From: Undibacterium umbellatum | GTDB lineage: Bacteria; Pseudomonadota; Gammaproteobacteria; Burkholderiales; Burkholderiaceae_D | Length of the DNA stretch: 64,000 nt | Assembly: GCF_014284125.1 (NCBI RefSeq) | Contig: NZ_JACOFX010000001.1 | Location: 124,001 to 188,000, forward strand | Direction of reading: 5' to 3' | Shown: piece after piece, positions 1-64,000 of the stretch | How positions within the stretch are numbered: the first letter of the stretch is position 1 | Layout: each line of letters opens with the position of its first letter | Position numbers and translations under genes: made by a program | The notes under the pieces: generated by a model | Databases searched by the model: none | What the model saw: only the letters and a program-made list of their open reading frames with translations | What the model was told of the DNA's origin: nothing

Positions 1-2
1 CA

Positions 3-1049
3 TTGATAGATCGTAGACCACAAAGCCGTAGTTATGCACCTTATATAGTTCTTGCGTTGCCATTATTGATTGCCGGTTTCACGGGCCTGTTTCATCCGCC
101 ACACTTATCCGGCAATCTGGCCTTTCTCTGGTTCTTGTCTGCACTAGTAGTTGTATATGCCGGATTCAGCCTGGCCAGTATCTCTTTTCAGAGTTGGGGT
201 GCTGCATTGACACAGGAGCCAGGGCAAAGGGTAAGATTGACCAGTGTGCGTGAGGCATGTGGTCTCGTTGGTGTGATCGCCACCGCCATCATCATTCAGT
301 TTGGCAATGTCACGATCTTATCTGGCATGCTGAGTCTCAGTCTACTTATTACAGCTTGGTTTTTGATACGCCATACGCCACGCAGATCAGGCGCGACTAT
401 GGGCGCTCACGTGCCGCTGTCCTTGCGTGATTTATTCGCTAACCGCAGTTTCAGAGCTTTGTTCCTGGTATTTGTTGTCAATGGTATCGCCGCTGCAATA
501 CCGGCGACCTTGTTCCTTTTTTTTACCAAAGACCGTTTACATCTTGCGCATTTGTCCGGCGTTTTGTTGTTGCTATATTTTCTCGCGGCTGCTTTATCCA
601 TGCCTTTATGGACGCGTCTTGCGCAGAGAAAAGGTGAGGTCAATGCATGGCTGTTTGCCATGCTCTTGTCCGTGTTTAGTTTTGTCGGCGTACTTGCATT
701 GGGTGTTGGCGATGCCTGGGCTTTTTCGCTGATTTGCATTTTTTCTGGCATGAGCCTTGGAGCCGACCTCGCTTTACCGCCAGCTTTGCTGGCAGGAGTT
801 ATTCATGCAGCAGGGCATAGCGAAAAAAACGAAGCCAGTTATTTTGGCGTCTGGAACTGGGCCAGCAAGATGAATCTGGCCGTCGCTGCCGGATTGGCCT
901 TGCCAGCCCTGGAATACCTGGGTTATGTGCCAGGTGCGACGAGCGATAATGGTCTGCAAGCGTTAACACTGGCTTACGCAGCTTTACCTTGCATATTAAA
1001 GTTGCTGGCTGCCGCATTGCTTTGGAAATCCAGATTGGAAAAAGTATAG
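3..1049 (+). CDS. MFS transporter, GPH/sugar-symporter-like (5' partial)
   Basis: This is the C-terminal part of a polytopic inner-membrane transporter. The 348 residues in the window contain about nine or ten hydrophobic helices, and the reading frame is open to the left edge, so the start and probably the first two or three helices lie outside. The overall pattern, with a charged loop near residue 120 (HTPRR) and a conserved tail motif EASYFGVWNWASKMNLA, resembles the glycoside-pentoside-hexuronide (MelB-like, MFS_2) branch of the major facilitator superfamily. Such proteins are cation symporters, but the substrate cannot be read from this sequence. It runs convergent to the NRDE gene with about 34 bases between them. 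The family call is fairly confident; the substrate is unknown. Confidence 0.75.
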   Translation: MIDRRPQSRSYAPYIVLALPLLIAGFTGLFHPPHLSGNLAFLWFLSALVVVYAGFSLASISFQSWGAALTQEPGQRVRLTSVREACGLVGVIATAIIIQFGNVTILSGMLSLSLLITAWFLIRHTPRRSGATMGAHVPLSLRDLFANRSFRALFLVFVVNGIAAAIPATLFLFFTKDRLHLAHLSGVLLLLYFLAAALSMPLWTRLAQRKGEVNAWLFAMLLSVFSFVGVLALGVGDAWAFSLICIFSGMSLGADLALPPALLAGVIHAAGHSEKNEASYFGVWNWASKMNLAVAAGLALPALEYLGYVPGATSDNGLQALTLAYAALPCILKLLAAALLWKSRLEKV

Positions 1050-1083
1050 CAGTATAAAGTGCTGGCCGAATAGCCAAATTTAT

Positions 1084-1830
1084 TTAGCGCAACAGCTTTT
1101 CATGAAATTCCGCCGGATAGTCTTTATGGATTTTAACTACCGTAGAAACCCGGGTACCATAACTCGGTGAAACGATGCAAGGCGACGAAAGTAGCCTCTC
1201 CATCTCAAATGAAATGCCGGTATCGGGTAAGCGGCAATCTGGAGCAGGGGTGGTATTGGCCAGCACTTCAAAATAGGCATCCACTGGGGCGCGCTGACAT
1301 ATCATGCTGGCAAATTCAGCTTTGGTTCTGACGACTTTGGGCCAGGGCGTATCCAGTGATGCGTTGGAAATGCCATAGATACCTGGAGGTAGTGGCTGGC
1401 CGTTGCGTACATCATCCTGGTTGCGATTGGAAAACCAGATCAGGTCTTCCTGATCACCTATCAGCAAATTGAAACCGTTATAGTCGGCAACAGTATCTCG
1501 AATGCTGGCGATGTACTCTTGTGCGCTCAAGTTGCTATTGAGGTAATTGGCAACCAGTTCTCCACGCGTAGGCGCGTCTTCACGCTTCTCGGAAGGCGCG
1601 CGGATATTCGTAATGGCGGCAAATTTGCTTGTCAGACTATCTGCACCGTTCAGCGTAGTCATGCCCAGCCAGGTACCGCCCGATTGCAGGTCGCGTCCGG
1701 CGTATATGTTGGGGTTGTCTTGCCACCAATCAGCGGCAGCCGCAGGCCGGTCATAAAACTCATCACGGTTACCTGCAAACACGATAGGTGTGCAGGGTAT
1801 AAGTTTCCAGGCAAAGACGATCAGGCACAT
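1084..1830 (-). CDS. NRDE family protein (TANGO2-like)
   Basis: A 248-residue protein of the NRDE (Ser/Thr-rich, T10/TANGO2-like) family. The N-terminal MCLIVF followed by FAGNRDEFYDRP is the family hallmark and includes the NRDE tetrad near residue 21. A nucleophile-like cysteine at position 2 follows the initiator Met, as in Ntn-hydrolase-like folds. No transmembrane segment is evident. The cellular role in bacteria is not established; eukaryotic TANGO2 has been linked to lipid or haem handling. The start overlaps the stop of the upstream DUF4936 gene by about 10 bases, so the two are probably translationally coupled, and ygfZ lies just upstream on the same strand. Confidence 0.85.
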   Translation of the reverse strand: MCLIVFAWKLIPCTPIVFAGNRDEFYDRPAAAADWWQDNPNIYAGRDLQSGGTWLGMTTLNGADSLTSKFAAITNIRAPSEKREDAPTRGELVANYLNSNLSAQEYIASIRDTVADYNGFNLLIGDQEDLIWFSNRNQDDVRNGQPLPPGIYGISNASLDTPWPKVVRTKAEFASMICQRAPVDAYFEVLANTTPAPDCRLPDTGISFEMERLLSSPCIVSPSYGTRVSTVVKIHKDYPAEFHEKLLR

Positions 1831-2108
1831 AAGTCTACATCCACAAAATATTCCATATGTCGCTCACCAGACTGTAATTGTTTTAATCCAGTTTGCGCGT
1901 AAGCCAGCTCTAGCCTCTGTTCAAAATCTGACGAAACCTGATAATAAATCTCCATCCAGGTATGCATGCCATCCTGTTCTGCCGGACGTCTCTGCAGACC
2001 TGGACTTTGCTGATCAGCCTGAAGCATAAGTTTTTGCAACAACCGCTCTTGCTGCAGCACTTCAGCTTCTTTATTGGCGCTGGCTTTGAAATAGATATAG
2101 CAATTCAT
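1821..2108 (-). CDS. DUF4936 family small protein
   Basis: A 95-residue cytoplasmic protein that starts MNCYIYFKAS and contains a central TWMEIYY motif, features I associate with the betaproteobacterial DUF4936 family. Its ferredoxin-like alternation of strands and helices is compatible with a small alpha/beta barrel or dimeric fold. No catalytic motif is visible and the function is unknown. It lies between ygfZ (18 bases upstream) and the NRDE gene (overlapping), so a three-gene operon ygfZ-DUF4936-NRDE is likely. Confidence 0.75.
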   Translation of the reverse strand: MNCYIYFKASANKEAEVLQQERLLQKLMLQADQQSPGLQRRPAEQDGMHTWMEIYYQVSSDFEQRLELAYAQTGLKQLQSGERHMEYFVDVDLCA

Positions 2109-2126
2109 ATGCCTGCTTTTGATTCT

Positions 2127-3167
2127 TTATTGCGTAATATCTGTTATTGCATACGGTAGCGGTTGCAGTTCTATCGCTGCGCCACTGGCTGAACCCAGTG
2201 TGAGTTGACCGCTTTCCTGATCAGTCAGCTTCATTTCTATCAACACCAGAGAGCTGTCTTCCTGATGTTGTTCAGCGTTAACGATCATGCCGCAAGGCTG
2301 GCTGACATCATCACTATGAAATACTTCCGTTCCTGCAGCTACATCTTTCGCATGGACCAGTGCTATTGCCATGCGGCGCTTGAGTTTGCCCAAGTATTGA
2401 CTGCGCGCGACTATTTCCTGGCCTGGGTAGCAGCCCTTTTTAAAGTTCACACCACCGATAAGTTCGAAATTGATCATTTGCGGGACAAACTTCTCTTGAG
2501 TGCTGGCGATGACGATGGCAATGCCAGCCTGAATTTCAGTCACACGCCAGGCGCTGGTGTTTACTGCGCGCAGTTGGGTGTTTAATTTTGGCCAGGCTAG
2601 CTGTGCAATTTCCACAGGTGCTATCCATTGATAGCGTGGAAAACTGTTGGCGTCTGCGACGCGCAGCAGGCTGCCATATTCGTTGCTCAGTTGTTGGTCG
2701 ACTTTAGCTGGCAGCTCTGGAAACCATTCTTGCAGTGCTGCAGGTGCAGCACTGCCACCTAACCCCAGAACAACGTATTCTGCATTGATATCGTGTAATT
2801 TGGCTTTCGCCCTTAAAACAAACATTTGCAAACGTTTTTGCACAGAGGCTTGTATTGTTTTTGATAGCTGCAAGATAATATCCTGGCCATCTTTCCAATA
2901 CACAAAGCTGGCCAACATGCGTCCTTTAGGGGTGCAATAAGCCGCACGGCGCAGCTCTGTTGCACCCAAATGCTCCACATCATTGCTCAATTGATTATGC
3001 AAAAAAGACGGGGCATCTTCGCCTGCAACTCTTATTAGGCCCAGATCAGTCAAAGGGGCAACAAACCCTGTTTGCAGGGCATCTGACTGCCAATGAGGAG
3101 TAAAACCGTTGGTATTCAGGTTTTCCACCGTTGCGCCCTGGCTGGATAAAAAGTCTTCCCACGTCAT
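2127..3167 (-). CDS. ygfZ: YgfZ/GcvT-family folate-binding protein
   Basis: A 346-residue homologue of YgfZ, a folate-dependent protein that supports assembly or repair of certain iron-sulfur enzymes such as MiaB. The diagnostic motif KGCYPGQEIVAR is present with its conserved cysteine at residue 246, preceded by the typical NFELIGGV stretch. The N-terminal half has the aminomethyltransferase-like fold pattern (LIRVAGEDAPSFLHNQLSNDV). Length and motif order are normal. It is divergent from mltG, with about 140 bases between the two start codons that must hold both promoters. It is first in a likely operon with the DUF4936 and NRDE genes. Confidence 0.93.
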   Translation of the reverse strand: MTWEDFLSSQGATVENLNTNGFTPHWQSDALQTGFVAPLTDLGLIRVAGEDAPSFLHNQLSNDVEHLGATELRRAAYCTPKGRMLASFVYWKDGQDIILQLSKTIQASVQKRLQMFVLRAKAKLHDINAEYVVLGLGGSAAPAALQEWFPELPAKVDQQLSNEYGSLLRVADANSFPRYQWIAPVEIAQLAWPKLNTQLRAVNTSAWRVTEIQAGIAIVIASTQEKFVPQMINFELIGGVNFKKGCYPGQEIVARSQYLGKLKRRMAIALVHAKDVAAGTEVFHSDDVSQPCGMIVNAEQHQEDSSLVLIEMKLTDQESGQLTLGSASGAAIELQPLPYAITDITQ

Positions 3168-3307
3168 ATTGTTATACTCACTCTTCTTTACTGATTCGCT
3201 TAATGTGCGCGCTGGCTTTACAATACCACCTGCACCTGTTCAGGCGAATTATAGTAGCGTATGCAAAATCTCGTCAGAACTCCCTCAATTTTGATTAAGC
3301 TGCCTAC

Positions 3308-4294
3308 ATGGGTTTCATAAAAAAATTATTTGTATTACTAATTTTACTTGCGCTGGCCACAGGTGGCGGTTTCTATTATTGGATGCAACAAGCCATTTTT
3401 GTGGAAGGTGCAGTCAAAGAATTCACTATTAAACCAGGTAGCGGCGTGCGCGCATCTGCCCGTCAGGTTTTTGAAGCAGGAGTACCAGTTCAACCGCTGA
3501 TGTTTGAGGCACTGGCACGTTTGATGGGGAAAGAAAATCGCTTGAAAGCCGGCTCTTTCGAGATAGAGGCTGGTAAGACACCAGTCGAATTGCTGAACAA
3601 GATCGTCAATGGTGATTTTTCCATGGCCAGTCTTGTGGTGATCGAGGGTTGGACCTTTCAGCAAATGCGCAAAGTGGTAGATTCACATCCTGCCGTCAAG
3701 CATGAAACCCAGGGCATGAGCGAAGCAGAGCTGATGCGCAAGATTACGCCAGACTTTCCGCAAGCGGAAGGTTTGTTCTTTCCTGATACCTATCGCTTCG
3801 CCAAAGGCAGTTCTGATCTACAGCTTTATGAACAAGCCCATAACCAATTGTTGAAAAAACTCGACGAAGCCTGGAAAAAACGGGTAGATGGCCTACCATA
3901 CAAGAATCGCTATGAAGCCCTGACCATGGCTTCCATCATAGAAAAAGAGACCGGGCAAAAATCAGAGCGTCCGATGATCGCCTCCGTTTTTGTCAACCGC
4001 CTGCGCTTGGGCATGTTGCTGCAAACTGATCCTACCGTCATTTATGGTATGGGTGACCGCTACCAGGGCAAGATCTACAAGCGTGACTTGTTGACAGATA
4101 CGCCTTATAACACCTATACGCGGGCAGGCTTGCCTCCGACACCGATTGCCTTGCCTGGCATGGAATCGATTTCCGCTGCCTTGGATCCGGCGCATAGTGA
4201 TGCTTTATACTTCGTCGCGCGTGGAAATGGGACCAGTCAGTTTTCTGATAGTTTGAATGACCATAATCGCGCTGTGAACAAGTACCAGCGTTGA
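3308..4294 (+). CDS. mltG: Endolytic murein transglycosylase MltG
   Basis: An inner-membrane endolytic transglycosylase that cleaves nascent glycan strands and thereby terminates peptidoglycan polymerisation. The 328-residue protein has one N-terminal membrane anchor (about residues 7-25), a LysM-like region, and the YceG catalytic domain. The signature EKETGQ is at 212-217; by comparison with E. coli MltG, Glu212 is the expected catalytic acid. It is followed by QTDPTVIYG and TYTRAGLPPTPI, both family hallmarks. The gene is followed after 38 bases by tmk and then by overlapping holB, the conserved mltG-tmk-holB order of many proteobacteria. Confidence 0.96.
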   Translation: MGFIKKLFVLLILLALATGGGFYYWMQQAIFVEGAVKEFTIKPGSGVRASARQVFEAGVPVQPLMFEALARLMGKENRLKAGSFEIEAGKTPVELLNKIVNGDFSMASLVVIEGWTFQQMRKVVDSHPAVKHETQGMSEAELMRKITPDFPQAEGLFFPDTYRFAKGSSDLQLYEQAHNQLLKKLDEAWKKRVDGLPYKNRYEALTMASIIEKETGQKSERPMIASVFVNRLRLGMLLQTDPTVIYGMGDRYQGKIYKRDLLTDTPYNTYTRAGLPPTPIALPGMESISAALDPAHSDALYFVARGNGTSQFSDSLNDHNRAVNKYQR

Positions 4295-4332
4295 TAGCGT
4301 CACGGTGCATTAATAGAATATAGAATTGAATA

Positions 4333-4980
4333 ATGAAGCACACAGGAAAATTTATCAGCTTTGAAGGCATAGACGGTGCCGGTAAGTCCACGCATATCGC
4401 CTACGTCGCAGAGCGTTTGCAAAACACACTGCAGGCCCAGAATGTAAAGGTCATTTGTAGCCGTGAGCCTGGTGGCACGCCCCTGGGTGAAACCTTGCGT
4501 GAAGTGCTATTAAAGCAAAAAATGCATTTGGAGACAGAAGCCTTGCTGATGTTTGCCGTCAGGCGCGAGCACATTGCTCAGGTTATAGAGCCAGCATTGG
4601 CACGCGGCGACTGGGTCATCTCTGACCGGTTTACTGATGCCAGCTTTGCTTATCAGGGTGGTGGCCGGCATTTATCATTGGATAAACTCAATGCACTGGA
4701 ACAATGGGTGCATCCAAATTTGCAGCCAGACCTGACTCTGTTGTTCGATTTACCGCTGGAAGTGGCGCGCGCGCGCCTGGATGCTACGCGTGACCTGGAT
4801 AAGTTTGAACAGGAAAAGGCAGATTTTTTTGCTGCCACGCGCAATGAATACCTGCGCCGTGCCGGGGAATTTCCTCAACGGTTCAGGATTATTGATTCGA
4901 CACTAAGCATAGACGCAATTCGTTTGCAGCTTGATGTATTGATTGATGATTTATTGAGCTCTGCTCAACAAGCAAGATGA
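4333..4980 (+). CDS. tmk: Thymidylate kinase
   Basis: dTMP kinase, phosphorylating dTMP to dTDP for DNA synthesis in the cytoplasm. The 215-residue length is typical. The P-loop lies at residues 10-20 ([10 protein letters not shown]), a DR motif occurs in [16 protein letters not shown], and a LID-type segment around RDLDKFE follows. Its stop codon overlaps the holB start as ATGA, indicating translational coupling. Neighbours mltG and holB are the usual ones. Confidence 0.97.
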
Positions 4981-6011
4981 CGCAGCATCCGTTATATAGC
5001 TGGCAAGAAGAAGCCTGGCAACAGATACAGGCTATAGGGCAGCGTTTACCTCATGCCTTTTTATTGCATGGGCCGCAAGGCATAGGTAAAACTGTGTTTG
5101 CCGAACATCTGGCGCAATCCCTGCTTTGTGAAAGCCCGGGGCAGGGTGGGCATGCCTGTCGGCAATGTGGTTCCTGTGGCTGGTTTTCACAGTATAGTCA
5201 CCCTGATTATCGTCGCGTCAGGCCTGAATTGCTGGACGAAGAAGATGCGCCCGTTGGTGATGAAGCCGAAACCAGCAGCAAAACCAGCAAGGCCAGTAAA
5301 GCACCTTCCAAGGAAATCGTCATCAACCAAATCCGGGCACTGTCGGATTTCATGAATATTTCTACCCATCGTAGTGGCAGACGCATCATTGTCTTGTACC
5401 CCGCGGAGGCGCTAAATGTGCCAGCAGCAAATGCCTTGTTGAAATCTCTGGAAGAACCAAATGCGAATACGGTATTCATTCTGGTGTCGAATAGCATAGA
5501 CAGATTGTTGCCAACTATCTTGTCGCGTTGCCATAAATTTGGCTTGGGCCTGCCTGATGCAGGCGTCGCGCTGGAATGGTTGCACGCGCAAGGCATCAAG
5601 GATGCGGATGTCTGGCTGGCTCAACAGGGTGGCGCGCCTTTGGCTGCATTCGAAATGGCGCATTCGGACTTGCGTGCGGATTTGGATGAATTTATACGGT
5701 TTTTAAGTAAACCAGGCACCGAACTCAGCCTCAAAACTGCCGATAAAATGCAGAAAATGGAAATGCCGGTCGTCGTCGGCTGGCTACAACGTTGGCTCTA
5801 CGATATATTTTCCTACAAACAAAGTGGCAGAATCCGGTATCATCCTCGCTATGGGAGGGAGTTGAAGGCATTGTCCATGCAGGTTGATGAGTCAGCTTTG
5901 CAGCAATTCATCAAGAATTGCAATGAAAGACAGGCGATTGCCAGTCACCCTTTATCGGCCAAATTATTTTTGGAAGATATGCTGCTTGAATATTCCGCAC
6001 TATTTGATTAA
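4977..6011 (+). CDS. holB: DNA polymerase III subunit delta'
   Basis: Clamp-loader subunit delta' of the replicative DNA polymerase III holoenzyme. The 344-residue protein has an AAA+ fold with a Walker A-like loop HGPQGIGKT (31-39), four zinc-binding cysteines (C51, C61, C64, C67) and the SRC motif after PTIL. An insertion near residues 85-110 is rich in Glu, Ser, Thr and Lys and looks like a disordered loop ([11 protein letters not shown]). The start overlaps the tmk stop by four bases; the PilZ gene follows after 20 bases. Confidence 0.95.
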
Positions 6012-6031
6012 AGAATTGCGAAAGCCAGAAC

Positions 6032-6421
6032 ATGTCAGATTTACCAGCAGACCTTAGTGCTCCGCTTAATATGCCTTCACCGAATCGTCCTTCGGTACTA
6101 TCGCTGGCAATTAAAGAGAAAGCTGCCTTGTTTGCAGCTTATATGCCATTTTTAAAAAATGGCGGTATTTTCGTGCCTACCAATAAGACTTACCGTCTGG
6201 GTGAAGAGATTTATCTGATCCTGACTTTGCTGGATGACCCGAATAAGTATCCTATCGCTGGCAAGGTTGCCTGGATTACACCTGCTGGTGCAGGGAATAA
6301 CAAGTCGCAAGGTATAGGCGTGCATTTTCCGGAAGATGAAAGTGGTACCCGCATCCGCTTGCGCGTAGAGGAATTGCTTGGTGCAGCCGTACGTTCTTCC
6401 AGGGCTACCCATACAATTTAA
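6032..6421 (+). CDS. pilZ: PilZ domain protein (type IV pilus type)
   Basis: A 129-residue single-domain PilZ protein. It has the short type IV pilus PilZ pattern: a long helix rich in Ala and Lys (LSLAIKEKAALFAAYMPFL), GGIFVPT, the LGEEIYLILTL strand, and KVAWITPAG followed by GIGVHF. The canonical RxxxR c-di-GMP-binding motif is not evident at the N terminus, as in Pseudomonas-type PilZ that acts in pilus assembly rather than as a nucleotide receptor. Location downstream of holB is the classic position. The stop codon shares a base with the next gene's start. Normally tatD often follows; here an acetyltransferase does. Confidence 0.9.
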   Translation: MSDLPADLSAPLNMPSPNRPSVLSLAIKEKAALFAAYMPFLKNGGIFVPTNKTYRLGEEIYLILTLLDDPNKYPIAGKVAWITPAGAGNNKSQGIGVHFPEDESGTRIRLRVEELLGAAVRSSRATHTI

Positions 6422-6930
6422 TGATGATGGCTGCAGAATTTACGCATAGACTGGCGCAGTTTGAGGATTTGCCGCAAATTGTCGCAATTTATAACTCCAC
6501 TGTTGCCTCACGCGTAGTGACTGCAGATACTGAACCAATTACGGTAGAATCACGCCATGCATGGTTTGATGAGCATCGGCCTGAATCGCGTCCACTTTGG
6601 GTCTGTGAGCAGAATGGGCAAATCATAGGCTGGTTATCATTTTCGAATTTTTACGGCAGGCCAGCTTATGCTGGGACAGCTGAATTATCCATTTACTTGC
6701 ATGAAGCAGCACGTGGCCAAGGGTTGGGGCGTTATTTCCTGACGCAGGCCATTGCACATGCCCCTGAAATCAGGGTTCACACTTTGCTAGGCTTCATTTT
6801 TGGTCATAATGTACCAAGTTTGAAGTTATTTGCTGCATTTGACTTTGCGAACTGGGCAAATATGCCACGGGTGGCAACGCTGGACGGCATAGAGCGCGAT
6901 TTGATCATACTTGGCAAAAGGGTAGGCTAG
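6421..6930 (+). CDS. GNAT-family N-acetyltransferase (phosphinothricin acetyltransferase-like)
   Basis: A 169-residue acetyl-CoA-dependent acyltransferase. It has the GNAT order: an N-terminal segment IVAIYNSTVASRVVTADTEP, a hydrophobic strand GWLSFSNF followed by YAGTAELSIYLHEAARGQGLG, where the last part is the acetyl-CoA-binding motif A, and VHTLLGFIFGHNVPSLKLF. This resembles the Pat/Bar branch, whose members acetylate small amino-bearing molecules. The actual substrate is unknown. Three in-frame ATG codons are stacked at the start (6421, 6424, 6427), so the exact start is ambiguous. It is the last gene in the mltG-tmk-holB-pilZ run, followed by a hairpin at 6968-6992. Confidence 0.85.
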   Translation: MMMAAEFTHRLAQFEDLPQIVAIYNSTVASRVVTADTEPITVESRHAWFDEHRPESRPLWVCEQNGQIIGWLSFSNFYGRPAYAGTAELSIYLHEAARGQGLGRYFLTQAIAHAPEIRVHTLLGFIFGHNVPSLKLFAAFDFANWANMPRVATLDGIERDLIILGKRVG

Positions 6931-6966
6931 GTAAGCTAGCTCCAATTCCCGTTTGCTACCATTTCC

Positions 6967-7003
6967 GGGCGACTTGCCGATGGCAGGTCGCCTATTCATT
7001 TTT
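6967..7003 (+). terminator. Hairpin resembling a Rho-independent terminator
   Basis: An 11-bp stem (6968-6978 with 6982-6992, one G-T wobble) closes a three-base loop and is followed by a T-rich stretch with interruptions. It lies after the acetyltransferase and ends only about a dozen bases before the rlmJ start, so it could either end the upstream operon or fold in the rlmJ leader. Confidence 0.5.
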
Positions 7004-7016
7004 GAAAGATTTTATT

Positions 7017-7922
7017 ATGCTGAGCTACCGCCACGGCTTTCATGCCGGTAATCACGCCGACGTTTTGAAACATTTTGTCCTGATTCAACTATTGGAATAT
7101 CTGGGTCAAAAAGACACTGCTTATACCTATATCGATACACATGCAGGTGCGGGTTTGTATGCACTTGACAGTGGTTACGCAAGCAAAAATGCCGAATTTG
7201 AGACCGGTATAGCACCTTTGTGGGACAGGAAAGATATACCTCCAGCTTTCGCAGCCTACATGGATTTGATCAAGGGCCTCAATCCCAGTGGTAAAATGCG
7301 TTATTACCCAGGTTCCCCATACTGCGCCAATATCGTCATGCGCGAGCAAGACCGCCTGCGCCTGTTTGAATTGCACCCTAGCGAAATCAAGATACTGAGT
7401 GAAAACTTCCGCAAGCTTGATAACCATGCGGCTGAGCAGGGCAAGCGCCAGACCGTCAGGGGAAAGCGCGTCATCATCTCTGCTGGCGATGGTTTTGAAA
7501 GCCTGAAGGCTTTGTTACCGCCACCATCCCGTCGTGGCATGGTACTGATAGACCCACCGTATGAAGTCAAGGATGACTACAGGCGCGTCAAGGTATGTTT
7601 GGAGGACGGACTGAAGCGTTTCCCTACCGGCACCTTTGCTGTCTGGTATCCGGTATTGCAACGTCAGGAATCCCGTTCCCTGCCAGAAAAACTCAAGCGA
7701 TTGCAGGCAAATAGCTGGCTGAATGTCACCCTATCCATTAGTGGCCCTTCACCAGATGGGTTTGGCTTGCATAGCAGTGGCATGTTCATCCTTAATCCGC
7801 CCTGGACTTTGCTGGACACCTTAAAAGAAGTGATGCCTTACCTGGTCAAAGTATTGGGTAAAGATTCAGCTGCCGGTTTTGTACTTGAGTCGGGTGAAGC
7901 GGGAGCTAGCGCTAAACGTTAA
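7017..7922 (+). CDS. rlmJ: 23S rRNA (adenine(2030)-N6)-methyltransferase RlmJ
   Basis: An S-adenosylmethionine-dependent enzyme that methylates N6 of A2030 in 23S rRNA. The start chosen is the ATG at 7017 because it gives the family N terminus MLSYRHGFHAGNHADVLKH; an in-frame TTG five codons earlier lacks support. Other hallmarks are the SAM-binding loop YIDTHAGAGLY (38-48) and the catalytic DPPY at 179-182. Length is 301 residues, slightly longer than E. coli RlmJ because of a C-terminal extension. The gene stands alone and is followed by a strong terminator. Confidence 0.96.
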   Translation: MLSYRHGFHAGNHADVLKHFVLIQLLEYLGQKDTAYTYIDTHAGAGLYALDSGYASKNAEFETGIAPLWDRKDIPPAFAAYMDLIKGLNPSGKMRYYPGSPYCANIVMREQDRLRLFELHPSEIKILSENFRKLDNHAAEQGKRQTVRGKRVIISAGDGFESLKALLPPPSRRGMVLIDPPYEVKDDYRRVKVCLEDGLKRFPTGTFAVWYPVLQRQESRSLPEKLKRLQANSWLNVTLSISGPSPDGFGLHSSGMFILNPPWTLLDTLKEVMPYLVKVLGKDSAAGFVLESGEAGASAKR

Positions 7923-7987
7923 GAAGTTGGTCGTCAGAAGTAGCAACGCTCTTTTTTCGACACAAAGTAAATTTGTTGAATGTTGCA

Positions 7988-8017
7988 ATGCGGAAGAGCT
8001 TTTCTTCCGCATTTTTG
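7988..8017 (+). terminator. Rho-independent terminator after rlmJ
   Basis: A perfect 10-bp stem (7988-7997 with 8003-8012) encloses a short loop and runs into a T tract. It is placed 65 bases after the rlmJ stop and before the acyl-CoA ligase promoter region. Confidence 0.85.
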
Positions 8018-8095
8018 TTTGTGGAAAACCAAAAATAGTTAGGGTGATCAAGATATCCTTTGTGCATTGCAAAAAAAATACTGATTGACGGATTA

Positions 8096-8107
8096 GTACG
8101 GTCGTAC
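8096..8107. promoter_or_regulatory. Palindromic operator, site 1 (acyl-CoA ligase)
   Basis: The 12-bp core GTACGGTCGTAC is symmetric except for its central two bases, and is flanked by A/T. It lies 80 bases before the ligase start. It is the best-formed of six related sites in the window (others at 11236, 15114, 29757, 36155, 52344), all upstream of acyl-CoA or alcohol metabolism genes. A TetR-family repressor of fatty-acid degradation (FadP/PsrA type) is the likely binder; that is inferred. Confidence 0.75.
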
Positions 8108-8187
8108 AAAAATCGACAAAGAATAATATTCAGCAAACTAGCAAAATACCAAAGCAATCGATAATGCAGCACATTTCAGGAGAACAA

Positions 8188-9840
8188 ATGTCGTCTTATG
8201 CTATGAGCCCTTTGATGGGGCAAATGATGAATAAGCCTATGCTTATTTCCAGCCTCATCGAACATGCAGACCGTTATTTTGGGAAGAATGAAATTGTTTC
8301 TCGGAGAGTTGAAGGGGATATACATCGCTATAATTATAGCGAATGCCATAGGCGCTCCAAAAAACTCGCGAATGCTTTCGCCGAACTGGGCGTAAAAATT
8401 GGTGACCGTATCGCCACGCTGGCCTGGAATGGTTATCGACATCTGGAAGCATATTATGCGGTATCAGGTTCTGGCGCTGTCCTGCACACCATTAATCCTA
8501 GATTGCATCCAGAACAGATTGCCTACATCGCCAATCACGCTGAAGACCAGTACCTGCTGTTTGATATGACTTTCCTGCCCATAGTGCAGGCAATAGCTGC
8601 TCATTGCCCAGGAATCAAAGGTTATATCATGATGTGCGACAGGGATAAATTGCCAGCCGATGGCAAAATCCCCAATTTGATGGCTTACGAAGATTTAATT
8701 GAAGCCAATAGCGATGATTTTGTCTGGCCGGTCTTTGATGAAAACTCAGCCTCCAGCCTTTGCTACACTTCCGGCACGACAGGCAATCCTAAAGGTGCCT
8801 TGTATTCCCACCGCTCCACCATCTTACATTCATATGCTTCGTCTTTGCCAGATGGCTTGAATGTGTCAGCACGTGATTCAGTATTGCCCGTAGTGCCCAT
8901 GTTCCATGTAAATGCCTGGGGCCTGCCTTACTCTGCTCCATTGAATGGTGCCAAACTGGTTTTTCCTGGTCCGCACCTGGATGGGAAATCACTTTATGAA
9001 ATATTTGAGCAAGAGAAAGTTACTTTCTCGGCTGGTGTGCCAACTGTCTGGCTTGGGCTGCTGACCTATGTAGCGCAGAATAATTTGAAATTCTCGACTT
9101 TCAAACGTACGGTGATTGGTGGTTCTGCCTGCCCACCTGCCATGATGAAAACCCTACGTCACACCTATGGTGTTGAAGTAGTACATGCCTGGGGTATGAC
9201 GGAGATGTCGCCTTTGGGTACGGCAGGTACTTTGATGGCCAAGCACGCTGATCTGACTGAAGATGAGAAGCAAGCCATACTCCAGAAACAAGGGCATGTT
9301 TTGTATGGCGTCGAGATGAAAATCGTTGACGACGCAGGCCAGGAGTTACCCTGGGATGGTAAGACCTATGGCAATCTGCTGGTCAAGGGGCCCTGGATTA
9401 TCCATAGTTATTACAAGAATGAAGGTGGCGATGTTCTTGAAGACGGCTGGTTTCCTACCGGTGACGTAGCCACCATAGATACTGATGGCTATATGCAGAT
9501 CACTGACCGAAGTAAAGATGTGGTCAAGTCCGGTGGAGAGTGGATAGGCACGATAGATCTGGAAAATGTAGCCGTCTCTCATCCCGCAATTTTGCAAGCC
9601 GCCTGCATTGGTGTATTCCATCCAAAGTGGGATGAGCGCCCATTGTTGTTGGCGGTGAAAAAGCCGGGTGCAGAAGTCACCAGGGAGGAGTTGTTGCAAT
9701 TTTTTGATGGCAAGGTTGCAAAATGGTGGTTGCCTGACGACGTTGTTTTCGTAGAAAGTCTGCCTTTAGGGGCGACAGGGAAAATTTTGAAGAATAAACT
9801 GAGGGAGCAATTCAAGGAACATAAACTACCAACTGCATAA
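8188..9840 (+). CDS. Fatty-acid/medium- or long-chain acyl-CoA ligase
   Basis: An AMP-forming acyl-CoA synthetase that activates a carboxylic acid with ATP and CoA. The start at 8188 is preferred over an in-frame ATG at 8164 because a good ribosome site (AGGAG) lies between them; the product is 550 residues. Hallmarks in order are the phosphate-binding loop YTSGTTGNPKG (from residue 193), the VHAWGMTEMSP motif, the GWFPTGDVATID hinge region, KSGGEWIG, and the C-terminal TGKILK lysine. It belongs to the branch often annotated as fatty-acid--CoA ligase FadD3/AlkK-like; chain length is not readable. A Liv-type ABC importer and a FadB-like enzyme follow, so the ligase probably acts on an imported acid. 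Operator site 1 precedes it. Confidence 0.9.
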   Translation: MSSYAMSPLMGQMMNKPMLISSLIEHADRYFGKNEIVSRRVEGDIHRYNYSECHRRSKKLANAFAELGVKIGDRIATLAWNGYRHLEAYYAVSGSGAVLHTINPRLHPEQIAYIANHAEDQYLLFDMTFLPIVQAIAAHCPGIKGYIMMCDRDKLPADGKIPNLMAYEDLIEANSDDFVWPVFDENSASSLCYTSGTTGNPKGALYSHRSTILHSYASSLPDGLNVSARDSVLPVVPMFHVNAWGLPYSAPLNGAKLVFPGPHLDGKSLYEIFEQEKVTFSAGVPTVWLGLLTYVAQNNLKFSTFKRTVIGGSACPPAMMKTLRHTYGVEVVHAWGMTEMSPLGTAGTLMAKHADLTEDEKQAILQKQGHVLYGVEMKIVDDAGQELPWDGKTYGNLLVKGPWIIHSYYKNEGGDVLEDGWFPTGDVATIDTDGYMQITDRSKDVVKSGGEWIGTIDLENVAVSHPAILQAACIGVFHPKWDERPLLLAVKKPGAEVTREELLQFFDGKVAKWWLPDDVVFVESLPLGATGKILKNKLREQFKEHKLPTA

Positions 9841-9946
9841 GTAATGCAGGACTTGGGCTAAGCAGTGCTGGTAGTCCAGGTTCTGGAAGTAGCGATAAAA
9901 CGAAAAAATCTAGATTCCTAACAATGAGAATACCGGAGAGAGACAA

Positions 9947-11182
9947 ATGAAATTTACTTTACGTGCCAGCCTTGCTGCAGTCGCTTTAACTTTCGCCGTA
10001 CCCACAGTGATGGCTGATACCATCAAGATCGCCTATATTGATCCACTGTCGGGTCCTTTTGCACCAGTAGGGCAAAACATTCTGAATTCCTATCAGTACA
10101 TTGCTGATAAAGCCAACGCTGAGAAATGGGGTGGTGAACATAAATTCGAAGTTGTCGGTTTTGATAATAAAGGTAGTCCACAAGAGTCCTTGAATGTCCT
10201 GAAGACCGTCATCGACAAAGGCTTTCGCTACATAACACAAGGCAATGGCTCTGGCGTAGGCCTGGCTTTGCTGGATGCTGTCAACAAGCACAATGAGCGC
10301 AATCCTGGCAAGGAAATTGTTTATCTGAACCACGCTGCTGTTGATCCTGATATGACCAACAGCAAATGCAGCTTCTGGCATTTCCGTTTTGATTCAAATT
10401 CTGACATGAAAATGGAAGCGCTGACGACCTTCATGGCGGCTGATAAAAATATCCAGAAGGTTTACATCATAGGCCAGAATTACTCATTCGGTCATCAGGT
10501 AACCCGTGCCGCCAAAGAGTATCTGGCACGCAAACGTCCGGATATACAAATTGTCGGTGACGATCTCCATCCAATTGGTCAAGTTAAAGATTTCTCGCCT
10601 TATGTTGCGAAAATCAAGGCTTCTGGCGCGGATACTGTGATAACCGGTAACTGGGGGGCTGACTTGGCTTTGCTGATTAAATCTGCCAAAGATGCAGATT
10701 TGAAAGCCAATTTCTATACTTACTATGGTTCTACAACTGGTGTGCCAACGGCAATGGGCGCCTCAGGTATAGATCGTGTCAAGTATGTGGGCTACTGGAA
10801 TGCGAACAACGAAACTTTTGCCGGCAAAGACATCATTGAAGGATTTAAGGCCAAATACAAGGATGACTATTATTCCATGGCGACGTACTCTGTTTTGGCA
10901 GCTATGGGACAAGCTGTCAAACAGGCCAAGTCTATTGAACCTGCCAAAGTGGCTATAGCCCTTGAAGGATTGAATTTCAAAAGTCTGAATGGTGAAGCCA
11001 GTATGCGTAAAGTTGACCATCAAATTCAGCAACCCCTGTATATCGCTACCTGGGTAAAAACTAACGGCAAGGATGTTAAATTTGATCAGGAAAATACTGG
11101 TATGGGCTGGAAAACCAATCAAAAAATCGATGCATTTGTTGCATCTCAACCATCTTCTTGTCAGATGAAACGACCAGGCTAA
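9947..11182 (+). CDS. livK: Liv-type ABC transporter, periplasmic substrate-binding protein
   Basis: A 411-residue periplasmic binding protein of the Leu/Ile/Val (type I, Peripla_BP_6) family. A signal peptide with cleavage expected after A23 (VMA/DT) is followed by IKIAYIDPLSGPFAPVGQN, the family start. The core has VYIIGQNYSFGHQV and TGNWGADLALLIKSAKDADL. It delivers the ligand to the permease encoded downstream. The neighbours are an acyl-CoA ligase and a beta-oxidation enzyme, so the ligand may be a fatty or other carboxylic acid rather than a branched-chain amino acid; this is inference. A strong ribosome site (GGAGAGAG) precedes the ATG. A terminator separates it from livH. Confidence 0.9.
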   Translation: MKFTLRASLAAVALTFAVPTVMADTIKIAYIDPLSGPFAPVGQNILNSYQYIADKANAEKWGGEHKFEVVGFDNKGSPQESLNVLKTVIDKGFRYITQGNGSGVGLALLDAVNKHNERNPGKEIVYLNHAAVDPDMTNSKCSFWHFRFDSNSDMKMEALTTFMAADKNIQKVYIIGQNYSFGHQVTRAAKEYLARKRPDIQIVGDDLHPIGQVKDFSPYVAKIKASGADTVITGNWGADLALLIKSAKDADLKANFYTYYGSTTGVPTAMGASGIDRVKYVGYWNANNETFAGKDIIEGFKAKYKDDYYSMATYSVLAAMGQAVKQAKSIEPAKVAIALEGLNFKSLNGEASMRKVDHQIQQPLYIATWVKTNGKDVKFDQENTGMGWKTNQKIDAFVASQPSSCQMKRPG

Positions 11183-11187
11183 TCTCT

Positions 11188-11225
11188 AAAAAAGAGAGTC
11201 GCTCCATGCGCACTCTCTTTTTTTT
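11188..11225 (+). terminator. Rho-independent terminator between livK and livH
   Basis: A long A/T-closed stem with GAGAGT pairing to ACTCTC is followed by eight T residues. It lies just after the binding-protein gene and before operator site 2, so the permease genes probably have their own promoter and the binding protein can be made in excess. Confidence 0.8.
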
Positions 11226-11235
11226 CCTATAAATA

Positions 11236-11247
11236 GTACGATCGTTC
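11236..11247. promoter_or_regulatory. Palindromic operator, site 2 (livHMGF)
   Basis: The core GTACGATCGTTC matches the shared pattern and sits only 27 bases before the livH GTG start, where a bound repressor would block transcription of the permease operon. Its placement right after a terminator supports an independent, co-regulated promoter. Confidence 0.7.
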
Positions 11248-11274
11248 AAGAATTTTCTGAAAAGGATCTTTGCT

Positions 11275-12222
11275 GTGGAATTCACACTGATCACTTTGCT
11301 GAATGGTGTCAGTTACGGATTGCTGTTGTTCATGCTTTCGTCCGGACTGACATTGATTTTCAGCATGATGGGCGTACTCAATTTCGCTCACGCCAGTTTC
11401 TATATGTTGGGGGCTTATTTTGCTTATGCCATCAGTATCAAAATAGGCTTTTGGCCAGCTTTGGTTTTCGCACCTCTGTTGGTTGGTTTGCTGGGTGCTA
11501 TGGTCGAGCGTTATGGTCTGCGTTCGGTGCATAAATATGGACATATACCTGAATTATTGTTCACCTTTGGACTTTCCTACGTGATTGTGGAATTGGTGCA
11601 ATTGATCTGGGGACGCTCTACAGTGCCATATCCCATCCCCGCATCTCTGGATGGCCCTTTGTTTACCTTGTACACAACAACCTTTCCTATCTATCGCGGC
11701 TTCATGATGCTGGTTGCATTAGTGATGTTGGTATCGATTTATCTATTGCTGACTCGTACCCGCATAGGCCTGGTGATACAAGCGGCCCTCACACACCCCG
11801 ATACCGTAGAAGCATTAGGGCACAATGTTCCCAGAGTTTTCATGCTGGTGTTTGGCGGCGGCTGCGCACTAGCTGGGCTTGCTGGTGTCGTCGGTGGTAA
11901 TGCCTTTGTGACTGAGCCTGGTATGGCTTCCACCTTGGGTAGTATTATTTTCGTGGTGGTGGTGGTGGGTGGCATGGGCTCCTTGGCGGGGGCATTTGTG
12001 GCATCGCTGTTGATTGGCGTTTTGCAAACATTTGCCGTGGCACTGGATTATTCCTTCGTCACAATGTTTGCCAAATTGGGCATGGCCATTACCGCGAATG
12101 CGCCGGGCTATTCTTTGTTAAGTCTGACAATTGCTCAGGTTGCACCTATCTTGCCCTATCTTTTATTAGTCCTCATCCTGATTTTCAGGCCCAGAGGTTT
12201 ACTCGGTACACGCGAAGGATAA
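11275..12222 (+). CDS. livH: Liv-type ABC transporter permease LivH
   Basis: An inner-membrane permease of 315 residues with about eight hydrophobic helices. It begins at a GTG codon preceded by AAGGA. Family motifs include NGVSYGLLLFMLSSGLTLIFSMMG-type N-terminal sequence, LNFAHASFYMLGAY, and the C-terminal IFRPRGLLGTREG. The EAA-like loop ALTHPDTVEALGHNV contacts the ATPases. It forms the translocation pore with LivM. livM follows after four bases. Confidence 0.92.
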   Translation: MEFTLITLLNGVSYGLLLFMLSSGLTLIFSMMGVLNFAHASFYMLGAYFAYAISIKIGFWPALVFAPLLVGLLGAMVERYGLRSVHKYGHIPELLFTFGLSYVIVELVQLIWGRSTVPYPIPASLDGPLFTLYTTTFPIYRGFMMLVALVMLVSIYLLLTRTRIGLVIQAALTHPDTVEALGHNVPRVFMLVFGGGCALAGLAGVVGGNAFVTEPGMASTLGSIIFVVVVVGGMGSLAGAFVASLLIGVLQTFAVALDYSFVTMFAKLGMAITANAPGYSLLSLTIAQVAPILPYLLLVLILIFRPRGLLGTREG

Positions 12223-12226
12223 AAAG

Positions 12227-13513
12227 ATGAGCAAACCTTTAGTATTCAAACCCATCAACTTGGCGCGCTGGATCATCTGGAGCAGTTTTGCCATCCTGCT
12301 GATCCTGGCACCTATGATGTTTAACACCGGTGGATCATTGTCCCTGCTCTCCCAAATGGGGACGCTGATGATCTTCGGTCTTTCCTACAATATGTTATTG
12401 GGGCAAGGAGGGATGCTGTCCTTTGGACATGCGGTTTATTCCGGCCTGGGAGCTTTTTTCTCCATTCATGCAATGAATCTGATGACTGCTGGCAGCATGA
12501 CTTTCCCAGTCAGCATGATCCCTTTGATCGGCGGTATTGCTGGTATGTTTTTTGGCGTCTTGTTTGGGTATGTCACGACTAAAAAATCAGGTACGACTTT
12601 CTCCATGATCACCCTTGGTATGGTGGAGCTGGTGTTTGCCTGTTCGCTAATGTTCCCGAGTTTTTTCGGCGGGGAAGGCGGTATTTCTACCAATCGCGTG
12701 ATAGGGTCATCCTTTCTCGGCATCACATATGGACCACAAATCCAGGTGTACTACCTGATCGCTTTCTGGCTATTCATCAGCACCATCGGTATGTATGCAT
12801 TTACGCAAACTCCATTGGGGCGCATCGTCAATGCTGTACGTGATAATCCTGAGCGGGTTGAGTTCATTGGCTACGATACGCAATGGGTGCGTTACCTGAC
12901 GTTGATTTTGTCCGCTTTTTTTGCAGGTATTGCCGGTGGTTTATCGGCCATAAATTTTGAAATTGTGACCGCAGAAAATGTCAGTGCTATACGTTCAGGT
13001 GCAGTCTTGCTATTCACCTTTATTGGTGGTGTAGGCTTTTTCTTTGGCCCCATGATAGGGGCAATCCTGGGCGTGTTTTTGACCGTGATGTTGTCTGACC
13101 TGACCAAGGCCTGGCAATTATATTTAGGTGTTTTCTTCATCCTCATCGTCATGTATGCACCCGGTGGCATAGCAAGCATCATCATGATGAATTTGCGCGT
13201 TGCCAAGTTTGGCATGTTTAAACGTGTCTGGCCCAGTATGTGGAAATTGGTACTTGCAGCAACAGTGACGACAGCTGGTGTCATATTGGCAGTGGAAATG
13301 CTGTATCAACGCACTTTGGAAGCGACTCAAAGCGCAGTCATAGAGATGTTTGGTGTTTCCATAGATACGGCCAGTAGTAGCTGGTGGCTAATGACGATCA
13401 TCGTTATTGCCCTGGGTATTTTTGCCTGCGCCAAACTCAAAGGAGGTTTTGCGCAACACTGGGGTGACGTCAATACTGAAATCGAAGAACAAATGCGGAG
13501 GGCGCAAGCATGA
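12227..13513 (+). CDS. livM: Liv-type ABC transporter permease LivM
   Basis: The second inner-membrane permease of the importer, 428 residues. The core has the LivM hallmarks YNMLLGQGGMLSFGHAVYSGLGAF and RIVNAVRDNPERVEFIGYD (the ATPase-contact loop), and YAPGGIASIIM. About 100 residues follow that motif with two extra hydrophobic stretches (near 340-360 and 385-405), longer than E. coli-type LivM. The function of this extension is not known. Its stop overlaps the livG start (ATGA). Confidence 0.92.
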   Translation: MSKPLVFKPINLARWIIWSSFAILLILAPMMFNTGGSLSLLSQMGTLMIFGLSYNMLLGQGGMLSFGHAVYSGLGAFFSIHAMNLMTAGSMTFPVSMIPLIGGIAGMFFGVLFGYVTTKKSGTTFSMITLGMVELVFACSLMFPSFFGGEGGISTNRVIGSSFLGITYGPQIQVYYLIAFWLFISTIGMYAFTQTPLGRIVNAVRDNPERVEFIGYDTQWVRYLTLILSAFFAGIAGGLSAINFEIVTAENVSAIRSGAVLLFTFIGGVGFFFGPMIGAILGVFLTVMLSDLTKAWQLYLGVFFILIVMYAPGGIASIIMMNLRVAKFGMFKRVWPSMWKLVLAATVTTAGVILAVEMLYQRTLEATQSAVIEMFGVSIDTASSSWWLMTIIVIALGIFACAKLKGGFAQHWGDVNTEIEEQMRRAQA

Positions 13514-14274
13514 CAGGCTTTTCGCTTGAATTAATAGATGTACGTAAATCATTTGGTAGTGCAGAAATCATCCGGGGAGCAAGTTTGCAGGTGCCAAAAG
13601 GCGAGCGCTTCGCCATCATTGGCCCCAATGGAGCCGGGAAATCTACATTATTCAATTTGATTTCTGGCCGTTTCCCGATTACATCCGGAGATATCTTGCT
13701 GAATGGTGAGAGCATCACTACGCTGAAGCCCTATGAAATCAATCGGCGCGGCTTGTCGCGCAGCTTTCAGATTACGAATATTTTTCATCGCCTGTCTGTG
13801 TATGAAAACTTGCGCTGTGCAGTGCTTTGGTCGCTAGGATACAAATATTCATTTTGGGACAGGTTGAATGGCTTGAAAGACGCGCATGAGAGGGCAGAAG
13901 CTGTTCTGGAGCAAATTGGACTCAAGCGCAGGCGCAACATTACGGCTGGCTTGTTGACCTATGCCGAGCAAAGGGCATTGGAAATTGGTATCACTATCGC
14001 GGGTGGTGCCGATGTGATCCTGTTGGATGAACCGACTGCTGGCATGAGTCGCTCTGAGTCTGATGCAGCAGTAGAATTAATACGTAAAGTCACAGTCGGT
14101 AAATCATTGTTGATGGTTGAGCATGATATGAGTGTGGTCTTCGGTTTGGCCGATAAAATTGCAGTTGTCGTGTATGGCGAAGTGATTGCTTGTGATACTC
14201 CAGCCAATATCCGCAACAATCAAAAAGTCAAAGACGCTTATCTTGGCGGTCATGCACCGGTGGAGGTTGAATGA
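13510..14274 (+). CDS. livG: Liv-type ABC transporter ATP-binding protein LivG
   Basis: ATPase subunit of 254 residues. The Walker A loop GPNGAGKST is intact (near residue 38). The signature region reads LLTYAEQRALEIG in place of LSGGQ, as is usual for LivG, and Walker B is VILLDEPTAGMS followed by the switch histidine in LLMVEHDM. It pairs with LivF on the cytoplasmic face. Start and stop both overlap neighbours by four bases, so the operon is tightly coupled. Confidence 0.93.
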   Translation: MTGFSLELIDVRKSFGSAEIIRGASLQVPKGERFAIIGPNGAGKSTLFNLISGRFPITSGDILLNGESITTLKPYEINRRGLSRSFQITNIFHRLSVYENLRCAVLWSLGYKYSFWDRLNGLKDAHERAEAVLEQIGLKRRRNITAGLLTYAEQRALEIGITIAGGADVILLDEPTAGMSRSESDAAVELIRKVTVGKSLLMVEHDMSVVFGLADKIAVVVYGEVIACDTPANIRNNQKVKDAYLGGHAPVEVE

Positions 14275-14981
14275 GTTTGCTTACGATTAAGAATCTCAAT
14301 GCCTACTATGGCAAGAGCCATGTCTTGCATGGAGTGGACATGCAGGTCAATGCTGGCGAAATTGTCAGCCTGCTGGGACGCAATGGTGTTGGTCGTTCTA
14401 CGACGGTCAAGGCGACTATGGGGCAAGTGGATGCAACAGGTTCTATCCTCTTCAAAGGCGAGGAAATCATTGGACTTAAGGCCTTTCAGATTGCGCATAA
14501 AGGTTTGGGTTATGTACCTGAAAACCGCGATATTTTTCCAACTTTGACTGTTGAACAGAACTTGATGCTTGGTCAGAAGTCTGGTCGCACGACGGGCGAT
14601 AAGCCACGCTGGAGCATGGAGGATATGTACCAGATGTTCCCGCGCCTGCGTGAACGCAGAAATACCCAGGCGGGGGTGATGTCAGGTGGTGAGCAGCAAA
14701 TGCTGACACTGTGCCGTACCTTGATGGGCGATCCTGACCTGATCATGATTGACGAGCCGACGGAAGGCCTGGCGCCAAAGATCGTCGAGCTGGTGGCCGA
14801 GTATCTCAAAGAGCTAAAAAATCGCGGCATATCGGTTTTGCTGGTAGAGCAAAAATTGGCAATTGCGCTTGAAATTTCGCAAAGAGTGTATGTTATGGGT
14901 CATGGCAGCATCGTGTTTGAAGGTACGCCCGCAGAATTGCGGGTAAATGAAAACATCCGCAAGGAATGGCTGGAAGTGTAA
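14271..14981 (+). CDS. livF: Liv-type ABC transporter ATP-binding protein LivF
   Basis: The second ATPase, 236 residues. All motifs are in order: Walker A GRNGVGRST (36-44), Q-loop region, signature MSGGEQQM, Walker B LIMIDEPTEGL, and VLLVEQKL. Oddly, the invariant Walker A lysine is an arginine (R42, codon CGT at 14394-14396). LivG keeps its lysine. The change could make this site degenerate or weakly active, or may be a recurrent variant in this LivF branch. The coding frame is otherwise intact, so it is not a pseudogene. Confidence 0.92.
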   Translation: MSLLTIKNLNAYYGKSHVLHGVDMQVNAGEIVSLLGRNGVGRSTTVKATMGQVDATGSILFKGEEIIGLKAFQIAHKGLGYVPENRDIFPTLTVEQNLMLGQKSGRTTGDKPRWSMEDMYQMFPRLRERRNTQAGVMSGGEQQMLTLCRTLMGDPDLIMIDEPTEGLAPKIVELVAEYLKELKNRGISVLLVEQKLAIALEISQRVYVMGHGSIVFEGTPAELRVNENIRKEWLEV

Positions 14982-15113
14982 AAGCATGTAATTGAAGCAT
15001 TGAGACAGCTCCAGAAATTTTGGGGCTGGCCATTTTTATGACTACGCATCTCTGGTGCTATCGACTGGTATTTTGAATTGAATAAAGAAAAGAAAAAATT
15101 TTAAATTAAAATA

Positions 15114-15125
15114 ATACGACCGTTC
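15114..15125. promoter_or_regulatory. Palindromic operator, site 3 (FadB-like gene)
   Basis: The core ATACGACCGTTC matches the shared pattern, 96 bases before the downstream start. A TATAGT at 15136-15141 could be the -10 element, in which case the operator overlaps the -35 region, a typical repressor position. Confidence 0.7.
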
Positions 15126-15221
15126 TATTTTGAGGTATAGTAAGTGGAGCTTCGCTTTTACACCCTGCTTTACAAATACTAAACTGGGAATTCATACAGC
15201 ATTTCTATTATAGGAAGAGAC

Positions 15222-17300
15222 ATGAGCGCAGAATACCAAGTTAACGGCAATGTCGCCGTTATTACCCTGAACAATCCGCCTGTTAATGGTCTGGGTCATG
15301 CTACCCGTACTGCGGTGGTAAATGGCATGAAACAGGCACTGAATGATGATGCAGTGAAAGCTATCGTCATCACTGGTGCCGGTAAAGCATTCTCCGGCGG
15401 TGCTGACATTAAGGAATTCAACTCTCCCAAGGCATCTGCAGAACCTAGTCTGCATACTGTCATTAATGTGGTTGAGAGTTCTGATAAACCTGTCATTGCC
15501 GCTATTCATACGGTATGTATGGGCGGTGGCTTGGAACTGGCTCTGGGCTGTAATTATCGCGTCGCATCCAAAGGCGCACAAATTGCCCTGCCAGAAGTTA
15601 AATTAGGCATCTTACCGGGTGCTGGCGGTACGCAACGTTTGCCGCGCGTGTTGGGTTTGGAAATGGCTTTGAACATGGTTGTTTCCGGTACAGCGGTGCC
15701 GTCAGAAAAACTGGCCAAGACAGCGATTTTCAATGAAGTGGTAGAAGGCGATGTACTGGAAGCTGCACTCGCATTTGCGGCTAAAGTTGCTGATGTCCGT
15801 CCTTTGCCTAGAGTGCGCGATATCAAGATCGATTATCCGAACTATGAAGCGTATTTGCAATTCTCACGCAATACAGTGCGTGCCATGGCTGGCCCTTTCC
15901 CTGCACCTTTGAAATGTGTGGAAGCAGTGGCGGCCGCAGTTACCAAGAAATTTGATGATGGCATCAAGTTTGAGCGTGAACTGTTTGTTGATCTGGTGCA
16001 AACCACAGAATCCAAAGCCCTACGTCATGCCTTCTTTGGAGAGCGTGCTGCCAGTAAATTGCCAGACGTACCGGATGACACACCAACTCGCCCTATCAAA
16101 TCCGTCGCCGTTATCGGTGCAGGCACCATGGGCGGCGGAATAGCCATGAATTTTGCCAATGCAGGTATTCCTGTGCAAATTCTGGAAATGAAGCAGGAAG
16201 CACTGGATAAAGGCTTGGCAACGATACGCAAGAATTATGAAAACACGCTTAAAAAAGGCAAGCTGACTCAAGAGAAATTTGATCAGCGTGTAGGCCTGAT
16301 CACAGGTACTTTGTCGTATGAAGAGATTGCCCAGGCAGATATCGTCATTGAAGCAGTGTTTGAAGATATGGGTGTCAAGGAGCAAGTCTTCAAGAAACTC
16401 GATGAAGTCATGAAGAAGGGCGCAATTCTGGCGTCGAACACTTCAACACTGGATGTCGACAAGATTGCTGACTTCACTAAACGTCCTGAAGATGTTATTG
16501 GTACTCACTTCTTCAGCCCAGCAAATGTCATGAAATTGCTGGAAATCGTGCGTGGCAAGAAAACCACCAAAGATGTGCTGGCGACTGTGTTGGGCTTGTC
16601 CAAAAAAATCAAGAAAACTGGAGTGGTGTCCGGAGTTTGCGATGGTTTCATTGGTAATCGCATGATAGAACAATACAGCCGTCAGGCAGGTTTCTTGCTG
16701 GAAGAGGGCTGTACACCTGAACAGGTTGATAAAGCGGTAGAGAAGATGGGTTTTGCCATGGGACCTTTCCGTATGGGCGACTTAGCTGGCAATGATATCG
16801 GCTGGTATATCCGCAAGCGCCGTTACGTAGAAAAGCCACAAATTACCTATTCCAAAACAGCAGATTTGCTGTGTGAACTTGGTCGCTTCGGTCAAAAAAC
16901 CGGTGCGGGTTGGTACGACTATAAGCCTGGCGACCGCAAAGCTTATCCTTCATCTATCGTGAATGACATGATCATCAAACACTCAGCTGACCTCGGTGTG
17001 GAGCGTCGCAAGATTTCTGATCAGGAAATCGTCGAGCGCCTGATTTTTTCATTGGTCAATGAGGCAGCCTATATTCTTGAAGAGGGTATAGCAACACGTG
17101 CGTCTGATATCGATATGGTATATCTGACAGGTTATGGCTTCCCATTGCACACTGGTGGCCCTATGTTCTATGCAGATACCGTGGGATTGCCAAATGTGGT
17201 CATGGCCATGGAGAAATATGCCAAAGGCCGTCATGGCGATGCCTGGAAGCCAGCACCTTTGTTGGCAAAGCTGGCTGCAGAAGGAAAAACTTTCAATTAA
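15222..17300 (+). CDS. Bifunctional enoyl-CoA hydratase/3-hydroxyacyl-CoA dehydrogenase (FadB-like)
   Basis: A 692-residue multifunctional beta-oxidation enzyme. The N-terminal crotonase domain (about 1-190) retains both expected catalytic glutamates, in GGGLELALG and PEVKLGILPGAGGTQ, so it should hydrate enoyl-CoA. A Rossmann domain begins near residue 290 (VAVIGAGTMGGGIAMNFANAG) and carries SNTSTLD and THFFSPANVMKLLEI with the catalytic histidine. C-terminal 3HCDH domains complete the dehydrogenase. This is the peroxisomal-like single-gene architecture, shorter than E. coli FadB. No thiolase gene is adjacent. Operator site 3 precedes it and ties it to the ligase and ABC genes upstream. Confidence 0.93.
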   Translation: MSAEYQVNGNVAVITLNNPPVNGLGHATRTAVVNGMKQALNDDAVKAIVITGAGKAFSGGADIKEFNSPKASAEPSLHTVINVVESSDKPVIAAIHTVCMGGGLELALGCNYRVASKGAQIALPEVKLGILPGAGGTQRLPRVLGLEMALNMVVSGTAVPSEKLAKTAIFNEVVEGDVLEAALAFAAKVADVRPLPRVRDIKIDYPNYEAYLQFSRNTVRAMAGPFPAPLKCVEAVAAAVTKKFDDGIKFERELFVDLVQTTESKALRHAFFGERAASKLPDVPDDTPTRPIKSVAVIGAGTMGGGIAMNFANAGIPVQILEMKQEALDKGLATIRKNYENTLKKGKLTQEKFDQRVGLITGTLSYEEIAQADIVIEAVFEDMGVKEQVFKKLDEVMKKGAILASNTSTLDVDKIADFTKRPEDVIGTHFFSPANVMKLLEIVRGKKTTKDVLATVLGLSKKIKKTGVVSGVCDGFIGNRMIEQYSRQAGFLLEEGCTPEQVDKAVEKMGFAMGPFRMGDLAGNDIGWYIRKRRYVEKPQITYSKTADLLCELGRFGQKTGAGWYDYKPGDRKAYPSSIVNDMIIKHSADLGVERRKISDQEIVERLIFSLVNEAAYILEEGIATRASDIDMVYLTGYGFPLHTGGPMFYADTVGLPNVVMAMEKYAKGRHGDAWKPAPLLAKLAAEGKTFN

Positions 17301-17326
17301 ATAAACTTAATTGAAATGAAACAAGT

Positions 17327-17365
17327 GGCTTGTCTGAAGGAATTATTCTTCAGGCAAGCCATTTG
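17327..17365 (+). terminator. Terminator-like hairpin after the FadB-like gene
   Basis: A 14-bp stem with one wobble (17327-17340 with 17349-17362) and an eight-base loop, but only three T residues follow. It is probably a terminator. Confidence 0.6.
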
Positions 17366-17541
17366 CTATTGACAAAGAAGTAATCTCTCCCGGCAGCAAA
17401 CTGTCAGTCTGCAGATATCCACCTTCCAAATCTCATAATTTCTCTATAAATCATGGGCTTGTCTGCGACTCGCCAAAAACACAATGCACCACAATGCTAT
17501 AATGTGCGGTTAATCCCCATCTTTATTGCAAAAGGTTTTCT

Positions 17542-19143
17542 GTGCTTTCTACCGCTAATATCACCATGCAGTTCGGCCCCAAGCCGCTGTTTGAAAATAT
17601 CTCTGTCAAATTTGGCGAAGGTAACCGTTATGGCCTGATCGGTGCCAATGGCTGCGGCAAATCCACTTTTATGAAGATTCTCGGCGGTGACCTTGAGCAA
17701 TCTTCAGGCACGGTCATGCTGGATCAGAATGAGCGCCTGGGTAAGTTGCGCCAGGATCAGTTTGCGTTTGAAGACATGCGTGTGCTGGATGTGGTCATGA
17801 TGGGCCACCTGGAAATGTGGGCGGCAATGTCGGAACGGGATGCGATTTACGCCAACCCTGAGGCGACTGACGACGACTACATGAAGGCTGCAGACCTGGA
17901 AGCCAAGTTTGCTGAATATGATGGTTACACTGCAGAAGCGCGTGCTGGTGAATTGTTGCTGGGTGTAGGCATACCAACGGATCAGCATCAAGGCGTCATG
18001 AGTGCAGTTGCGCCAGGCTGGAAATTGCGCGTCTTGCTGGCACAGGCGCTGTTCTCCAACCCAGATATTCTGTTGCTCGATGAACCGACCAATAACCTGG
18101 ACATCAATACCATCCGCTGGCTGGAAGATATTCTGAACGAACGTAATTCCACCATGATCATCATTTCCCATGATCGCCATTTCCTGAATCAGGTATGTAC
18201 GCACATGGCGGATATGGATTACGGTACCTTGAAAGTGTATCCAGGTAATTACGATGACTACATGCTGGCATCGTCACAGGCACGTGCGCAGCAAATGGCG
18301 AACAATGCCAAGGCCAAGGAAAAGGTCGCTGAGTTGCAAGACTTCGTTCGCCGTTTCTCTGCCAATAAATCCAAGGCGCGCCAGGCAACTTCACGTGCCA
18401 AACAGATTGATAAAATCAAGATTGAAGACTTCAAACCATCCAGCCGTCAAAATCCTTTCGTGCGTTTTGATGGTGAAAAGAAATTGCATCGTTTGGCAGT
18501 AGAAATGCAATCCCTGAGCAAAGCTTACGACAAGCCATTGTTCAAGAATGTCGATCTGATGGTCGAAGCCGGTGAAAGAATCGCGATTATTGGCGCCAAT
18601 GGTATCGGTAAAACCACTTTGTTGCGCTGCATAGGCGGTGATGACATCACCGGGATGCATGCAGATTATGGTACGGTCAAATGGGCAGAAAATGCCAATG
18701 TCGGCTACATGCCGCAAGATCCTACTGAGGAGTTTGCATCTGATAAAAACTTGACTGACTGGATAGGTCAGTGGACGCAAGAGGGTGATGATGACCAGGC
18801 TGTGCGCTCCATTCTCGGTCGCTTGCTGTTTGGTGGTGATGACGTCAAAAAATCAGTCAAGGTTTTGTCTGGCGGTGAAAAAGGTCGCATGATGTATGGC
18901 AAGCTGATGCTGGGTCGCCATAATGTCTTGCTGATGGATGAGCCAACCAATCACATGGACATGGAATCTATCGAGTCGCTGAATATCGCGCTGGAAAAAT
19001 ATGCTGGCACTCTGATTTTCGTGTCACATGACCGTGAATTTGTTTCATCTCTGGCGACACGTATATTGGAAATCAAGGAAAATAAAATCATTGATTTCCA
19101 GGGTACCTATGAAGAATACCTGAGCAGCCAGGGTATTGAATAA
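17542..19143 (+). CDS. ybiT: ABC-F family ribosome-associated ATPase YbiT
   Basis: A 533-residue cytoplasmic ABC-F protein with two ATPase domains and no membrane segments. Domain 1 has GANGCGKST (residues 34-42), the unusual signature [16 protein letters not shown] typical of YbiT, and [11 protein letters not shown]. The linker around 240-310 is rich in Lys and Arg ([21 protein letters not shown]). Domain 2 has [18 protein letters not shown] and [15 protein letters not shown] proteins bind the ribosomal E site and modulate translation. The start is a GTG at 17542, chosen by length and family alignment. The gene stands alone and ends with a strong terminator. Confidence 0.92.
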
Positions 19144-19160
19144 AAGACTGTCGGTTAAAG

Positions 19161-19188
19161 AAAAAGCCAGGGTGACCTGGCTTTTTTT
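19161..19188 (+). terminator. Rho-independent terminator after ybiT
   Basis: A perfect 11-bp stem with a GTGA tetraloop is followed by a run of T residues. It is 17 bases after the ybiT stop. Confidence 0.9.
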
Positions 19189-19251
19189 GCATGTGCAAAT
19201 TTGGTGGTTGTTTGATAGGGGTATACCGTTGCCCAGTCAGGCTTTACTTGA

Positions 19252-19797
19252 CTAAGTTTTGCCAAGTAATAAATCAAGTCTGTCACTCAGACTGCGTGCC
19301 ATTTCTGGTCCCTTGGCTTTTTGCACTGCTTCAACATAGGCCTGCCTCAGTGCTCGAAAATCATCAATATTTCCTGCACGTTCCACTTTGAGTTGTAGTC
19401 CATAACCACGCAAGCCTATAGCACTCTTGATAGTTTCATTGTAGAAGTTGTACAGCGCCTGAAAGCGTTCTGCATCTGTCATTGTCGGTGTTGCAGGTTC
19501 TGGTGTTACTGCAGCAATTGCGGTGTTTTCAGCAATGCTCACAGGCGTTTTCGCCCCTGGTGTGTCGGGAGTTGCATCAGTTTGGATCCTGATCTCAATG
19601 ATGAATTCCTGCTCCAGAAGTTCTTGCAGATTTTGCTCTGTCAAACCCAGGGCTGTCACTTTTTTCATGATCTCAGCGGCAGCTTGTTTACCGTCTATCA
19701 TGACCAGTAAAGTACGCAATCTGGATGCCAGTTGATACTTTCTGGTAGTAATTTCTTCTCGACCTTTTTCGGTTTTGTCGTAGACGCTTGCATTCAT
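19252..19797 (-). CDS. Conserved hypothetical protein with N-terminal helical domain
   Basis: A 181-residue protein that I do not recognise by name. The N-terminal 75 residues (YDKTEKGREEITTRKYQLASRL and following) look like a compact helical or winged-helix unit. A Pro/Ala/Thr-rich linker spans about 78-105 (TPDTPGAKTPVSIAENTAIAAVTPEPATP), and a C-terminal helical region rich in Arg/Leu follows. There is no signal peptide, membrane segment or enzymatic motif. It is convergent with ybiT and lies downstream of the feo genes on the same strand, with about 110 bases to the next gene. Two-domain layout suggests an adaptor or regulatory protein, but that is speculative. Confidence 0.6.
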   Translation of the reverse strand: MNASVYDKTEKGREEITTRKYQLASRLRTLLVMIDGKQAAAEIMKKVTALGLTEQNLQELLEQEFIIEIRIQTDATPDTPGAKTPVSIAENTAIAAVTPEPATPTMTDAERFQALYNFYNETIKSAIGLRGYGLQLKVERAGNIDDFRALRQAYVEAVQKAKGPEMARSLSDRLDLLLGKT

Positions 19798-19908
19798 ATC
19801 CAGCTACGGCCTTTGCTTGTCTCAATATGTCAGAAATTGTTTCTGCATTCTTTTGAGGATACATCAATTCAGCCTGACTGCCAACGAAATGCGGGCGCAA
19901 GCCTGTTT

Positions 19909-20178
19909 TTATCCTTGCCTGGACGCGTTGCGGATGAGTTTTACAGGCTTTAATTCGGAAGATGTAGAGCAGGTGTCATTTGACGACGATGAGCAGTCGC
20001 TGCAGCCACCGCCACATCCTGCCGTCTGCCCGCTTGCTTTGGTAAGCAAGGGGGCAAGTGCAGGGACGCGGCCGGCGCTGAATTTCCTGATTTTTTCCTT
20101 GGTTGCAGCAGGCATCCATTTCAATAATAGATAAGCTGATGCCAGGGTCAGCAGCAGAACTGCGATCAGGTTTTGCAT
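19909..20178 (-). CDS. FeoB-associated small Cys-rich membrane protein
   Basis: An 89-residue protein directly downstream of feoB with three bases between them. It has one N-terminal membrane helix (residues 3-20), a basic segment, and a cysteine cluster CGGGCSDC followed by another cysteine (TCSTSS). This architecture matches the FeoB-associated Cys-rich proteins found in many bacterial feo operons (I think of the DUF6587 type). The cysteines could bind iron or an iron-sulfur cluster and may help FeoB. No biochemical role can be read directly. Confidence 0.75.
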   Translation of the reverse strand: MQNLIAVLLLTLASAYLLLKWMPAATKEKIRKFSAGRVPALAPLLTKASGQTAGCGGGCSDCSSSSNDTCSTSSELKPVKLIRNASRQG

Positions 20179-20181
20179 GTC

Positions 20182-22071
20182 TTATCTCCCCAGAAAATAG
20201 CTGGAAATATGGTATGTCAGGAAAGAAGCGCAATAGGCCAGAGCAAATAAATAGACAGCCATAATGACTGGATAGCGCCACGTATTGGTCTCGCGTTTGA
20301 CGACGCTTAAGGTCGCTACACATTGTGGTGCAAAAACATACCATGCCAATAATGACAGGGCGGTTGGTATGCTCCAGGAATGAGCAATCAGCGGCTCCAA
20401 TGCGGTATTCAGTTCATCACCTGTTTGTGATAGCGCGTATACTGTTCCAAGAGCTGCGACTGCAACTTCGCGTGCGGCTAACCCAGGTACCAGGGCAATG
20501 CAGATCTGCCAGTTAAAACCTATGGGGGCAAATACCACTTCCAGCATGCGGCCCATGTAACCAGCGAGGCTGTAATAAATCGGCGGTTGAGTTGCATTTT
20601 CAGGCGCACCAGGAAAACTGCTCAGGAACCACAGTAGTATCATCAGAGCCAGAATAATGGTGCCCACTCGACTGATGAAAATCTTGATTCTTTCCCACAA
20701 GCCCAAAAGCAGGTTACGTATATTTGGCCAGCGGTAGTCGGGCAGCTCCAGCATTAAAGCCTGTTGATGTACTTCGCTACCCCATTTCTTTTTGAAGAAA
20801 TAAGCTACCAGCATGGCTGATACTATGCCGCCCAGATACAGCAGGAACAAGACCAGTCCCTGCAAATTCAGTATGCCAAATACGGTTTGATCGGGTATAA
20901 ATGCAGCAATGATGAGCGCGTACACTGGCAAGCGCGCGGAGCAGGTCATCAAGGGTGCAATCATGATCGTCACCAGGCGGTCGCGCGGGTTTTGTATGGT
21001 TCTGGTTGCCATGATTCCTGGAATGGCGCAGGCAAAACTCGACAGCAATGGGATAAATGCGCGGCCAGAAAGCCCGACTTTACCCATGACTCTGTCCAGC
21101 AAAAAAGCGGCGCGAGGCAAATAACCCGAATCCTCCATGACAAGGATGAAGAAGAACAAGATCACGATTTGCGGCAAAAACACCAGCACACTACCCGCGC
21201 CACCAATCACGCCACTCACCAGCAGTCCTTGTAAAATTCCTGGCGACATTGATGATTCCACCAAGGCACCGGTAGCTTCAATCGTAGACTTGATCAAGTC
21301 CATCGGGGCTTGTGCCCAGGCAAACACCGCCTGGAACACCAGGAACATCAGGGAAGTGAAGATAATCGGGCCGATAGCTGGATGTAAAATCCAGCTATCC
21401 AAGCGATAGCTCAAACTGGCAGCGTGGTTGCTTGCTGCATCAGGATGCTGGGTAACACAGGCTTCGAGTACGGCGTTGGCTTGTTGTTGTAAACTCTCGG
21501 GACTCTGTTGGGAAAGCGCGTGAACTGTGAGATTGCCATTTGGTTGCAGCCTCTGTGCCAATACTTCCAGTTCAGTCAAGAGCGCATCGACCCCTTTGGG
21601 ATCAACAGCTATTGTCTCGACGACTGGGATACTCAGGGCACCGCTCAGTGCAGCAATGTCGATATGGATATTGCGCTTTTTAGCAATATCCATCATGTTC
21701 ACTGCCAGAATCAACGGCTGGCCCAGCGCCAATAATTCAAATACTACCCGCAGACCGCGTTTCAAATTGGTGGCATCGACCACGCAAACCACGGCATCAG
21801 GCATGCTTTCATTTGTGCGCTGACCAGTGACGACTTCTTGGGTAATTTTTTCATCGGGAGTGATGGCATGCAGGCTGTAGGTACCTGGCAAATCCAGCAC
21901 TTGCCATTGACGCCCTGTATCTGAACGAAACTTGCCTTCTTTTCGTTCTATCGTGACACCTGCATAATTTGCTACTTTTTGCCGCGCACCTGTCAATCGA
22001 TTGAAGAGTGCAGTTTTTCCGCAGTTAGGGTTACCGACAAGAGCAATGAGCGGAGAAAACAATTCTTTCAC
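20182..22071 (-). CDS. feoB: Ferrous iron transport protein B
   Basis: The main Fe(II) permease of the inner membrane, 629 residues. The N-terminal GTPase has G1 GNPNCGKTA, the G2/G3 region with DLPGTYSL, and NMMD. Two Gate domains follow with conserved cysteines (SFACAIPG, MTCSARLPVY), and about eight to ten membrane helices. The start is GTG at 22071, sharing one base with the feoA stop TAG, so translation is coupled. It is shorter than E. coli FeoB (about 770), mainly in the C terminus, as is common in betaproteobacteria. The operon is preceded by a Fur box. Confidence 0.95.
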   Translation of the reverse strand: MKELFSPLIALVGNPNCGKTALFNRLTGARQKVANYAGVTIERKEGKFRSDTGRQWQVLDLPGTYSLHAITPDEKITQEVVTGQRTNESMPDAVVCVVDATNLKRGLRVVFELLALGQPLILAVNMMDIAKKRNIHIDIAALSGALSIPVVETIAVDPKGVDALLTELEVLAQRLQPNGNLTVHALSQQSPESLQQQANAVLEACVTQHPDAASNHAASLSYRLDSWILHPAIGPIIFTSLMFLVFQAVFAWAQAPMDLIKSTIEATGALVESSMSPGILQGLLVSGVIGGAGSVLVFLPQIVILFFFILVMEDSGYLPRAAFLLDRVMGKVGLSGRAFIPLLSSFACAIPGIMATRTIQNPRDRLVTIMIAPLMTCSARLPVYALIIAAFIPDQTVFGILNLQGLVLFLLYLGGIVSAMLVAYFFKKKWGSEVHQQALMLELPDYRWPNIRNLLLGLWERIKIFISRVGTIILALMILLWFLSSFPGAPENATQPPIYYSLAGYMGRMLEVVFAPIGFNWQICIALVPGLAAREVAVAALGTVYALSQTGDELNTALEPLIAHSWSIPTALSLLAWYVFAPQCVATLSVVKRETNTWRYPVIMAVYLFALAYCASFLTYHISSYFLGR

Positions 22072-22397
22072 TATGTTCCTACTTTTTCTGAGTGAGTAAT
22101 ACTAAAGGGTGCAACGCCGGCAGCAACCCCTATCAGGGCTGCCTCAAAATTTCGCAATGCAAAGGTCGACTGTCCAATCCGGACTGCCAGTGGTTCACCA
22201 CCAAAATAACCTTTATGCAATATCTTCACCGATTCGCCTTTGACAAAGCCTAGTTCTTTCAAACGACGGGTAATATTGAATAGGCTGTCGTCCTTCGTAT
22301 CACCTTGTTCTTGCACATCTTCAATGACACCAGAGTCACCGACTTTCATCAGATTCAATGTGGTAGAAGTTGCTTGCTGTAATGGCAAACTGCTCAT
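22071..22397 (-). CDS. feoA: Ferrous iron transport protein A
   Basis: A small SH3-like cytoplasmic protein (108 residues) needed for FeoB activity. The FeoA core runs from LNLMKVGDSGVIEDV through RRLKELGFVKGESVKILHKGYFGGEPLAVRIGQSTFALR, a classical match; the N-terminal 14 residues are extra. GGGAA lies upstream as ribosome site. First gene of feoA-feoB-Cys-rich. Confidence 0.92.
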   Translation of the reverse strand: MSSLPLQQATSTTLNLMKVGDSGVIEDVQEQGDTKDDSLFNITRRLKELGFVKGESVKILHKGYFGGEPLAVRIGQSTFALRNFEAALIGVAAGVAPFSITHSEKVGT

Positions 22398-22433
22398 TGT
22401 TAAATTCCCGTGGCAAGAAAAACATGTAACTCT

Positions 22434-22455
22434 AAATGATAATGAGAATATATAT
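22434..22455. promoter_or_regulatory. Fur box upstream of feoA
   Basis: The segment contains ATGATAATGAGAATAT, a close match to the repeated GATAAT/NATWAT units of Fur-binding sites. It lies about 40 bases upstream of the feoA start, where iron-loaded Fur would repress the operon. Confidence 0.75.
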
Positions 22456-22836
22456 CAATACCGATTATGTTTCAATCGCAATAAGCTGCTGGGACGGTCT
22501 GCCTTGCGCTTGTTCATATTTAAATTGAATTACTTTAGGTGAAAATTTATTCTTCTATTACATTTTTGACGACAAATTGCATGGTGCTAGTATAGGGAGG
22601 CGCTTGCTTAACGAGCCAATTACCCTTTGAGATGAGCAGCAATTCAGTAGAATTCAATTGTGGATGTTTGCAGGAGAGGACGTTGCACGACGTTTGTATG
22701 AGAACGCATGTTTGCTTTGACTGAAGAACTGACTTGCAGGTAATGGGGGCTAGAGTAAGGAATCTCCCGCCCACATCCACTACCGCTATCGCCGAGCATT
22801 CGTATTGAATAAGGCGGTGATGTTGTGTTTGCCTGC
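22456..22836. other. Intergenic region without a recognised gene
   Basis: About 380 bases between the feoA promoter region and the 3' end of the DUF1579-like gene. Open frames here lack a ribosome site and resemble no family I know. It probably contains part of the feo promoter and otherwise shows nothing I can name; a decayed remnant is possible. Confidence 0.4.
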
Positions 22837-23334
22837 CTATGATTCCCTTGTAAAATCCATGACCCAATTGGTTTCCCATGTGACGCCACCATCAACTGAG
22901 AAAGCCTGCTCCCAGCGCGGTTGATCTGCGCTTGGAATACTCCATAAAAAACGCACTCGTATTGTGTGACCAGCAAATGTATCGTCAGCATAAAACTCAC
23001 CAATACAATTCGTAAACCGACCCTGCATAGGCACATCCAGATGCGTAGGATAGCGGCCATCTAGCCACCATATAGACCATATACCTTTATCAGCGTCAAA
23101 TGCACGCACAGTGGCAGCACGGTAGGCTCCATCTGGCATGTCAAGGAGGTTGTCATCCATATTGCCCGCGCCGCCCAGGATTTTGACGACCGAGGTATTG
23201 CCTCTAAACTCCAGCCATTCATGGCAATTGGCGAGTCGCTCCTTTAAGCGACGATGCTTCACCTGCCAGTTACCGATAAAAAAATCAAAATCGCCGATGC
23301 CAGAAACCTGGGTGGACTTGTTTGTTGAATTCAT
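22837..23334 (-). CDS. DUF1579-like hypothetical protein
   Basis: A 165-residue soluble protein. The ATG at 23334 is used because GGAG lies eight bases upstream; an in-frame codon twelve residues earlier has no such support. The motif GDFDFFIGNWQVKHRRL near the N terminus, and repeated Trp-containing strands (GIWSIWWLDGRYP, RFLWSIPS, GGVTWETNWVMDF), fit a calycin/lipocalin-like beta-barrel of the DUF1579 kind. Function is unknown; small hydrophobic ligand binding is a guess. It is divergently arranged with a YafY-type regulator, 99 bases apart, and is a likely target of it. Confidence 0.7.
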   Translation of the reverse strand: MNSTNKSTQVSGIGDFDFFIGNWQVKHRRLKERLANCHEWLEFRGNTSVVKILGGAGNMDDNLLDMPDGAYRAATVRAFDADKGIWSIWWLDGRYPTHLDVPMQGRFTNCIGEFYADDTFAGHTIRVRFLWSIPSADQPRWEQAFSVDGGVTWETNWVMDFTRES

Positions 23335-23433
23335 GTTTTCTCCTTGGTAGATATGCTCCGGTTGAAGCAATGACTCTAAGGATAATGAATATATAGGGCA
23401 TAATATATCCTATTAAATGAGTAAACTTGGCCT

Positions 23434-24387
23434 ATGCCTCAAAGCTATCATCCAACCACACGTGTACTGGCTTTGCTGGAGCTCTTGCAAAACCATGGGC
23501 AAGTTAGTGGCGGCGACCTAGCGCAGATGCTGGATATCGACCGGCGCAGTCTGCGTCGCTACATCGTCACACTAGAAGAAATGGGCATACCCATCATGAC
23601 TCTGAGAGGGCGTCACGGCGGTTATTCCATCATGCCGGGTTTTAAATTACCTCCCATGATGTTTAATGAAGAAGAGGGATTTGCTATCTCCATTGCACTA
23701 TCGGCCGCTCGCCAGATGAAGCTGTTGGATGTCGCTTCATCAATAGAGAGTGCAAGGGCAAAACTGCAAAGAATCTTGCCTGAGCAAATCAGGCAAAGAC
23801 TGGCGACTTCAGATGCAGCGGTAGAGCTCAATCTTCAGTCAGCAACAACCCCAGCGAACAGAGAGGTATTAGCGAGGCTGAGTCATGCTGTCGTACATAA
23901 GCAATCCATCCATGTTCGATATCGCGGTGCAAATGAAGTGGAAAGCGAAAGATCGGTCGATGTTTACGGTCTGGCCTTTCATGCCGCATTCTGGTATTTC
24001 GTCGGCTTTTGCCATTTACGACGAGATATACGTAGCTTCAGGCTGGACAGACTACTGCATATCGAATTGCTGAACCGCCATTTTGATACTCCTGCCAATT
24101 TCAGCGTGCTCAGTTATTTGCGTAGTGCTGTCGCGACGATTCCACGCACCTATAGTGTGGAAGTTTTGTTGAAAACAGATATGAATAGCGCGCGCAAGCA
24201 TCTGTCTGATGCCATTGCAGTGCTGGAGTATGCTGCTGAAGGAGTGTTGCTATACAACCAGTCAGATGATTTAAGCTGGTTTGCAAGGCAGCTGGCTTCC
24301 TTGCCTTTTGATTTCGAAATTCGAAAGCCTGCACAATTGCAGGAAGAGATCAGGAAATTGGCGAATCATTTATTAACTTGCTGTTAG
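23434..24387 (+). CDS. YafY-type HTH/WYL transcriptional regulator
   Basis: A 317-residue DNA-binding regulator. An N-terminal HTH_11 domain (about 8-60; ALLELLQNHGQVSGGDLAQMLDIDRRSLRRYI) is followed by a WYL ligand-sensing domain (about 150-215) with YGLAFHAAFWYFVGFCHLRRDIRSFRLDRL as its core, where the WYL triplet reads WYF, and a WCX-like C terminus. In other bacteria WYL proteins respond to nucleic-acid or other ligands and often act on their neighbours. The gene is divergent from the DUF1579-like gene. No phage-defence genes are adjacent. Confidence 0.88.
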   Translation: MPQSYHPTTRVLALLELLQNHGQVSGGDLAQMLDIDRRSLRRYIVTLEEMGIPIMTLRGRHGGYSIMPGFKLPPMMFNEEEGFAISIALSAARQMKLLDVASSIESARAKLQRILPEQIRQRLATSDAAVELNLQSATTPANREVLARLSHAVVHKQSIHVRYRGANEVESERSVDVYGLAFHAAFWYFVGFCHLRRDIRSFRLDRLLHIELLNRHFDTPANFSVLSYLRSAVATIPRTYSVEVLLKTDMNSARKHLSDAIAVLEYAAEGVLLYNQSDDLSWFARQLASLPFDFEIRKPAQLQEEIRKLANHLLTCC

Positions 24388-24529
24388 TCAAAAAATCTAG
24401 TATGAACGCTACGCACAATATAATTTCCTCTTTAAATGAAGAAATTATTCTTATAAAGACTTGTTATTTGCAGAAAGCTATGCCACCATGGCATGGTGAA
24501 AAATAAAAAAATTTCAAAGTAACAAATAT

Positions 24530-24793
24530 ATGAATACTCGGATCACTTATCAACCGCTGAATCAAACAAGCTTTAGCCTCGCGGCGCAGGCAGGGCGTTT
24601 GCTGGGCAAGGGGATGGAGACAAATGAAGTAGATGATCTGACTGATGCCGCCGCGGATAGTTTTTTTGCCAAGACTATTTCTGCGCCCTTGCTGAACAGT
24701 AAGGCAGCTCCAGACCTTTGCGACCAGAATGGCGGCTGGGATCTGGCATTTCACATGAAGATCATGATGGACATTCGGGGTGCTAACCCTTGA
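24530..24793 (+). CDS. Small hypothetical protein
   Basis: An open frame for 87 residues with an AT-rich upstream region and no strong ribosome site. The product has no signal peptide, membrane segment or motif I recognise; an acidic segment (ETNEVDDLTDAAAD) lies mid-protein. A good terminator 45 bases downstream supports transcription of something here. It may be a real orphan gene or a chance frame. Confidence 0.35.
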   Translation: MNTRITYQPLNQTSFSLAAQAGRLLGKGMETNEVDDLTDAAADSFFAKTISAPLLNSKAAPDLCDQNGGWDLAFHMKIMMDIRGANP

Positions 24794-24837
24794 AATCAGA
24801 AAAGCAGACAAGAAGCTGCTTACTGAATCGAGAGCTG

Positions 24838-24875
24838 AAAAGCCCGGATGCCATTAAAGCTCCGGGCTTTTTGCC
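24838..24875 (+). terminator. Rho-independent terminator
   Basis: An 11-bp stem (24838-24848 with about 24860-24870) built on AGCCCGGA/TCCGGGCT, followed by a T run interrupted by GCC. It would end transcription from the small orphan gene. Confidence 0.75.
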
Positions 24876-25250
24876 TTTTATGGTTTTTAAAATTCCTGCT
24901 TTGACAGGTGCTTTTTAAAAACCCAGTAGTAAAACCCGCCGATTGGCGGTCGTGCCGGAAAACGCCGGATAACACGGGATTCTTTAACAATTCGGGAAGA
25001 TGTATTGATAGGCCTTGCCAAGGCATGTTCGTAGCATGTCGCGGCAAGGGATATGCTGTGAATATTTTGTGATATTTACAACATGTTAAAAATGACTTGA
25101 GATCAGGTCATTTTTAACATGCTGGTGCGCTTCATTTTGCGATGAGGCCTATACTTTCGAACATGGATAACTCATTAATCGAGAAAAATATCCATGCCAG
25201 GTCGAAGTATGTAATTTGTCATCCTATAAAAACAAGAAAAATAGAAAATT
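24876..25250. other. Intergenic region with structured elements
   Basis: No convincing gene. It holds GC-rich short inverted motifs around 24930-24980, a pair CCTTGCC/GGCAAGG near 25012-25049, and the strong hairpin listed separately at 25082-25121. A small structured RNA cannot be excluded. Confidence 0.4.
25082..25121. repeat. Perfect 15-bp inverted repeat (strong hairpin)
   Basis: Arms at 25082-25096 and 25107-25121 (CATGTTAAAAATGAC and its exact complement) enclose a ten-base loop that itself can pair TGA with TCA. It has no T tail on either strand beyond the arms, though the arms contain A5/T5 tracts. It could be a bidirectional terminator, a protein-binding site, or a repeat element. 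Confidence 0.7.
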
Positions 25251-25484
25251 ATGTTTATGATTTATTGGTCCATCTCAAATGATGGACAAGAGCAGGCATG
25301 CGCCAGAGAGTTTGCCAATGACCGCATGGTGGATGCATTGCAGTTCACCGAATCTTTGCGTACAGAGCAGCGTCAGGGCGCAGCTATTCGCCATATCACC
25401 ATGTCTTGTGAAAACCCGGATTCAGTCGGCCATGCAGGTGTTGCTGATGCTGGGCCTGAATATTCATGGAAAAAACGTCGTTAA
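25251..25484 (+). CDS. Conserved small hypothetical protein
   Basis: A 77-residue soluble protein. Start could be either of two ATG codons at 25251 and 25257. The C-terminal part (HITMSCENPDSVGHAGVADAGPEYSWKKRR) resembles a small protein type I have seen in other proteobacteria, ending in a W-K-K-R-R or similar motif, which supports it being coded. Function unknown. An overlapping frame at 25279-25494 is judged a shadow. Confidence 0.55.
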   Translation: MFMIYWSISNDGQEQACAREFANDRMVDALQFTESLRTEQRQGAAIRHITMSCENPDSVGHAGVADAGPEYSWKKRR

Positions 25485-25664
25485 ACGGCGATAGACGTTT
25501 AGTCGTGAAAATTAAAACAATCATGCCTTACAGCATCAGCAATTCCTGTCTACAATGAAGAGTAGATTGCCGTAGTTTTTAGTCGCATGTCGATGTCATG
25601 TGCAGCGAGTTTTATCAGTCCGTCTTCCCAAATTGGAAAAACATCCCATACAAACAGGTGATGT

Positions 25665-26225
25665 ATGCAACAAATATTGGTTTTGGATATAGCTGGAGTG
25701 CCGTATGACTGGATAAGTCAGAACGACGCTGCGACTCATTACGCTGCTAAAAAAGTGGCATGGGATATTGGTGATCAGGTCTTCATGCTGCGCGGTGGCT
25801 ATAACAAGGATGGTGAACAATCCAGGATTTTCATCAAACCTATTATCTCTATACGTAATAGTGAACGCATGTCAAAAAACAGCCGTCACCACATCCCTTT
25901 GGGCGATGGTAACAGGCTGCTGTATGCCAGGGACAGGCATATCTGTGCATATTGCGGTGAGACCTTCCCTTATCAGGAGCTCTCACGTGATCATATTTTG
26001 CCAACCTCACGCGGTGGAAAAGATGTCTGGGAAAATTGTGTGACTGCCTGCAAAGATTGTAATCATGCAAAAGGCGACAAATTCGTGCATGACTTCAAGC
26101 CTTTGATCTATGTACCTTATGCACCTTGCCGTTTCGAGCACTTCATTTTAAGTGGCAGGAATGTGATTGCTGACCAGTTAGAGTATCTGTCTGCAAAATT
26201 ACCCAGACATAGTCGCTTGCTGTAG
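25665..26225 (+). CDS. HNH endonuclease
   Basis: A 186-residue protein with a C-terminal HNH nuclease domain. Zinc-type pairs C94-x2-C97 and C129-x2-C132 flank the metal-binding D109-H110, N124 and the final N133-H134-x-K136. The N-terminal ninety residues form a separate domain of unknown function that ends in a basic stretch. It matches stand-alone bacterial HNH proteins of the McrA/IscB-unlike small type. No methyltransferase, toxin or phage gene is adjacent, so its role (DNA repair, restriction or RNA processing) is open. Confidence 0.85.
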   Translation: MQQILVLDIAGVPYDWISQNDAATHYAAKKVAWDIGDQVFMLRGGYNKDGEQSRIFIKPIISIRNSERMSKNSRHHIPLGDGNRLLYARDRHICAYCGETFPYQELSRDHILPTSRGGKDVWENCVTACKDCNHAKGDKFVHDFKPLIYVPYAPCRFEHFILSGRNVIADQLEYLSAKLPRHSRLL

Positions 26226-26361
26226 TGAGCCAAGCATGGATCTTGCCGTATTGATGGATTCATGTCTTCCATGTTTAAATTTGAAGAATGCAGTTTGACT
26301 GCATTCTTTCAACTTATGTATTTCGTGGTAACTGCCTGCCCAAGTCTTTGCTTGACCAAGC

Positions 26362-26814
26362 TTAGTAGCAACGTGAAATGGATTCTGCCACACAGACTGG
26401 CTTATCTTGGCCCTCACGTTCTATCGTAACCTCCCAGGTGAATTGGGCGCCATCATTGATATCTTCGATTTCCAGTAATTTCAAACGTGCGCGCAGTTTG
26501 CTACCAACAGGAACAGGGGAGGGGAAGCGAACCTTGTTGAGACCATAGTTCACGCCCATTTTGACGTAAGTGAGTTTGATGGCATTAGCAACCAGCATGG
26601 GCAGCAAGGACAAAGTCAAAAAGCCATGTGCAATCGGCCCACCAAACGGGGATTCACGTTTGGCTCTTTCTACATCAATGTGTATCCACTGATGGTCGCC
26701 AGTTGCATCAGCAAAAGTGTTCACCCTTTCTTGACTGATTTCTACCCATTCAGAGTGGGCAACTTCCTGACCTATCAAGTCTTTTAATTCTGCAAGGCTA
26801 TTGAATTCTCTCAT
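26362..26814 (-). CDS. MaoC-family (R)-specific enoyl-CoA hydratase-like protein
   Basis: A 150-residue hotdog-fold hydratase. The ATG at 26814 with GAGGAGA upstream is the start; the frame continues further but without family similarity. The hydratase-2 motif is clear: FADATGDHQWIHID, then PFGGPIAHGFLTLSL. It should hydrate or dehydrate an acyl-CoA thioester. Its 16-base distance from the second MaoC gene points to a heterodimer. Confidence 0.88.
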   Translation of the reverse strand: MREFNSLAELKDLIGQEVAHSEWVEISQERVNTFADATGDHQWIHIDVERAKRESPFGGPIAHGFLTLSLLPMLVANAIKLTYVKMGVNYGLNKVRFPSPVPVGSKLRARLKLLEIEDINDGAQFTWEVTIEREGQDKPVCVAESISRCY

Positions 26815-26830
26815 TTTGTCTCCTCGTTTT

Positions 26831-27292
26831 TTAACCTGGACGGCGGCCAAACATTCCCATGCCAGCAATCGTGCAAACCAGCTTGCCTTCCTGGTTATAA
26901 GCTTTCCACAGGGTATTGATGACACCCCGGTCTGGTTTTGAGGCCGAGAGTTTACTACCCGTGGTCTCGGCTGTAACACTCAGAATATCACCAGGCCGCA
27001 CTGGCAGTATCCAACGAATCTCATCAACGCCAGGTGAGCCCATGCTGCTTGAATTGGCCAAGAAGCCATCAACCACCATGCGCATGATCATGCCGCAGGT
27101 ATGCCAGCCGCTGGCGATCACGCCGCCAAAGATGGAGTGACTTGCTACTTCTTTATCGACATGAAAAGATTGCGGGTCGAACTGCTTTGCAAAGCTGATG
27201 ATTTCTTCTTCCGTTACTATACGCTGTCCCAGTTCTATGATCGTGCCGGGAACAAAGTCTTCAAAATACCAGCGATCTGTTTTGATACTCAT
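26831..27292 (-). CDS. MaoC-family dehydratase
   Basis: A 153-residue hotdog-fold protein. The start at 27292 (MSIKTDRWYFEDF) is preceded by GAGGA; a longer frame upstream crosses a terminator and is rejected. The motif FDPQSFHVD with a downstream FGGVIASGWHT is a variant of the hydratase-2 signature. It precedes the first MaoC gene and probably forms a complex with it. Both follow two acyl-CoA dehydrogenase genes on the same strand, but a hairpin terminator separates the pairs. Confidence 0.87.
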   Translation of the reverse strand: MSIKTDRWYFEDFVPGTIIELGQRIVTEEEIISFAKQFDPQSFHVDKEVASHSIFGGVIASGWHTCGMIMRMVVDGFLANSSSMGSPGVDEIRWILPVRPGDILSVTAETTGSKLSASKPDRGVINTLWKAYNQEGKLVCTIAGMGMFGRRPG

Positions 27293-27332
27293 AGTGTGTC
27301 CTCGTTGTTTCCTTATTGTTTTAAAGCGCAAA

Positions 27333-27361
27333 AAAAATCCCGAACACAGTCGGGATTTTTC
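27333..27361 (-). terminator. Rho-independent terminator between ACAD and MaoC genes
   Basis: An 11-bp stem (27333-27343 with 27350-27360) with A and T tracts on both sides can terminate on either strand. It follows the acyl-CoA dehydrogenase stop by only about ten bases and sits 41 bases before the MaoC start. Confidence 0.75.
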
Positions 27362-27369
27362 TAAGGCAA

Positions 27370-28509
27370 TCAGGCTGCGTTTTTAAAGCCGGGTTGTGCC
27401 ACAAATCTGGCCAGGTGATGATCGGTGTCACCCAGTGTCAGCTCTATCGTGGTCAAGCGTTTGAACATGTGGGCAACTGGCAGTTCATTGGTGACGCCCA
27501 TACCACCATGCAATTGCACGGCTTGCTGGCCTATGTATTTGGCAGCCTGGCCTATCCTTGCTTTGGCGGCAGATACCGTGCGGCGGCGTTCTTCGACATC
27601 ATCAGAGGCTATCTTGACGGCAGCCAGTGTTGCCATGGAGCGGGCTTGTTCCATTTCCATGAACATTTCTGCCATACGATGTTGCAAAACCTGGAATTTC
27701 CCGATAGGCACGCCAAATTGCTGACGGGTTTTCAGGTATTCGAGGGTAGTTGATGTAATCGCCTCCATGATGCCTATGGATTCTGCACAAAGCAGGGTAA
27801 CGCCGTAATCAGCAACAGCATCCAGCAATTCCCAGCCACTGTCCACGGTACTTAACAGTGCATCCGCTCCGACTTGTACATTGCTGAAACTAATATCAGC
27901 CGCACGATAACCATCAATGGTGCGGTAATCGCGTAGGCTGATGCCCTCTGCGTTGGCATCAACGATAAACAGGCTGATGCCATTTGTGTCGCGCTGCGCA
28001 CCACTGCTTCGTGCTGAGACGATCAGTTTATTTGCCTGAGCACCGTGCAGCACCACGGTCTTGCGGCCATTGATAACAAAACCGTCTGCAGTCTTGCTGG
28101 CAGAGGTGACAATGTCAAACAGGTCATAGCGAGATTGTCTCTCGCCCAGTGCGTTCGCCAGTTTGATTTCGCCACCAGCGATTTGTTCCAGTACATCCGC
28201 ATGCGTGCCGGATTTTTTCAAAAACTCTGCACCCATGACAGTGGCAAAGTAGGGTTCGATAACAATACCGCGGCCCAGTTCCTGCATGATGACCAGCATG
28301 TCGATGGCCGAACCATTAAAGCCACCCTGTTCTTCAGGAATGGGTAGGGCTAGTGCCCCCAGATCTGTCAGGCCAGCCCACGCTTTTGCAGATACACCTT
28401 CGGCCGATTCTATGATCTGCTTACGCTGTTCAAAGCCGTAGTCTTTTTCTACCCAGCGACGCAAGGCATCAGCAAACTGTGTTTGTTCTTGTGTTAAGTT
28501 AAAATCCAT
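27370..28509 (-). CDS. Acyl-CoA dehydrogenase (paired, second gene)
   Basis: An FAD-dependent acyl-CoA dehydrogenase of 379 residues. N-terminal helical domain starts MDFNLTQEQTQFADALRRW; the middle barrel has NGRKTVVLHGAQANKLIVSAR; the C-terminal domain has KTRQQFGVPIGKFQVLQHRMAEM and QLHGGMGVTNELPVAHMFKRL. Near the C terminus TTIELTLGDTDHH places a glutamate where many ACADs have the catalytic base. The adjacent ACAD gene lacks it in that position, so the two may form a heteromer. Upstream gene is 10 bases away. Confidence 0.9.
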   Translation of the reverse strand: MDFNLTQEQTQFADALRRWVEKDYGFEQRKQIIESAEGVSAKAWAGLTDLGALALPIPEEQGGFNGSAIDMLVIMQELGRGIVIEPYFATVMGAEFLKKSGTHADVLEQIAGGEIKLANALGERQSRYDLFDIVTSASKTADGFVINGRKTVVLHGAQANKLIVSARSSGAQRDTNGISLFIVDANAEGISLRDYRTIDGYRAADISFSNVQVGADALLSTVDSGWELLDAVADYGVTLLCAESIGIMEAITSTTLEYLKTRQQFGVPIGKFQVLQHRMAEMFMEMEQARSMATLAAVKIASDDVEERRRTVSAAKARIGQAAKYIGQQAVQLHGGMGVTNELPVAHMFKRLTTIELTLGDTDHHLARFVAQPGFKNAA

Positions 28510-28519
28510 TTTGCTCTCC

Positions 28520-29710
28520 TCACAGACCCAGGATCATCTGGGTGATGATATTTTTCTGAATTTCGTTAGAGCCACCATAAATGGAAGTCTTGCGGAAATT
28601 GAAGTAATACGGTGCCAGCGGTGCAGCATCATCGTCGCCGACTATGCTATGTTCAGTCTCACCTTCGAGGAAGGCAGGATCAAACGGCAGTCCATAGGGG
28701 CCGACTGCTTCCACCATCAACTCCGTAAGCCTTTGCTGGATTTCTGTCCCCTTGATCTTGAGCAGGGATGCTTCTGGGCCAGGACGGCCACTGTCTTGCG
28801 AAATGACGCGCAGTACAGTGATTTCCAGTGCCATCAATTCCACTTCCAGACTGGCAACCTTGCTGGCATAAACGGCATCGTCAATCAGTGGCAGGCCATT
28901 CTTTTGATGTTTGGCAGCTATGCGTTTAAGGAATTGCAATTCGCGTTTGGCACGTCCAACGGCAGCGATATTCGTACGCTCATGGCCAAGCAAGTATTTG
29001 GCATAAGTCCAGCCCTTGTTTTCTTCACCTATCAAATTCTCTACTGGGACTTTGACATTGTCGAAGAATACTTCATTCACTTCATGATCTTCATCCAGCA
29101 TGATGATGGGGCGTACGGTAATGCCCGGCGTTTTCATGTCTATCAGCAGGAAGGAAATGCCTTCTTGCTTGCGCACACCAGTGTCGGTACGCACCAGACA
29201 GAAAATCATGTCTGCATGCTGGGCGAGGGTGGTCCAGGTTTTCTGACCGTTGACGATGTAGTGGTCGCCTTCGCGCTCGGCGCGTGTCTTCAGGGATGCA
29301 AGGTCAGAGCCTGAACCTGGTTCTGAGTAACCCTGGCACCACCAGTCTTCGCAGCTCAATATGCGCGGCAGGTAATAGTCTTTTTGTGTCTGGTTGCCAA
29401 AGGCCATGATGACGGGGGCCACCATATTCACGCCAAAGGGCAGGATTGCGGGTGTGCCAGCCCGGGCACATTCTTCTTCAAAGATATGGCGCTGGGTTGC
29501 TGTCCAGCCTGTGCCACCATATTCTGCTGGCCAGCCTGTGGCTACCCAACCCTGTTTGGCCAATATCTTGTGCCAGCGAACAAAGTCTTCTCTGGACAGG
29601 CGTTTATGATTCAATACTTTTTGCTGCAGGTCTTGTGGAAGATTGGCTTCCAGGTAGGTGCGTACCTCGTCCCGGAAGGCAAGGTCTTCTGCCGTATAGT
29701 TCAAATCCAT
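28520..29710 (-). CDS. Acyl-CoA dehydrogenase (paired, first gene)
   Basis: A 396-residue acyl-CoA dehydrogenase. Key motifs are CEDWWCQGYSEPGSGSDLASL, NGQKTWTTLAQHADMIFCLVRT, and the C-terminal FNFRKTSIYGGSNEIQKNI. In the last motif the position that carries the catalytic glutamate in medium- and short-chain enzymes (Y-E-G) is glycine, as in isovaleryl- and long-chain enzymes or in the non-catalytic subunit of heteromeric steroid-type ACADs. First gene of the operon, with operator site 4 46 bases upstream. Confidence 0.9.
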   Translation of the reverse strand: MDLNYTAEDLAFRDEVRTYLEANLPQDLQQKVLNHKRLSREDFVRWHKILAKQGWVATGWPAEYGGTGWTATQRHIFEEECARAGTPAILPFGVNMVAPVIMAFGNQTQKDYYLPRILSCEDWWCQGYSEPGSGSDLASLKTRAEREGDHYIVNGQKTWTTLAQHADMIFCLVRTDTGVRKQEGISFLLIDMKTPGITVRPIIMLDEDHEVNEVFFDNVKVPVENLIGEENKGWTYAKYLLGHERTNIAAVGRAKRELQFLKRIAAKHQKNGLPLIDDAVYASKVASLEVELMALEITVLRVISQDSGRPGPEASLLKIKGTEIQQRLTELMVEAVGPYGLPFDPAFLEGETEHSIVGDDDAAPLAPYYFNFRKTSIYGGSNEIQKNIITQMILGL

Positions 29711-29756
29711 GTTGTCTCCTGTTTATAATGGTCGCAGCAGGCAAATAAAGAAAAAA

Positions 29757-29768
29757 GCACGACCGTTC
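29757..29768. promoter_or_regulatory. Palindromic operator, site 4 (paired ACAD genes)
   Basis: The core GCACGACCGTTC fits the shared pattern with a single change in the left half. It lies 46 bases upstream of the first ACAD start, in a likely promoter position. Confidence 0.65.
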
Positions 29769-29844
29769 AAAACCAATTGTACAACGGATTTTCGCAATTG
29801 TGCCAAGCAAAATTGGCAGGTGGCGTTTGAGTAGTAAAAACTTG

Positions 29845-30375
29845 TTACAGATGATGGACTACGGGCGTTTGCATGGGCAAGAAGGCAATGCCATGCATTT
29901 CTACTACTTCGCCTTTAGCCTGAAAACTAAAGCGCTCATATACAGGGATAGCATTCAAGGAAGAATTGACAGTGAAACTGCCTGCATGCCCTTGTGCGGC
30001 AGCATATTGACGGGCGTGCTGCCATAGGGTGCTTGCCAGTTTTTGCCTCTGAAATGATGGATTGACGAACAGGTGAAACAGATGACTAAGGTCGCGCATA
30101 GCGATGAACCCAGCCAGCGTTTCACCGTGCCATGCAAGAATGAAATGATAGCGTGAATCAGTGAGATAAGAAAATTCTGCAGATTCTGATACTGATTGCA
30201 GAAATAAATCTGCACCGCTCCCATCTGGATTGGCCCAAAAATCCGGAGCAAACTGGGAGATCAATTGGCTAATGGCTAGTGCGTCAGTAGCCAAACCATC
30301 TCTGAAGTGAAAATCAGAGTCTGTTTCAGAGATGGTTTGTTCGCTGTTATGTGCTCGGCTGCCTGTTGTCGTCAT
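29845..30375 (-). CDS. GNAT-family N-acetyltransferase
   Basis: A 176-residue acetyltransferase. After about 25 residues of variable sequence the domain starts HFRDGLATDALAISQLISQF; strand FILAWHGETLAGFIAMRDLSHLFHLFVNPSFQRQKLASTLWQHA includes the acetyl-CoA loop, slightly atypical (QRQKLAS for Q/RxxGxG/A). Substrate is unknown. It lies between the ACAD promoter region and a DUF2863 gene on the same strand (32 bases), so co-transcription with DUF2863 is possible. Confidence 0.8.
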   Translation of the reverse strand: MTTTGSRAHNSEQTISETDSDFHFRDGLATDALAISQLISQFAPDFWANPDGSGADLFLQSVSESAEFSYLTDSRYHFILAWHGETLAGFIAMRDLSHLFHLFVNPSFQRQKLASTLWQHARQYAAAQGHAGSFTVNSSLNAIPVYERFSFQAKGEVVEMHGIAFLPMQTPVVHHL

Positions 30376-30407
30376 CTATCACCACCAAACCAAACAAATT
30401 TCGACGC

Positions 30408-31634
30408 TTAGTGAAAGTGAGTTGCACCCGGTGTCGGCGCATCATCTGGCATTTCGGTATGAACCAGGTCGCTATCCCTGTCTGCAAATAGTGGCGTGCC
30501 GCAGTCATCGCAAAATTCCATGGCAAAAATTTCTTCCAGTTGAATAATGTCCGTGACACCGCATTCTTGCAAAATGCCTGGGATTTCGCCTGCAAGCTGC
30601 TCGTTTTCATCCAGATTGACCGCTATGATCTGGTCCTCTGCCTGGTACAGCGGCCAGACTACACCATAGATAACTTCAGGCGCGTCGCGCAGGCAAAAGC
30701 TGATGCGGTATTCGTCGATTTGCCCTGGATTTTCCTGCTCGCCAAAAGACGCAATGATGACAGTGAACTGGTCGGCTTCTTTGCCCAATGTCTGGGCCAG
30801 ATAGAACATGGCAGAGCGTATGGTTGCAGGGCGTATCTTGATATCTGCTTCACGGCAGGCCGTGTAATAGGCTTCTGGTAATAAAATTTCTATGCCACAT
30901 CCAGGTAACAAACGTTTAATGGTCGCGTCTGTCTGTAACTGCCATTGCAACAAGGCATCACTTTTGGCTTGTGCGCAATCGTAGGGCGCATCTATGGTTT
31001 GCCACTGGAAGAGTGGGGCATCTTTTTTGACTACCAGAACTCCGAGTACATAACGTATATCAGCCAAAAAAGGAATAGTAGGTGCGCGCTCGGCTTCTGT
31101 TGGTGCGGGCGCATTTTTTAACAAAGCCAGACTATGACGTTCAAGCAAGGCATAGGTTTCTACATGGCTGCGCGGTAATTGATCTATCGAGTACAAACCC
31201 GGCAGTAAGCGCAGCCTTGCTTCATCCGCCAGCAAATGGGCATTCAATTGTGTGTGCAGTGTGCTCAGTGCTTCTGTGGGGATGCTACCCGAGGCAATTT
31301 CAAAACGTGTCCAGGCCAGTATGGGGGCAGCAATCAGCAAGCTGGTATAAGACTGTCCATCATGTTCAAACTGGGCGCAGGTACTGACAGATTCCAGTGT
31401 TTCGGTCAGTACTTCATAGCCATTTGGATGCGTCTGGAACAAATGCTCAGTTGCTGACTCCAGCATGTCCTGATGATGCTGTCTGAGGCTCTTCGTTACC
31501 AGTGCGTCCAGTTTGGCTTGCCAGTCCAGGTCTTCCACACGGCTGGCCGATTGTGCAACTGCAAGCGCAAGATTAGCGACGCGCTGGCTTTCAGCGGCGA
31601 GTTTGAGGCGATTTCTTTTTATAGGGCGACGCAT
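30408..31634 (-). CDS. DUF2863 family protein
   Basis: A 408-residue protein of a family confined mainly to Burkholderiales. It has a basic N terminus (MRRPIKRNRLKLAAES), a long helical middle, and a C-terminal zinc-ribbon-like end: FCDDCGTPLFADRDSDLVHTEMP, which is conserved in the family. It contains no signal peptide or membrane segment. The function is unknown. Length is normal. Confidence 0.85.
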   Translation of the reverse strand: MRRPIKRNRLKLAAESQRVANLALAVAQSASRVEDLDWQAKLDALVTKSLRQHHQDMLESATEHLFQTHPNGYEVLTETLESVSTCAQFEHDGQSYTSLLIAAPILAWTRFEIASGSIPTEALSTLHTQLNAHLLADEARLRLLPGLYSIDQLPRSHVETYALLERHSLALLKNAPAPTEAERAPTIPFLADIRYVLGVLVVKKDAPLFQWQTIDAPYDCAQAKSDALLQWQLQTDATIKRLLPGCGIEILLPEAYYTACREADIKIRPATIRSAMFYLAQTLGKEADQFTVIIASFGEQENPGQIDEYRISFCLRDAPEVIYGVVWPLYQAEDQIIAVNLDENEQLAGEIPGILQECGVTDIIQLEEIFAMEFCDDCGTPLFADRDSDLVHTEMPDDAPTPGATHFH

Positions 31635-31701
31635 ACTGAAATAGTGTTGAGGGGGTGAAGCCCATTGTAACGGTAATTGGCTTTACCCCCGGTGAATGAG
31701 T

Positions 31702-32394
31702 TTATTTCTTTGCGTACTGTGCTTTTCCAAACAAAACTTCTCTTGCCTTGTCATTGTCGAGAGGTTTGCGCAAGTCTGCCAATACTTGCACGCCACGTTG
31801 TACAGCAGGACGTTGGCTGATGGCATCAAACCAGCGCTTGGCGTTAGGGAATTCTGCCCAGTCTACACCTTGATTTGTAAATGAGCGTGTCCACGGGAAA
31901 GTGGCGATGTCAGCGATACCATATTCCTCACCTGCCAGATAAGTGGTTTTTTCCAACTGTTTATCAATAACACCGTAGATGCGTTTCGTTTCGTTGGTAT
32001 AGCGGTCAACGGCATATTCAATCTTTTCGGGAGCATACATGCGGAAATGATGGGCCTGACCCAGCATAGGGCCAACACTGCCCATCTGGAACATCAGCCA
32101 TTGCAGTGCTTCATATTTTTCCCTGTCGGTTTTTCCAAGAAATAAGCCAGTTTTGCCTGCAAGATAAATCAGGATCGCACCAGATTCAAACAGGGCGATA
32201 GGTTTGCCATCGGGGCCGTCGGCATCGACGATGGCAGGTATCTTGTTATTTGGTGATATCGCCAGAAAATCAGCTTTGAATTGGTCGCCAGCGCCAATAT
32301 CAACTGGAATGACGCGGTAAGGCAAGCCGCATTCTTCCAGCATGATGTGTACTTTGTGTCCGTTTGGTGTCGGCCAGGAATAAACGTCTATCAT
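31702..32394 (-). CDS. Glutathione S-transferase (Nu class, YfcG/YghU-like)
   Basis: A 230-residue thioredoxin-fold transferase. The N terminus MIDVYSWPTPNGHKVHIMLEE carries the T-x-N active-site pattern of Nu-class GSTs, which show disulfide-bond reductase activity with glutathione. GST_C follows with ADIATFPWTRSF. Members are cytoplasmic dimers. It lies alone between the DUF2863 gene and the divergent EamA transporter. Confidence 0.9.
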   Translation of the reverse strand: MIDVYSWPTPNGHKVHIMLEECGLPYRVIPVDIGAGDQFKADFLAISPNNKIPAIVDADGPDGKPIALFESGAILIYLAGKTGLFLGKTDREKYEALQWLMFQMGSVGPMLGQAHHFRMYAPEKIEYAVDRYTNETKRIYGVIDKQLEKTTYLAGEEYGIADIATFPWTRSFTNQGVDWAEFPNAKRWFDAISQRPAVQRGVQVLADLRKPLDNDKAREVLFGKAQYAKK

Positions 32395-32561
32395 TGCTTC
32401 CCTCTTTAGTGGGTTGATGAAAACAGCAAGTATCCATTATGCATAGATTCATGCGTTTGCGCTTTAATCCGCAATAAAACCATCACACACTCATCTGACA
32501 TGTTGCATCAACGCTTTATACTTCGGCTTTATACTCAATACTCGGCAAGCATAAAACTCAT

Positions 32562-33419
32562 ATGAAAAAGACCGCGCTGCCTGCTTTATTCGCCCTGCAT
32601 ATTGCGGTATTTTTATTCGGCGCTGCTGGCGTGCTAGGCAAGTCGCTGGCTGTCAGCTCCTTAATGCTGGTATTTGGGCGGACATTGTTTGCTGCCTTGT
32701 GCCTTGTACCTGTGCTAACTTATCAGCGACAATTGCATTTTCGCGATATTTCAAAGGGCGTTGTCCTTTGTGGTTTTTTGCTGGCTATACACTGGCTGAC
32801 TTTTTTTGCCTCACTCAATTTTGCTCCAGTTGCTTTTGGTTTGATGGGTTTTGCCAGCTTTCCTTTATTTGTGGCATTGCTTGAACCCTGGTTTTTTAAA
32901 GAGCAGAGGCGGGCACGCGAGGCCTGGGCTGCTATATTTGTAGTTGTTGGTATGGTGGTGATGGTCAGCGCCACTTCATGGGAGGATGGTGCGCTCCATG
33001 CTTTGGGACTGGGGATATTATCCGGTTTCAGTTTCGCTTTGCTGGCGATGGTGAATCGCTGGCAGGGCAGTCATATTCCTGCATTTAAACTGGCATTTCT
33101 GCAAAATGGAGTGGCCGCGGTTTTACTTCTGCCTTTGGTGTTACTGACAGGCGATCTGGCAGGCAACAGCGCACAAATCTGGTCGGGATTGATCCTGCTG
33201 GGTGCGGTGTTTACAGCTTTATCCCATGGTTTGTTCATGTTCAGTTTGCGTCATTTATCCACCAGTTTTGCCAGCATCATGACTTCGCTAGAGCCGGTGT
33301 ATGGCATGTTGCTGGCATACCTGTTTTTGCGAGAAACACCGGGAATGTTTGAATTAGCTGGTGCTTCCATCATCTTGGCTGCCACGGCTTACGCCAGTTA
33401 TCAACGTCAGGCGCACTAA
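32562..33419 (+). CDS. EamA/DMT-family transporter
   Basis: A 285-residue inner-membrane protein with ten hydrophobic helices and the two EamA repeats. The second repeat has SHGLFMFSLRHLSTSFASIMTSLEPVYGMLLAYLFLRE, the family signature. Such proteins export metabolites such as amino acids; the substrate is unknown. The gene stands alone, divergent from the GST gene. Confidence 0.88.
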   Translation: MKKTALPALFALHIAVFLFGAAGVLGKSLAVSSLMLVFGRTLFAALCLVPVLTYQRQLHFRDISKGVVLCGFLLAIHWLTFFASLNFAPVAFGLMGFASFPLFVALLEPWFFKEQRRAREAWAAIFVVVGMVVMVSATSWEDGALHALGLGILSGFSFALLAMVNRWQGSHIPAFKLAFLQNGVAAVLLLPLVLLTGDLAGNSAQIWSGLILLGAVFTALSHGLFMFSLRHLSTSFASIMTSLEPVYGMLLAYLFLRETPGMFELAGASIILAATAYASYQRQAH

Positions 33420-33663
33420 TTTGTTAGTAGCTTAACTCTGCCTCAGTTTTTCCTGTCCTACGCCTCTTTTTGGCACTTATTAGCGCCGGATCAGGAGGTA
33501 ATGCAGGCGAAAAACCTGCCATGAGTGATTTGTCTTTGACAGGGGCATTAATATACAAAAATCCGTTAATGTGATTTTTCGTACCAAATAATATCAAGAG
33601 TATAGTCGTGCGCAACTCATGTTGTTATCGAAATGCGCACGGACTCAATTCAGACTTATTTGC

Positions 33664-34923
33664 TTAGGAACGGGTAATTGGCAAACCCAGGTCTTCCGTC
33701 AGGCTGATGTGCTTGGCCAGTTCCAGTTTGGCGATCGCATTTCTGTGCACTTCATCCGGGCCATCTGCCAGGCGTAGGGTACGATTGCCAGCCCATTGTG
33801 CCGCCAGCGGGAAGTCGCCAGAAACACCGCCAGCACCATGCGCTTGTATGGCCCAGTCCAGCACTTGCTGTGTGACATTGGGTGCCAATACCTTGATCAT
33901 GGCAATCTCTGCCTGTGCATGCTTGTTGCCTACAGTATCCATCATGTAAGCCGCCTTTAGTGTCAGCAGACGTGCCGTGTCGATTTGTATGCGCGATTCG
34001 GCAATGCGCTCACGCCAGATACTTTGTTCTGAGATTTTCTTGCCAAAGGCGGTGCGGCTGTTCAGACGTTTGCACATTAATTCCAGCGCTCTTTCTGCGA
34101 CACCGATGGCACGCATGCAGTGATGGATGCGCCCAGGGCCAAGGCGCCCCTGGGCAATCTCAAAACCCCGGCCTTCACCTAAAAGAATATTCGATGCAGG
34201 TACACGCACGTTTTCAAACAGGATTTCGCAATGACCATGTGGTGCATCGTCGTAACCAAATACGGGAAGAGGGCGGACAACTGTTATGCCCGTAGTTTTG
34301 GCATCTACCAGTATCATGGATTGTTGTGAGTGGCGCGCGGCATTGAAATCGGTCTTGCCCATCAATATATACACCGCACAACGAGGGTCACCTGCGCCAG
34401 ATATCCACCACTTGTGACCATTGATGACATAGTCATCGCCATCGCGGTCTATGCGGGTTTCGATATTGGTGGCGTCAGATGAGGCAACGCCAGGTTCGGT
34501 CATGGCAAAGGCAGAACGGATTTCGCCGCGCAAGAGTGGTTCCAGCCATTGCTTCTTGTGTTCCTCGCTGCCATAGCGTTCTATGGTTTCCATATTGCCA
34601 GTATCTGGCGCGGAGCAATTGAATACTTCTGGCGCCCAACTTACGCGACCCATGATTTCGCAAAGTGGCGCGTAATCCAGGTTCGACAGGCCTTCTGGCG
34701 CACGTACCGATTTTGGTAGGAATAAATTCCACAAACCTTGTGCACGTGCTTTTGGCTTTAAATCTTCGATGATCTGGGTGGCGATCCAGCGATTGCCTTT
34801 TTCCAGACCATTGCGGTCAATTTCTTCCTTATACGCCTTTTCATTAGGATAAATATGTTCATCCATGAAACGCAATAGCCTGCCTTGTAAATCTTTACAG
34901 CGATCTGAGTATTCGAATTCCAT
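33664..34923 (-). CDS. Acyl-CoA dehydrogenase, ACAD10/11-like
   Basis: A 419-residue flavoenzyme of the ACAD10/11 branch. Evidence: [69 protein letters not shown], and the C-terminal [21 protein letters not shown] followed by [13 protein letters not shown]. In mammals this domain is fused to a kinase domain and acts with it on 4-hydroxyacyl-CoA. Here the kinase-like partner is encoded as a separate gene directly upstream (69 bases), forming a two-gene operon. Confidence 0.9.
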
Positions 34924-34992
34924 ATTGTCTCCAATGGTATTGTCGTTTTGCGTTGTTTTGGAACTGAGAAAATGTGCCGTCTGAATAGATGA

Positions 34993-36060
34993 TTACTTTT
35001 TAGCGTAGCTCCAGCCCAGCTCAGCCATGGGGCGAGCTGCTTCTCCAGATTTCTTGGCCTGTGCGCTGGATGCCGTGCCATCAACATAGCGTTTCATGAT
35101 GCCTTGCAAAATCCCGGCCATGCGGAACAGGTTGTAGGCCAGATAAAAATTGAAATCTTCCTGGCGTATGGTTTTACCTGTGCGTTCGCAATACTTGGCA
35201 ATGTATTCCTGCTCATTCGGGATGCCCAATGCCTTGTGATCAAGACCGGCAATGCCACGGAACTGGCCAGGCGTGACATGCCAGCTCATGCAGTGATATG
35301 AAAAATCAGCCAGGGGATGGCCGAGCGTAGAGAGCTCCCAATCCAATATTGCCATGATGCGTGGTTCGGTCGGGTGGAACATCATATTGTCGAGGCGGTA
35401 ATCGCCATGCACGATGCTGGTATCATCACCAGGCGGGATATTGTGTGGCAGCCACTCAATAAGATTGTCCATCGCTTCTATCTTTTCAGTCTCGGAAGCG
35501 CGATATTGCTTGGTCCAGCGGTCTATCTGACGGGCAAAGTAGTTGCCAGGCTTGCCGTAGTCGGCCAGACCGATGGCGGCGTAGTCGATGGTGTGCAATT
35601 GCGCGATGACGCGATTCATTTCGTCGTAGATTTCACCGCGTTGAGCTGGCGTCATGCCGGGCAGAGATTGATCCCAAAGCACCCGACCATCAACAAATTC
35701 CATGATGTAAAATGCGCGCCCCAATGCATCCTCATCGGTGCACAACGCATATTGCCGTGCTGCCGGAAAGCCTGCTTTGTTCAAGGCATTCATGACCTTG
35801 AATTCACGTTCTATGGCATGTGCAGAAGGTAGTAGCTTTGCTACCGGGCCAGGCTTGGCACGCATAACATAACGCTGCTCGCCCGCACTGAGTTTGAAAG
35901 TGGGGTTGGACTGCCCACCCTTGAATTGCTCCACCACCAGCTTGTCTGCCAGCGAAGCGTTGAAACCTTCCACATGCTGACGCATATAGTCTGCCAGTGC
36001 CGCCACATCAAATTTCTGACGCTCTGCTACCGGCATGGTGCCCATGAATTCTTCGAACAT
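34993..36060 (-). CDS. APH-family phosphotransferase (ACAD10/11 kinase-like)
   Basis: A 355-residue kinase of the aminoglycoside-phosphotransferase/ACAD10-11 type. The ATG at 36060 follows GGAGG and is preferred over an upstream TTG. An ATP-binding segment FKGGQSNPTFKL and the invariant catalytic HGDYRLDN followed by ILDWELSTLG, where the first D is the base and the second binds metal, are intact. Homologues LvaA (levulinate catabolism) and the N-terminal domains of ACAD10/11 phosphorylate 4-hydroxyacyl-CoA. Antibiotic resistance is unlikely given context and sequence. Operator site 5 lies upstream. Confidence 0.88.
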   Translation of the reverse strand: MFEEFMGTMPVAERQKFDVAALADYMRQHVEGFNASLADKLVVEQFKGGQSNPTFKLSAGEQRYVMRAKPGPVAKLLPSAHAIEREFKVMNALNKAGFPAARQYALCTDEDALGRAFYIMEFVDGRVLWDQSLPGMTPAQRGEIYDEMNRVIAQLHTIDYAAIGLADYGKPGNYFARQIDRWTKQYRASETEKIEAMDNLIEWLPHNIPPGDDTSIVHGDYRLDNMMFHPTEPRIMAILDWELSTLGHPLADFSYHCMSWHVTPGQFRGIAGLDHKALGIPNEQEYIAKYCERTGKTIRQEDFNFYLAYNLFRMAGILQGIMKRYVDGTASSAQAKKSGEAARPMAELGWSYAKK

Positions 36061-36154
36061 CGGTGCCTCCAAATTGTTTCAGTTTTTGTATGATCTTACT
36101 CCTGGCACAGGTGGATGTGCTGGATGAGCGAAAACTATTCTAACTCAAATAATA

Positions 36155-36166
36155 GAACGTTCGTAC
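36155..36166. promoter_or_regulatory. Palindromic operator, site 5 (kinase/ACAD pair)
   Basis: The core GAACGTTCGTAC fits the shared pattern and is flanked by AATA and TATT, extending the dyad. It lies 94 bases upstream of the phosphotransferase start and 81 before the divergent orphan gene; the acyl-CoA genes are the likelier target. Confidence 0.7.
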
Positions 36167-36247
36167 TATTAATTGGGGCACATTTGTTCATTCCATTAAT
36201 ACCGTTATATTATCTGGAGATGAAATTTACATAAGTGGAAACGAGTA

Positions 36248-36847
36248 ATGGGAACACGCGTTCAATACCAGTTAGTAGGAGCCGGTGGGTTTAGGGAGTG
36301 CTTTCTTGCAGACATCAACAGATTTTCAGAAGAATTTTTTCCAATTATGGAAGAATGGCCAGATGATTTCCCCAAAATGTTTAAAGAGAAAGTATTGGAC
36401 AATATCGAAAGAGGAGCTGCTGCGCTCATTGCTTCGAATATTGAAGAAGCAGAGCTCATCGATGAGATTGTTTTTGAGTATTGGGACTTACTCCATAACG
36501 ACCGAAATGAATATATCAGCTCGCCTATGAAATACTATCATTATCCAGATGCGCTTTCAGACGTATTGCCTGATTGTTCCAATTGCGCGTCTGATTACTA
36601 TCAGATGCTTTTGTTTAAAGGGCGAACTGTAGCTGAGTGCCCAGATTATTCATTCAAGTCACCTGACGGAGTGTTTAGATTGTCCTGGCTATGCCCTCAC
36701 GAAATTATCGAGTTAAAAACCGAGCTTGATTCTTTTGAAGGAATTTTGAATGGCGATGAAGACGCTGTCATTGCAGTTAATTTACTACAGCGTGCTTTAA
36801 CAGAAGCAGAGCAAAGTGGTGGCAGCCTTTTGGTAACAATAGCTTAA
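36248..36847 (+). CDS. Hypothetical protein (orphan, acidic)
   Basis: A 199-residue soluble, acidic protein that I do not recognise. It is rich in Glu, Asp, Tyr and Trp (FFPIMEEWPDDFPKMFKEKV, FEYWDLLHNDRNEYI) and has cysteines in DCSNCASDY. There is no signal peptide or membrane helix. Base composition is more AT-rich than the flanking genes, a mild hint of acquisition. A DUF1877-like or immunity-protein-like fold is conceivable but not shown. Confidence 0.6.
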   Translation: MGTRVQYQLVGAGGFRECFLADINRFSEEFFPIMEEWPDDFPKMFKEKVLDNIERGAAALIASNIEEAELIDEIVFEYWDLLHNDRNEYISSPMKYYHYPDALSDVLPDCSNCASDYYQMLLFKGRTVAECPDYSFKSPDGVFRLSWLCPHEIIELKTELDSFEGILNGDEDAVIAVNLLQRALTEAEQSGGSLLVTIA

Positions 36848-37044
36848 TCGCAGCATTACTTGTATATACATGTATCAAAGTAGTTTCAGCGCTTCAATAG
36901 CGACACTCAATGACTCGCCCATGATGGTTTCTGATAATACGCACTGTATAAAAAAACGCGACTTTTTAGCAGTTTGTTGCTGTGCTTGGTTCAATGCTGC
37001 AGACTTGTATTTCCTCTACAACTTTGCCCTGCAAGGAAATGCAC

Positions 37045-37548
37045 ATGCTCAGAAACATCATCGTCGTTTTCACCATTTTGCTGATGACAGCTATGCCAGT
37101 GATAGCAGCCCCCGGCTATGTGATTATTGATGCCAGCAAACCCAACGTGACAGTATATACGTCAGTGCCGAAGTCCTTGACAAGCGCTGATCTCGACAAA
37201 ATAAGGGCGGAAGTCAGTGCGCAGGCTGGGGTCAGCATCGAAGCATGGGAGGCTTTCAAAAACAATGTAAATTTGCACGTAGAAGCCAAAATAAAGAAGA
37301 ATGAATATCCCGAACTGATCCTCAAAGAAGGGCTGTTGGCCTTTATTGAAAAATTTGAGGGCATTCCATTGGGCCTGACATGGAATGGCGGGATAGCTTT
37401 TACGTACAATGATTACATACATGCGAAAAGAACTTACCAGGCATATTTGGAAAAGCCGGATTCTGTGGCCAGAATAAGCGACAGAAACCGTGATCCCGTA
37501 CATCCTGGTAATCACTTGGAGGTGCAGGTATCAAGCAAGCTCAAATAG
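37045..37548 (+). CDS. Secreted hypothetical protein
   Basis: A 167-residue protein with a clear signal peptide (MLRNIIVVFTILLMTAMPVIAA, about 20-22 residues). The ATG at 37045 has AAGGA at a proper distance; the longer in-frame extension upstream does not look like protein and would hide the signal. The mature part has KSLTSADLDKIRAEVSAQ and ends hydrophilic. No known domain is recognised. It is convergent with serB. Confidence 0.65.
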   Translation: MLRNIIVVFTILLMTAMPVIAAPGYVIIDASKPNVTVYTSVPKSLTSADLDKIRAEVSAQAGVSIEAWEAFKNNVNLHVEAKIKKNEYPELILKEGLLAFIEKFEGIPLGLTWNGGIAFTYNDYIHAKRTYQAYLEKPDSVARISDRNRDPVHPGNHLEVQVSSKLK

Positions 37549-37555
37549 ATCAGTT

Positions 37556-37596
37556 GCCTACGCCAGTTTAATTCCTTGCGGTGTAGGCCATAAAAA
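37556..37596. terminator. Hairpin between convergent genes
   Basis: A nine-bp stem with one wobble (37556-37564 with 37580-37588) lies between the secreted-protein gene and serB; no T tail follows on the plus strand. Confidence 0.4.
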
Positions 37597-37607
37597 AACT
37601 ATTTTGT

Positions 37608-38456
37608 TCAAAGCAAATTCAATACGCCATCCAATCCCACAAAATTCAAGGCCACATCTGCCTGCGCGCGCACCACAGGCTTGGCCCTGAATGCGACAGA
37701 CAAACCGGAGATTTTCATCATCTTCAAATCATTTGCACCGTCACCCATGACGATGGCCTGGCTGGTGGGGATGCCCATCTCGGCACAGACGCGTTCCACG
37801 GTTCTTTGTTTTTCGTCGGCATCAACGATAGTGCCTATGACTTTGCCGGTCAGTTTGCCATTCTCAATCTCAAGTACATTGGAGTGGGTATAGTCAAGGT
37901 TCAGACGGGATTTCATGCGGTCGGTGAAGAAAGTAAAACCACCGGATACCAGCAAGGTCTTGACACCGGCTTGCTGTATGGTCTTCAGCATCTGGTCTGC
38001 TCCCAGCGATAATTGCAGGCGTTCGTCATATACGCGTTGAAGGGCGCTGGCATCCAGGCCTTTGAGCAGGGCGACGCGGCGGATCAGGCTTTCCTGGAAT
38101 TCCAGCTCGCCGCGCATTGCGGCTTCGGTAATTTCTGCCACTTGCGGTTTCAAGCCCTGCATGTCAGCGATTTCATCGATGCATTCTATGGTGATCAGGG
38201 TCGAATCCATGTCCATGGCGACCAGTTTGAAATCTGTCATAGCAAGTTGCTTGTCCAGAGCGGTGACATCCAGTTGGGCAGCGAAGCAGCGTTCGCGTAT
38301 CCCGCTCAAGGCCTGCTCATCGCATTCTGCATTGTCGAGGCGCACTGCCTTGGCATTCAGTTGTACCAGTTTTGCCTTGGTCTGGCTGGCGATATCCTGG
38401 ATAAGTGCAGTGTTACTGCTGAGCGTGTTGTTCAAACCTTGTATGGTCAAATGCAT
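37608..38456 (-). CDS. serB: Phosphoserine phosphatase
   Basis: Last step of serine synthesis, hydrolysing phosphoserine. The product (282 residues from the ATG at 38456, the best-supported start) has an N-terminal regulatory/ACT-like part and the HAD-type catalytic domain: nucleophile motif MDMDST (DxDST), SGGFTFFTDR, and GDGANDLKMM. It is followed on the same strand by nothing for 60 bases. mfd is directly upstream with about 37 bases between them, so a mfd-serB operon is plausible. Confidence 0.94.
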   Translation of the reverse strand: MHLTIQGLNNTLSSNTALIQDIASQTKAKLVQLNAKAVRLDNAECDEQALSGIRERCFAAQLDVTALDKQLAMTDFKLVAMDMDSTLITIECIDEIADMQGLKPQVAEITEAAMRGELEFQESLIRRVALLKGLDASALQRVYDERLQLSLGADQMLKTIQQAGVKTLLVSGGFTFFTDRMKSRLNLDYTHSNVLEIENGKLTGKVIGTIVDADEKQRTVERVCAEMGIPTSQAIVMGDGANDLKMMKISGLSVAFRAKPVVRAQADVALNFVGLDGVLNLL

Positions 38457-38493
38457 GGTTGTCTCTTTTTCTTCAAATATTTTATTCAATTAA

Positions 38494-41400
38494 TTAATGC
38501 AGTGCCTTGATGGTGGCCTTGATCTGGGCTACGCGGCTGGCGAGGTCGGGCATGGCGGCTGTGATGCGTAGTTTGTCCTGACCGTTGAGTTTGATGTGCT
38601 TGTTCTTTTGCACGAGTTCTATGATGCGCATGCCGTCTATTGGAGGCTTGGGTTCAAATTGCAGAGTTGCGGCTTCGCTGTGGGCGTCAATCTTGATGAT
38701 GCCCAGCGGCTTGGCTGCAACGCGCAGTCTATGGGTTTCCAGCAGTGATTTGACGGGTTCTGGCAGTTTGCCAAAGCGGTCTATCATTTCTTCCTGCATG
38801 TCATCAATACCGTTGGCGCTGCTGCAGTTGGCCAATCGCTTGTAGATGGACAGACGTTCATGCACATCACCACAGAATTCATTCGGCAGCAGGGCGGGTA
38901 TGTGCAGATTGATTTCTGTCGTAGTTGACAGTGGTGCGGCCAGATCGGGTTCCTTGCCATTCTTCAGCGAGCGTACTGCTTCACTAAGCATGTCGGAATA
39001 CATCTGGAAGCCTATCTCATGCATTTCGCCTGACTGGTTATCACCCAGCACTTCGCCAGCACCACGAATTTCCAGGTCATGCATGGCCAGGTAAAAGCCG
39101 CTGCCCAGTTCTTCCATCTGCTGGATGGCTTCGAGGCGCCGATTCGCCTGCTTGGTCAGGCTCTGCACATCATGTACCAGCAAGTAGGCATAAGCCTGGT
39201 GATGCGAGCGACCGACGCGGCCACGCAATTGGTGCAACTGCGCCAGGCCGAATTTGTCGGCCCGGTGCATGATGATGGTATTGGCAGTCGGTACGTCGAT
39301 ACCGGTTTCGATAATCGTGGTACACAGCAAAATATTATGACGCTGGGCCACAAAGTCACGCATGACTTTTTCCAGGTCACGCTCATGCATCTGGCCATGC
39401 GCGACGACGACGCGTGCTTCTGGGAGCAAGGCTTCCAGCATGGCCTTGCGATTTTCTATGGTTTCAACTTCATTGTGCAGAAAATACACTTGCCCACCAC
39501 GTTTCAGTTCACGCAAGCAGGCTTCGCGGATGACAGAATCATCTTCGCCGCGTACAAAGGTCTTGATTGCTAAACGCTTTTGCGGTGCAGTGGCGATAAC
39601 AGAAAAGTCACGCAAGCCTTCCAGTGCCATGCCCAGAGTGCGTGGTATCGGTGTCGCTGTCAGCGTCAGTACATCGACTTCTGCACGTAAGGCCTTCAAG
39701 GCTTCTTTCTGGCGTACACCAAAGCGATGCTCTTCATCAATGATGACCAGGCCAAGGCGAGAGAATTTGACATCAGCAGACAGCAGTTTATGCGTGCCAA
39801 TGACGATATCAACAGTGCCGTCACCCATGCCTTTCATGGCGATACTGATTTCCTTGCCAGAACGGAAGCGCGATAATTCGGCAATCTTCACCGGCCAGGC
39901 GGCAAAGCGGTCAGCAAAAGTCTGGGCGTGTTGTTCGGCCAGCAGCGTGGTAGGTGCCAGGATGGCGACTTGCTTGCCACCCATGACGGCTACAAAGGCA
40001 GCACGCAGGGCGACCTCTGTCTTGCCAAAGCCAACGTCGCCGCAGATCAGCCTGTCCATGGGCTTGCCTGAGGTCATGTCGCCAATCACGGCGGTAATGG
40101 CGGCTGCCTGGTCCGGGGTTTCATCAAAGCCAAAGCTGTCGGCAAAGGCTTCATAATCGCGTGCAGAATATTCAAAGGCATGACCTTTACGTGCCGCGCG
40201 GCGGGCATACAGGTTTAGCAGTTCGGCTGCAGTATCGCGAATTTGTTGCGCAGCTTTTTTCTTGGCTTTTTCCCACTGACCTGAACCCAGACTGTGCAAA
40301 GGCGCATCATCAGGCGAGGCACCAGAATAGCGTGAAATTACATGCAATTGCGATACTGGTACATACAGCTTGGTGTCTTTCGCATATTCCAGATGCAGAA
40401 ATTCGGTTTCGCCTTCGCCCAGATCCATGTTGATCAGGCCCATGTAGCGGCCTATGCCATGGTTGCTATGGACGACGGGGTCACCGATTTTCAATTCTGA
40501 CAGGTCGCGCACCATGTGTTCAACCTGGGTGACAGCTTCCTGCTTTTTGCGGCCTATGCGCTTGCCACTACCGGCATACAGTTCGGCTTCGGTAACAAAG
40601 GCCAGGCCATCGGCCAGCACAAAACCCGCGTGCAGGGGCGCAACGCCCAGCATCAGCTTGGCATCTGCTGTCGCAAAATCGGTATATCCTTCGCACAGAC
40701 TCAGACGAATATCGTATTCAGTGAAATACTGCTGCAAGGTTTCACGCCGCCCCAAAGTCTCGGCGCAAATCATTACTCGCTTATCTGTTTGCAGCAGGAA
40801 GGAGCGCAAGTTTGTCAACGGATCGTCAGCACGGCGATTGACGGCGATATCTGGTAAAAAGCTGGACACTTCGGACGCGGCAGCAGCCTTGTCTGCTTCT
40901 GCGATGGTCCAGCGCGCCAGCGGTTTCATGGCGGCAAAGAAGTCTTCATCGCGTAAAAACACGGTCTCTGGTGCCAGCACCGGGCGTTCACGGTCGGATT
41001 TTAAAAACTGGTAGCGTGAGCGAGTATCGTTCCAGAAACGTCGGATGGCATCGTCAATATCGCCGATCAGCGCAAAATGCGGCGCTTCCGGCAAGTAATC
41101 AAACAGGGTGGCAGTTTGCTCAAAGAACAGCGGCAGATAATATTCTATACCGGCTGAAGGTATGCCATTGCCTATATCCTTATAGATGCTGGAGCGCGAC
41201 GGATCACCCTCAAAGGTTTCGCGCCAGCGGCTGCGAAAGGCAGCACGTGCCGGTTCATCCATAGGGAATTCGCGACCAGGCAACAGGCGCACCTCCGGCA
41301 CAGGGTAGAGCGAACGCTGGGTATCAGCATCAAAAGTGCGTATGGTTTCTATGGTGTCGCCAAACAGATCCAGGCGGTAAGGCAGGGCCGAACCCATGGG

Positions 41401-41925
41401 GAACAAGTCTATCAAACCGCCGCGCACAGAATATTCACCCGGCGACATCACCTGGTTGACATGGCTATAACCTGCCAGGGTCAGTTGGGTTTTTAGCTTT
41501 GCCTCATCAAGTCGATCACCTTTTTTGAAAAAGAAGGTGTAGGCGGCCAGGAAAGAGGGCGGTGCCATGCGCAACAATGCCGTCGTTGCCGGGGCCAGCA
41601 AGACATCGCAATTGCCATTCTGGATTTCATACAGGCTGGCCAGACGCTCAGATACCAGGTCCTGATGCGGCGAAAAGGCGTCGTAAGGCAGGGTTTCCCA
41701 GTCTGGCAGCAAATGGCAGCGCAGTTCTGTATTAAACCAGGGGATTTCATCCAGCAGGCGCTGGGCATCTCCAGGGTTGGCTACAAAAATGGTCAGCATG
41801 CGTTTTTCAGCCTTGAGAGCCGTCGCAGCTTGCGCCAGGGCATAAGCATCGGAAGAACCATGCAAATTGGGAAGTGCCAGTTTATGGCCAGGTTTTGCTA
41901 AGGATTTGCTGAAATCAAATGACAT
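38494..41925 (-). CDS. mfd: Transcription-repair coupling factor
   Basis: DNA translocase that removes stalled RNA polymerase and recruits UvrA to template-strand lesions. The 1143-residue length is normal. Hallmarks are the UvrB-like N-terminal module, the RNA-polymerase-interacting segment (near residue 480-550, with DPVVHSNHGIGRYMG), helicase motifs GDVGFGKTEVALRAAF (Walker A), IDEEHRFG (motif II), TATPIPRTL (III), and a C-terminal TRCF domain. The intergenic region to ispD (96 bases) is divergent. Confidence 0.97.
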   Translation of the reverse strand: MSFDFSKSLAKPGHKLALPNLHGSSDAYALAQAATALKAEKRMLTIFVANPGDAQRLLDEIPWFNTELRCHLLPDWETLPYDAFSPHQDLVSERLASLYEIQNGNCDVLLAPATTALLRMAPPSFLAAYTFFFKKGDRLDEAKLKTQLTLAGYSHVNQVMSPGEYSVRGGLIDLFPMGSALPYRLDLFGDTIETIRTFDADTQRSLYPVPEVRLLPGREFPMDEPARAAFRSRWRETFEGDPSRSSIYKDIGNGIPSAGIEYYLPLFFEQTATLFDYLPEAPHFALIGDIDDAIRRFWNDTRSRYQFLKSDRERPVLAPETVFLRDEDFFAAMKPLARWTIAEADKAAAASEVSSFLPDIAVNRRADDPLTNLRSFLLQTDKRVMICAETLGRRETLQQYFTEYDIRLSLCEGYTDFATADAKLMLGVAPLHAGFVLADGLAFVTEAELYAGSGKRIGRKKQEAVTQVEHMVRDLSELKIGDPVVHSNHGIGRYMGLINMDLGEGETEFLHLEYAKDTKLYVPVSQLHVISRYSGASPDDAPLHSLGSGQWEKAKKKAAQQIRDTAAELLNLYARRAARKGHAFEYSARDYEAFADSFGFDETPDQAAAITAVIGDMTSGKPMDRLICGDVGFGKTEVALRAAFVAVMGGKQVAILAPTTLLAEQHAQTFADRFAAWPVKIAELSRFRSGKEISIAMKGMGDGTVDIVIGTHKLLSADVKFSRLGLVIIDEEHRFGVRQKEALKALRAEVDVLTLTATPIPRTLGMALEGLRDFSVIATAPQKRLAIKTFVRGEDDSVIREACLRELKRGGQVYFLHNEVETIENRKAMLEALLPEARVVVAHGQMHERDLEKVMRDFVAQRHNILLCTTIIETGIDVPTANTIIMHRADKFGLAQLHQLRGRVGRSHHQAYAYLLVHDVQSLTKQANRRLEAIQQMEELGSGFYLAMHDLEIRGAGEVLGDNQSGEMHEIGFQMYSDMLSEAVRSLKNGKEPDLAAPLSTTTEINLHIPALLPNEFCGDVHERLSIYKRLANCSSANGIDDMQEEMIDRFGKLPEPVKSLLETHRLRVAAKPLGIIKIDAHSEAATLQFEPKPPIDGMRIIELVQKNKHIKLNGQDKLRITAAMPDLASRVAQIKATIKALH

Positions 41926-42051
41926 TGCGGCTATACATGTGGGATGCCGTAAAAGCTACTTACGGAACAAGATACGCGGTTAAAATGAGCGCCTAATTAT
42001 AAACGAAGGGGCTCTTTCATATTGGAGCAGCTTCAAGAGCATGTGACATTC

Positions 42052-42780
42052 ATGGAAAAACAATTGCAAGAACTTCATTTTGACGCCGAAAAGGTGGTAG
42101 ATACGCCTCGCTATGTTGCGCTGATTCCTGCTGCCGGAGTGGGTTCTCGCATGGGGGCGACGACGCCGAAGCAATATATGTCAATAAGTGGCAAATCAGT
42201 ATTGCAATACACTGTCGATGCCTTCCTGACGTTTTCTAAAATACAGCATACCTATGTCCTTGTCAGCCCTGATGATGCATATGTCGATGAATATCTGGCA
42301 AAAGCAGAAAACCTGACCGTCTTGCGTTGCGGCGGTGCCAGCCGCAGGGATACAGTCAGAAATGGCTTGAGCAAATTAGCTGCTACTTTGGGTAATAAGG
42401 ATTGGGTGCTCGTCCACGATGCCGCCAGGCCGGGTTTGACATCCGGCCTGCTGCAGCATTTAATTGATCAGGTTGCTGACAGTGCTGTCGGCGGCTTGCT
42501 GGCTTTACCAGTAGTTGATACCGTCAAACGGGTAGAAAACGGCAAAGTTCAAACAATTCCTCGTGATGGCTTATGGCTGGCACAAACCCCGCAAATGTTC
42601 CGTTATCAGCTATTGTGCGACGCTCTGGATGCAGCAGATCAGGTCACCGATGAAGCCAGTGCTATTGAAGCTGCTGGGCACGCCCCCATAATGGTGGAAG
42701 GCCATGTGCGCAACATGAAGCTGACTCTGCCCAGCGATATGGCATTGATCGCCCAGTATTTGAATAGCCAGCCAGAATAA
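42052..42780 (+). CDS. ispD: 2-C-methyl-D-erythritol 4-phosphate cytidylyltransferase
   Basis: MEP pathway enzyme coupling CTP to methylerythritol phosphate. The nucleotidyltransferase signature [18 protein letters not shown] and the later HDAARP are intact. An ATG at 42052 is used; a TTG ten codons upstream is open too, and the first 20-25 residues before [10 protein letters not shown] are an extra leader. ispF follows after about ten bases. Confidence 0.92.
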
Positions 42781-42790
42781 AGGAAGCTTG

Positions 42791-43294
42791 ATGCAAAATA
42801 AGATGTTACCGTTCAGAATAGGTCAAGGTTATGACTGTCATGCACTGGTGCCTGGTCGCAAATTGATTATTGGCGGGGTGAGCATCCCGCACACCACTGG
42901 TTTGCTGGGGCATTCAGATGCTGACGTGTTATTGCATGCGATTACCGATGCACTGTTTGGATCTGTAGCCCTGGGTGATATAGGCAAGCATTTCCCGGAT
43001 ACCGATACACGCTTTGCCGGTGCCGATTCGCGCGTTTTATTGCGCGAAGCCGTCAAGCGTATTCATGCTGCCGGGTATGAGGTGGGTAATCTGGATGCCA
43101 CCATCATTGCCCAGGCACCCAAGATGGCACCGCATATTACAGGCATGGTGGCAAATATCGCAGAGGACATGCAGGTAAATATCAACCAGGTCAATATCAA
43201 GGCAAAAACGAATGAACGCCTGGGTTACCTGGGCAGGGAAGAAGGCATAGCTGCTGAAGCTGTGGTACTGGTTTTTCCGCGAATTAGCAACTAA
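42791..43294 (+). CDS. ispF: 2-C-methyl-D-erythritol 2,4-cyclodiphosphate synthase
   Basis: Next-but-one MEP pathway enzyme, releasing CMP and forming the cyclic diphosphate. The ATG at 42791 has AGGA upstream and is chosen over a TTG one codon earlier. Motifs include GQGYDCHAL with metal-binding Asp and His, [21 protein letters not shown], and [17 protein letters not shown]. Length (167) is typical. The gene pair ispD-ispF is canonical. Confidence 0.96.
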
Positions 43295-43335
43295 ACTCCA
43301 ACTAAACTAAGAATGTTCCATCAAGGAGAAAAAAT

Positions 43336-43608
43336 ATGAAACAAGAGCAATTGAAACATCTGCTGGGTCTGCTGCATCAAGAACTGGCAAACACTGAAGA
43401 AGTTGACGACGAGCTAAAATCCTTGCTGGAGAAATTGAACGAGGATATCCGGCATGTCCTGGCAACGACACAAGATCATGATGACCCTGTCTTCGCCGCC
43501 CTGAGCGAAAGGTCGCAAGCCCTGTCGGCAAAATTTGCTGCGCAGCATCCAAAGCTGGAGCCAGCCTTACGTGAATTGGGTACGATGCTTGAAAAAATTG
43601 GTGTTTGA
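43336..43608 (+). CDS. DUF4404 family protein
   Basis: A 90-residue, predominantly helical and acidic protein starting MKQEQLKHLLGLLHQELANTEEVDDE, typical of the DUF4404 family. AGGAG precedes the start. Function is unknown; it might be a small regulatory or chaperone-like protein. A strong terminator follows. Confidence 0.8.
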   Translation: MKQEQLKHLLGLLHQELANTEEVDDELKSLLEKLNEDIRHVLATTQDHDDPVFAALSERSQALSAKFAAQHPKLEPALRELGTMLEKIGV

Positions 43609-43636
43609 TAAGGATTTCAGCAATCAAGCACACTTT

Positions 43637-43663
43637 AAAAACCGCCGTTGGCGGTTTTTATTT
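43637..43663 (+). terminator. Rho-independent terminator after the DUF4404 gene
   Basis: A 10-bp stem (43637-43646 with 43650-43659) with a three-base loop ending in a T run. It closes the ispD-ispF-DUF4404 region. Confidence 0.88.
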
Positions 43664-43904
43664 CTCACTAGATAATAATGCCTTGCGATAACTAAGCTAA
43701 GTTCCCGGTTCGTATTGCTCAAAGAAGGTTTCAAGTAGCCGAGAAAGGCGAGCAATGGCAGCAAACGCCAAAAATAGAAGGCGGCTCTGCTACAATGCGC
43801 GGTTAGCCTATTGAAATGGGTGCTCATAGGCTATATATGGCTTTATATCTAGTCACTCAGTTCAATCTTGTCGCAGTAATGCGCAATTACTCTATTTATT
43901 TGTC
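43664..43904. other. Intergenic region before slyD
   Basis: About 240 bases with no convincing gene. It must contain the slyD promoter; I see no further element. Confidence 0.4.
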
Positions 43905-44384
43905 ATGCAAATCACACAAAATACCGCTGTCACTTTGAATTACACTATGTTCAGTGCTGAGGGCGAGGTCATCGACCAGAATCAGCAGCCCATCGTTTAT
44001 TTGCATGGTGGATATGATAATATTTTGCCAGCAGTTGAGGCCGCGCTGGATGGTAAAGTCGTAGGTGACAAAGTTTCCGTGACTTTGGCACCAGAAGAAG
44101 GTTTTGGCGAATTTGATCCAGAATTTGTGCGTGAAGAAGATATCAGCGCTTTCCCTCCTGATATTGAAGTGGGCATGATGTTTGAAACACGTGAGCCAGA
44201 AACTGGCGAAACCATGCAGTTCCGCGTTACTGCGATCGATGCAGGCGTGGTCACTGTAGATGGTAACCATCCTCTGGCTGGCATGACCATACGTTTTGAT
44301 GCTGAAGTGCTGGAAGTTCGTGCAGCTACTGATGAAGAAGTTGTGCACGGTCATGTGCATGGTGAACACGGTCATCACCATTAA
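43905..44384 (+). CDS. slyD: FKBP-type peptidyl-prolyl isomerase SlyD
   Basis: A 159-residue cytoplasmic prolyl isomerase and chaperone. It has the FKBP core split by the IF (insert-in-flap) domain: YTMFSAEGEVIDQ, PAVEAALDGKVVGDKVSVTLAPEEGFGEFDPEFV, and DGNHPLAGMTIRFDAEVLEVRAAT. A short His-rich tail (HGHVHGEHGHHH) can bind nickel, as in SlyD, although E. coli SlyD has a much longer Cys/His tail. It lies just upstream of a J-domain gene, so this is a small chaperone-related neighbourhood. Confidence 0.93.
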   Translation: MQITQNTAVTLNYTMFSAEGEVIDQNQQPIVYLHGGYDNILPAVEAALDGKVVGDKVSVTLAPEEGFGEFDPEFVREEDISAFPPDIEVGMMFETREPETGETMQFRVTAIDAGVVTVDGNHPLAGMTIRFDAEVLEVRAATDEEVVHGHVHGEHGHHH

Positions 44385-44512
44385 GATGCATCCACAGGAC
44401 TAGTTGATTCTGGCTTGCTCCTGCATAGGGGAATCCATGTAAATGGATTTCCTTGTTCTTCGCTGCTGATCTGCAGTATCAATTCAAGTCCGAGTGCAAG
44501 CCAAGGGTGTGT

Positions 44513-44791
44513 ATGAAAGACTATTATTTTATTCTCGGTATTGCCACCAATGCGAGTCTGGCAGACGTCAAGAAGGCGTTTCGTCAAAAGGCTGCAGAGT
44601 TTCATCCAGACAGGAATGATTCTGAACTGGCGCCGGAAAAATTCCATGCGGTCAAAGAAGCTTACGATATTTTGTCGGACGAAGCTGCCCGTACGGCCTA
44701 TGATGAAAATCGTAGGCGCAATTTGCTGGATTCTCCTATCGAGACAGCGACCGAAATCTGGAAAAATTATTTATCAGGAGTATTGCAGTGA
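44513..44791 (+). CDS. Small J-domain protein
   Basis: A 92-residue protein comprising essentially one J-domain: YYFILGIATNASLADVKKAFRQKA, the HPD motif (31-33), and EAYDILSDEAARTAYDENRR, followed by a short helical tail. It should stimulate the ATPase of an Hsp70 (DnaK). There is no Gly/Phe region or zinc domain, so it is a class C J-protein that delivers a special client. The start at 44513 has AAGGGTG upstream. Its stop overlaps the next gene's GTG by four bases. Confidence 0.9.
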   Translation: MKDYYFILGIATNASLADVKKAFRQKAAEFHPDRNDSELAPEKFHAVKEAYDILSDEAARTAYDENRRRNLLDSPIETATEIWKNYLSGVLQ

Positions 44792-45390
44792 AATTGTCGC
44801 GTTTTTTTGAAGATATTATTCCGCTCTATAAGGCTGAATTGGATGATTTGAAATCCGATTCCGAGGGCAAAAACGTCCTCAAAGCCAGATTGCGCGAAAA
44901 GGCAGAACAATTGCCTATGTTGTTGCCGATGATGGCAAGCAATCCTGAAATGTTGGCTGTGGCTTTCCATGAGGGCTTCATCTTCATGAATCCACTGACG
45001 ATGGAATCTTTGATTACTAAAGAAGCAGGCAACTTCCCTTCATGGAAAACTGTATCGGCTGCAGTCAAGCTGGAACCATGGGCGGAACCCTTGAGCCGCA
45101 TCGTCTTGAAAGATGCAGATGGTGAAACCTTTCTGGTAACGGCTGCAGCGCTGGAATATCTGAATCGTAGCAACACCACGCGCAAGGCTGGAGCCAGCGC
45201 AGCAGTTGGTGCTGACGAGGACGAAGATAAGGAAGCCAATGAGGAAAATGAAGAGCTGAAAGAGCATGGCGATCTTGACGGCCAGTACGGCAGACATGGT
45301 CGCGATGACGGTGATGATGGCGATGATTATGATCTGGGCGAAGCCGGTGCGGACTGGTTGGCCGAGCAAGGTTTTGACCGCAAAGAATAG
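44788..45390 (+). CDS. Hypothetical protein with acidic tail (J-domain operon)
   Basis: A 200-residue protein that I do not recognise. It starts at a GTG with AGGAG at proper spacing, overlapping the J-domain gene stop (GTGA). The first 130 residues look globular and helical (PMLLPMMASNPEMLAVAFHEGFIF). The C-terminal third is strongly acidic and low-complexity (DEDEDKEANEENEEL, DDGDDGDDYDLGEAGADW). The translational coupling argues for partnership with the J-protein. Confidence 0.75.
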   Translation: MKLSRFFEDIIPLYKAELDDLKSDSEGKNVLKARLREKAEQLPMLLPMMASNPEMLAVAFHEGFIFMNPLTMESLITKEAGNFPSWKTVSAAVKLEPWAEPLSRIVLKDADGETFLVTAAALEYLNRSNTTRKAGASAAVGADEDEDKEANEENEELKEHGDLDGQYGRHGRDDGDDGDDYDLGEAGADWLAEQGFDRKE

Positions 45391-45398
45391 GAGTACAG

Positions 45399-46169
45399 AT
45401 GAATTATCCTGCATTAATCGAAGCCCAAAGCCTGGTCAAGGCGGGTGATATTGCCGGTGCTGAACATGCACTGGCCAACCTGGCAGAAACCGAAGGCGAC
45501 AAAGCACTGGTAGCCGCTCTGGATGAATTCCCGGCCAAGGATCTGCTGGCGATTATCCGTGAATACGATGCTTCCAAAGAGTCTTTGGTGAATCTGCTGG
45601 TCACGCCTGAACAATTTGCCCAGGCTGTGGTGCTGGAACGTCGCTATGGCGACCAGACCCATGAGCAATTGCGTGGCATGGTCAATTCCGTCATTTTCCG
45701 AGAGGGCGCTGATCCGGCAGAATTCTTGTATGAAATCGCGGAAGTGGAGGGTGGCTATGATGCACTCGTCGATTATCTGCTGGACAGGGCGCAAATGGTG
45801 GAGCATTTCTACCGTTATGCGACTTTCGATTTGTATGAGTACGGTGATGACAATAAAACGCAAGCGCGTGATGATGATTTACTCAATCTGACGCGCGACA
45901 CTGAGAGTTTGGCATCGCCTTTGGACATGGCGAATCTGGAAGACCATGACTGGATGCAGGTGACTTACCTGCTGCGTTATGAGTTGCCAGAAATTTTCCG
46001 CGAAGTGTTGATGAAATTGCGTGCACGTTACAAGGCTTACCAGGCAAGTCTGGCACAAGATGAATTATTGGAAGGCGGCGAGGGCAGTGCTGAAGAAGAG
46101 CAGGAAGAACGTCCTAAAAATAATGATGATGGCGACGATAAGGATGATGACGAAGAGTCTGCCTTGTAA
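45399..46169 (+). CDS. Hypothetical protein with acidic tail (J-domain operon)
   Basis: A 256-residue unrecognised protein with AGGAG just upstream and eight bases after the previous stop. Its fold is mainly helical with repeated hydrophobic heptads, HEAT- or TPR-like in feel, followed by an acidic tail (EEEQEERPKNNDDGDDKDDDEESAL). The recurrence of an acidic, disordered tail in two consecutive operon members is notable. No catalytic motif, signal peptide or membrane segment is seen. Confidence 0.75.
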   Translation: MNYPALIEAQSLVKAGDIAGAEHALANLAETEGDKALVAALDEFPAKDLLAIIREYDASKESLVNLLVTPEQFAQAVVLERRYGDQTHEQLRGMVNSVIFREGADPAEFLYEIAEVEGGYDALVDYLLDRAQMVEHFYRYATFDLYEYGDDNKTQARDDDLLNLTRDTESLASPLDMANLEDHDWMQVTYLLRYELPEIFREVLMKLRARYKAYQASLAQDELLEGGEGSAEEEQEERPKNNDDGDDKDDDEESAL

Positions 46170-46194
46170 TTATTGATGTTATTTTGATGCACGT

Positions 46195-46224
46195 GGCAGG
46201 CAGGAGTTTTTCTGCCTGCCTTTC
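46195..46224 (+). terminator. Terminator-like hairpin in the J-domain region
   Basis: A perfect nine-bp GC-rich stem (46195-46203 with 46212-46220) with an eight-base T-rich loop and a short T tract. It may partially terminate after the second acidic-tail gene. Confidence 0.6.
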
Positions 46225-46255
46225 AATTCCATAGCCTGCTTCTGTTCTGGTGTTT

Positions 46256-47479
46256 ATGCCTGAAAATACTTTTGAAATTGCCCTGCTTGATAATCGCCCT
46301 TATTTTGAATCGGCGCTGCGTTATGGCGTGCAAAAGGCGATAATCTCTACTAGCAAGATTGCTGCAATTGAGGCGGAAGCCCCAAAAGGCATGGTGCAGA
46401 TAGCGGATGCTTTCGGTAGTAAATACCTGCGCCCTGAAATTGAAGCGGCACGCAAACGTATAGTCAACCTGGCCAGCTTGTATCTGATCGAAACAACCAA
46501 GGGAGATCTCGAACTGGCTGCCAAAATGATACGCGACAATACCTTTTTGACTTTGTCGCGCGGTGGCTCAGGTTTGCTGAAAGCATTGTTTGCCATGCCA
46601 GAATACGCCTTGCTGGGGCATGAAGCCAAAGGTAAGGTAGAGGATTTTCTGGAAGCCTGGTCACTCAAAGAAAAGCCAATTGAGTACAGGAACACGCTCG
46701 AGCACCGGCAGATGAATGCGCTGGAAATCGAGGCGGGCTACTGGTTTGGTGAAGAGCTGGGCTTGTCTGCCAGTTACCTCAAAGAAGAGGATGTAGAGGC
46801 CGTATCAGTAGTCCGCACCGCTTTATTGTTGCAAATGTTTGGCAAGGCTGAGGCGACATTGCAAAACCAGGTGGAGTTTGCCAGCCTGATCGACGCTATC
46901 CGCGCATATTCCGCGGCAAAGTTGAAAAAAGCATTGTCTGCCATTGATCTGGCTGATATCCCTGAGAAATTTCATTCCATTGTTGAGCGCATACTGGGCG
47001 AGATCAAATCCCATGATCTGCCGCGCCTGCAAGATAAATCAGCCTCTCTCGACAAGCTGGTGTATGAACTCAAGGATCGCTATTATTTGCGCGACCATGA
47101 AGTCGAAGACACTTCTGAATACGATGCCCTGGTGTCCAAGGAATGGACGAAATTGACCAAGGGGAAAACCGATATCGATTCTTTGCTGACTTTGTTTGTC
47201 TGTATCGTAGGTGGCATTACACCTAAAACGATATTGCCAGAAAAAACGGCAAAAAGCCTGGTGAAAAAATTTCGTGATGAAGGATTTAATCCTGAACTGG
47301 CAACAGACTGGATTAAAATAGCAGCACCTCACGAAAAGCAGGAAGGCTTGCTGGAAGACTGGAATAATTTCGTGGAAGAGGCCGGTAATTATTTAATGGA
47401 TGATTGGGATACCAAGTACACTGGCGCCATGCGCTTTCTGGATGCAAATTGTCATATTCAAAAATCGGCCAAAAAATAA
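46256..47479 (+). CDS. Large hypothetical protein (J-domain operon neighbour)
   Basis: A 407-residue, soluble, helical protein with no family I recognise. ATG at 46256 is used; a GTG two codons earlier is possible. Segments such as LAAKMIRDNTFLTLSRGGSGLLKALFAMPEYALLG and VEDFLEAWSLKEKPIEYRNTLEHRQMNALEIEAGYW show regular hydrophobic-helix spacing. It lies 86 bases after the previous gene with a hairpin between, so it may be a separate unit or attenuated. Its function is unknown; the neighbourhood suggests protein-quality control or ribosome-related handling. Confidence 0.7.
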   Translation: MPENTFEIALLDNRPYFESALRYGVQKAIISTSKIAAIEAEAPKGMVQIADAFGSKYLRPEIEAARKRIVNLASLYLIETTKGDLELAAKMIRDNTFLTLSRGGSGLLKALFAMPEYALLGHEAKGKVEDFLEAWSLKEKPIEYRNTLEHRQMNALEIEAGYWFGEELGLSASYLKEEDVEAVSVVRTALLLQMFGKAEATLQNQVEFASLIDAIRAYSAAKLKKALSAIDLADIPEKFHSIVERILGEIKSHDLPRLQDKSASLDKLVYELKDRYYLRDHEVEDTSEYDALVSKEWTKLTKGKTDIDSLLTLFVCIVGGITPKTILPEKTAKSLVKKFRDEGFNPELATDWIKIAAPHEKQEGLLEDWNNFVEEAGNYLMDDWDTKYTGAMRFLDANCHIQKSAKK

Positions 47480-47486
47480 TTGTCGT

Positions 47487-47520
47487 GCTGGATCAAATTC
47501 CAGGTGTAATTTGATCCAGC
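47487..47520. terminator. Perfect 13-bp inverted repeat between convergent genes
   Basis: Arms at 47487-47499 and 47508-47520 (GCTGGATCAAATT and its complement) enclose eight bases. It is symmetric and probably acts as a bidirectional terminator between the large hypothetical gene and the opposing secreted-protein operon, though no long T run follows. Confidence 0.55.
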
Positions 47521-47592
47521 GAACTTTTACATGGTCGACTCACTTGCAGATGACCGTATCAAGTGGGTATCCTGTGACTGAATCTGCAGGCA

Positions 47593-48183
47593 CTATTTCA
47601 GGCCGCTCCTGGCAGTTGTCCCATTTTGTAATTCTGGATGCTCGTTGATCAACTGTCCCTGCATCGCAGTGATGCGGCGTAATTTTTCTTCTCCTTTGGC
47701 AAGCTCTGCTGGCGCGATACCCATGTCGCGTGCACGGGCAATTGCTTCGCGCAGACGTGGTATTTCCTCATCTGCAGCTAGTACATAAGCTGCATACAGT
47801 CGTGCGTTTTGCCTCGCTTCATATTGCTGGTAGGCTTTGGGGTCAGCCAGTTCAGCGGCCGTAGGCATTTCCTGAGTGACCTGGCTGCGGGCTATTGGTG
47901 GTGTGCGAGGATCGCCCTCACGTGTAGCAGCAAGGCTCTGAACGGCAGAAATTTCTGGCCCTGTGGGTAGCAAGGGTACGAATTTTCTTTCGTCGGTTCG
48001 TTCCGGAAATGGTGGCGGCCATGTATCCGTGCGCATGTTTTCCGGCGGACCCAACTTACTGGTGCTGGAGGATGGTGCTGCCGTTTGCTGCCGGGTTTGA
48101 GTATCGTCAGCTTGCGGCCACAATTGCCAGATCATCAGCCCTGTCGTTACTGTAATTGCAATTGCGATGAATATGCTTTTCAT
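47593..48183 (-). CDS. Membrane-anchored hypothetical protein, third gene of phospholipase operon
   Basis: A 196-residue protein with one N-terminal hydrophobic segment (MKSIFIAIAITVTTGLMIWQLWPQ), then a Pro/Ser/Thr-rich linker (about 30-75) and a helical charged C-terminal domain with EARQNARLYAAYVLAADEEIPRLREAIARARDMGI. It looks periplasmic with an inner-membrane anchor. Unknown family. Position 23 bases after the parvulin gene suggests a role with the secreted phospholipase-like protein, by analogy with membrane-anchored lipase foldases. Confidence 0.65.
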   Translation of the reverse strand: MKSIFIAIAITVTTGLMIWQLWPQADDTQTRQQTAAPSSSTSKLGPPENMRTDTWPPPFPERTDERKFVPLLPTGPEISAVQSLAATREGDPRTPPIARSQVTQEMPTAAELADPKAYQQYEARQNARLYAAYVLAADEEIPRLREAIARARDMGIAPAELAKGEEKLRRITAMQGQLINEHPELQNGTTARSGLK

Positions 48184-48206
48184 CGTTGCCCCACCTCGCT
48201 GGTTGA

Positions 48207-49595
48207 TTAATTAAGTAATGCCGCCTGGTTAATCTCAATTTTCGCGCTCTTGCGTAATTGCGCCTGCAAAGAAGATAGCTGGCGAATAGCTTTCTCTTGT
48301 GCTATAGCCCGGCTAGCCAGATAACGTACAGTCTCTGAAGCTGGGTCCTGATAGCCGTCATTGCGTTTTTCTACTAGAACGATTTCCCAATGAGCCGTCT
48401 CGTTGGGTGCGACAGCAGTGCGAATCGGTGGTGATACTTTGCCAGGCTCTTGCATGTAGGCCAATTGCTCCAGCCAGGACAATTGTCCCCGATGGGCGAT
48501 GAGCCCCATGTCGCCGCCTTGCTGTGCATCAGGCGCTGTTGAGTATTGTTTTGCGAGGCTGGCGAAATTAGCTCCCTGGTGCGCCAGTTCGCTGACCTGG
48601 CGAGCTTGCTCCTCATTATCCAGGCGTATATGGCGCGCTTTGACCGAGACAATTCGCTTGAACTCTTCTTTATGGCTATGAAAATAAGCCTGCACCTCTT
48701 TGGGCTTCACTTCTGCTGCGAGCTGATTCAACAGCCTGCTTTCAGAATCGGTATCCGCACCTATGCCATGCAGGCTCATGACGGCCTGGACCGAATTTTT
48801 CTCTTGCAATGCTCTTCTCAGATCACTAAGCGCAGACTCTCCAAAGCGCTGACGCGCCCAGTCAAGCACATACAAATTGGCGAGATAAAGCTGGGCTTGC
48901 TGGCGAATGAAATCACGGTTGCGGTTGAAAAATTCCACTCGCCCTTGCACATTCTGGCGGCGGAATACGGCATACAAGCTGATGCTGCTGGCTGCTGCAA
49001 AGTTGCTGCGCAAGACAAGTACATGAGTCGCTGCCGTTTGTTGAGTTGGGTTCAGACTATAGTCGAGCATAATCCTGTTTCTGGCGCCAAACACGGCGTT
49101 CAACTGGTCTTCATCCAGCTTACCGTGTTCCTGGATTAGCGCATCCAATCTTCCGCCAGGAAGTTTGCTGATGGCAGTTTCCAGGTCTTTGCGATAAACG
49201 GTGCGCAAATAACCACTGAGCTGGTTGTCCAGCATCACATCAGGTTCAAACGCAACTCGCCTGGATGCTTGCAGTTCTTCTTCGGCAAATTTCTCACGCG
49301 CATCTTCTGCGAGCAAACGATTACTGAGGATGTTATCGAGGATGTCGGCGCGCACGGTTTTTGGATTCTCCAGTTGTGCCATCTGGGTAAGTACTTCCAG
49401 TGTCAGTTTGTGGACAGGAGTACCATTCAGATGTGCAACCACTTCTGGATGATGTGCAATCTGGTTCGCTGCCACTGCAGGAGCAATGTCCACTGCAATG
49501 GCAGTAGCGGACATTGCCAGGCACAGTACAGACAGGCAATTCTTGATAATGGTGAGGCTCATTTTTAATCGCAAGCTGATGCCTAGTCTGTACAT
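48207..49595 (-). CDS. Periplasmic parvulin-type peptidyl-prolyl isomerase
   Basis: A SurA/PpiC-type foldase of 462 residues. The start at 49595 has GAGG overlapping the stop of the upstream gene and is favoured over a TTG two codons earlier; an in-frame ATG near 49562 is also possible. A hydrophobic segment (KNCLSVLCLAMSATAIA) gives a signal peptide or anchor. A helical N-terminal chaperone region is followed by a parvulin domain near 310-410 (VKARHIRLDNEEQARQ, QYSTAPDAQQGGDMGLIAHRGQL). It resembles EpsD-type isomerases. Coupling to the phospholipase gene suggests a dedicated foldase. Confidence 0.85.
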   Translation of the reverse strand: MYRLGISLRLKMSLTIIKNCLSVLCLAMSATAIAVDIAPAVAANQIAHHPEVVAHLNGTPVHKLTLEVLTQMAQLENPKTVRADILDNILSNRLLAEDAREKFAEEELQASRRVAFEPDVMLDNQLSGYLRTVYRKDLETAISKLPGGRLDALIQEHGKLDEDQLNAVFGARNRIMLDYSLNPTQQTAATHVLVLRSNFAAASSISLYAVFRRQNVQGRVEFFNRNRDFIRQQAQLYLANLYVLDWARQRFGESALSDLRRALQEKNSVQAVMSLHGIGADTDSESRLLNQLAAEVKPKEVQAYFHSHKEEFKRIVSVKARHIRLDNEEQARQVSELAHQGANFASLAKQYSTAPDAQQGGDMGLIAHRGQLSWLEQLAYMQEPGKVSPPIRTAVAPNETAHWEIVLVEKRNDGYQDPASETVRYLASRAIAQEKAIRQLSSLQAQLRKSAKIEINQAALLN

Positions 49596-49603
49596 AGTCA
49601 ACC

Positions 49604-50626
49604 TCAGCTATTCAGGCGGTTGGCGGCACGGTTCAGTACGTGAACCATCATGGCAATCGCGTGCGGTACTACCATACGCCCAACCCGGATACGGTCGTTC
49701 TGATCAGTTGAGGAAAGCACGATCCCGCCATTTTGATAAGAATAAGTGCCGCCCTGTGTCAACAATTGGCGTATGTCAGTGGCATTGGGTGCCAATGGCG
49801 TGAAGTCGGCCATAGCTGCGTTGACCAGGGCAGGGTCATTCAAGTTCTGGCTGTAGTAATAGCTGTTGACCCATTGCTCCCATCCAGAGTGATTACGGGC
49901 CGAGGTGGTCCAGGTATGATGTGGCTGCAGCAAGTCGGTCGAATGCATGACAAAACCCAGACTTTGCAGACTGGGGCTGCTGAGGAATTGCTGGAACCAG
50001 TATTGCGCCAGATTATCGATAGGCTGGAAAGGAATTTTTTCAAAATCGGCATATTGGCTGGGCGTAGAATAACCACCATGGCGGTAATGCGCTTCGGTTA
50101 TGCCATAACTGTTGTACTTGCTACTGTCGCCAAACCAGCCCTTCATGCCGCCGGGGCCATCATCCAGATAATCACCAACCAGCCAGGACGCCGCCAGATT
50201 ATCTACATCGCCGGCCACAGTAAGCTTGGCATAGTTATAGCCGCCAAAAGGATTGCCATGTACATCAGGGCCTGAGGTGTGGTTTTGGAAATGCCAGTAA
50301 GACGTGTATTTGACGATGCTTTGTGCAGCGCCCCAGACAGGTGCTAACTGGCAATTGCCGGTGGTGGCGCCGCAGATGTAGGTGTCGGCGAAATCATCGA
50401 CATCGTATGCCCCCTGGCCCATGGCAGTGGCAAACTGCTCTACGGTATACCCTGCGCGAGCCAGGCCACTTGCCAGCGCCTTATAGTTGGTTTTGTCTGG
50501 GTTGTTTTTCATGAAGTTCACCGCGTCTATGGCGATGCGACGATGGGTCTCTTGCTGGAAGGCATGTACTGGAGTGAGGCTGCAAAGCAAGGCAGCTACG
50601 GCCGCCAGTTTGAAAAGGTATTTCAT
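49604..50626 (-). CDS. Secreted zinc-dependent phospholipase C/S1-P1 nuclease-like protein
   Basis: A 340-residue secreted protein with a typical signal peptide (cleavage likely after A22). The mature protein has the metal-binding pattern of the Zn-phospholipase C/S1-P1 nuclease fold: an N-terminal His (H28), Asp cluster at 75-78 (YDVDDF), H112/H116 (YWHFQNH), the D231-x2-QP-x-H237 motif, and H246-x3-E250 (NHSGWE). One difference is that the histidine before D231 is three rather than four residues away (H228). Substrate could be a phospholipid or nucleic acid. It heads a three-gene operon with a parvulin and a membrane-anchored protein. Confidence 0.8.
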   Translation of the reverse strand: MKYLFKLAAVAALLCSLTPVHAFQQETHRRIAIDAVNFMKNNPDKTNYKALASGLARAGYTVEQFATAMGQGAYDVDDFADTYICGATTGNCQLAPVWGAAQSIVKYTSYWHFQNHTSGPDVHGNPFGGYNYAKLTVAGDVDNLAASWLVGDYLDDGPGGMKGWFGDSSKYNSYGITEAHYRHGGYSTPSQYADFEKIPFQPIDNLAQYWFQQFLSSPSLQSLGFVMHSTDLLQPHHTWTTSARNHSGWEQWVNSYYYSQNLNDPALVNAAMADFTPLAPNATDIRQLLTQGGTYSYQNGGIVLSSTDQNDRIRVGRMVVPHAIAMMVHVLNRAANRLNS

Positions 50627-51135
50627 GGAACGTCCTTCAGGTTTGGTTATAAAAGGAGCGAAACTTGGACCGCTGAAATGGGTACTGCGACCAACTCATA
50701 CCTTGGGACATGAGCCGGGAGCCGCAGCAAGTATGCAAAGACAGTGGAAGTTAAATAATTTCAGCGAATTAGCTTTTTAACATGGGCGGAAACGGCGGCA
50801 TTACTGTTTTTTCTAGAATGCGACCTCTAGTTTTCCGTAATCAATATGTCATTTTTTGTGCGTAGATATAAGAAAAAACTATCTTTTCTGGATGCTGATG
50901 CAAACTTTGGAATGCATGCAGTGTGAGGCGGCGTCAGGCTGGATAAGGGGGATGGCTGAATTGTCAATGAATTGCAGTTCGGTAGGGGCTTACGCGAAGG
51001 ATTGTGTTGGGTGGGGTATAAGGGGATGAAAATTTCAAAAATCGCGGATAATGATGTTGTTAATAAGTAACGGCAGGATCTGCAGGGACTTGCCATCTTT
51101 TTATTTCAGAAAATGACAAGTCCCATGTATGCACA
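50627..51135. other. Intergenic region without a recognised gene
   Basis: About 510 bases between the phospholipase-like gene's promoter side and the 3' end of the alcohol dehydrogenase gene. Short frames here lack ribosome sites and family similarity. A 12-bp imperfect inverted repeat (51085-51096 with 51113-51124) lies 12 bases past the dehydrogenase stop and may end its transcript. Otherwise I see nothing. Confidence 0.5.
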
Positions 51136-52296
51136 CTACAAACTTAATTCCAATACCTGACGACTGACATCCAGCGTCACATCTCGTTTTTCACCCAGGC
51201 CGACCATACGGTGGGTTTCCAGTGCTGATAGAATAGGAGCAATATCATCGCTGCCAAGCTGATAGTCGCTGAGGCGGGTTTTGACGCCCATCTGCTCAAA
51301 GTAATCCTGCATGCGGCTGATGGCTGTTTCTATACGGCTGTCTTCGTCACCATCATGTAAGCCCCAGACGCGTTCTGCAAACTGTAGCAACTTTGCCCGC
51401 TTGCCTTCCTTGCGTACCCGTAGCATGCTGGGCAGCACTATAGCCAGGGTTTGGGCGTGGTCGATGTTATGCAAGGCTGTCAGTTCATGGCCTATCATAT
51501 GCGTTGCCCAGTCTTGTGGTACACCAGTCGAGATCATGCCATTCAGGGCCATGGTGGCGCACCACATGAGATTGGCGCGCACGTCATAATCTTCTGGGTT
51601 CGCCAGGGCTTTCGGGCCTTCTTCTATCAGTGTCAGCAGCAGGCCTTCGGCAAATCTGTCTTGCACTGGTGAATTCACCGGGTAAGTCAGGTATTGTTCC
51701 ATGACGTGAACAAAGGCATCAACGGCGCCGTTACCTATCTGGCGTACTGGCAGGGTAAAGGTTTTGGTCGGGTCCAGTACCGAGAATTGCGGGAAGCAAT
51801 GGCGGCTGGAGAAAGCCATTTTTGCCTTGATGGATTTGCGGGTGACGACGCCACCATTGTTCATTTCAGAGCCGGTAGCCGGCAAGGTCAGTACGCTGCC
51901 AAAAGGCATGGCCTTGGTTACATTGCTGCCGCGTTTTTCCATGATGGCCCAGGGATCGCCGCCTTCAAACAGTGCTGCAGCGGCGATGAATTTGGTGCCG
52001 TCAATGACAGAGCCGCCGCCAACTGCAAGCAAAAAATCGATCTTGTTTTGTTTGATGAGATCGACGGCCTTCATCAGGGTTTCATAGCTGGGGTTTGGCT
52101 CTATACCAGTAAATTCGGTGACTTTGCGTGTGCCAAGTGCTGCGATGACTTCATCATAAACACCATTTTGTTTGATGCTGCCACCACCATACAGCATCAG
52201 CACATGGGCTTCGGCCGGAATGGCTTTGTTCAGGTCGGCTATGCGCCCTTTACCAAACAGGATTTGTGTTGGGTTATAAAAATCAAAATTCAGCAT
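51136..52296 (-). CDS. Iron-containing alcohol dehydrogenase (YqhD/butanol dehydrogenase-like)
   Basis: A 386-residue group III alcohol dehydrogenase using NAD(P)H to interconvert aldehydes and alcohols. The start at 52296 is chosen because GGAGGA precedes it with six bases; the codon at 52302 would touch the ribosome site. Cofactor motif GGGSVIDGTKF and LPATGSEMNNGGV are typical, and metal ligands lie in the segments GAVDAFVHVMEQYLT, GHELTALHNIDHAQTLA. The closest type is NADPH-dependent YqhD. Operator site 6 lies 47 bases upstream, hinting at co-regulation with acyl-CoA genes. Confidence 0.9.
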   Translation of the reverse strand: MLNFDFYNPTQILFGKGRIADLNKAIPAEAHVLMLYGGGSIKQNGVYDEVIAALGTRKVTEFTGIEPNPSYETLMKAVDLIKQNKIDFLLAVGGGSVIDGTKFIAAAALFEGGDPWAIMEKRGSNVTKAMPFGSVLTLPATGSEMNNGGVVTRKSIKAKMAFSSRHCFPQFSVLDPTKTFTLPVRQIGNGAVDAFVHVMEQYLTYPVNSPVQDRFAEGLLLTLIEEGPKALANPEDYDVRANLMWCATMALNGMISTGVPQDWATHMIGHELTALHNIDHAQTLAIVLPSMLRVRKEGKRAKLLQFAERVWGLHDGDEDSRIETAISRMQDYFEQMGVKTRLSDYQLGSDDIAPILSALETHRMVGLGEKRDVTLDVSRQVLELSL

Positions 52297-52343
52297 ATGC
52301 ATTCCTCCAGAAAGAAGACATCTTAGCGCAAATAGAAAAAATC

Positions 52344-52355
52344 GACCGGTCGTGC
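52344..52355. promoter_or_regulatory. Palindromic operator-like site 6 (alcohol dehydrogenase), weak
   Basis: The sequence GACCGGTCGTGC keeps the right half of the shared pattern (CGTGC) but its left half is altered. It lies 47 bases before the dehydrogenase start. It could be a lower-affinity copy or a chance match. Confidence 0.4.
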
Positions 52356-52360
52356 ACTTT

Positions 52361-53113
52361 TTAATTGCTTAAGAACAGAAAAACTGTCGGTTTTTTATGA
52401 AAATCAGGGCCTTGCTGTTTGCTTAAACTGCTTTTCCATTCGGCTGCAGTTTTTGTTTGCAGTGATTCTGTGTCCAGGCTCAAATCTGTTGCCACGCATA
52501 TCAGGGTGCCTGGGCTGCAGTGATTGCTCAGTGCTTCCAGCATGGCAGCATTGCGGTAGGGGGTTTCTATGAGTAGTTGCGTCTGCTTCTCCTTTTTTGA
52601 TCTTTCTTCGAGTTCCTTGATCCGCTTGGCTCGGAGTGCTGCATCCGTCGGCAAGTAACCGTGAAAGGCAAAGCTTTGTCCGTTCAGCCCGCTGCCCATC
52701 AAAGCCAGCAACAGCGATGAGGGGCCGACCAGAGGGCGCACCTTGATATTGCGTTGATGAGCGAGCCTGACCAGATTTGCGCCGGGATCGGCAACGGCGG
52801 GCACGCCAGCTTCAGATATCAGACCTACGTCATGACCTAGCAACAAAGGTTGCAACAAGCCTTCCAATGCCTGTGCCGGTGTATTGATATTCAATTCACT
52901 GATCTGGATTTCCTGCATGGCTTTTTGCAGTGGATGTGCCTGCGACAGGTATTTCAGATAAGCGCGCGTAGTTTTAGCGTTTTCAGCGACGAAATGACTG
53001 AGCTCTGCCGTCATTTTTTGTACGGTATCGGGAATGATGCTGGCAAGTAAATTAACTTGCTGATCTTCGTTCAGACCCAGGGTATTGGGGATTAAGTAAA
53101 GCGTGCCTGTCAT
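52361..53113 (-). CDS. RsmI-like SAM-dependent methyltransferase
   Basis: A 250-residue tetrapyrrole-methylase-fold enzyme similar to RsmI, which 2'-O-methylates C1402 of 16S rRNA. The motif LISEAGVPAVADPGANLV and GPSSLLLALMGSGLNGQSFAFHGYLP match RsmI. It is shorter than RsmI (about 280-290) with a divergent N terminus, so it is probably a second paralogue with an uncertain substrate. It lies directly downstream of maf (about 43 bases), as in many betaproteobacteria. Confidence 0.8.
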   Translation of the reverse strand: MTGTLYLIPNTLGLNEDQQVNLLASIIPDTVQKMTAELSHFVAENAKTTRAYLKYLSQAHPLQKAMQEIQISELNINTPAQALEGLLQPLLLGHDVGLISEAGVPAVADPGANLVRLAHQRNIKVRPLVGPSSLLLALMGSGLNGQSFAFHGYLPTDAALRAKRIKELEERSKKEKQTQLLIETPYRNAAMLEALSNHCSPGTLICVATDLSLDTESLQTKTAAEWKSSLSKQQGPDFHKKPTVFLFLSN

Positions 53114-53156
53114 GGGTTTTTGATTTTTTATTTATGGAATGTACAAAGGTTTAATT

Positions 53157-53801
53157 TCAGAGCTTGAAGAAACTCAGACCTGCATTGCGCAACATGCTGG
53201 TCAGGGCAATAAGCGGCAGGCCAGTTAAAGCAGTGGGGTCATCACTTTTGATGCTTTCTATGATGGTGATTCCCAATCCTTCATTCTTGGCGCTGCCTGC
53301 ACAGTCATATGGCTGTTCTATTCGCAAATAGGCATCCAGCTCTGCATCGCTTAAACTCCTGAATTTAACCATTGTGCAGACATCCTGAACTTGTACAGGA
53401 AAAGGGGCATGTTGGCGATGATCCAGGACACACAGGGCCGTATGGAACGCCACTTCACGACCGCGCATGAGCTGTAATTGCCGTAAAGCCGCTTCATGAT
53501 TGCCGGGTTTACCAATTTGAAGCCCGTCCAGTGTTGCGACCTGGTCTGACCCGATGATAATCGATCCGGGCTGATTTTTCGCTATCACCACAGCCTTTTC
53601 TTGTGCCAGGCGCAGGGCAGTTTGTTCCGGGCTTTCGCCTGACCTGGGGCTTTCATCAAGTTCGGGTGCTATACTTTCAAAAGCGAATTGCAGTCTGGCG
53701 AGCAATTCACGGCGGTAAACTGAGCTGGATGCCAGTATCAACCTGGTCAGCTGCTTATTTGTTTGCATTGTGAAAACATTTTCTTTGATTTTCATAGCCA
53801 T
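53157..53801 (-). CDS. maf: Maf-family nucleoside triphosphate pyrophosphatase (YceF type)
   Basis: A house-cleaning pyrophosphatase of 214 residues at most; the start is uncertain because ATG codons at 53801, 53795 and 53768 all lack a good ribosome site, and the family begins around LTRLILASSSVYRRELLARL. Motifs SDQVATLDG and YDCAGSAKNEGLG identify the YceF branch, which prefers 7-methyl-GTP. It is divergent from yceD with about 80 bases between. Confidence 0.9.
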   Translation of the reverse strand: MAMKIKENVFTMQTNKQLTRLILASSSVYRRELLARLQFAFESIAPELDESPRSGESPEQTALRLAQEKAVVIAKNQPGSIIIGSDQVATLDGLQIGKPGNHEAALRQLQLMRGREVAFHTALCVLDHRQHAPFPVQVQDVCTMVKFRSLSDAELDAYLRIEQPYDCAGSAKNEGLGITIIESIKSDDPTALTGLPLIALTSMLRNAGLSFFKL

Positions 53802-53884
53802 TACGTGAAAAAATCACGTCATTTCTTTGACTACTTAGGTGTAATCCTGTTATTATCGCAGGTTTTCTGGGTTCAAATAATCCT

Positions 53885-54409
53885 ATGCAAGCATTTGTGA
53901 TTGACGCTTTCACGTTCTCCCGGCTCGAAGAGCAGCGTTCGGGAAGCATTTTAGTCGCAGATTTGCCACGTCTGGCAGAAGAAAGTGCAAACACCGATGG
54001 TGCTTTGGACTGGTCTCTACAGGGTGGAAAAGACGAACTGGGTCATCCGCAGTTGAAGTTGTCTGTGAATGGCGCGGTGCAGTTGATGTGTCAGCGCTGT
54101 TTGACACCGTTTGCATTTGATATTGACTCTGAATCCATATTGATACTCGCCAAAAACGAAGAAAATGCAGATGAAATTGACGCATTGCTCGAGGATGACG
54201 AGGTCGATGTTGTAGTGGGTAGCAAGACATTCAATGTCATGGATTTGATAGAGGATGAGGCGCTACTGGCAATACCCCAATCGCCCAAACATGCAGTATG
54301 CCCGGATCTACCGTTGGCTTCAGCAGATACTACTGCAGCGATTGACGCGGAAGTCGGTAAAAAAGAATCACCTTTTGCCGTGCTGAAGAAAACTAATGGG
54401 CGTACCTAG
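53885..54409 (+). CDS. yceD: Large ribosomal RNA subunit accumulation protein YceD
   Basis: A 174-residue DUF177 protein needed for normal 23S rRNA accumulation. The pair of metal-like cysteines in CQRCLTPF and the later acidic stretch LEDDEVDVVVG, then DLIEDEALLAIPQSPKHAVC, match the family. Gene order yceD-rpmF-plsX is canonical. Confidence 0.92.
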   Translation: MQAFVIDAFTFSRLEEQRSGSILVADLPRLAEESANTDGALDWSLQGGKDELGHPQLKLSVNGAVQLMCQRCLTPFAFDIDSESILILAKNEENADEIDALLEDDEVDVVVGSKTFNVMDLIEDEALLAIPQSPKHAVCPDLPLASADTTAAIDAEVGKKESPFAVLKKTNGRT

Positions 54410-54533
54410 TGGCATTATTCTGAAAAAACACTCAGGTCGAAGTATTGTTAGGGATTCTTGGTTGGCGATGTTCGCATTCTTCAACCAGGCGTGTTAAATT
54501 TTAGAAACATTTTTTGAAGTATTAGGAGTTATC

Positions 54534-54716
54534 ATGGCAGTTCAGCAAAATAAAAAATCCCCATCCAAGCGTGGCATGCACCGTTCCCACGATTTCCTGG
54601 TTGCACCACAACTGGGTATCGAGCCAACAACTGGTGAAACACATCTGCGTCACCACATTAGCCCAAACGGCTTTTACCGTGGTCGTAAAGTATTGAAAAC
54701 CAAGAACGACGAGTAA
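54534..54716 (+). CDS. rpmF: 50S ribosomal protein L32
   Basis: A 60-residue basic ribosomal protein starting [20 protein letters not shown], with the L32 core [14 protein letters not shown]. It has a good ribosome site (AGGAG). A strong terminator follows, and plsX begins after about 250 bases. Confidence 0.97.
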
Positions 54717-54734
54717 TCCCTGTTCATGGTAAAG

Positions 54735-54774
54735 AAAACGGCGTAACGAGTCCCGGACTTGTCGCCGTTTTTTT
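54735..54774 (+). terminator. Rho-independent terminator after rpmF
   Basis: A nine-bp outer stem (54735-54743 with 54763-54771) plus an inner stem and a run of T residues. Some read-through into plsX is likely given the conserved gene order. Confidence 0.85.
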
Positions 54775-54970
54775 GCGTTTACCTACTCAAATTTGGCTAA
54801 CTTATTTGAGCGCGAGAGTTTGATAGAGCACTTAACCAGTTTTTTGATTGAATTGTATCGGTGAGTCTTTGAATTTTTGAGATAATCCTGCTTTTGAAAA
54901 ATTAATTCGGAATGAATGCTGTTCCGGTTTGATACACTAGCTGTTTCGGATTGAAGTTTCGTATCACTAC

Positions 54971-56065
54971 ATGACAATTAAAATTTCCATAGACTGCATG
55001 GGCGGGGATCATGGCCCGGCAGTTACAGTGGCAGCAGCAGTTGCTTTTGCCAATCGCGAACCTGATGTCGAATTTCTCCTGGTGGGATCTGAATCCATTC
55101 TTCAGGCTGAACTGAAGAAGCACAATGCCAGCAACCATACACGCTTGAAAATTATCAATGCCACAGAAGTAGTGGAGATGGACGACCCCATCGAAGTCGC
55201 CTTGCGTCGCAAGAAGGATTCCTCCATGCGCGTTGCCATTAATCAGGTTAAGGAAGGTACGGCCCAGGCCTGCGTTTCTGCTGGCAATACCGGTGCTTTG
55301 ATGGCAGTCTCCCGTTATGTGCTAAAAACCATGCAAGGCGTTGATAGGCCAGCTATTTGCAGCATTTTGCCAAATCAAAAAAATCTCCCTACTTACATGC
55401 TGGACTTGGGAGCGAATGTGGATTGCGAACCTTTGCATTTGCATCAATTCGCCATCATGGGCTCGGCCCTGGTTTCTGCACTGGAAGGCAAAGACAGGCC
55501 GAGTATAGGCTTGTTGAACGTGGGGGAAGAAGATATCAAGGGTAATGACGTCGTCAAGAAGACCGCTCAATTGCTACGAGCAGATCATGAGCGTGGTTTG
55601 CTGAATTTCTATGGCAATGTTGAAGGCAATGATATTTTCGAAGGTACGACTGATATCGTCGTTTGTGATGGCTTTGTCGGTAATGTCACCCTGAAGGCAG
55701 CTGAGGGCATGGGCCGTTTTGTAAAAATCACACTGACAGCAGCTTTCAAGAGTAATCCGCTGAATATGTTGGGTGCCATTTTTGCCCGCGGCGCCCTGAA
55801 ATCCATCTCACGTACCATGAACCCATCCAACTACAATGGCGGCAGTTTGCTCGGCTTGCGTGGTCTTGTGTTTAAAAGCCATGGCAGCGCGGATAAATAT
55901 AGTTATGAGTGGGCAATACAGCGTGCATTTGATGCCGCTAAAAATGATGTATTGTCACGCATTGCAACTTCAATGGCAAAATTGATGCCGATGGCAGATG
56001 TTGAAGCATCTGTTGAGATGGTTGCTAAAGACAATAATGAACTCTTGGTACAGAAAACCGCATGA
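54971..56065 (+). CDS. plsX: Phosphate acyltransferase PlsX
   Basis: Converts acyl-ACP to acyl phosphate for phospholipid synthesis. The 364-residue protein starts [20 protein letters not shown] and has [28 protein letters not shown] and [17 protein letters not shown]. Its stop overlaps the fabH start by four bases (ATGA), so it is translationally coupled to fatty-acid initiation. Confidence 0.96.
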
Positions 56066-57048
56066 CTTTCTATAGCAAAATTATGGGTACAGGCAGTTAC
56101 TTGCCTCCCAAAAAAGTAAGTAATCAGGAATTAACGGATCAACTGGCAGCGAAGGGAATCGAAACCTCGGATGAATGGATATTTTCCCGCAGTGGAATAT
56201 CCTACCGCCATTATGCCGAACCTAACGTTGCAACCAGTGACATGGCCGTGGAGGCTGCAAAGCGTGCGCTGGACGCCGCAAAGATGCAGGCCAACGACAT
56301 TGATTTAATCGTACTGGCAACTTCAACCCCTGATTTTCTCGGCGGCTTTCCCAGTACTGCATGCGTAGTACAAAACAAGCTAGGCATCACAAATGGTGGG
56401 GCAGCAGTTGATGTGCAGGCAGTGTGCAGTGGTTTCATGTATGCCATGTCTATTGCCGATAGCATGATCAAGGCGGGTAATCATAAAAATGTGCTGGTGA
56501 TTGGTGCTGAGGTATTTTCCCGAATTCTCAATTTTGAGGACCGCACTACCTGCGTACTGTTTGGTGATGGTGCTGGCGCGATCGTCATGTCCCATTCAGA
56601 AGAGCCCGGTGTTCTGGCGACCAAATTGCATGCGGATGGCAGCTATGCCAATATTTTATGCGTGCCCGGCAATGTCCAGAGTGGTGTGGTTGAAGGCAGT
56701 GCATTTTTGTATATGGATGGCCAGGCTGTGTTCAAGCTGGCGGTCAATTTACTTGAAAAGGTCGCAAATGAAGCGCTGGAAATCGCCGGTCTGACTACAG
56801 ATCAGATCGACTGGTTGATACCGCACCAGGCGAACATACGCATCATGCAAAGCACCGCCAAAAAAATGCGCATGCCTATGGATAGGGTAGTGGTTACTGT
56901 GGATCAACATGGCAATACCTCTGCTGCATCTATACCACTTGCACTGGATCTGGCGGTGCGTGATGGCCGGGTCAAGCCCGGTCATACAGTGATGCTGGAA
57001 GGTGTGGGCGGCGGCTTTACCTGGGGTGCCGCCATCGTCAAGATGTAA
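56062..57048 (+). CDS. fabH: 3-oxoacyl-ACP synthase III (FabH)
   Basis: Starts fatty-acid synthesis by condensing acetyl-CoA with malonyl-ACP. The catalytic triad is present: C122 (VQAVCSGF), H255 (IPHQANIRI) and N285 (HGNTSAAS). Length 328 is normal. It overlaps plsX and precedes fabD by 52 bases. Confidence 0.97.
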
Positions 57049-57100
57049 GTGGTTTGGCAAAAAGAAATAGACAATCAATAATAAACATTTGAGATAAGAA

Positions 57101-58042
57101 ATGACGCAATTTGCATTTGTATTCCCTGGGCAGGGTTCGCAGGCGATAGGCATGTTGAATGGCTTTGCCGATAATCCTGCCGTGCAGCAAACCATTGCTG
57201 AAGCATCCGACGCATTGCAGCTGGATTTGGGCAAGATGATTAATGAAGGTCCAAAAGAAGCATTGGATCTGACCACCAATACCCAGCCTGTCATGTTGAC
57301 AGCAGCCGTGGCTTGCTATCGTGCCTGGATGGCTGCTGGTGGCCCTGCACCCAAGTTGGTGGCTGGACACAGTCTGGGTGAGTATTCCGCCCTGGTTGCA
57401 GCGGGCGTTATTGCCTTCAGGGATGCGGTACCCATGGTGCGTTTTCGAGCGCAGGCTATGCAAGAAGCCGTGCCTGTCGGGCAGGGTGGTATGGCTGCCA
57501 TTCTTGGTTTGTCTGATGAGGATGTGCAGGCGGCATGTGCTGAGGCAATGATTGCAGAGCCTGGTGAAATTGTGGAAGCGGTTAACTTTAATGCGCCGGC
57601 TCAAGTCGTCATTGCTGGCAGCAAAGCTGCAGTAGAACGCGCTTGCGAGATCGCCAAAGCTAAAGGTGCCAAGCGCGCTTTGCCTTTGCCGGTTTCTGCG
57701 CCTTTCCATTCATCCTTGCTCAAGCCTGCTTCGGACAGGTTGCGTAAATATCTGGCTGCTATACCATTTTCTGAACCAACGATTCCATTAATTAATAATG
57801 TTGATGTTGCTGTTGCGAATGATGTCGCGTCCATCAAGGATGCACTGGTCCGACAGGCGGCTAGTCCGGTGCGCTGGGTTGAGACTATCAATAAAATGCA
57901 TGCTGATGGAATTACGCATGTGATTGAATGCGGCCCAGGCAAGGTCTTGACTGGTCTGACCAAGCGTATTCAGGCCGAATTGGTGGGTGACACTGTATTT
58001 GATCAGGCAAGTTTGGAAAAAGTATTGGAACTATTGAAATGA
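57101..58042 (+). CDS. fabD: Malonyl-CoA:ACP transacylase
   Basis: Transfers malonyl from CoA to ACP. The nucleophile S91 lies in GHSLGEYSA; N-terminal FVFPGQGSQAIGM is typical, as is a C-terminal ECGPGKVLTGL. Length 313. Stop overlaps fabG (ATGA). Confidence 0.97.
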   Translation: MTQFAFVFPGQGSQAIGMLNGFADNPAVQQTIAEASDALQLDLGKMINEGPKEALDLTTNTQPVMLTAAVACYRAWMAAGGPAPKLVAGHSLGEYSALVAAGVIAFRDAVPMVRFRAQAMQEAVPVGQGGMAAILGLSDEDVQAACAEAMIAEPGEIVEAVNFNAPAQVVIAGSKAAVERACEIAKAKGAKRALPLPVSAPFHSSLLKPASDRLRKYLAAIPFSEPTIPLINNVDVAVANDVASIKDALVRQAASPVRWVETINKMHADGITHVIECGPGKVLTGLTKRIQAELVGDTVFDQASLEKVLELLK

Positions 58043-58791
58043 CTCAACAATTAGAAAATCAAGTAGCACTGGTTACCGGCGCTTCACGCGGTATTGGTAA
58101 GGCTATTGCCATTGGCCTGGCTAAGGCTGGTGCTAAAGTCATCGGCACGGCCACGACAGAATCTGGTGCAGCGGCAATTACTGCGTACCTGGAAGAGCTG
58201 GCGCCAGGTTCTGGCAAGGGTGTGGCTTTCAATGTCAATGACGTAGAGCGTACTTCTAGCCTGGTCGATGAAATTCAGAAAGAATTTGGCGGCCTGTCGA
58301 TTCTGGTCAATAACGCCGGTATTACCCAGGATCAACTGGCCATGCGTATGAAGGAAGAGGAATGGGATAGTGTTATCTCTACCAACCTGACTTCAGTCGC
58401 GCGTTTATCGCGCGCGGTGCTGCGTGGCATGATGAAGGCCAAGCATGGTCGTATCATTAGTATTACCTCGGTAGTGGGTTCTTCTGGCAATCCCGGACAA
58501 ATGAACTATGCTGCTGCAAAAGCTGGTGTGGCTGGCATGAGTCGTGCATTGGCTAGGGAAATAGGCAGTCGCAATATTACGGTCAACTGCATTGCCCCCG
58601 GTTTTATCGATACGGATATGACCAGAGCCTTGAGTGATGAACAAAAAGCAGCAATTTTGCAGCAAATTCCACTTGCCAAACTTGGCAGGCCGGAAGATAT
58701 TGCAGCTGCAACCGTGTTTTTAGCATCGCCTGATGCAGGATATATTACTGGTACTACCCTTCATGTGAATGGCGGCATGTATCTGGGCTAA
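58039..58791 (+). CDS. fabG: 3-oxoacyl-ACP reductase FabG
   Basis: NADPH-dependent reductase of the elongation cycle, short-chain dehydrogenase fold. TGASRGIG (13-20), NNAG (91-94), S144, Y157 and K161 complete the catalytic set. Length 250. It is coupled to fabD; acpP follows after about 150 bases with its own promoter-like region. Confidence 0.97.
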   Translation: MTQQLENQVALVTGASRGIGKAIAIGLAKAGAKVIGTATTESGAAAITAYLEELAPGSGKGVAFNVNDVERTSSLVDEIQKEFGGLSILVNNAGITQDQLAMRMKEEEWDSVISTNLTSVARLSRAVLRGMMKAKHGRIISITSVVGSSGNPGQMNYAAAKAGVAGMSRALAREIGSRNITVNCIAPGFIDTDMTRALSDEQKAAILQQIPLAKLGRPEDIAAATVFLASPDAGYITGTTLHVNGGMYLG

Positions 58792-58859
58792 TTCGTTTTT
58801 TTGGTTTTTATCAGTAATTTCGAGGAAAATGACAGGAGTTATTGCTGAAAATCAGAGGC

Positions 58860-58890
58860 TTGCTTTTTTTGCTCACAAACCTGCTAAAAT
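58860..58890 (+). promoter_or_regulatory. Possible sigma-70 promoter for acpP
   Basis: TTGCTT and TAAAAT with a 19-base spacer lie about 55 bases before the acpP start, in a T-rich stretch. An independent acpP promoter would fit its high expression; the spacing is long. Confidence 0.35.
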
Positions 58891-58943
58891 GCGCGCACTT
58901 TCTGTAGGCCCTTATTTTTTTGATTTTTTCACTGGAGACACAC

Positions 58944-59183
58944 ATGTCCGATATCGAACAACGCGTTAAGAAAATCGTCGCTGAACAACTGGGCGTCGCT
59001 GAAGCTGACATCAAAATCGAATCTTCTTTCGTAGATGATTTGGGTGCAGATTCTTTGGACACAGTTGAATTGGTGATGGCACTCGAAGACGAATTCGAAA
59101 TGGAAATTCCTGACGAACAAGCAGAGAAAATCACTACTGTTCAACAAGCGATTGACTACGCTAAAGCCCATCTGAAGGCTTAA
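58944..59183 (+). CDS. acpP: Acyl carrier protein
   Basis: The 79-residue acyl carrier that holds growing chains on 4'-phosphopantetheine. Attachment serine S37 lies in [14 protein letters not shown]. The ATG at 58944 follows GGAGA and gives the standard [10 protein letters not shown] start; the frame extends upstream but not as protein. Confidence 0.98.
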
Positions 59184-59216
59184 TCAGTCGAATTTTTTCA
59201 AATTCAGGAGAAACGC

Positions 59217-60458
59217 TTGAGTCGTTCGCTTAAACGTCGAGTCGTTGTAACCGGGCTCGGTTGTATTTCGCCAGTGGGCAATACAGTTGCAGATGCTTGG
59301 GGTGCCATTACTTCAGGCAAATCCGGAATTGCAACGATTACCAAATTTGATGCAACACCATTTACCACGCATTTTGCAGGCGAGGTGAAAGGCTTCAATG
59401 TTGAGGAATATATCCCGGCAAAAGAAGCGCGCAATATGGACACCTTTATCCACTTCGGCATAGCCGCAGGGATACAGGCGTTTCAAGACTGCGGCATCAC
59501 TGTCACCGAAGAAAATGCCGAGCGTATTGGCGTCATCGTCGGATCAGGCATTGGTGGTCTGCCTTTGATAGAGGAAACCAAGGAGACTCTGATGGCACGT
59601 GGCCCACGTCGCATCAGTCCTTTCTTTGTGCCTGCTTCTATCATCAATATGATCTCGGGTAATCTGTCGATCAAGTACGGTTTGAAAGGGCCAAATCTTG
59701 CGATAGTAACTGCTTGTACTACCGGCCTGCATTGCATAGGTTCGGCTGCTCGAATGATTGAGTACGGCGATGCTGATGTGATGATTGCTGGTGGTGCCGA
59801 GTCAACGATTTCTCCTCTGGGCTTGGGTGGCTTTGCTTCGGCAAGAGCACTCTCCACCAGAAACGATGACCCCTCTACGGCCTCTCGCCCTTGGGATAAA
59901 GACCGTGATGGTTTTGTGTTAGGTGAAGGCGCTGGTGTCATGGTGCTGGAAGAATATGAACATGCCAAAGCGCGTGGAGCCAAAATTTATGCTGAAGTCA
60001 TCGGTTTCGGCATGAGTGGTGACGCTTATCACATCACCACACCTACCATGGATGGCCCGCGTCGTAGTATGATCAACGCCATGAAGGATGCCGAGATCAA
60101 TCTTGAGCAAATCAGCTATCTGAATGCGCACGGTACCTCTACATCGATAGGTGACAAGAACGAGACAGATGCGATCAAGGCAACTTTTGCTGACCATGCA
60201 TATAAAATGACTGTGAATTCGACCAAATCGATGACTGGACATTTGCTAGGTGGAGCTGGCGGTCTTGAATCATTGTTTACCGTTCTTGCACTGCACAACC
60301 AGGTCTCACCTCCAACCATGAATATCGTTAATCAGGATCCAGAATGTGATCTCGATTACTGTGCAAACGTTGCACGTGATATGCGCATAGATTATGCGAT
60401 GAAAAATTCTTTCGGCTTTGGCGGAACGAACGGCACGTTGATATTTGCAAAAGTCTGA
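59217..60458 (+). CDS. fabF: 3-oxoacyl-ACP synthase II (FabF)
   Basis: Condenses malonyl-ACP with growing acyl chains; 413 residues. The start is a TTG at 59217 with AGGAG six bases upstream, giving [21 protein letters not shown]. Catalytic C167 is in TACTTG, with histidines in [12 protein letters not shown] and [13 protein letters not shown]. It ends the fab cluster and is followed by a strong terminator. Confidence 0.97.
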
Positions 60459-60476
60459 TTTTTTTAAAAGTAGCCT

Positions 60477-60516
60477 TGGCACTTCATTTCAAGCGAAATG
60501 AAGTGCCATTTTTTTT
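60477..60516 (+). terminator. Rho-independent terminator after fabF
   Basis: A perfect 14-bp stem (60477-60490 with 60495-60508) with a four-base loop and eight T residues. It lies immediately before the YgfX-like gene start. Confidence 0.93.
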
Positions 60517-60519
60517 ACC

Positions 60520-60978
60520 ATGACCATAGCATTGCATATTGTTACCCGCGCTTCCCGCCAATTGTTGTTGGCGTGCTTTTGCATGCTGATACTGGTGCAT
60601 CTCAGTTTTTTGCTTTTATTGGCGGGCAGAGACCTGCCTGTCACTATGCTTTGTGCGATTCTTTTCTGTTCGTTGTGCAGTAGTGCCTACTTTGCCTTCA
60701 TTTATTGGCGGCGCATTCAGCAAAGTCGGCAATTAAGTATTTCTGCAACTGGTGAAATGATTCTGCACATAGGGCAGCAGAAAGAGTTGCAGCGGACGGG
60801 CTTGGTAGTGCATATAAGTCACAAAAGTCGCATCTGGCCATACTTTTTATCAATTTTTTTAGTGGATGAAGCCGGTAAGGAACATAAGTTGCTTATACTG
60901 CCAGATTCATTGAGTCCTGCCGCATTCCGGGCATTACGGGTGAACTTGATCTGGATAAGCAAGCATTCAAGCGTGTGA
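60520..60978 (+). CDS. YgfX-like membrane protein
   Basis: A 152-residue protein with two membrane helices in its first 65 residues and a cytoplasmic C terminus with ILPDSLSPAAFRALRVNLIW, a motif resembling YgfX (CptA) proteins. In E. coli YgfX is linked to inhibition of the cytoskeleton. It lies between fabF and rpoE, the usual place in betaproteobacteria. No SdhE/YgfY antitoxin-like gene is adjacent, so a toxin role is doubtful. Its start lies right behind the fabF terminator, and no ribosome site is obvious. Confidence 0.7.
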   Translation: MTIALHIVTRASRQLLLACFCMLILVHLSFLLLLAGRDLPVTMLCAILFCSLCSSAYFAFIYWRRIQQSRQLSISATGEMILHIGQQKELQRTGLVVHISHKSRIWPYFLSIFLVDEAGKEHKLLILPDSLSPAAFRALRVNLIWISKHSSV

Positions 60979-61048
60979 TAAATTTTTAAAACTAAAGGAT
61001 GTGTCAGTACGTCCTGGTTAGCCTGAAATGAAATGTTACTTCTGCGAA

Positions 61049-61077
61049 GGAACTTTTAATACACTGGCGGACTCTGA
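61049..61077 (+). promoter_or_regulatory. Sigma-E (AlgU/RpoE)-type promoter upstream of rpoE
   Basis: GGAACTT at 61049-61055, then 17 bases, then TCTGA at 61073-61077 closely matches the sigma-E/AlgU consensus. It lies 86 bases before the rpoE GTG and implies autoregulation. Confidence 0.8.
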
Positions 61078-61162
61078 CGCTCTATAAATCGCGTATGTTG
61101 ATGGTAATAACATGCATTTGGAACGGACATCTCTGTTCTCATGCAAATTTAGGAATGAATGA

Positions 61163-61765
61163 GTGACGACAGAACGCGAAATTGATCAGCTATTGGTTGA
61201 ACGCGTCCAGCGTGGTGACAAAAAAGCATTCGAGCTTCTGGTTTCCAAATATCAAAGGAAACTGATGCGGCTCGTGTCCCGGCTCGTCTATGACCACGCA
61301 GAAGCGGAAGACGTAGTGCAGGAAGCATTTATCAAAGCTTATAGGGCATTACCGAATTTTCGTGGCGAATCTGCTTTTTATACCTGGTTATATCGTATCG
61401 GCGTAAATACAGCGAAAAACCACCTGGTTACTCAAGGACGCCGGGCACCGACATCGACAGAAGCAGATGTGGACGAAGCGGAGTCATTTGTAGACGCGGA
61501 TGGATTAAGAGATATCAACACACCAGAGTCTTTGCTGGCAAGTAAGCAAATAGCAGAAACTGTAAATTCAGCCATGTCGACTTTGCCGGAGGAGTTGCGG
61601 AATGCAATCACTCTTCGAGAGATTGAAGGTTTGAGCTACGATGAAATTGCAGAAGTCATGCTATGTCCCATAGGGACTGTGAGAAGCAGAATATTCAGGG
61701 CGCGTGAAGCAATAGCTGAAAAATTGCGCCCCTTGTTGGGTACAACACTGGAACAACGTTGGTAA
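61163..61765 (+). CDS. rpoE: RNA polymerase sigma-E factor (RpoE/AlgU)
   Basis: A 200-residue ECF sigma factor controlling envelope stress. Region 2 (about 22-95) has FELLVSKYQRKLMRLVSRLVYDHAEAEDVVQEAFIKAYRAL; region 4 (about 130-190) has LPEELRNAITLREIEGLSYDEIAEVM and GTVRSRIFRAREAIAEKL. It starts at a GTG with AGGAA upstream. The downstream order rseA-rseB-mucD is typical. Confidence 0.97.
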   Translation: MTTEREIDQLLVERVQRGDKKAFELLVSKYQRKLMRLVSRLVYDHAEAEDVVQEAFIKAYRALPNFRGESAFYTWLYRIGVNTAKNHLVTQGRRAPTSTEADVDEAESFVDADGLRDINTPESLLASKQIAETVNSAMSTLPEELRNAITLREIEGLSYDEIAEVMLCPIGTVRSRIFRAREAIAEKLRPLLGTTLEQRW

Positions 61766-61831
61766 CAGGCGATACCTTACAAAAACGCAGCACAAGCGAA
61801 TTCAAAAAATAGTAGTAAAAAGGTGAAAATT

Positions 61832-62509
61832 ATGAACAAAAGCACAAACCAACACGAGAGCATCTCAGCCATGGCAGATGGTGAAATGAGTGATGCTCAA
61901 TTGGATTCTTTGCTTGCGAGTTTAAACGAAGCGGACAGCAAGGATGCATGGGAAATTTATCACCAGATTGGCGATGTGCTCCGTTCAGAAGAATTAGCTA
62001 TTACATTTAGTGCTGATTTTTCCAAGCGGTTTTCAGAAAGACTCGATGCCGAGCCGGTTATCTTGGCACCCACTGCCATGCAAAAAAACAATGGCCAGAA
62101 TGATCAAGGTAGCCATAAAAAGCAGAAATTTCTGGGCACTTATGCAGCCGTAGCGAGCATGGCCGCAGCAGCAGTATTCGCCTTTGTCATGATCCCTCAA
62201 ATTCAGTCTTTCCAAGCTTCACCTGATGCGGCGAGCCAAATTATTAGTAAAGCTCCAGTTGCAGGCAATGTGCAGTTGGCCAAGCACGCTGAGAAGCCAG
62301 GGGTCAATACACTGGCAGTGAAGGAAGCTGTCACGCAATCCCCTCAAAGTATTGACGGTAGCGATAAAAAGCCAGTCGAAATTGATATGCTGCGTGATCC
62401 GCGAATTGACAGCTATCTGTTGGCGCATCAACGTTTTTCCCCTGCCATCAATAACGGAGCGCAGTACGTTACGCACGCTAACGCCGTTTCATCTGCTTCG
62501 GAAAAATAA
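61832..62509 (+). CDS. rseA: Anti-sigma-E factor RseA (MucA-like)
   Basis: A 225-residue inner-membrane anti-sigma factor. The N-terminal sigma-binding segment ESISAMADGEMSDAQLDSLLASL is followed by a transmembrane helix (about 105-125; AAVASMAAAAVFAFVMI) and a periplasmic tail. AAGGTGA upstream favours the ATG at 61832. RseP/DegS cleavage would release RpoE. rseB begins two bases after its stop. Confidence 0.92.
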   Translation: MNKSTNQHESISAMADGEMSDAQLDSLLASLNEADSKDAWEIYHQIGDVLRSEELAITFSADFSKRFSERLDAEPVILAPTAMQKNNGQNDQGSHKKQKFLGTYAAVASMAAAAVFAFVMIPQIQSFQASPDAASQIISKAPVAGNVQLAKHAEKPGVNTLAVKEAVTQSPQSIDGSDKKPVEIDMLRDPRIDSYLLAHQRFSPAINNGAQYVTHANAVSSASEK

Positions 62510-62511
62510 AT

Positions 62512-63528
62512 ATGATGTGCGTATGGCGTTTTGACATCGTATTGGCTTGCATTACCTGCCTGCTGGGTTTGTTGTCACCAGCAATGGCGCAAGAGGCGAT
62601 AGACGACAAGCGTGAAGTGCATAATATATTGCGCAAAATGCAAACTTCGGCACAAAGACTGAATTATTCAGGCACTTTTGTTTATCAACAGGCGAGTCAA
62701 ATAAGGACTTCCAGAATTACTCACGTTCTCGATGGTAACAATGAGCTGGAAAAACTGGAAATCCTTGATGGGCAACCAAGAGAATACTTGCGAAAAAACG
62801 AAGAAGTAACCTGCTACCTGCCTGAAAGCAAAACCTTGCAGGTAGAAAAAAATGCTACACAAGAAGTATTCCCGGCCTTGCTAACCTCAAATGCGCAATC
62901 CCTCCCAGATTTTTACGCAATAAAAAAGGCTGAGCTGAGTCGCGTTGCTGGTATCGATTGTCAGACATATTCACTTGATCCACGGGATGGTTTCCGCTAT
63001 GGCTACCGTCTTTGCGTAGAAAAAAATTCTGGCTTGCTCTTGCGAGCGCAAACCGTTAATACCAAAAATGAAGTGATAGAACAAATTGCCTTCACTCAAT
63101 TGACTATTGGGGATATAGACAAGCAGAGAGTAAAACCTACTTTTCAAAATACTGCACAGTGGCAGGTTGAAAATTTGACGGTGCAATCCAATATTAACTC
63201 CGGTTGGGTTGTGAAGTCTCTGCCAGCCGGGTTCAAAAAAACCCGTGAAATGAAGCGACTGATTCCTGCTGCAGGAAATGCAAAAAATAGCGACGGTACA
63301 GCGATCAAATCACATCAGGTAGTGCAAATGATTTTCTCCGATGGCTTGGCGGCAATTTCTGTTTTTATAGAGCCGGACAGCGAAAACCGGACTGAAGGTA
63401 GTTTGCAGCAGGGCGCCATGACTATCATGGGCAAGCGTCATGCTGAATACTGGCTGACCGTTGTGGGCGAAGTACCTGCCAGCGCTATCCGTCAAGTAAT
63501 GAACTCAATTGAATTTAAACCTAAATAA
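62512..63528 (+). CDS. rseB: Sigma-E regulatory protein RseB (MucB-like)
   Basis: A 338-residue periplasmic protein that binds RseA and senses lipoproteins or LPS. It has a signal peptide ending AMA/QE (about 27), then the MucB domain: LNYSGTFVYQQASQIRTSRITHV, LDGQPREYLRKNEEVTCYLPESKTL and a C-terminal domain with MTIMGKRHAEYWLTVVGEVP. Length is typical. Confidence 0.95.
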   Translation: MMCVWRFDIVLACITCLLGLLSPAMAQEAIDDKREVHNILRKMQTSAQRLNYSGTFVYQQASQIRTSRITHVLDGNNELEKLEILDGQPREYLRKNEEVTCYLPESKTLQVEKNATQEVFPALLTSNAQSLPDFYAIKKAELSRVAGIDCQTYSLDPRDGFRYGYRLCVEKNSGLLLRAQTVNTKNEVIEQIAFTQLTIGDIDKQRVKPTFQNTAQWQVENLTVQSNINSGWVVKSLPAGFKKTREMKRLIPAAGNAKNSDGTAIKSHQVVQMIFSDGLAAISVFIEPDSENRTEGSLQQGAMTIMGKRHAEYWLTVVGEVPASAIRQVMNSIEFKPK

Positions 63529-63540
63529 GCGAATGACACC

Positions 63541-64000
63541 ATGAAAGCGAATAGACTTTTTCCTTTTGAAAAAATTGCTTCCACCCTGGTCCTGAGTGCC
63601 TGTGTGGGTTTTATTGCGCCGACTGCAATCAATGCCAATCCTATGGCTGAAGCTGCAGCCACAATTGGTCTGCCTGATTTTACTGAGCTGGTTGAAAAAT
63701 CCGGGCCGGCAGTAGTGAATATCAGAACCACGGAAAGAATTCAGCAAAATCAAGGTGGTGGCAGTGCTGAGGATGAGCAGATGCAGGAATTTTTCCGCCG
63801 CTTCTTTGGCACACCTATGCCCATCCCAAAACAGCAGCCGACACCGAAAGGTCGTAAGGCACCTCAGCAGCAAGAAGAGGAAGTTTCACGGGGTGTGGGT
63901 TCAGGTTTCATTATTTCCCAGGATGGCTATGTATTGACGAATGCGCATGTGGTAGATGGCGCGTCCGAGGTCTATGTCAAACTGACCGATAAGCGTGAAT
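63541..64000 (+). CDS. mucD: DegP/MucD-type periplasmic serine protease (3' truncated by window)
   Basis: The first 153 residues of a Do/HtrA-like protease that degrades misfolded envelope proteins. A signal peptide (about 1-33) is followed by LPDFTELVEKSGPAVVNI, a charged Gln/Pro-rich loop, RGVGSGFIISQDGYVLTNAHVVDGA with the catalytic histidine in TNAHVV. The Asp and Ser and the PDZ domains lie beyond the window. It belongs to the rpoE-rseA-rseB-mucD operon. Confidence 0.95.
   Translation, partial: MKANRLFPFEKIASTLVLSACVGFIAPTAINANPMAEAAATIGLPDFTELVEKSGPAVVNIRTTERIQQNQGGGSAEDEQMQEFFRRFFGTPMPIPKQQPTPKGRKAPQQQEEEVSRGVGSGFIISQDGYVLTNAHVVDGASEVYVKLTDKRE

Follow-up and report, generated by a model that had tools for sequence, protein, structure and literature searches.

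The window analysed here is a 64,000-nucleotide stretch of the Undibacterium umbellatum genome in which five copies of a palindrome, referred to below as putative operators 1 to 5, lie shortly upstream of genes for acyl-CoA metabolism or import. Operator 1 (GTACGGTCGTAC, 8096..8107) is 56 bp upstream of the start of an AMP-binding acyl-CoA ligase gene (8164..9840, + strand), the product of which scored above the NCBIfam cut-off for 3-(methylthio)propionyl-CoA ligase. A weak -35-like TTGACG (8085) and a -10-like AAAAAT (ending at 8113) flank this site, but its position between them is only a hint, because promoter-like hits (10 and 7) were not enriched over those in shuffles (12.4 and 8.1). The next gene encodes a livK-type substrate-binding protein, recognized by a profile match (9947..11182, +). 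Operator 2 (GTACGATCGTTC, 11236..11247) is internal to this cluster, 27 bp upstream of a livH-type permease gene (11275..12222, +), which is followed by genes for a livM-type permease (12227..13513, +), a livG-type ATPase (13510..14274, +) and a livF-type ATPase (14271..14981, +). Operator 3 (ATACGACCGTTC, 15114..15125), with a terminator-like hairpin upstream of it (15006-15028), precedes by 96 bp a gene for a FadB-type enoyl-CoA hydratase/3-hydroxyacyl-CoA dehydrogenase fusion (15222..17300, +).

The other two putative operators face genes on the minus strand. Operator 4 (GCACGACCGTTC, or GAACGGTCGTGC when read toward the gene; 29757..29768) is 46 bp upstream of a gene for a PimC-like acyl-CoA dehydrogenase (28520..29710, -), and a PimD-like one is encoded next to it (27370..28509, -). 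The nearest models for this pair were the large and small subunits of pimeloyl-CoA dehydrogenase, both with scores below the cut-off (535.9 bits against 623.85 and 387.7 bits against 652.7, respectively). Two genes for MaoC-type hydratases (26831..27292 and 26362..26814, both -) are likely part of the same operon. Operator 5 (GAACGTTCGTAC, gene-ward reading GTACGAACGTTC; 36155..36166) is found 82 bp upstream of a gene for an APH-type phosphotransferase (34993..36072, -), downstream of which another acyl-CoA dehydrogenase is encoded (33664..34923, -). An earlier note on this DNA had listed these five sites and a weak sixth one at 52344..52355, upstream of an iron alcohol dehydrogenase gene (51136-52302, -). 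All six strings were found where the note had placed them, and its gene identities (AMP-binding ligase, livH onward, FadB-type fusion, paired acyl-CoA dehydrogenases, APH-type kinase with acyl-CoA dehydrogenase, iron alcohol dehydrogenase) agreed with Pfam and NCBIfam. The interval of 27-96 bases that it gave between site and start codon holds for the five sites. The five sites also share the proposed ACG-NN-CGT core and match RNACGNNCGTNY, but the sixth (GACCGGTCGTGC) has ACC instead of ACG in its left half.

The site consists of 12 bp, GNACGNNCGTNC, within an A/T-rich palindromic frame, aATAGnACGNNCGTnCTATt. The pattern occurred 8 times in the window versus 1.79 times expected, a count that none of 100 shuffles attained. 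These matches were the five named sites and three in coding sequence (17094, 34202 and 49689); the one at 49689 and the other coding matches were taken as background. A control with the reversed pattern (141 matches per strand against 1441) was set aside because the reversed core, TGC/GCA, is presumably abundant in genomes of this kind, and 23 other cores of equal GC served as the background control in its place. The earlier note had named background frequency in coding regions as evidence that would count against the motif. According to our own gene calls, 37 of the 63 tight-pattern matches in the genome were indeed inside genes, yet 26 were intergenic, in a genome with 15.2% noncoding bases (P = 6e-7); for the 23 control cores, 40 of 351 matches were intergenic. 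Twelve of the 26 intergenic sites precede acyl-CoA or importer units, namely, the five in the window, fadP-fadE-fadB-fadA-ech, a thiolase with an acyl-CoA dehydrogenase, ETF with an acyl-CoA dehydrogenase, ETF-QO, a second PimC-like acyl-CoA dehydrogenase and two further AMP-binding ligases. The other 14 are mixed and do not stand before acyl-CoA units.

Conservation of the sites was examined in relatives. The site was present before the FadB-like gene in 20 of 20 relatives, before the PimC-like dehydrogenase gene in 29 of 29, before the APH kinase/acyl-CoA dehydrogenase pair in 27 of 29 and before the acyl-CoA ligase gene in 14 of the 15 with a full upstream region. The last count was made by hand from 20 loci, after 3 loci without a ligase hit and 2 with cut hits (L204 and L208) had been dropped. 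The internal livH site was kept in 7 of 17 relatives, under half, and no site was found before the control gene livK in any of 17. In the four units tested, no other 12-mer within the 250 bp upstream was as well conserved as the site (0.91-0.98, versus a mean of 0.41-0.53). Conservation is thus strong for four sites and partial for livH. The sixth site was rejected as a regulon member, since 0 of 29 relatives keep it before the alcohol dehydrogenase gene, where there is also no conserved block; the claim that this unit is a target is therefore withdrawn, and presence before orthologues holds for the other five units only. CpG-containing palindromes chosen by eye could resemble one another by chance, and the matches inside genes show that such a background exists. 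This explanation stands for the sixth site. For the five conserved in orthologous promoters, whose window count no shuffle reached, we consider it extremely improbable.

In line with the earlier note, which had placed the regulator outside the window, the likely one is on another contig (C13; the window is on C15). A gene for a FadP-like TetR protein (C13:7940-8563) heads a TetR-fadE-fadB-fadA-ech operon, with the gene row TetR, acyl-CoA dehydrogenase, FadB, FadA and ECH. Its product belongs to the TetR family according to matches to PF00440 (32.5 bits, cut-off 24) and PF16925 (93.7 bits, cut-off 27), and its AlphaFold model (pLDDT, 93.3) was best matched by the TetR protein 2hyj. A plasmid search for a named FadP sequence gave only matches with less than 60% identity, none of the best 120 of 7795 protein matches to the FadP-like protein was named FadP, and the protein had no match to the PsrA model at an E value of 0.001. 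The same operator was found upstream of the gene in 80 of 80 close relatives, starting 32-198 bp before the TetR match. These loci also encoded an acyl-CoA dehydrogenase homologue (80/80) and a FadB homologue (74/80). In the wider order, the operator preceded the FadP-like TetR gene in 37 of 40 relatives, and 3 had no site; 15 of the 40 had no acyl-CoA dehydrogenase homologue nearby and may represent paralogues.

A second TetR gene, here called TetR2 (C13:9430-10068), adjoins the FadP-like gene. Its product, PsrA/NicR-like, could be the true binder or share the sites, given that the operator stands before both genes and was found upstream of TetR2 in all 11 loci having it. The best NCBIfam match of TetR2 was PsrA (NF053516), at 70 of 300 bits and so far below the cut-off, and its best solved relatives were NicR and 2fbq, which we take to be PA3006/PsrA. 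However, TetR2 was present in only 11 of 80 loci whereas the operator before the FadP-like gene was present in all 80; therefore, the site needs no TetR2. The conserved SKSG[VL]F helix is also absent from TetR2, and of the 29 TetR_N matches that the genome contains, only one, the FadP-like protein, has the helix of all 80 close relatives. Binding by TetR2 is accordingly an improbable explanation. An orphan regulator on another contig, TetR3 (C48), has a perfect palindrome, GAACGATCGTTC, over its start region (C48:131595). It was found in 1 of 116 family genomes (E value, 1e-30), whereas the sites are family-wide; we therefore ruled out TetR3 as the regulator, its binding to the sites being extremely unlikely. 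Counting with the FadP-like gene, three TetR genes of the genome thus have the operator, the other two within 100 bp, and 254 bp upstream of a fourth there is a weaker match, GAACGTGCGTGT, so that the site may be shared among regulators.

The binder cannot be named from sequence alone, and the FadP-like gene, being preceded by the site, could be just one more target of a regulator outside the TetR family. The half-site letters, however, vary with the recognition helix of the FadP-like TetR. In the order set, a GAACG half was found in 30 of 32 operators of proteins with FAHFG-type helices (one of them FARFG) and in 0 of 5 operators of those with FSR[IV]G-type helices (Fisher's exact test, P = 5e-5, uncorrected for kinship). 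Half-sites thus appear to change together with the recognition helix across the order. Site density also followed the presence of the FadP-like TetR, the mean being 1.65 matches per Mb where it was present (97 genomes) and 0.34 where it was absent (19 genomes), a contrast that is confounded because the latter genomes have a smaller size and represent few genera. One genome (G031, 91% complete) had 9 pattern matches and no match to the FadP-like TetR. On balance, a non-TetR regulator seems quite unlikely, slightly more so than TetR2.

Taken together, the comparative data favor, for five of the six units, the proposal of the earlier note that one TetR-type fatty acid regulator, perhaps FadP, acts through one palindrome. 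The five sites are very probably operators of the FadP-type TetR repressor encoded on the other contig, which would keep the promoters blocked until it responds to an acyl-CoA or a related intermediate by leaving the DNA; we infer binding, repression and release by acyl-CoA from these comparisons. A TetR dimer would bind the site by placing a recognition helix on each ACG half-site and, from 27-96 bp upstream of the start codon, would hinder RNA polymerase. Once fatty or dicarboxylic acids have entered the cell and been activated, their CoA thioesters would bind the C-terminal domain of the TetR protein and free the DNA. Ligase, importer, dehydrogenase and FadB-type functions would then rise jointly, and so would the repressor itself, by way of the operator that precedes its gene. 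A more elaborate circuit with two repressors is a tentative idea, about which we have somewhat more doubt than confidence. In it, FadP of Undibacterium would control itself, monocarboxylic β-oxidation and a pimelate-type diacid module (the PimCD-like dehydrogenases and the two MaoC-type hydratases) plus a Liv-type acid importer, together with the adjacent, acquired PsrA/NicR-like TetR, so that fatty and dicarboxylic acid use would be switched along with a downstream regulator; order-wide FadP paralogues with an FSR[IV]G helix would read a GCACG half-site.

These results take an orphan motif to a testable candidate regulator and predict that about a dozen acyl-CoA units are under one operator in one genome. 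A search limited to open-licence PMC papers found none dealing with Undibacterium, fatty acid degradation and a regulon together. The covariation of helix and operator is a natural resource for reading the DNA choice of FadP-type TetR proteins. One switch may govern both diacid and fatty acid use, a possibility that bears on how such bacteria could serve to break down plastic monomers.

Among the closest known systems are Bacillus FadR and AibR, TetR proteins for which structures with acyl-CoA have been solved. PsrA of gamma- and betaproteobacteria is likewise a TetR-family fatty acid regulator, but the FadP-like protein has a TetR_C_13 domain whereas the PsrA-like TetR2 has TetR_C_30. The PsrA motif is of the CAAAC/GTTTG type, unlike the Undibacterium operator. 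PimCD of Rhodopseudomonas palustris and the pair of Ralstonia CL21 resemble the two window dehydrogenases in having their genes side by side and in the nearest NCBIfam models, pimC and pimD; the difference is that both window proteins are below the curated cut-offs. In PMC12543098, the PimCD-like pair of CL21 is linked to fitness defects on C8-C12 diacids. According to PMC5343134 and PMC12543098, which cite Kazakov 2009, the TetR-family protein FadP occurs in Ralstonia, Burkholderia and Comamonadaceae; Undibacterium is outside the three groups that PMC5343134 names. As described in PMC12543098, the FadP regulon of R. solanacearum comprises 12 operons and 27 genes; in Ralstonia CL21, the FadP gene (RS07470) is followed by an acyl-CoA dehydrogenase gene (RS07475), fitness data indicate repression of the adjacent β-oxidation operon, and FadP deletion improved growth on adipate. 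The Undibacterium order TetR-fadE-fadB-fadA-ech is that described for Ralstonia FadP in the same paper. The likeness to FadP, as far as these sources describe it, further includes a TetR gene beside a β-oxidation operon with an acyl-CoA dehydrogenase gene directly after it, dispersed operons and membership of the order Burkholderiales. Among the targets predicted in Undibacterium are a Liv-type importer and the PimCD-like dehydrogenases with the MaoC pair; a second TetR gene is a further predicted target in some species. Gene order and predicted targets appear to fit FadP, as do the dispersed β-oxidation operons that would share its operator, and a FadP-type regulon in Undibacterium is soundly regarded as a fairly ordinary extension of the known regulon.

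All six strings listed in the earlier note, which had proposed one palindromic operator common to acyl-CoA units, were found at their coordinates. The pattern RNACGNNCGTNY matched eight times in the window against 1.79 expected, a count attained in 0 of 100 shuffles. Five of the matches precede genes for an acyl-CoA ligase (8096), livH (11236), a FadB-like enzyme (15114), a PimC-like acyl-CoA dehydrogenase (ACAD; 29757) and an APH/ACAD pair (36155), and three are intragenic (17094, 34202 and 49689). The last is a strong match, ATACGGTCGTTC (49689-49700), within gene 49604-50626; a PpiC-type gene (48207-49601) starts 88 bp on. At 26362-29710, two MaoC hydratase genes come after a PimCD-like ACAD pair, in a layout that recalls the mycobacterial ChsE1/E2 and ChsH1/H2 pairs.

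Orthologous promoters were collected from high-scoring relatives within the family, with 116 genomes searched. The proposed sharing of the operator held upstream of orthologues of the FadB-like gene (20 of 20 hand-picked loci; gene matched in 82/116 genomes), the PimC-like ACAD gene (29/29; 79/116), the APH gene (27/29; 69/116) and the ligase gene (14 of the 15 loci having a readable upstream region), the PimC-like and APH sets being the best 30 loci per search minus the own genome. It stood in part for livH (7/17 loci), with 0/17 for livK, and failed for the iron alcohol dehydrogenase gene (0/29; 37/116). When 250-bp upstream alignments were scored for four units (those of the ligase, FadB-like, PimC-like ACAD and APH genes), the most conserved 12-mer lay on or over the operator in 4/4 (0.91 to 0.98 versus a mean of 0.41 to 0.53). 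The five window sites are likely to belong to a real, conserved regulon of the FadP type. The weak sixth site before the alcohol dehydrogenase gene (52344) was dropped from it: it falls outside RNACGNNCGTNY, it was not kept upstream of the orthologues, and no conserved 12-mer lies there, the top one in that alignment reaching only 0.55 and lying elsewhere.

The source assembly of the window (C15:124001-188000) is a 6.46-Mb draft genome. The tight pattern RNACGNNCGTWC gave 63 distinct sites genome-wide, 26 of them intergenic, with genes around all sites beyond the window called by codon usage; 21 of the 26 were within 250 bp upstream of a called start, and a 27th site, on contig C48, overlaps one. 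A background frequency in coding DNA, the alternative considered in the earlier note, did not agree with these numbers: 26/63 sites were intergenic versus 15.2% non-coding in the sequence examined (binomial p 6e-7) and versus 40/351 for 23 other equal-GC three-base cores in the same palindrome frame. Acyl-CoA or importer units lay downstream of 12 of the 26 intergenic sites, five being the window's own. The others precede a TetR-ACAD-FadB-FadA-ECH row (C13), thiolase-ACAD-SDR with a divergent MFS transporter (184 and 213 bp), an AMP-binding ligase with a divergent hydrolase, ETF-QO with a divergent SDR, ETF beta-alpha-ACAD (259 bp away), another ligase (236 bp) and a second PimC-like ACAD (65 bp; C26:39603-40781, L063:6078-7259). 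This second ACAD is 63% identical to that of the window, and argJ follows it. The remaining 14 sites had mixed neighbors, namely TetR2 (C13; see below), two zinc oxidoreductases, a lipase-like gene with an OmpW gene, porins, GTP cyclohydrolase II, a phosphoglycerate-kinase-like gene (named by sequence only), a fourth TetR gene (L003/L070; C27:14588) preceded at 254 bp by the weaker match GAACGTGCGTGT, and further genes without a clear connection. Some of these 14 sites are surely background.

Among 29 TetR_N matches genome-wide, three had an operator within 100 bp of, or over, the start. TetR1 (C13:7940-8563, minus strand), the first gene of the fadE-fadB-fadA-ech row, encodes a protein identical over 207 residues to those of Undibacterium hunanense and U. 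pigrum, so that the source is likely an Undibacterium or a very close neighbor. Scanning named genomes yielded 146 TetR1 relatives, and in the best 80 of these the operator began 32 to 198 bp upstream of the TetR1 match in 80/80 loci, versus 39 pattern matches in the other 923,722 bases of those loci; an ACAD homologue was present in 80/80 and a FadB homologue in 74/80. A second palindrome, GCACG[TC]TCGTGC, was seen upstream of TetR1, at -183 or -184 from the TetR1 match, in 5/80 loci (L144, L147, L148, L151 and L159, from Duganella, Pseudoduganella and two MAGs). At the order level, TetR1 relatives (E 1e-40) occurred in 50 of 300 sampled genomes; among the 40 of 53 matches examined, 37 had the operator and 25 an ACAD homologue within 3.2 kb. 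Across the 116 family genomes, mean pattern density was 1.65 per Mb with TetR1 (97 genomes) versus 0.34 without (19). In 3- to 4-Mb genomes, 2 to 15 matches were found with TetR1 (n = 28) versus 0 to 3 without (n = 7), groups that also differ in kinship. One genome without TetR1, G031, was an outlier with 9 matches.

The recognition helix of TetR1 comprises residues 47 to 54 in a structure model and is part of the stretch SKSGVFAHFGSR, which was found in 80/80 of the best 80 of 146 relatives. In the order set, GAACG half-sites were present in 30 of the 32 operators that go with FAHFG helices (one FARFG; site absent in 1/33 loci), versus 0 of 5 for FSR[IV]G helices, where the half-site was mostly GCACG (site absent in 2/7). 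The FSR[IV]G loci (L302, L304, L305, L307 and L315) often had ttt flanks, versus ata or aac flanking GAACG/GTACG. Because helix and half-site covary, among sequences related by descent (Fisher p 5e-5, with no correction for kinship), these data point to the TetR1 protein as the reader of the operator.

TetR2, the PsrA/NicR-like neighbor of TetR1 (C13:9430-10068; L047), has an operator at 9351; it occurs in 11/80 TetR1 loci (best 80 of 146), with the operator in 11/11. The most plausible reading of TetR2 is that it is another target. A perfect GAACGATCGTTC lies over the start region of the orphan gene TetR3 (L076:8001-8012; C48:131595), which is present in 1/116 family genomes and is preceded by a gene that, from its sequence, we take to be transposase-like.

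We propose that a TetR1 dimer would bind the A/T-framed ACG-NN-CGT palindrome, 27 to 96 bp upstream of start codons, and block transcription until CoA thioesters of incoming acids released it. These three steps are inferred from what is known of the family and from the Ralstonia data; the modeled TetR1 fold matches acyl-CoA-bound FadR and AibR generically. The site 27 bp upstream of livH, inside the ligase-livKHMGF cluster, would provide separate control of the permease genes in Undibacterium and a few neighbors. In 25 genomes from 3 groups, Ralstonia, Burkholderia and Comamonadaceae, FadP is described as a TetR-type protein that regulates the degradation of fatty acids (PMC5343134). In Ralstonia CL21, fitness data make FadP (ABZR87_RS07470) a repressor of the adjoining beta-oxidation operon, its neighbor RS07475 is an ACAD, and deletion of FadP improved growth on adipate (PMC12543098). 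TetR1 is the likely FadP-type regulator suggested in the earlier note; it resembles the published FadP in protein family, gene order, predicted targets and bacterial order. Less expected for a FadP-type regulon are a second TetR gene with the same operator and the covariation of helix and operator among paralogues. The predicted regulon is an extension of the already known FadP kind.
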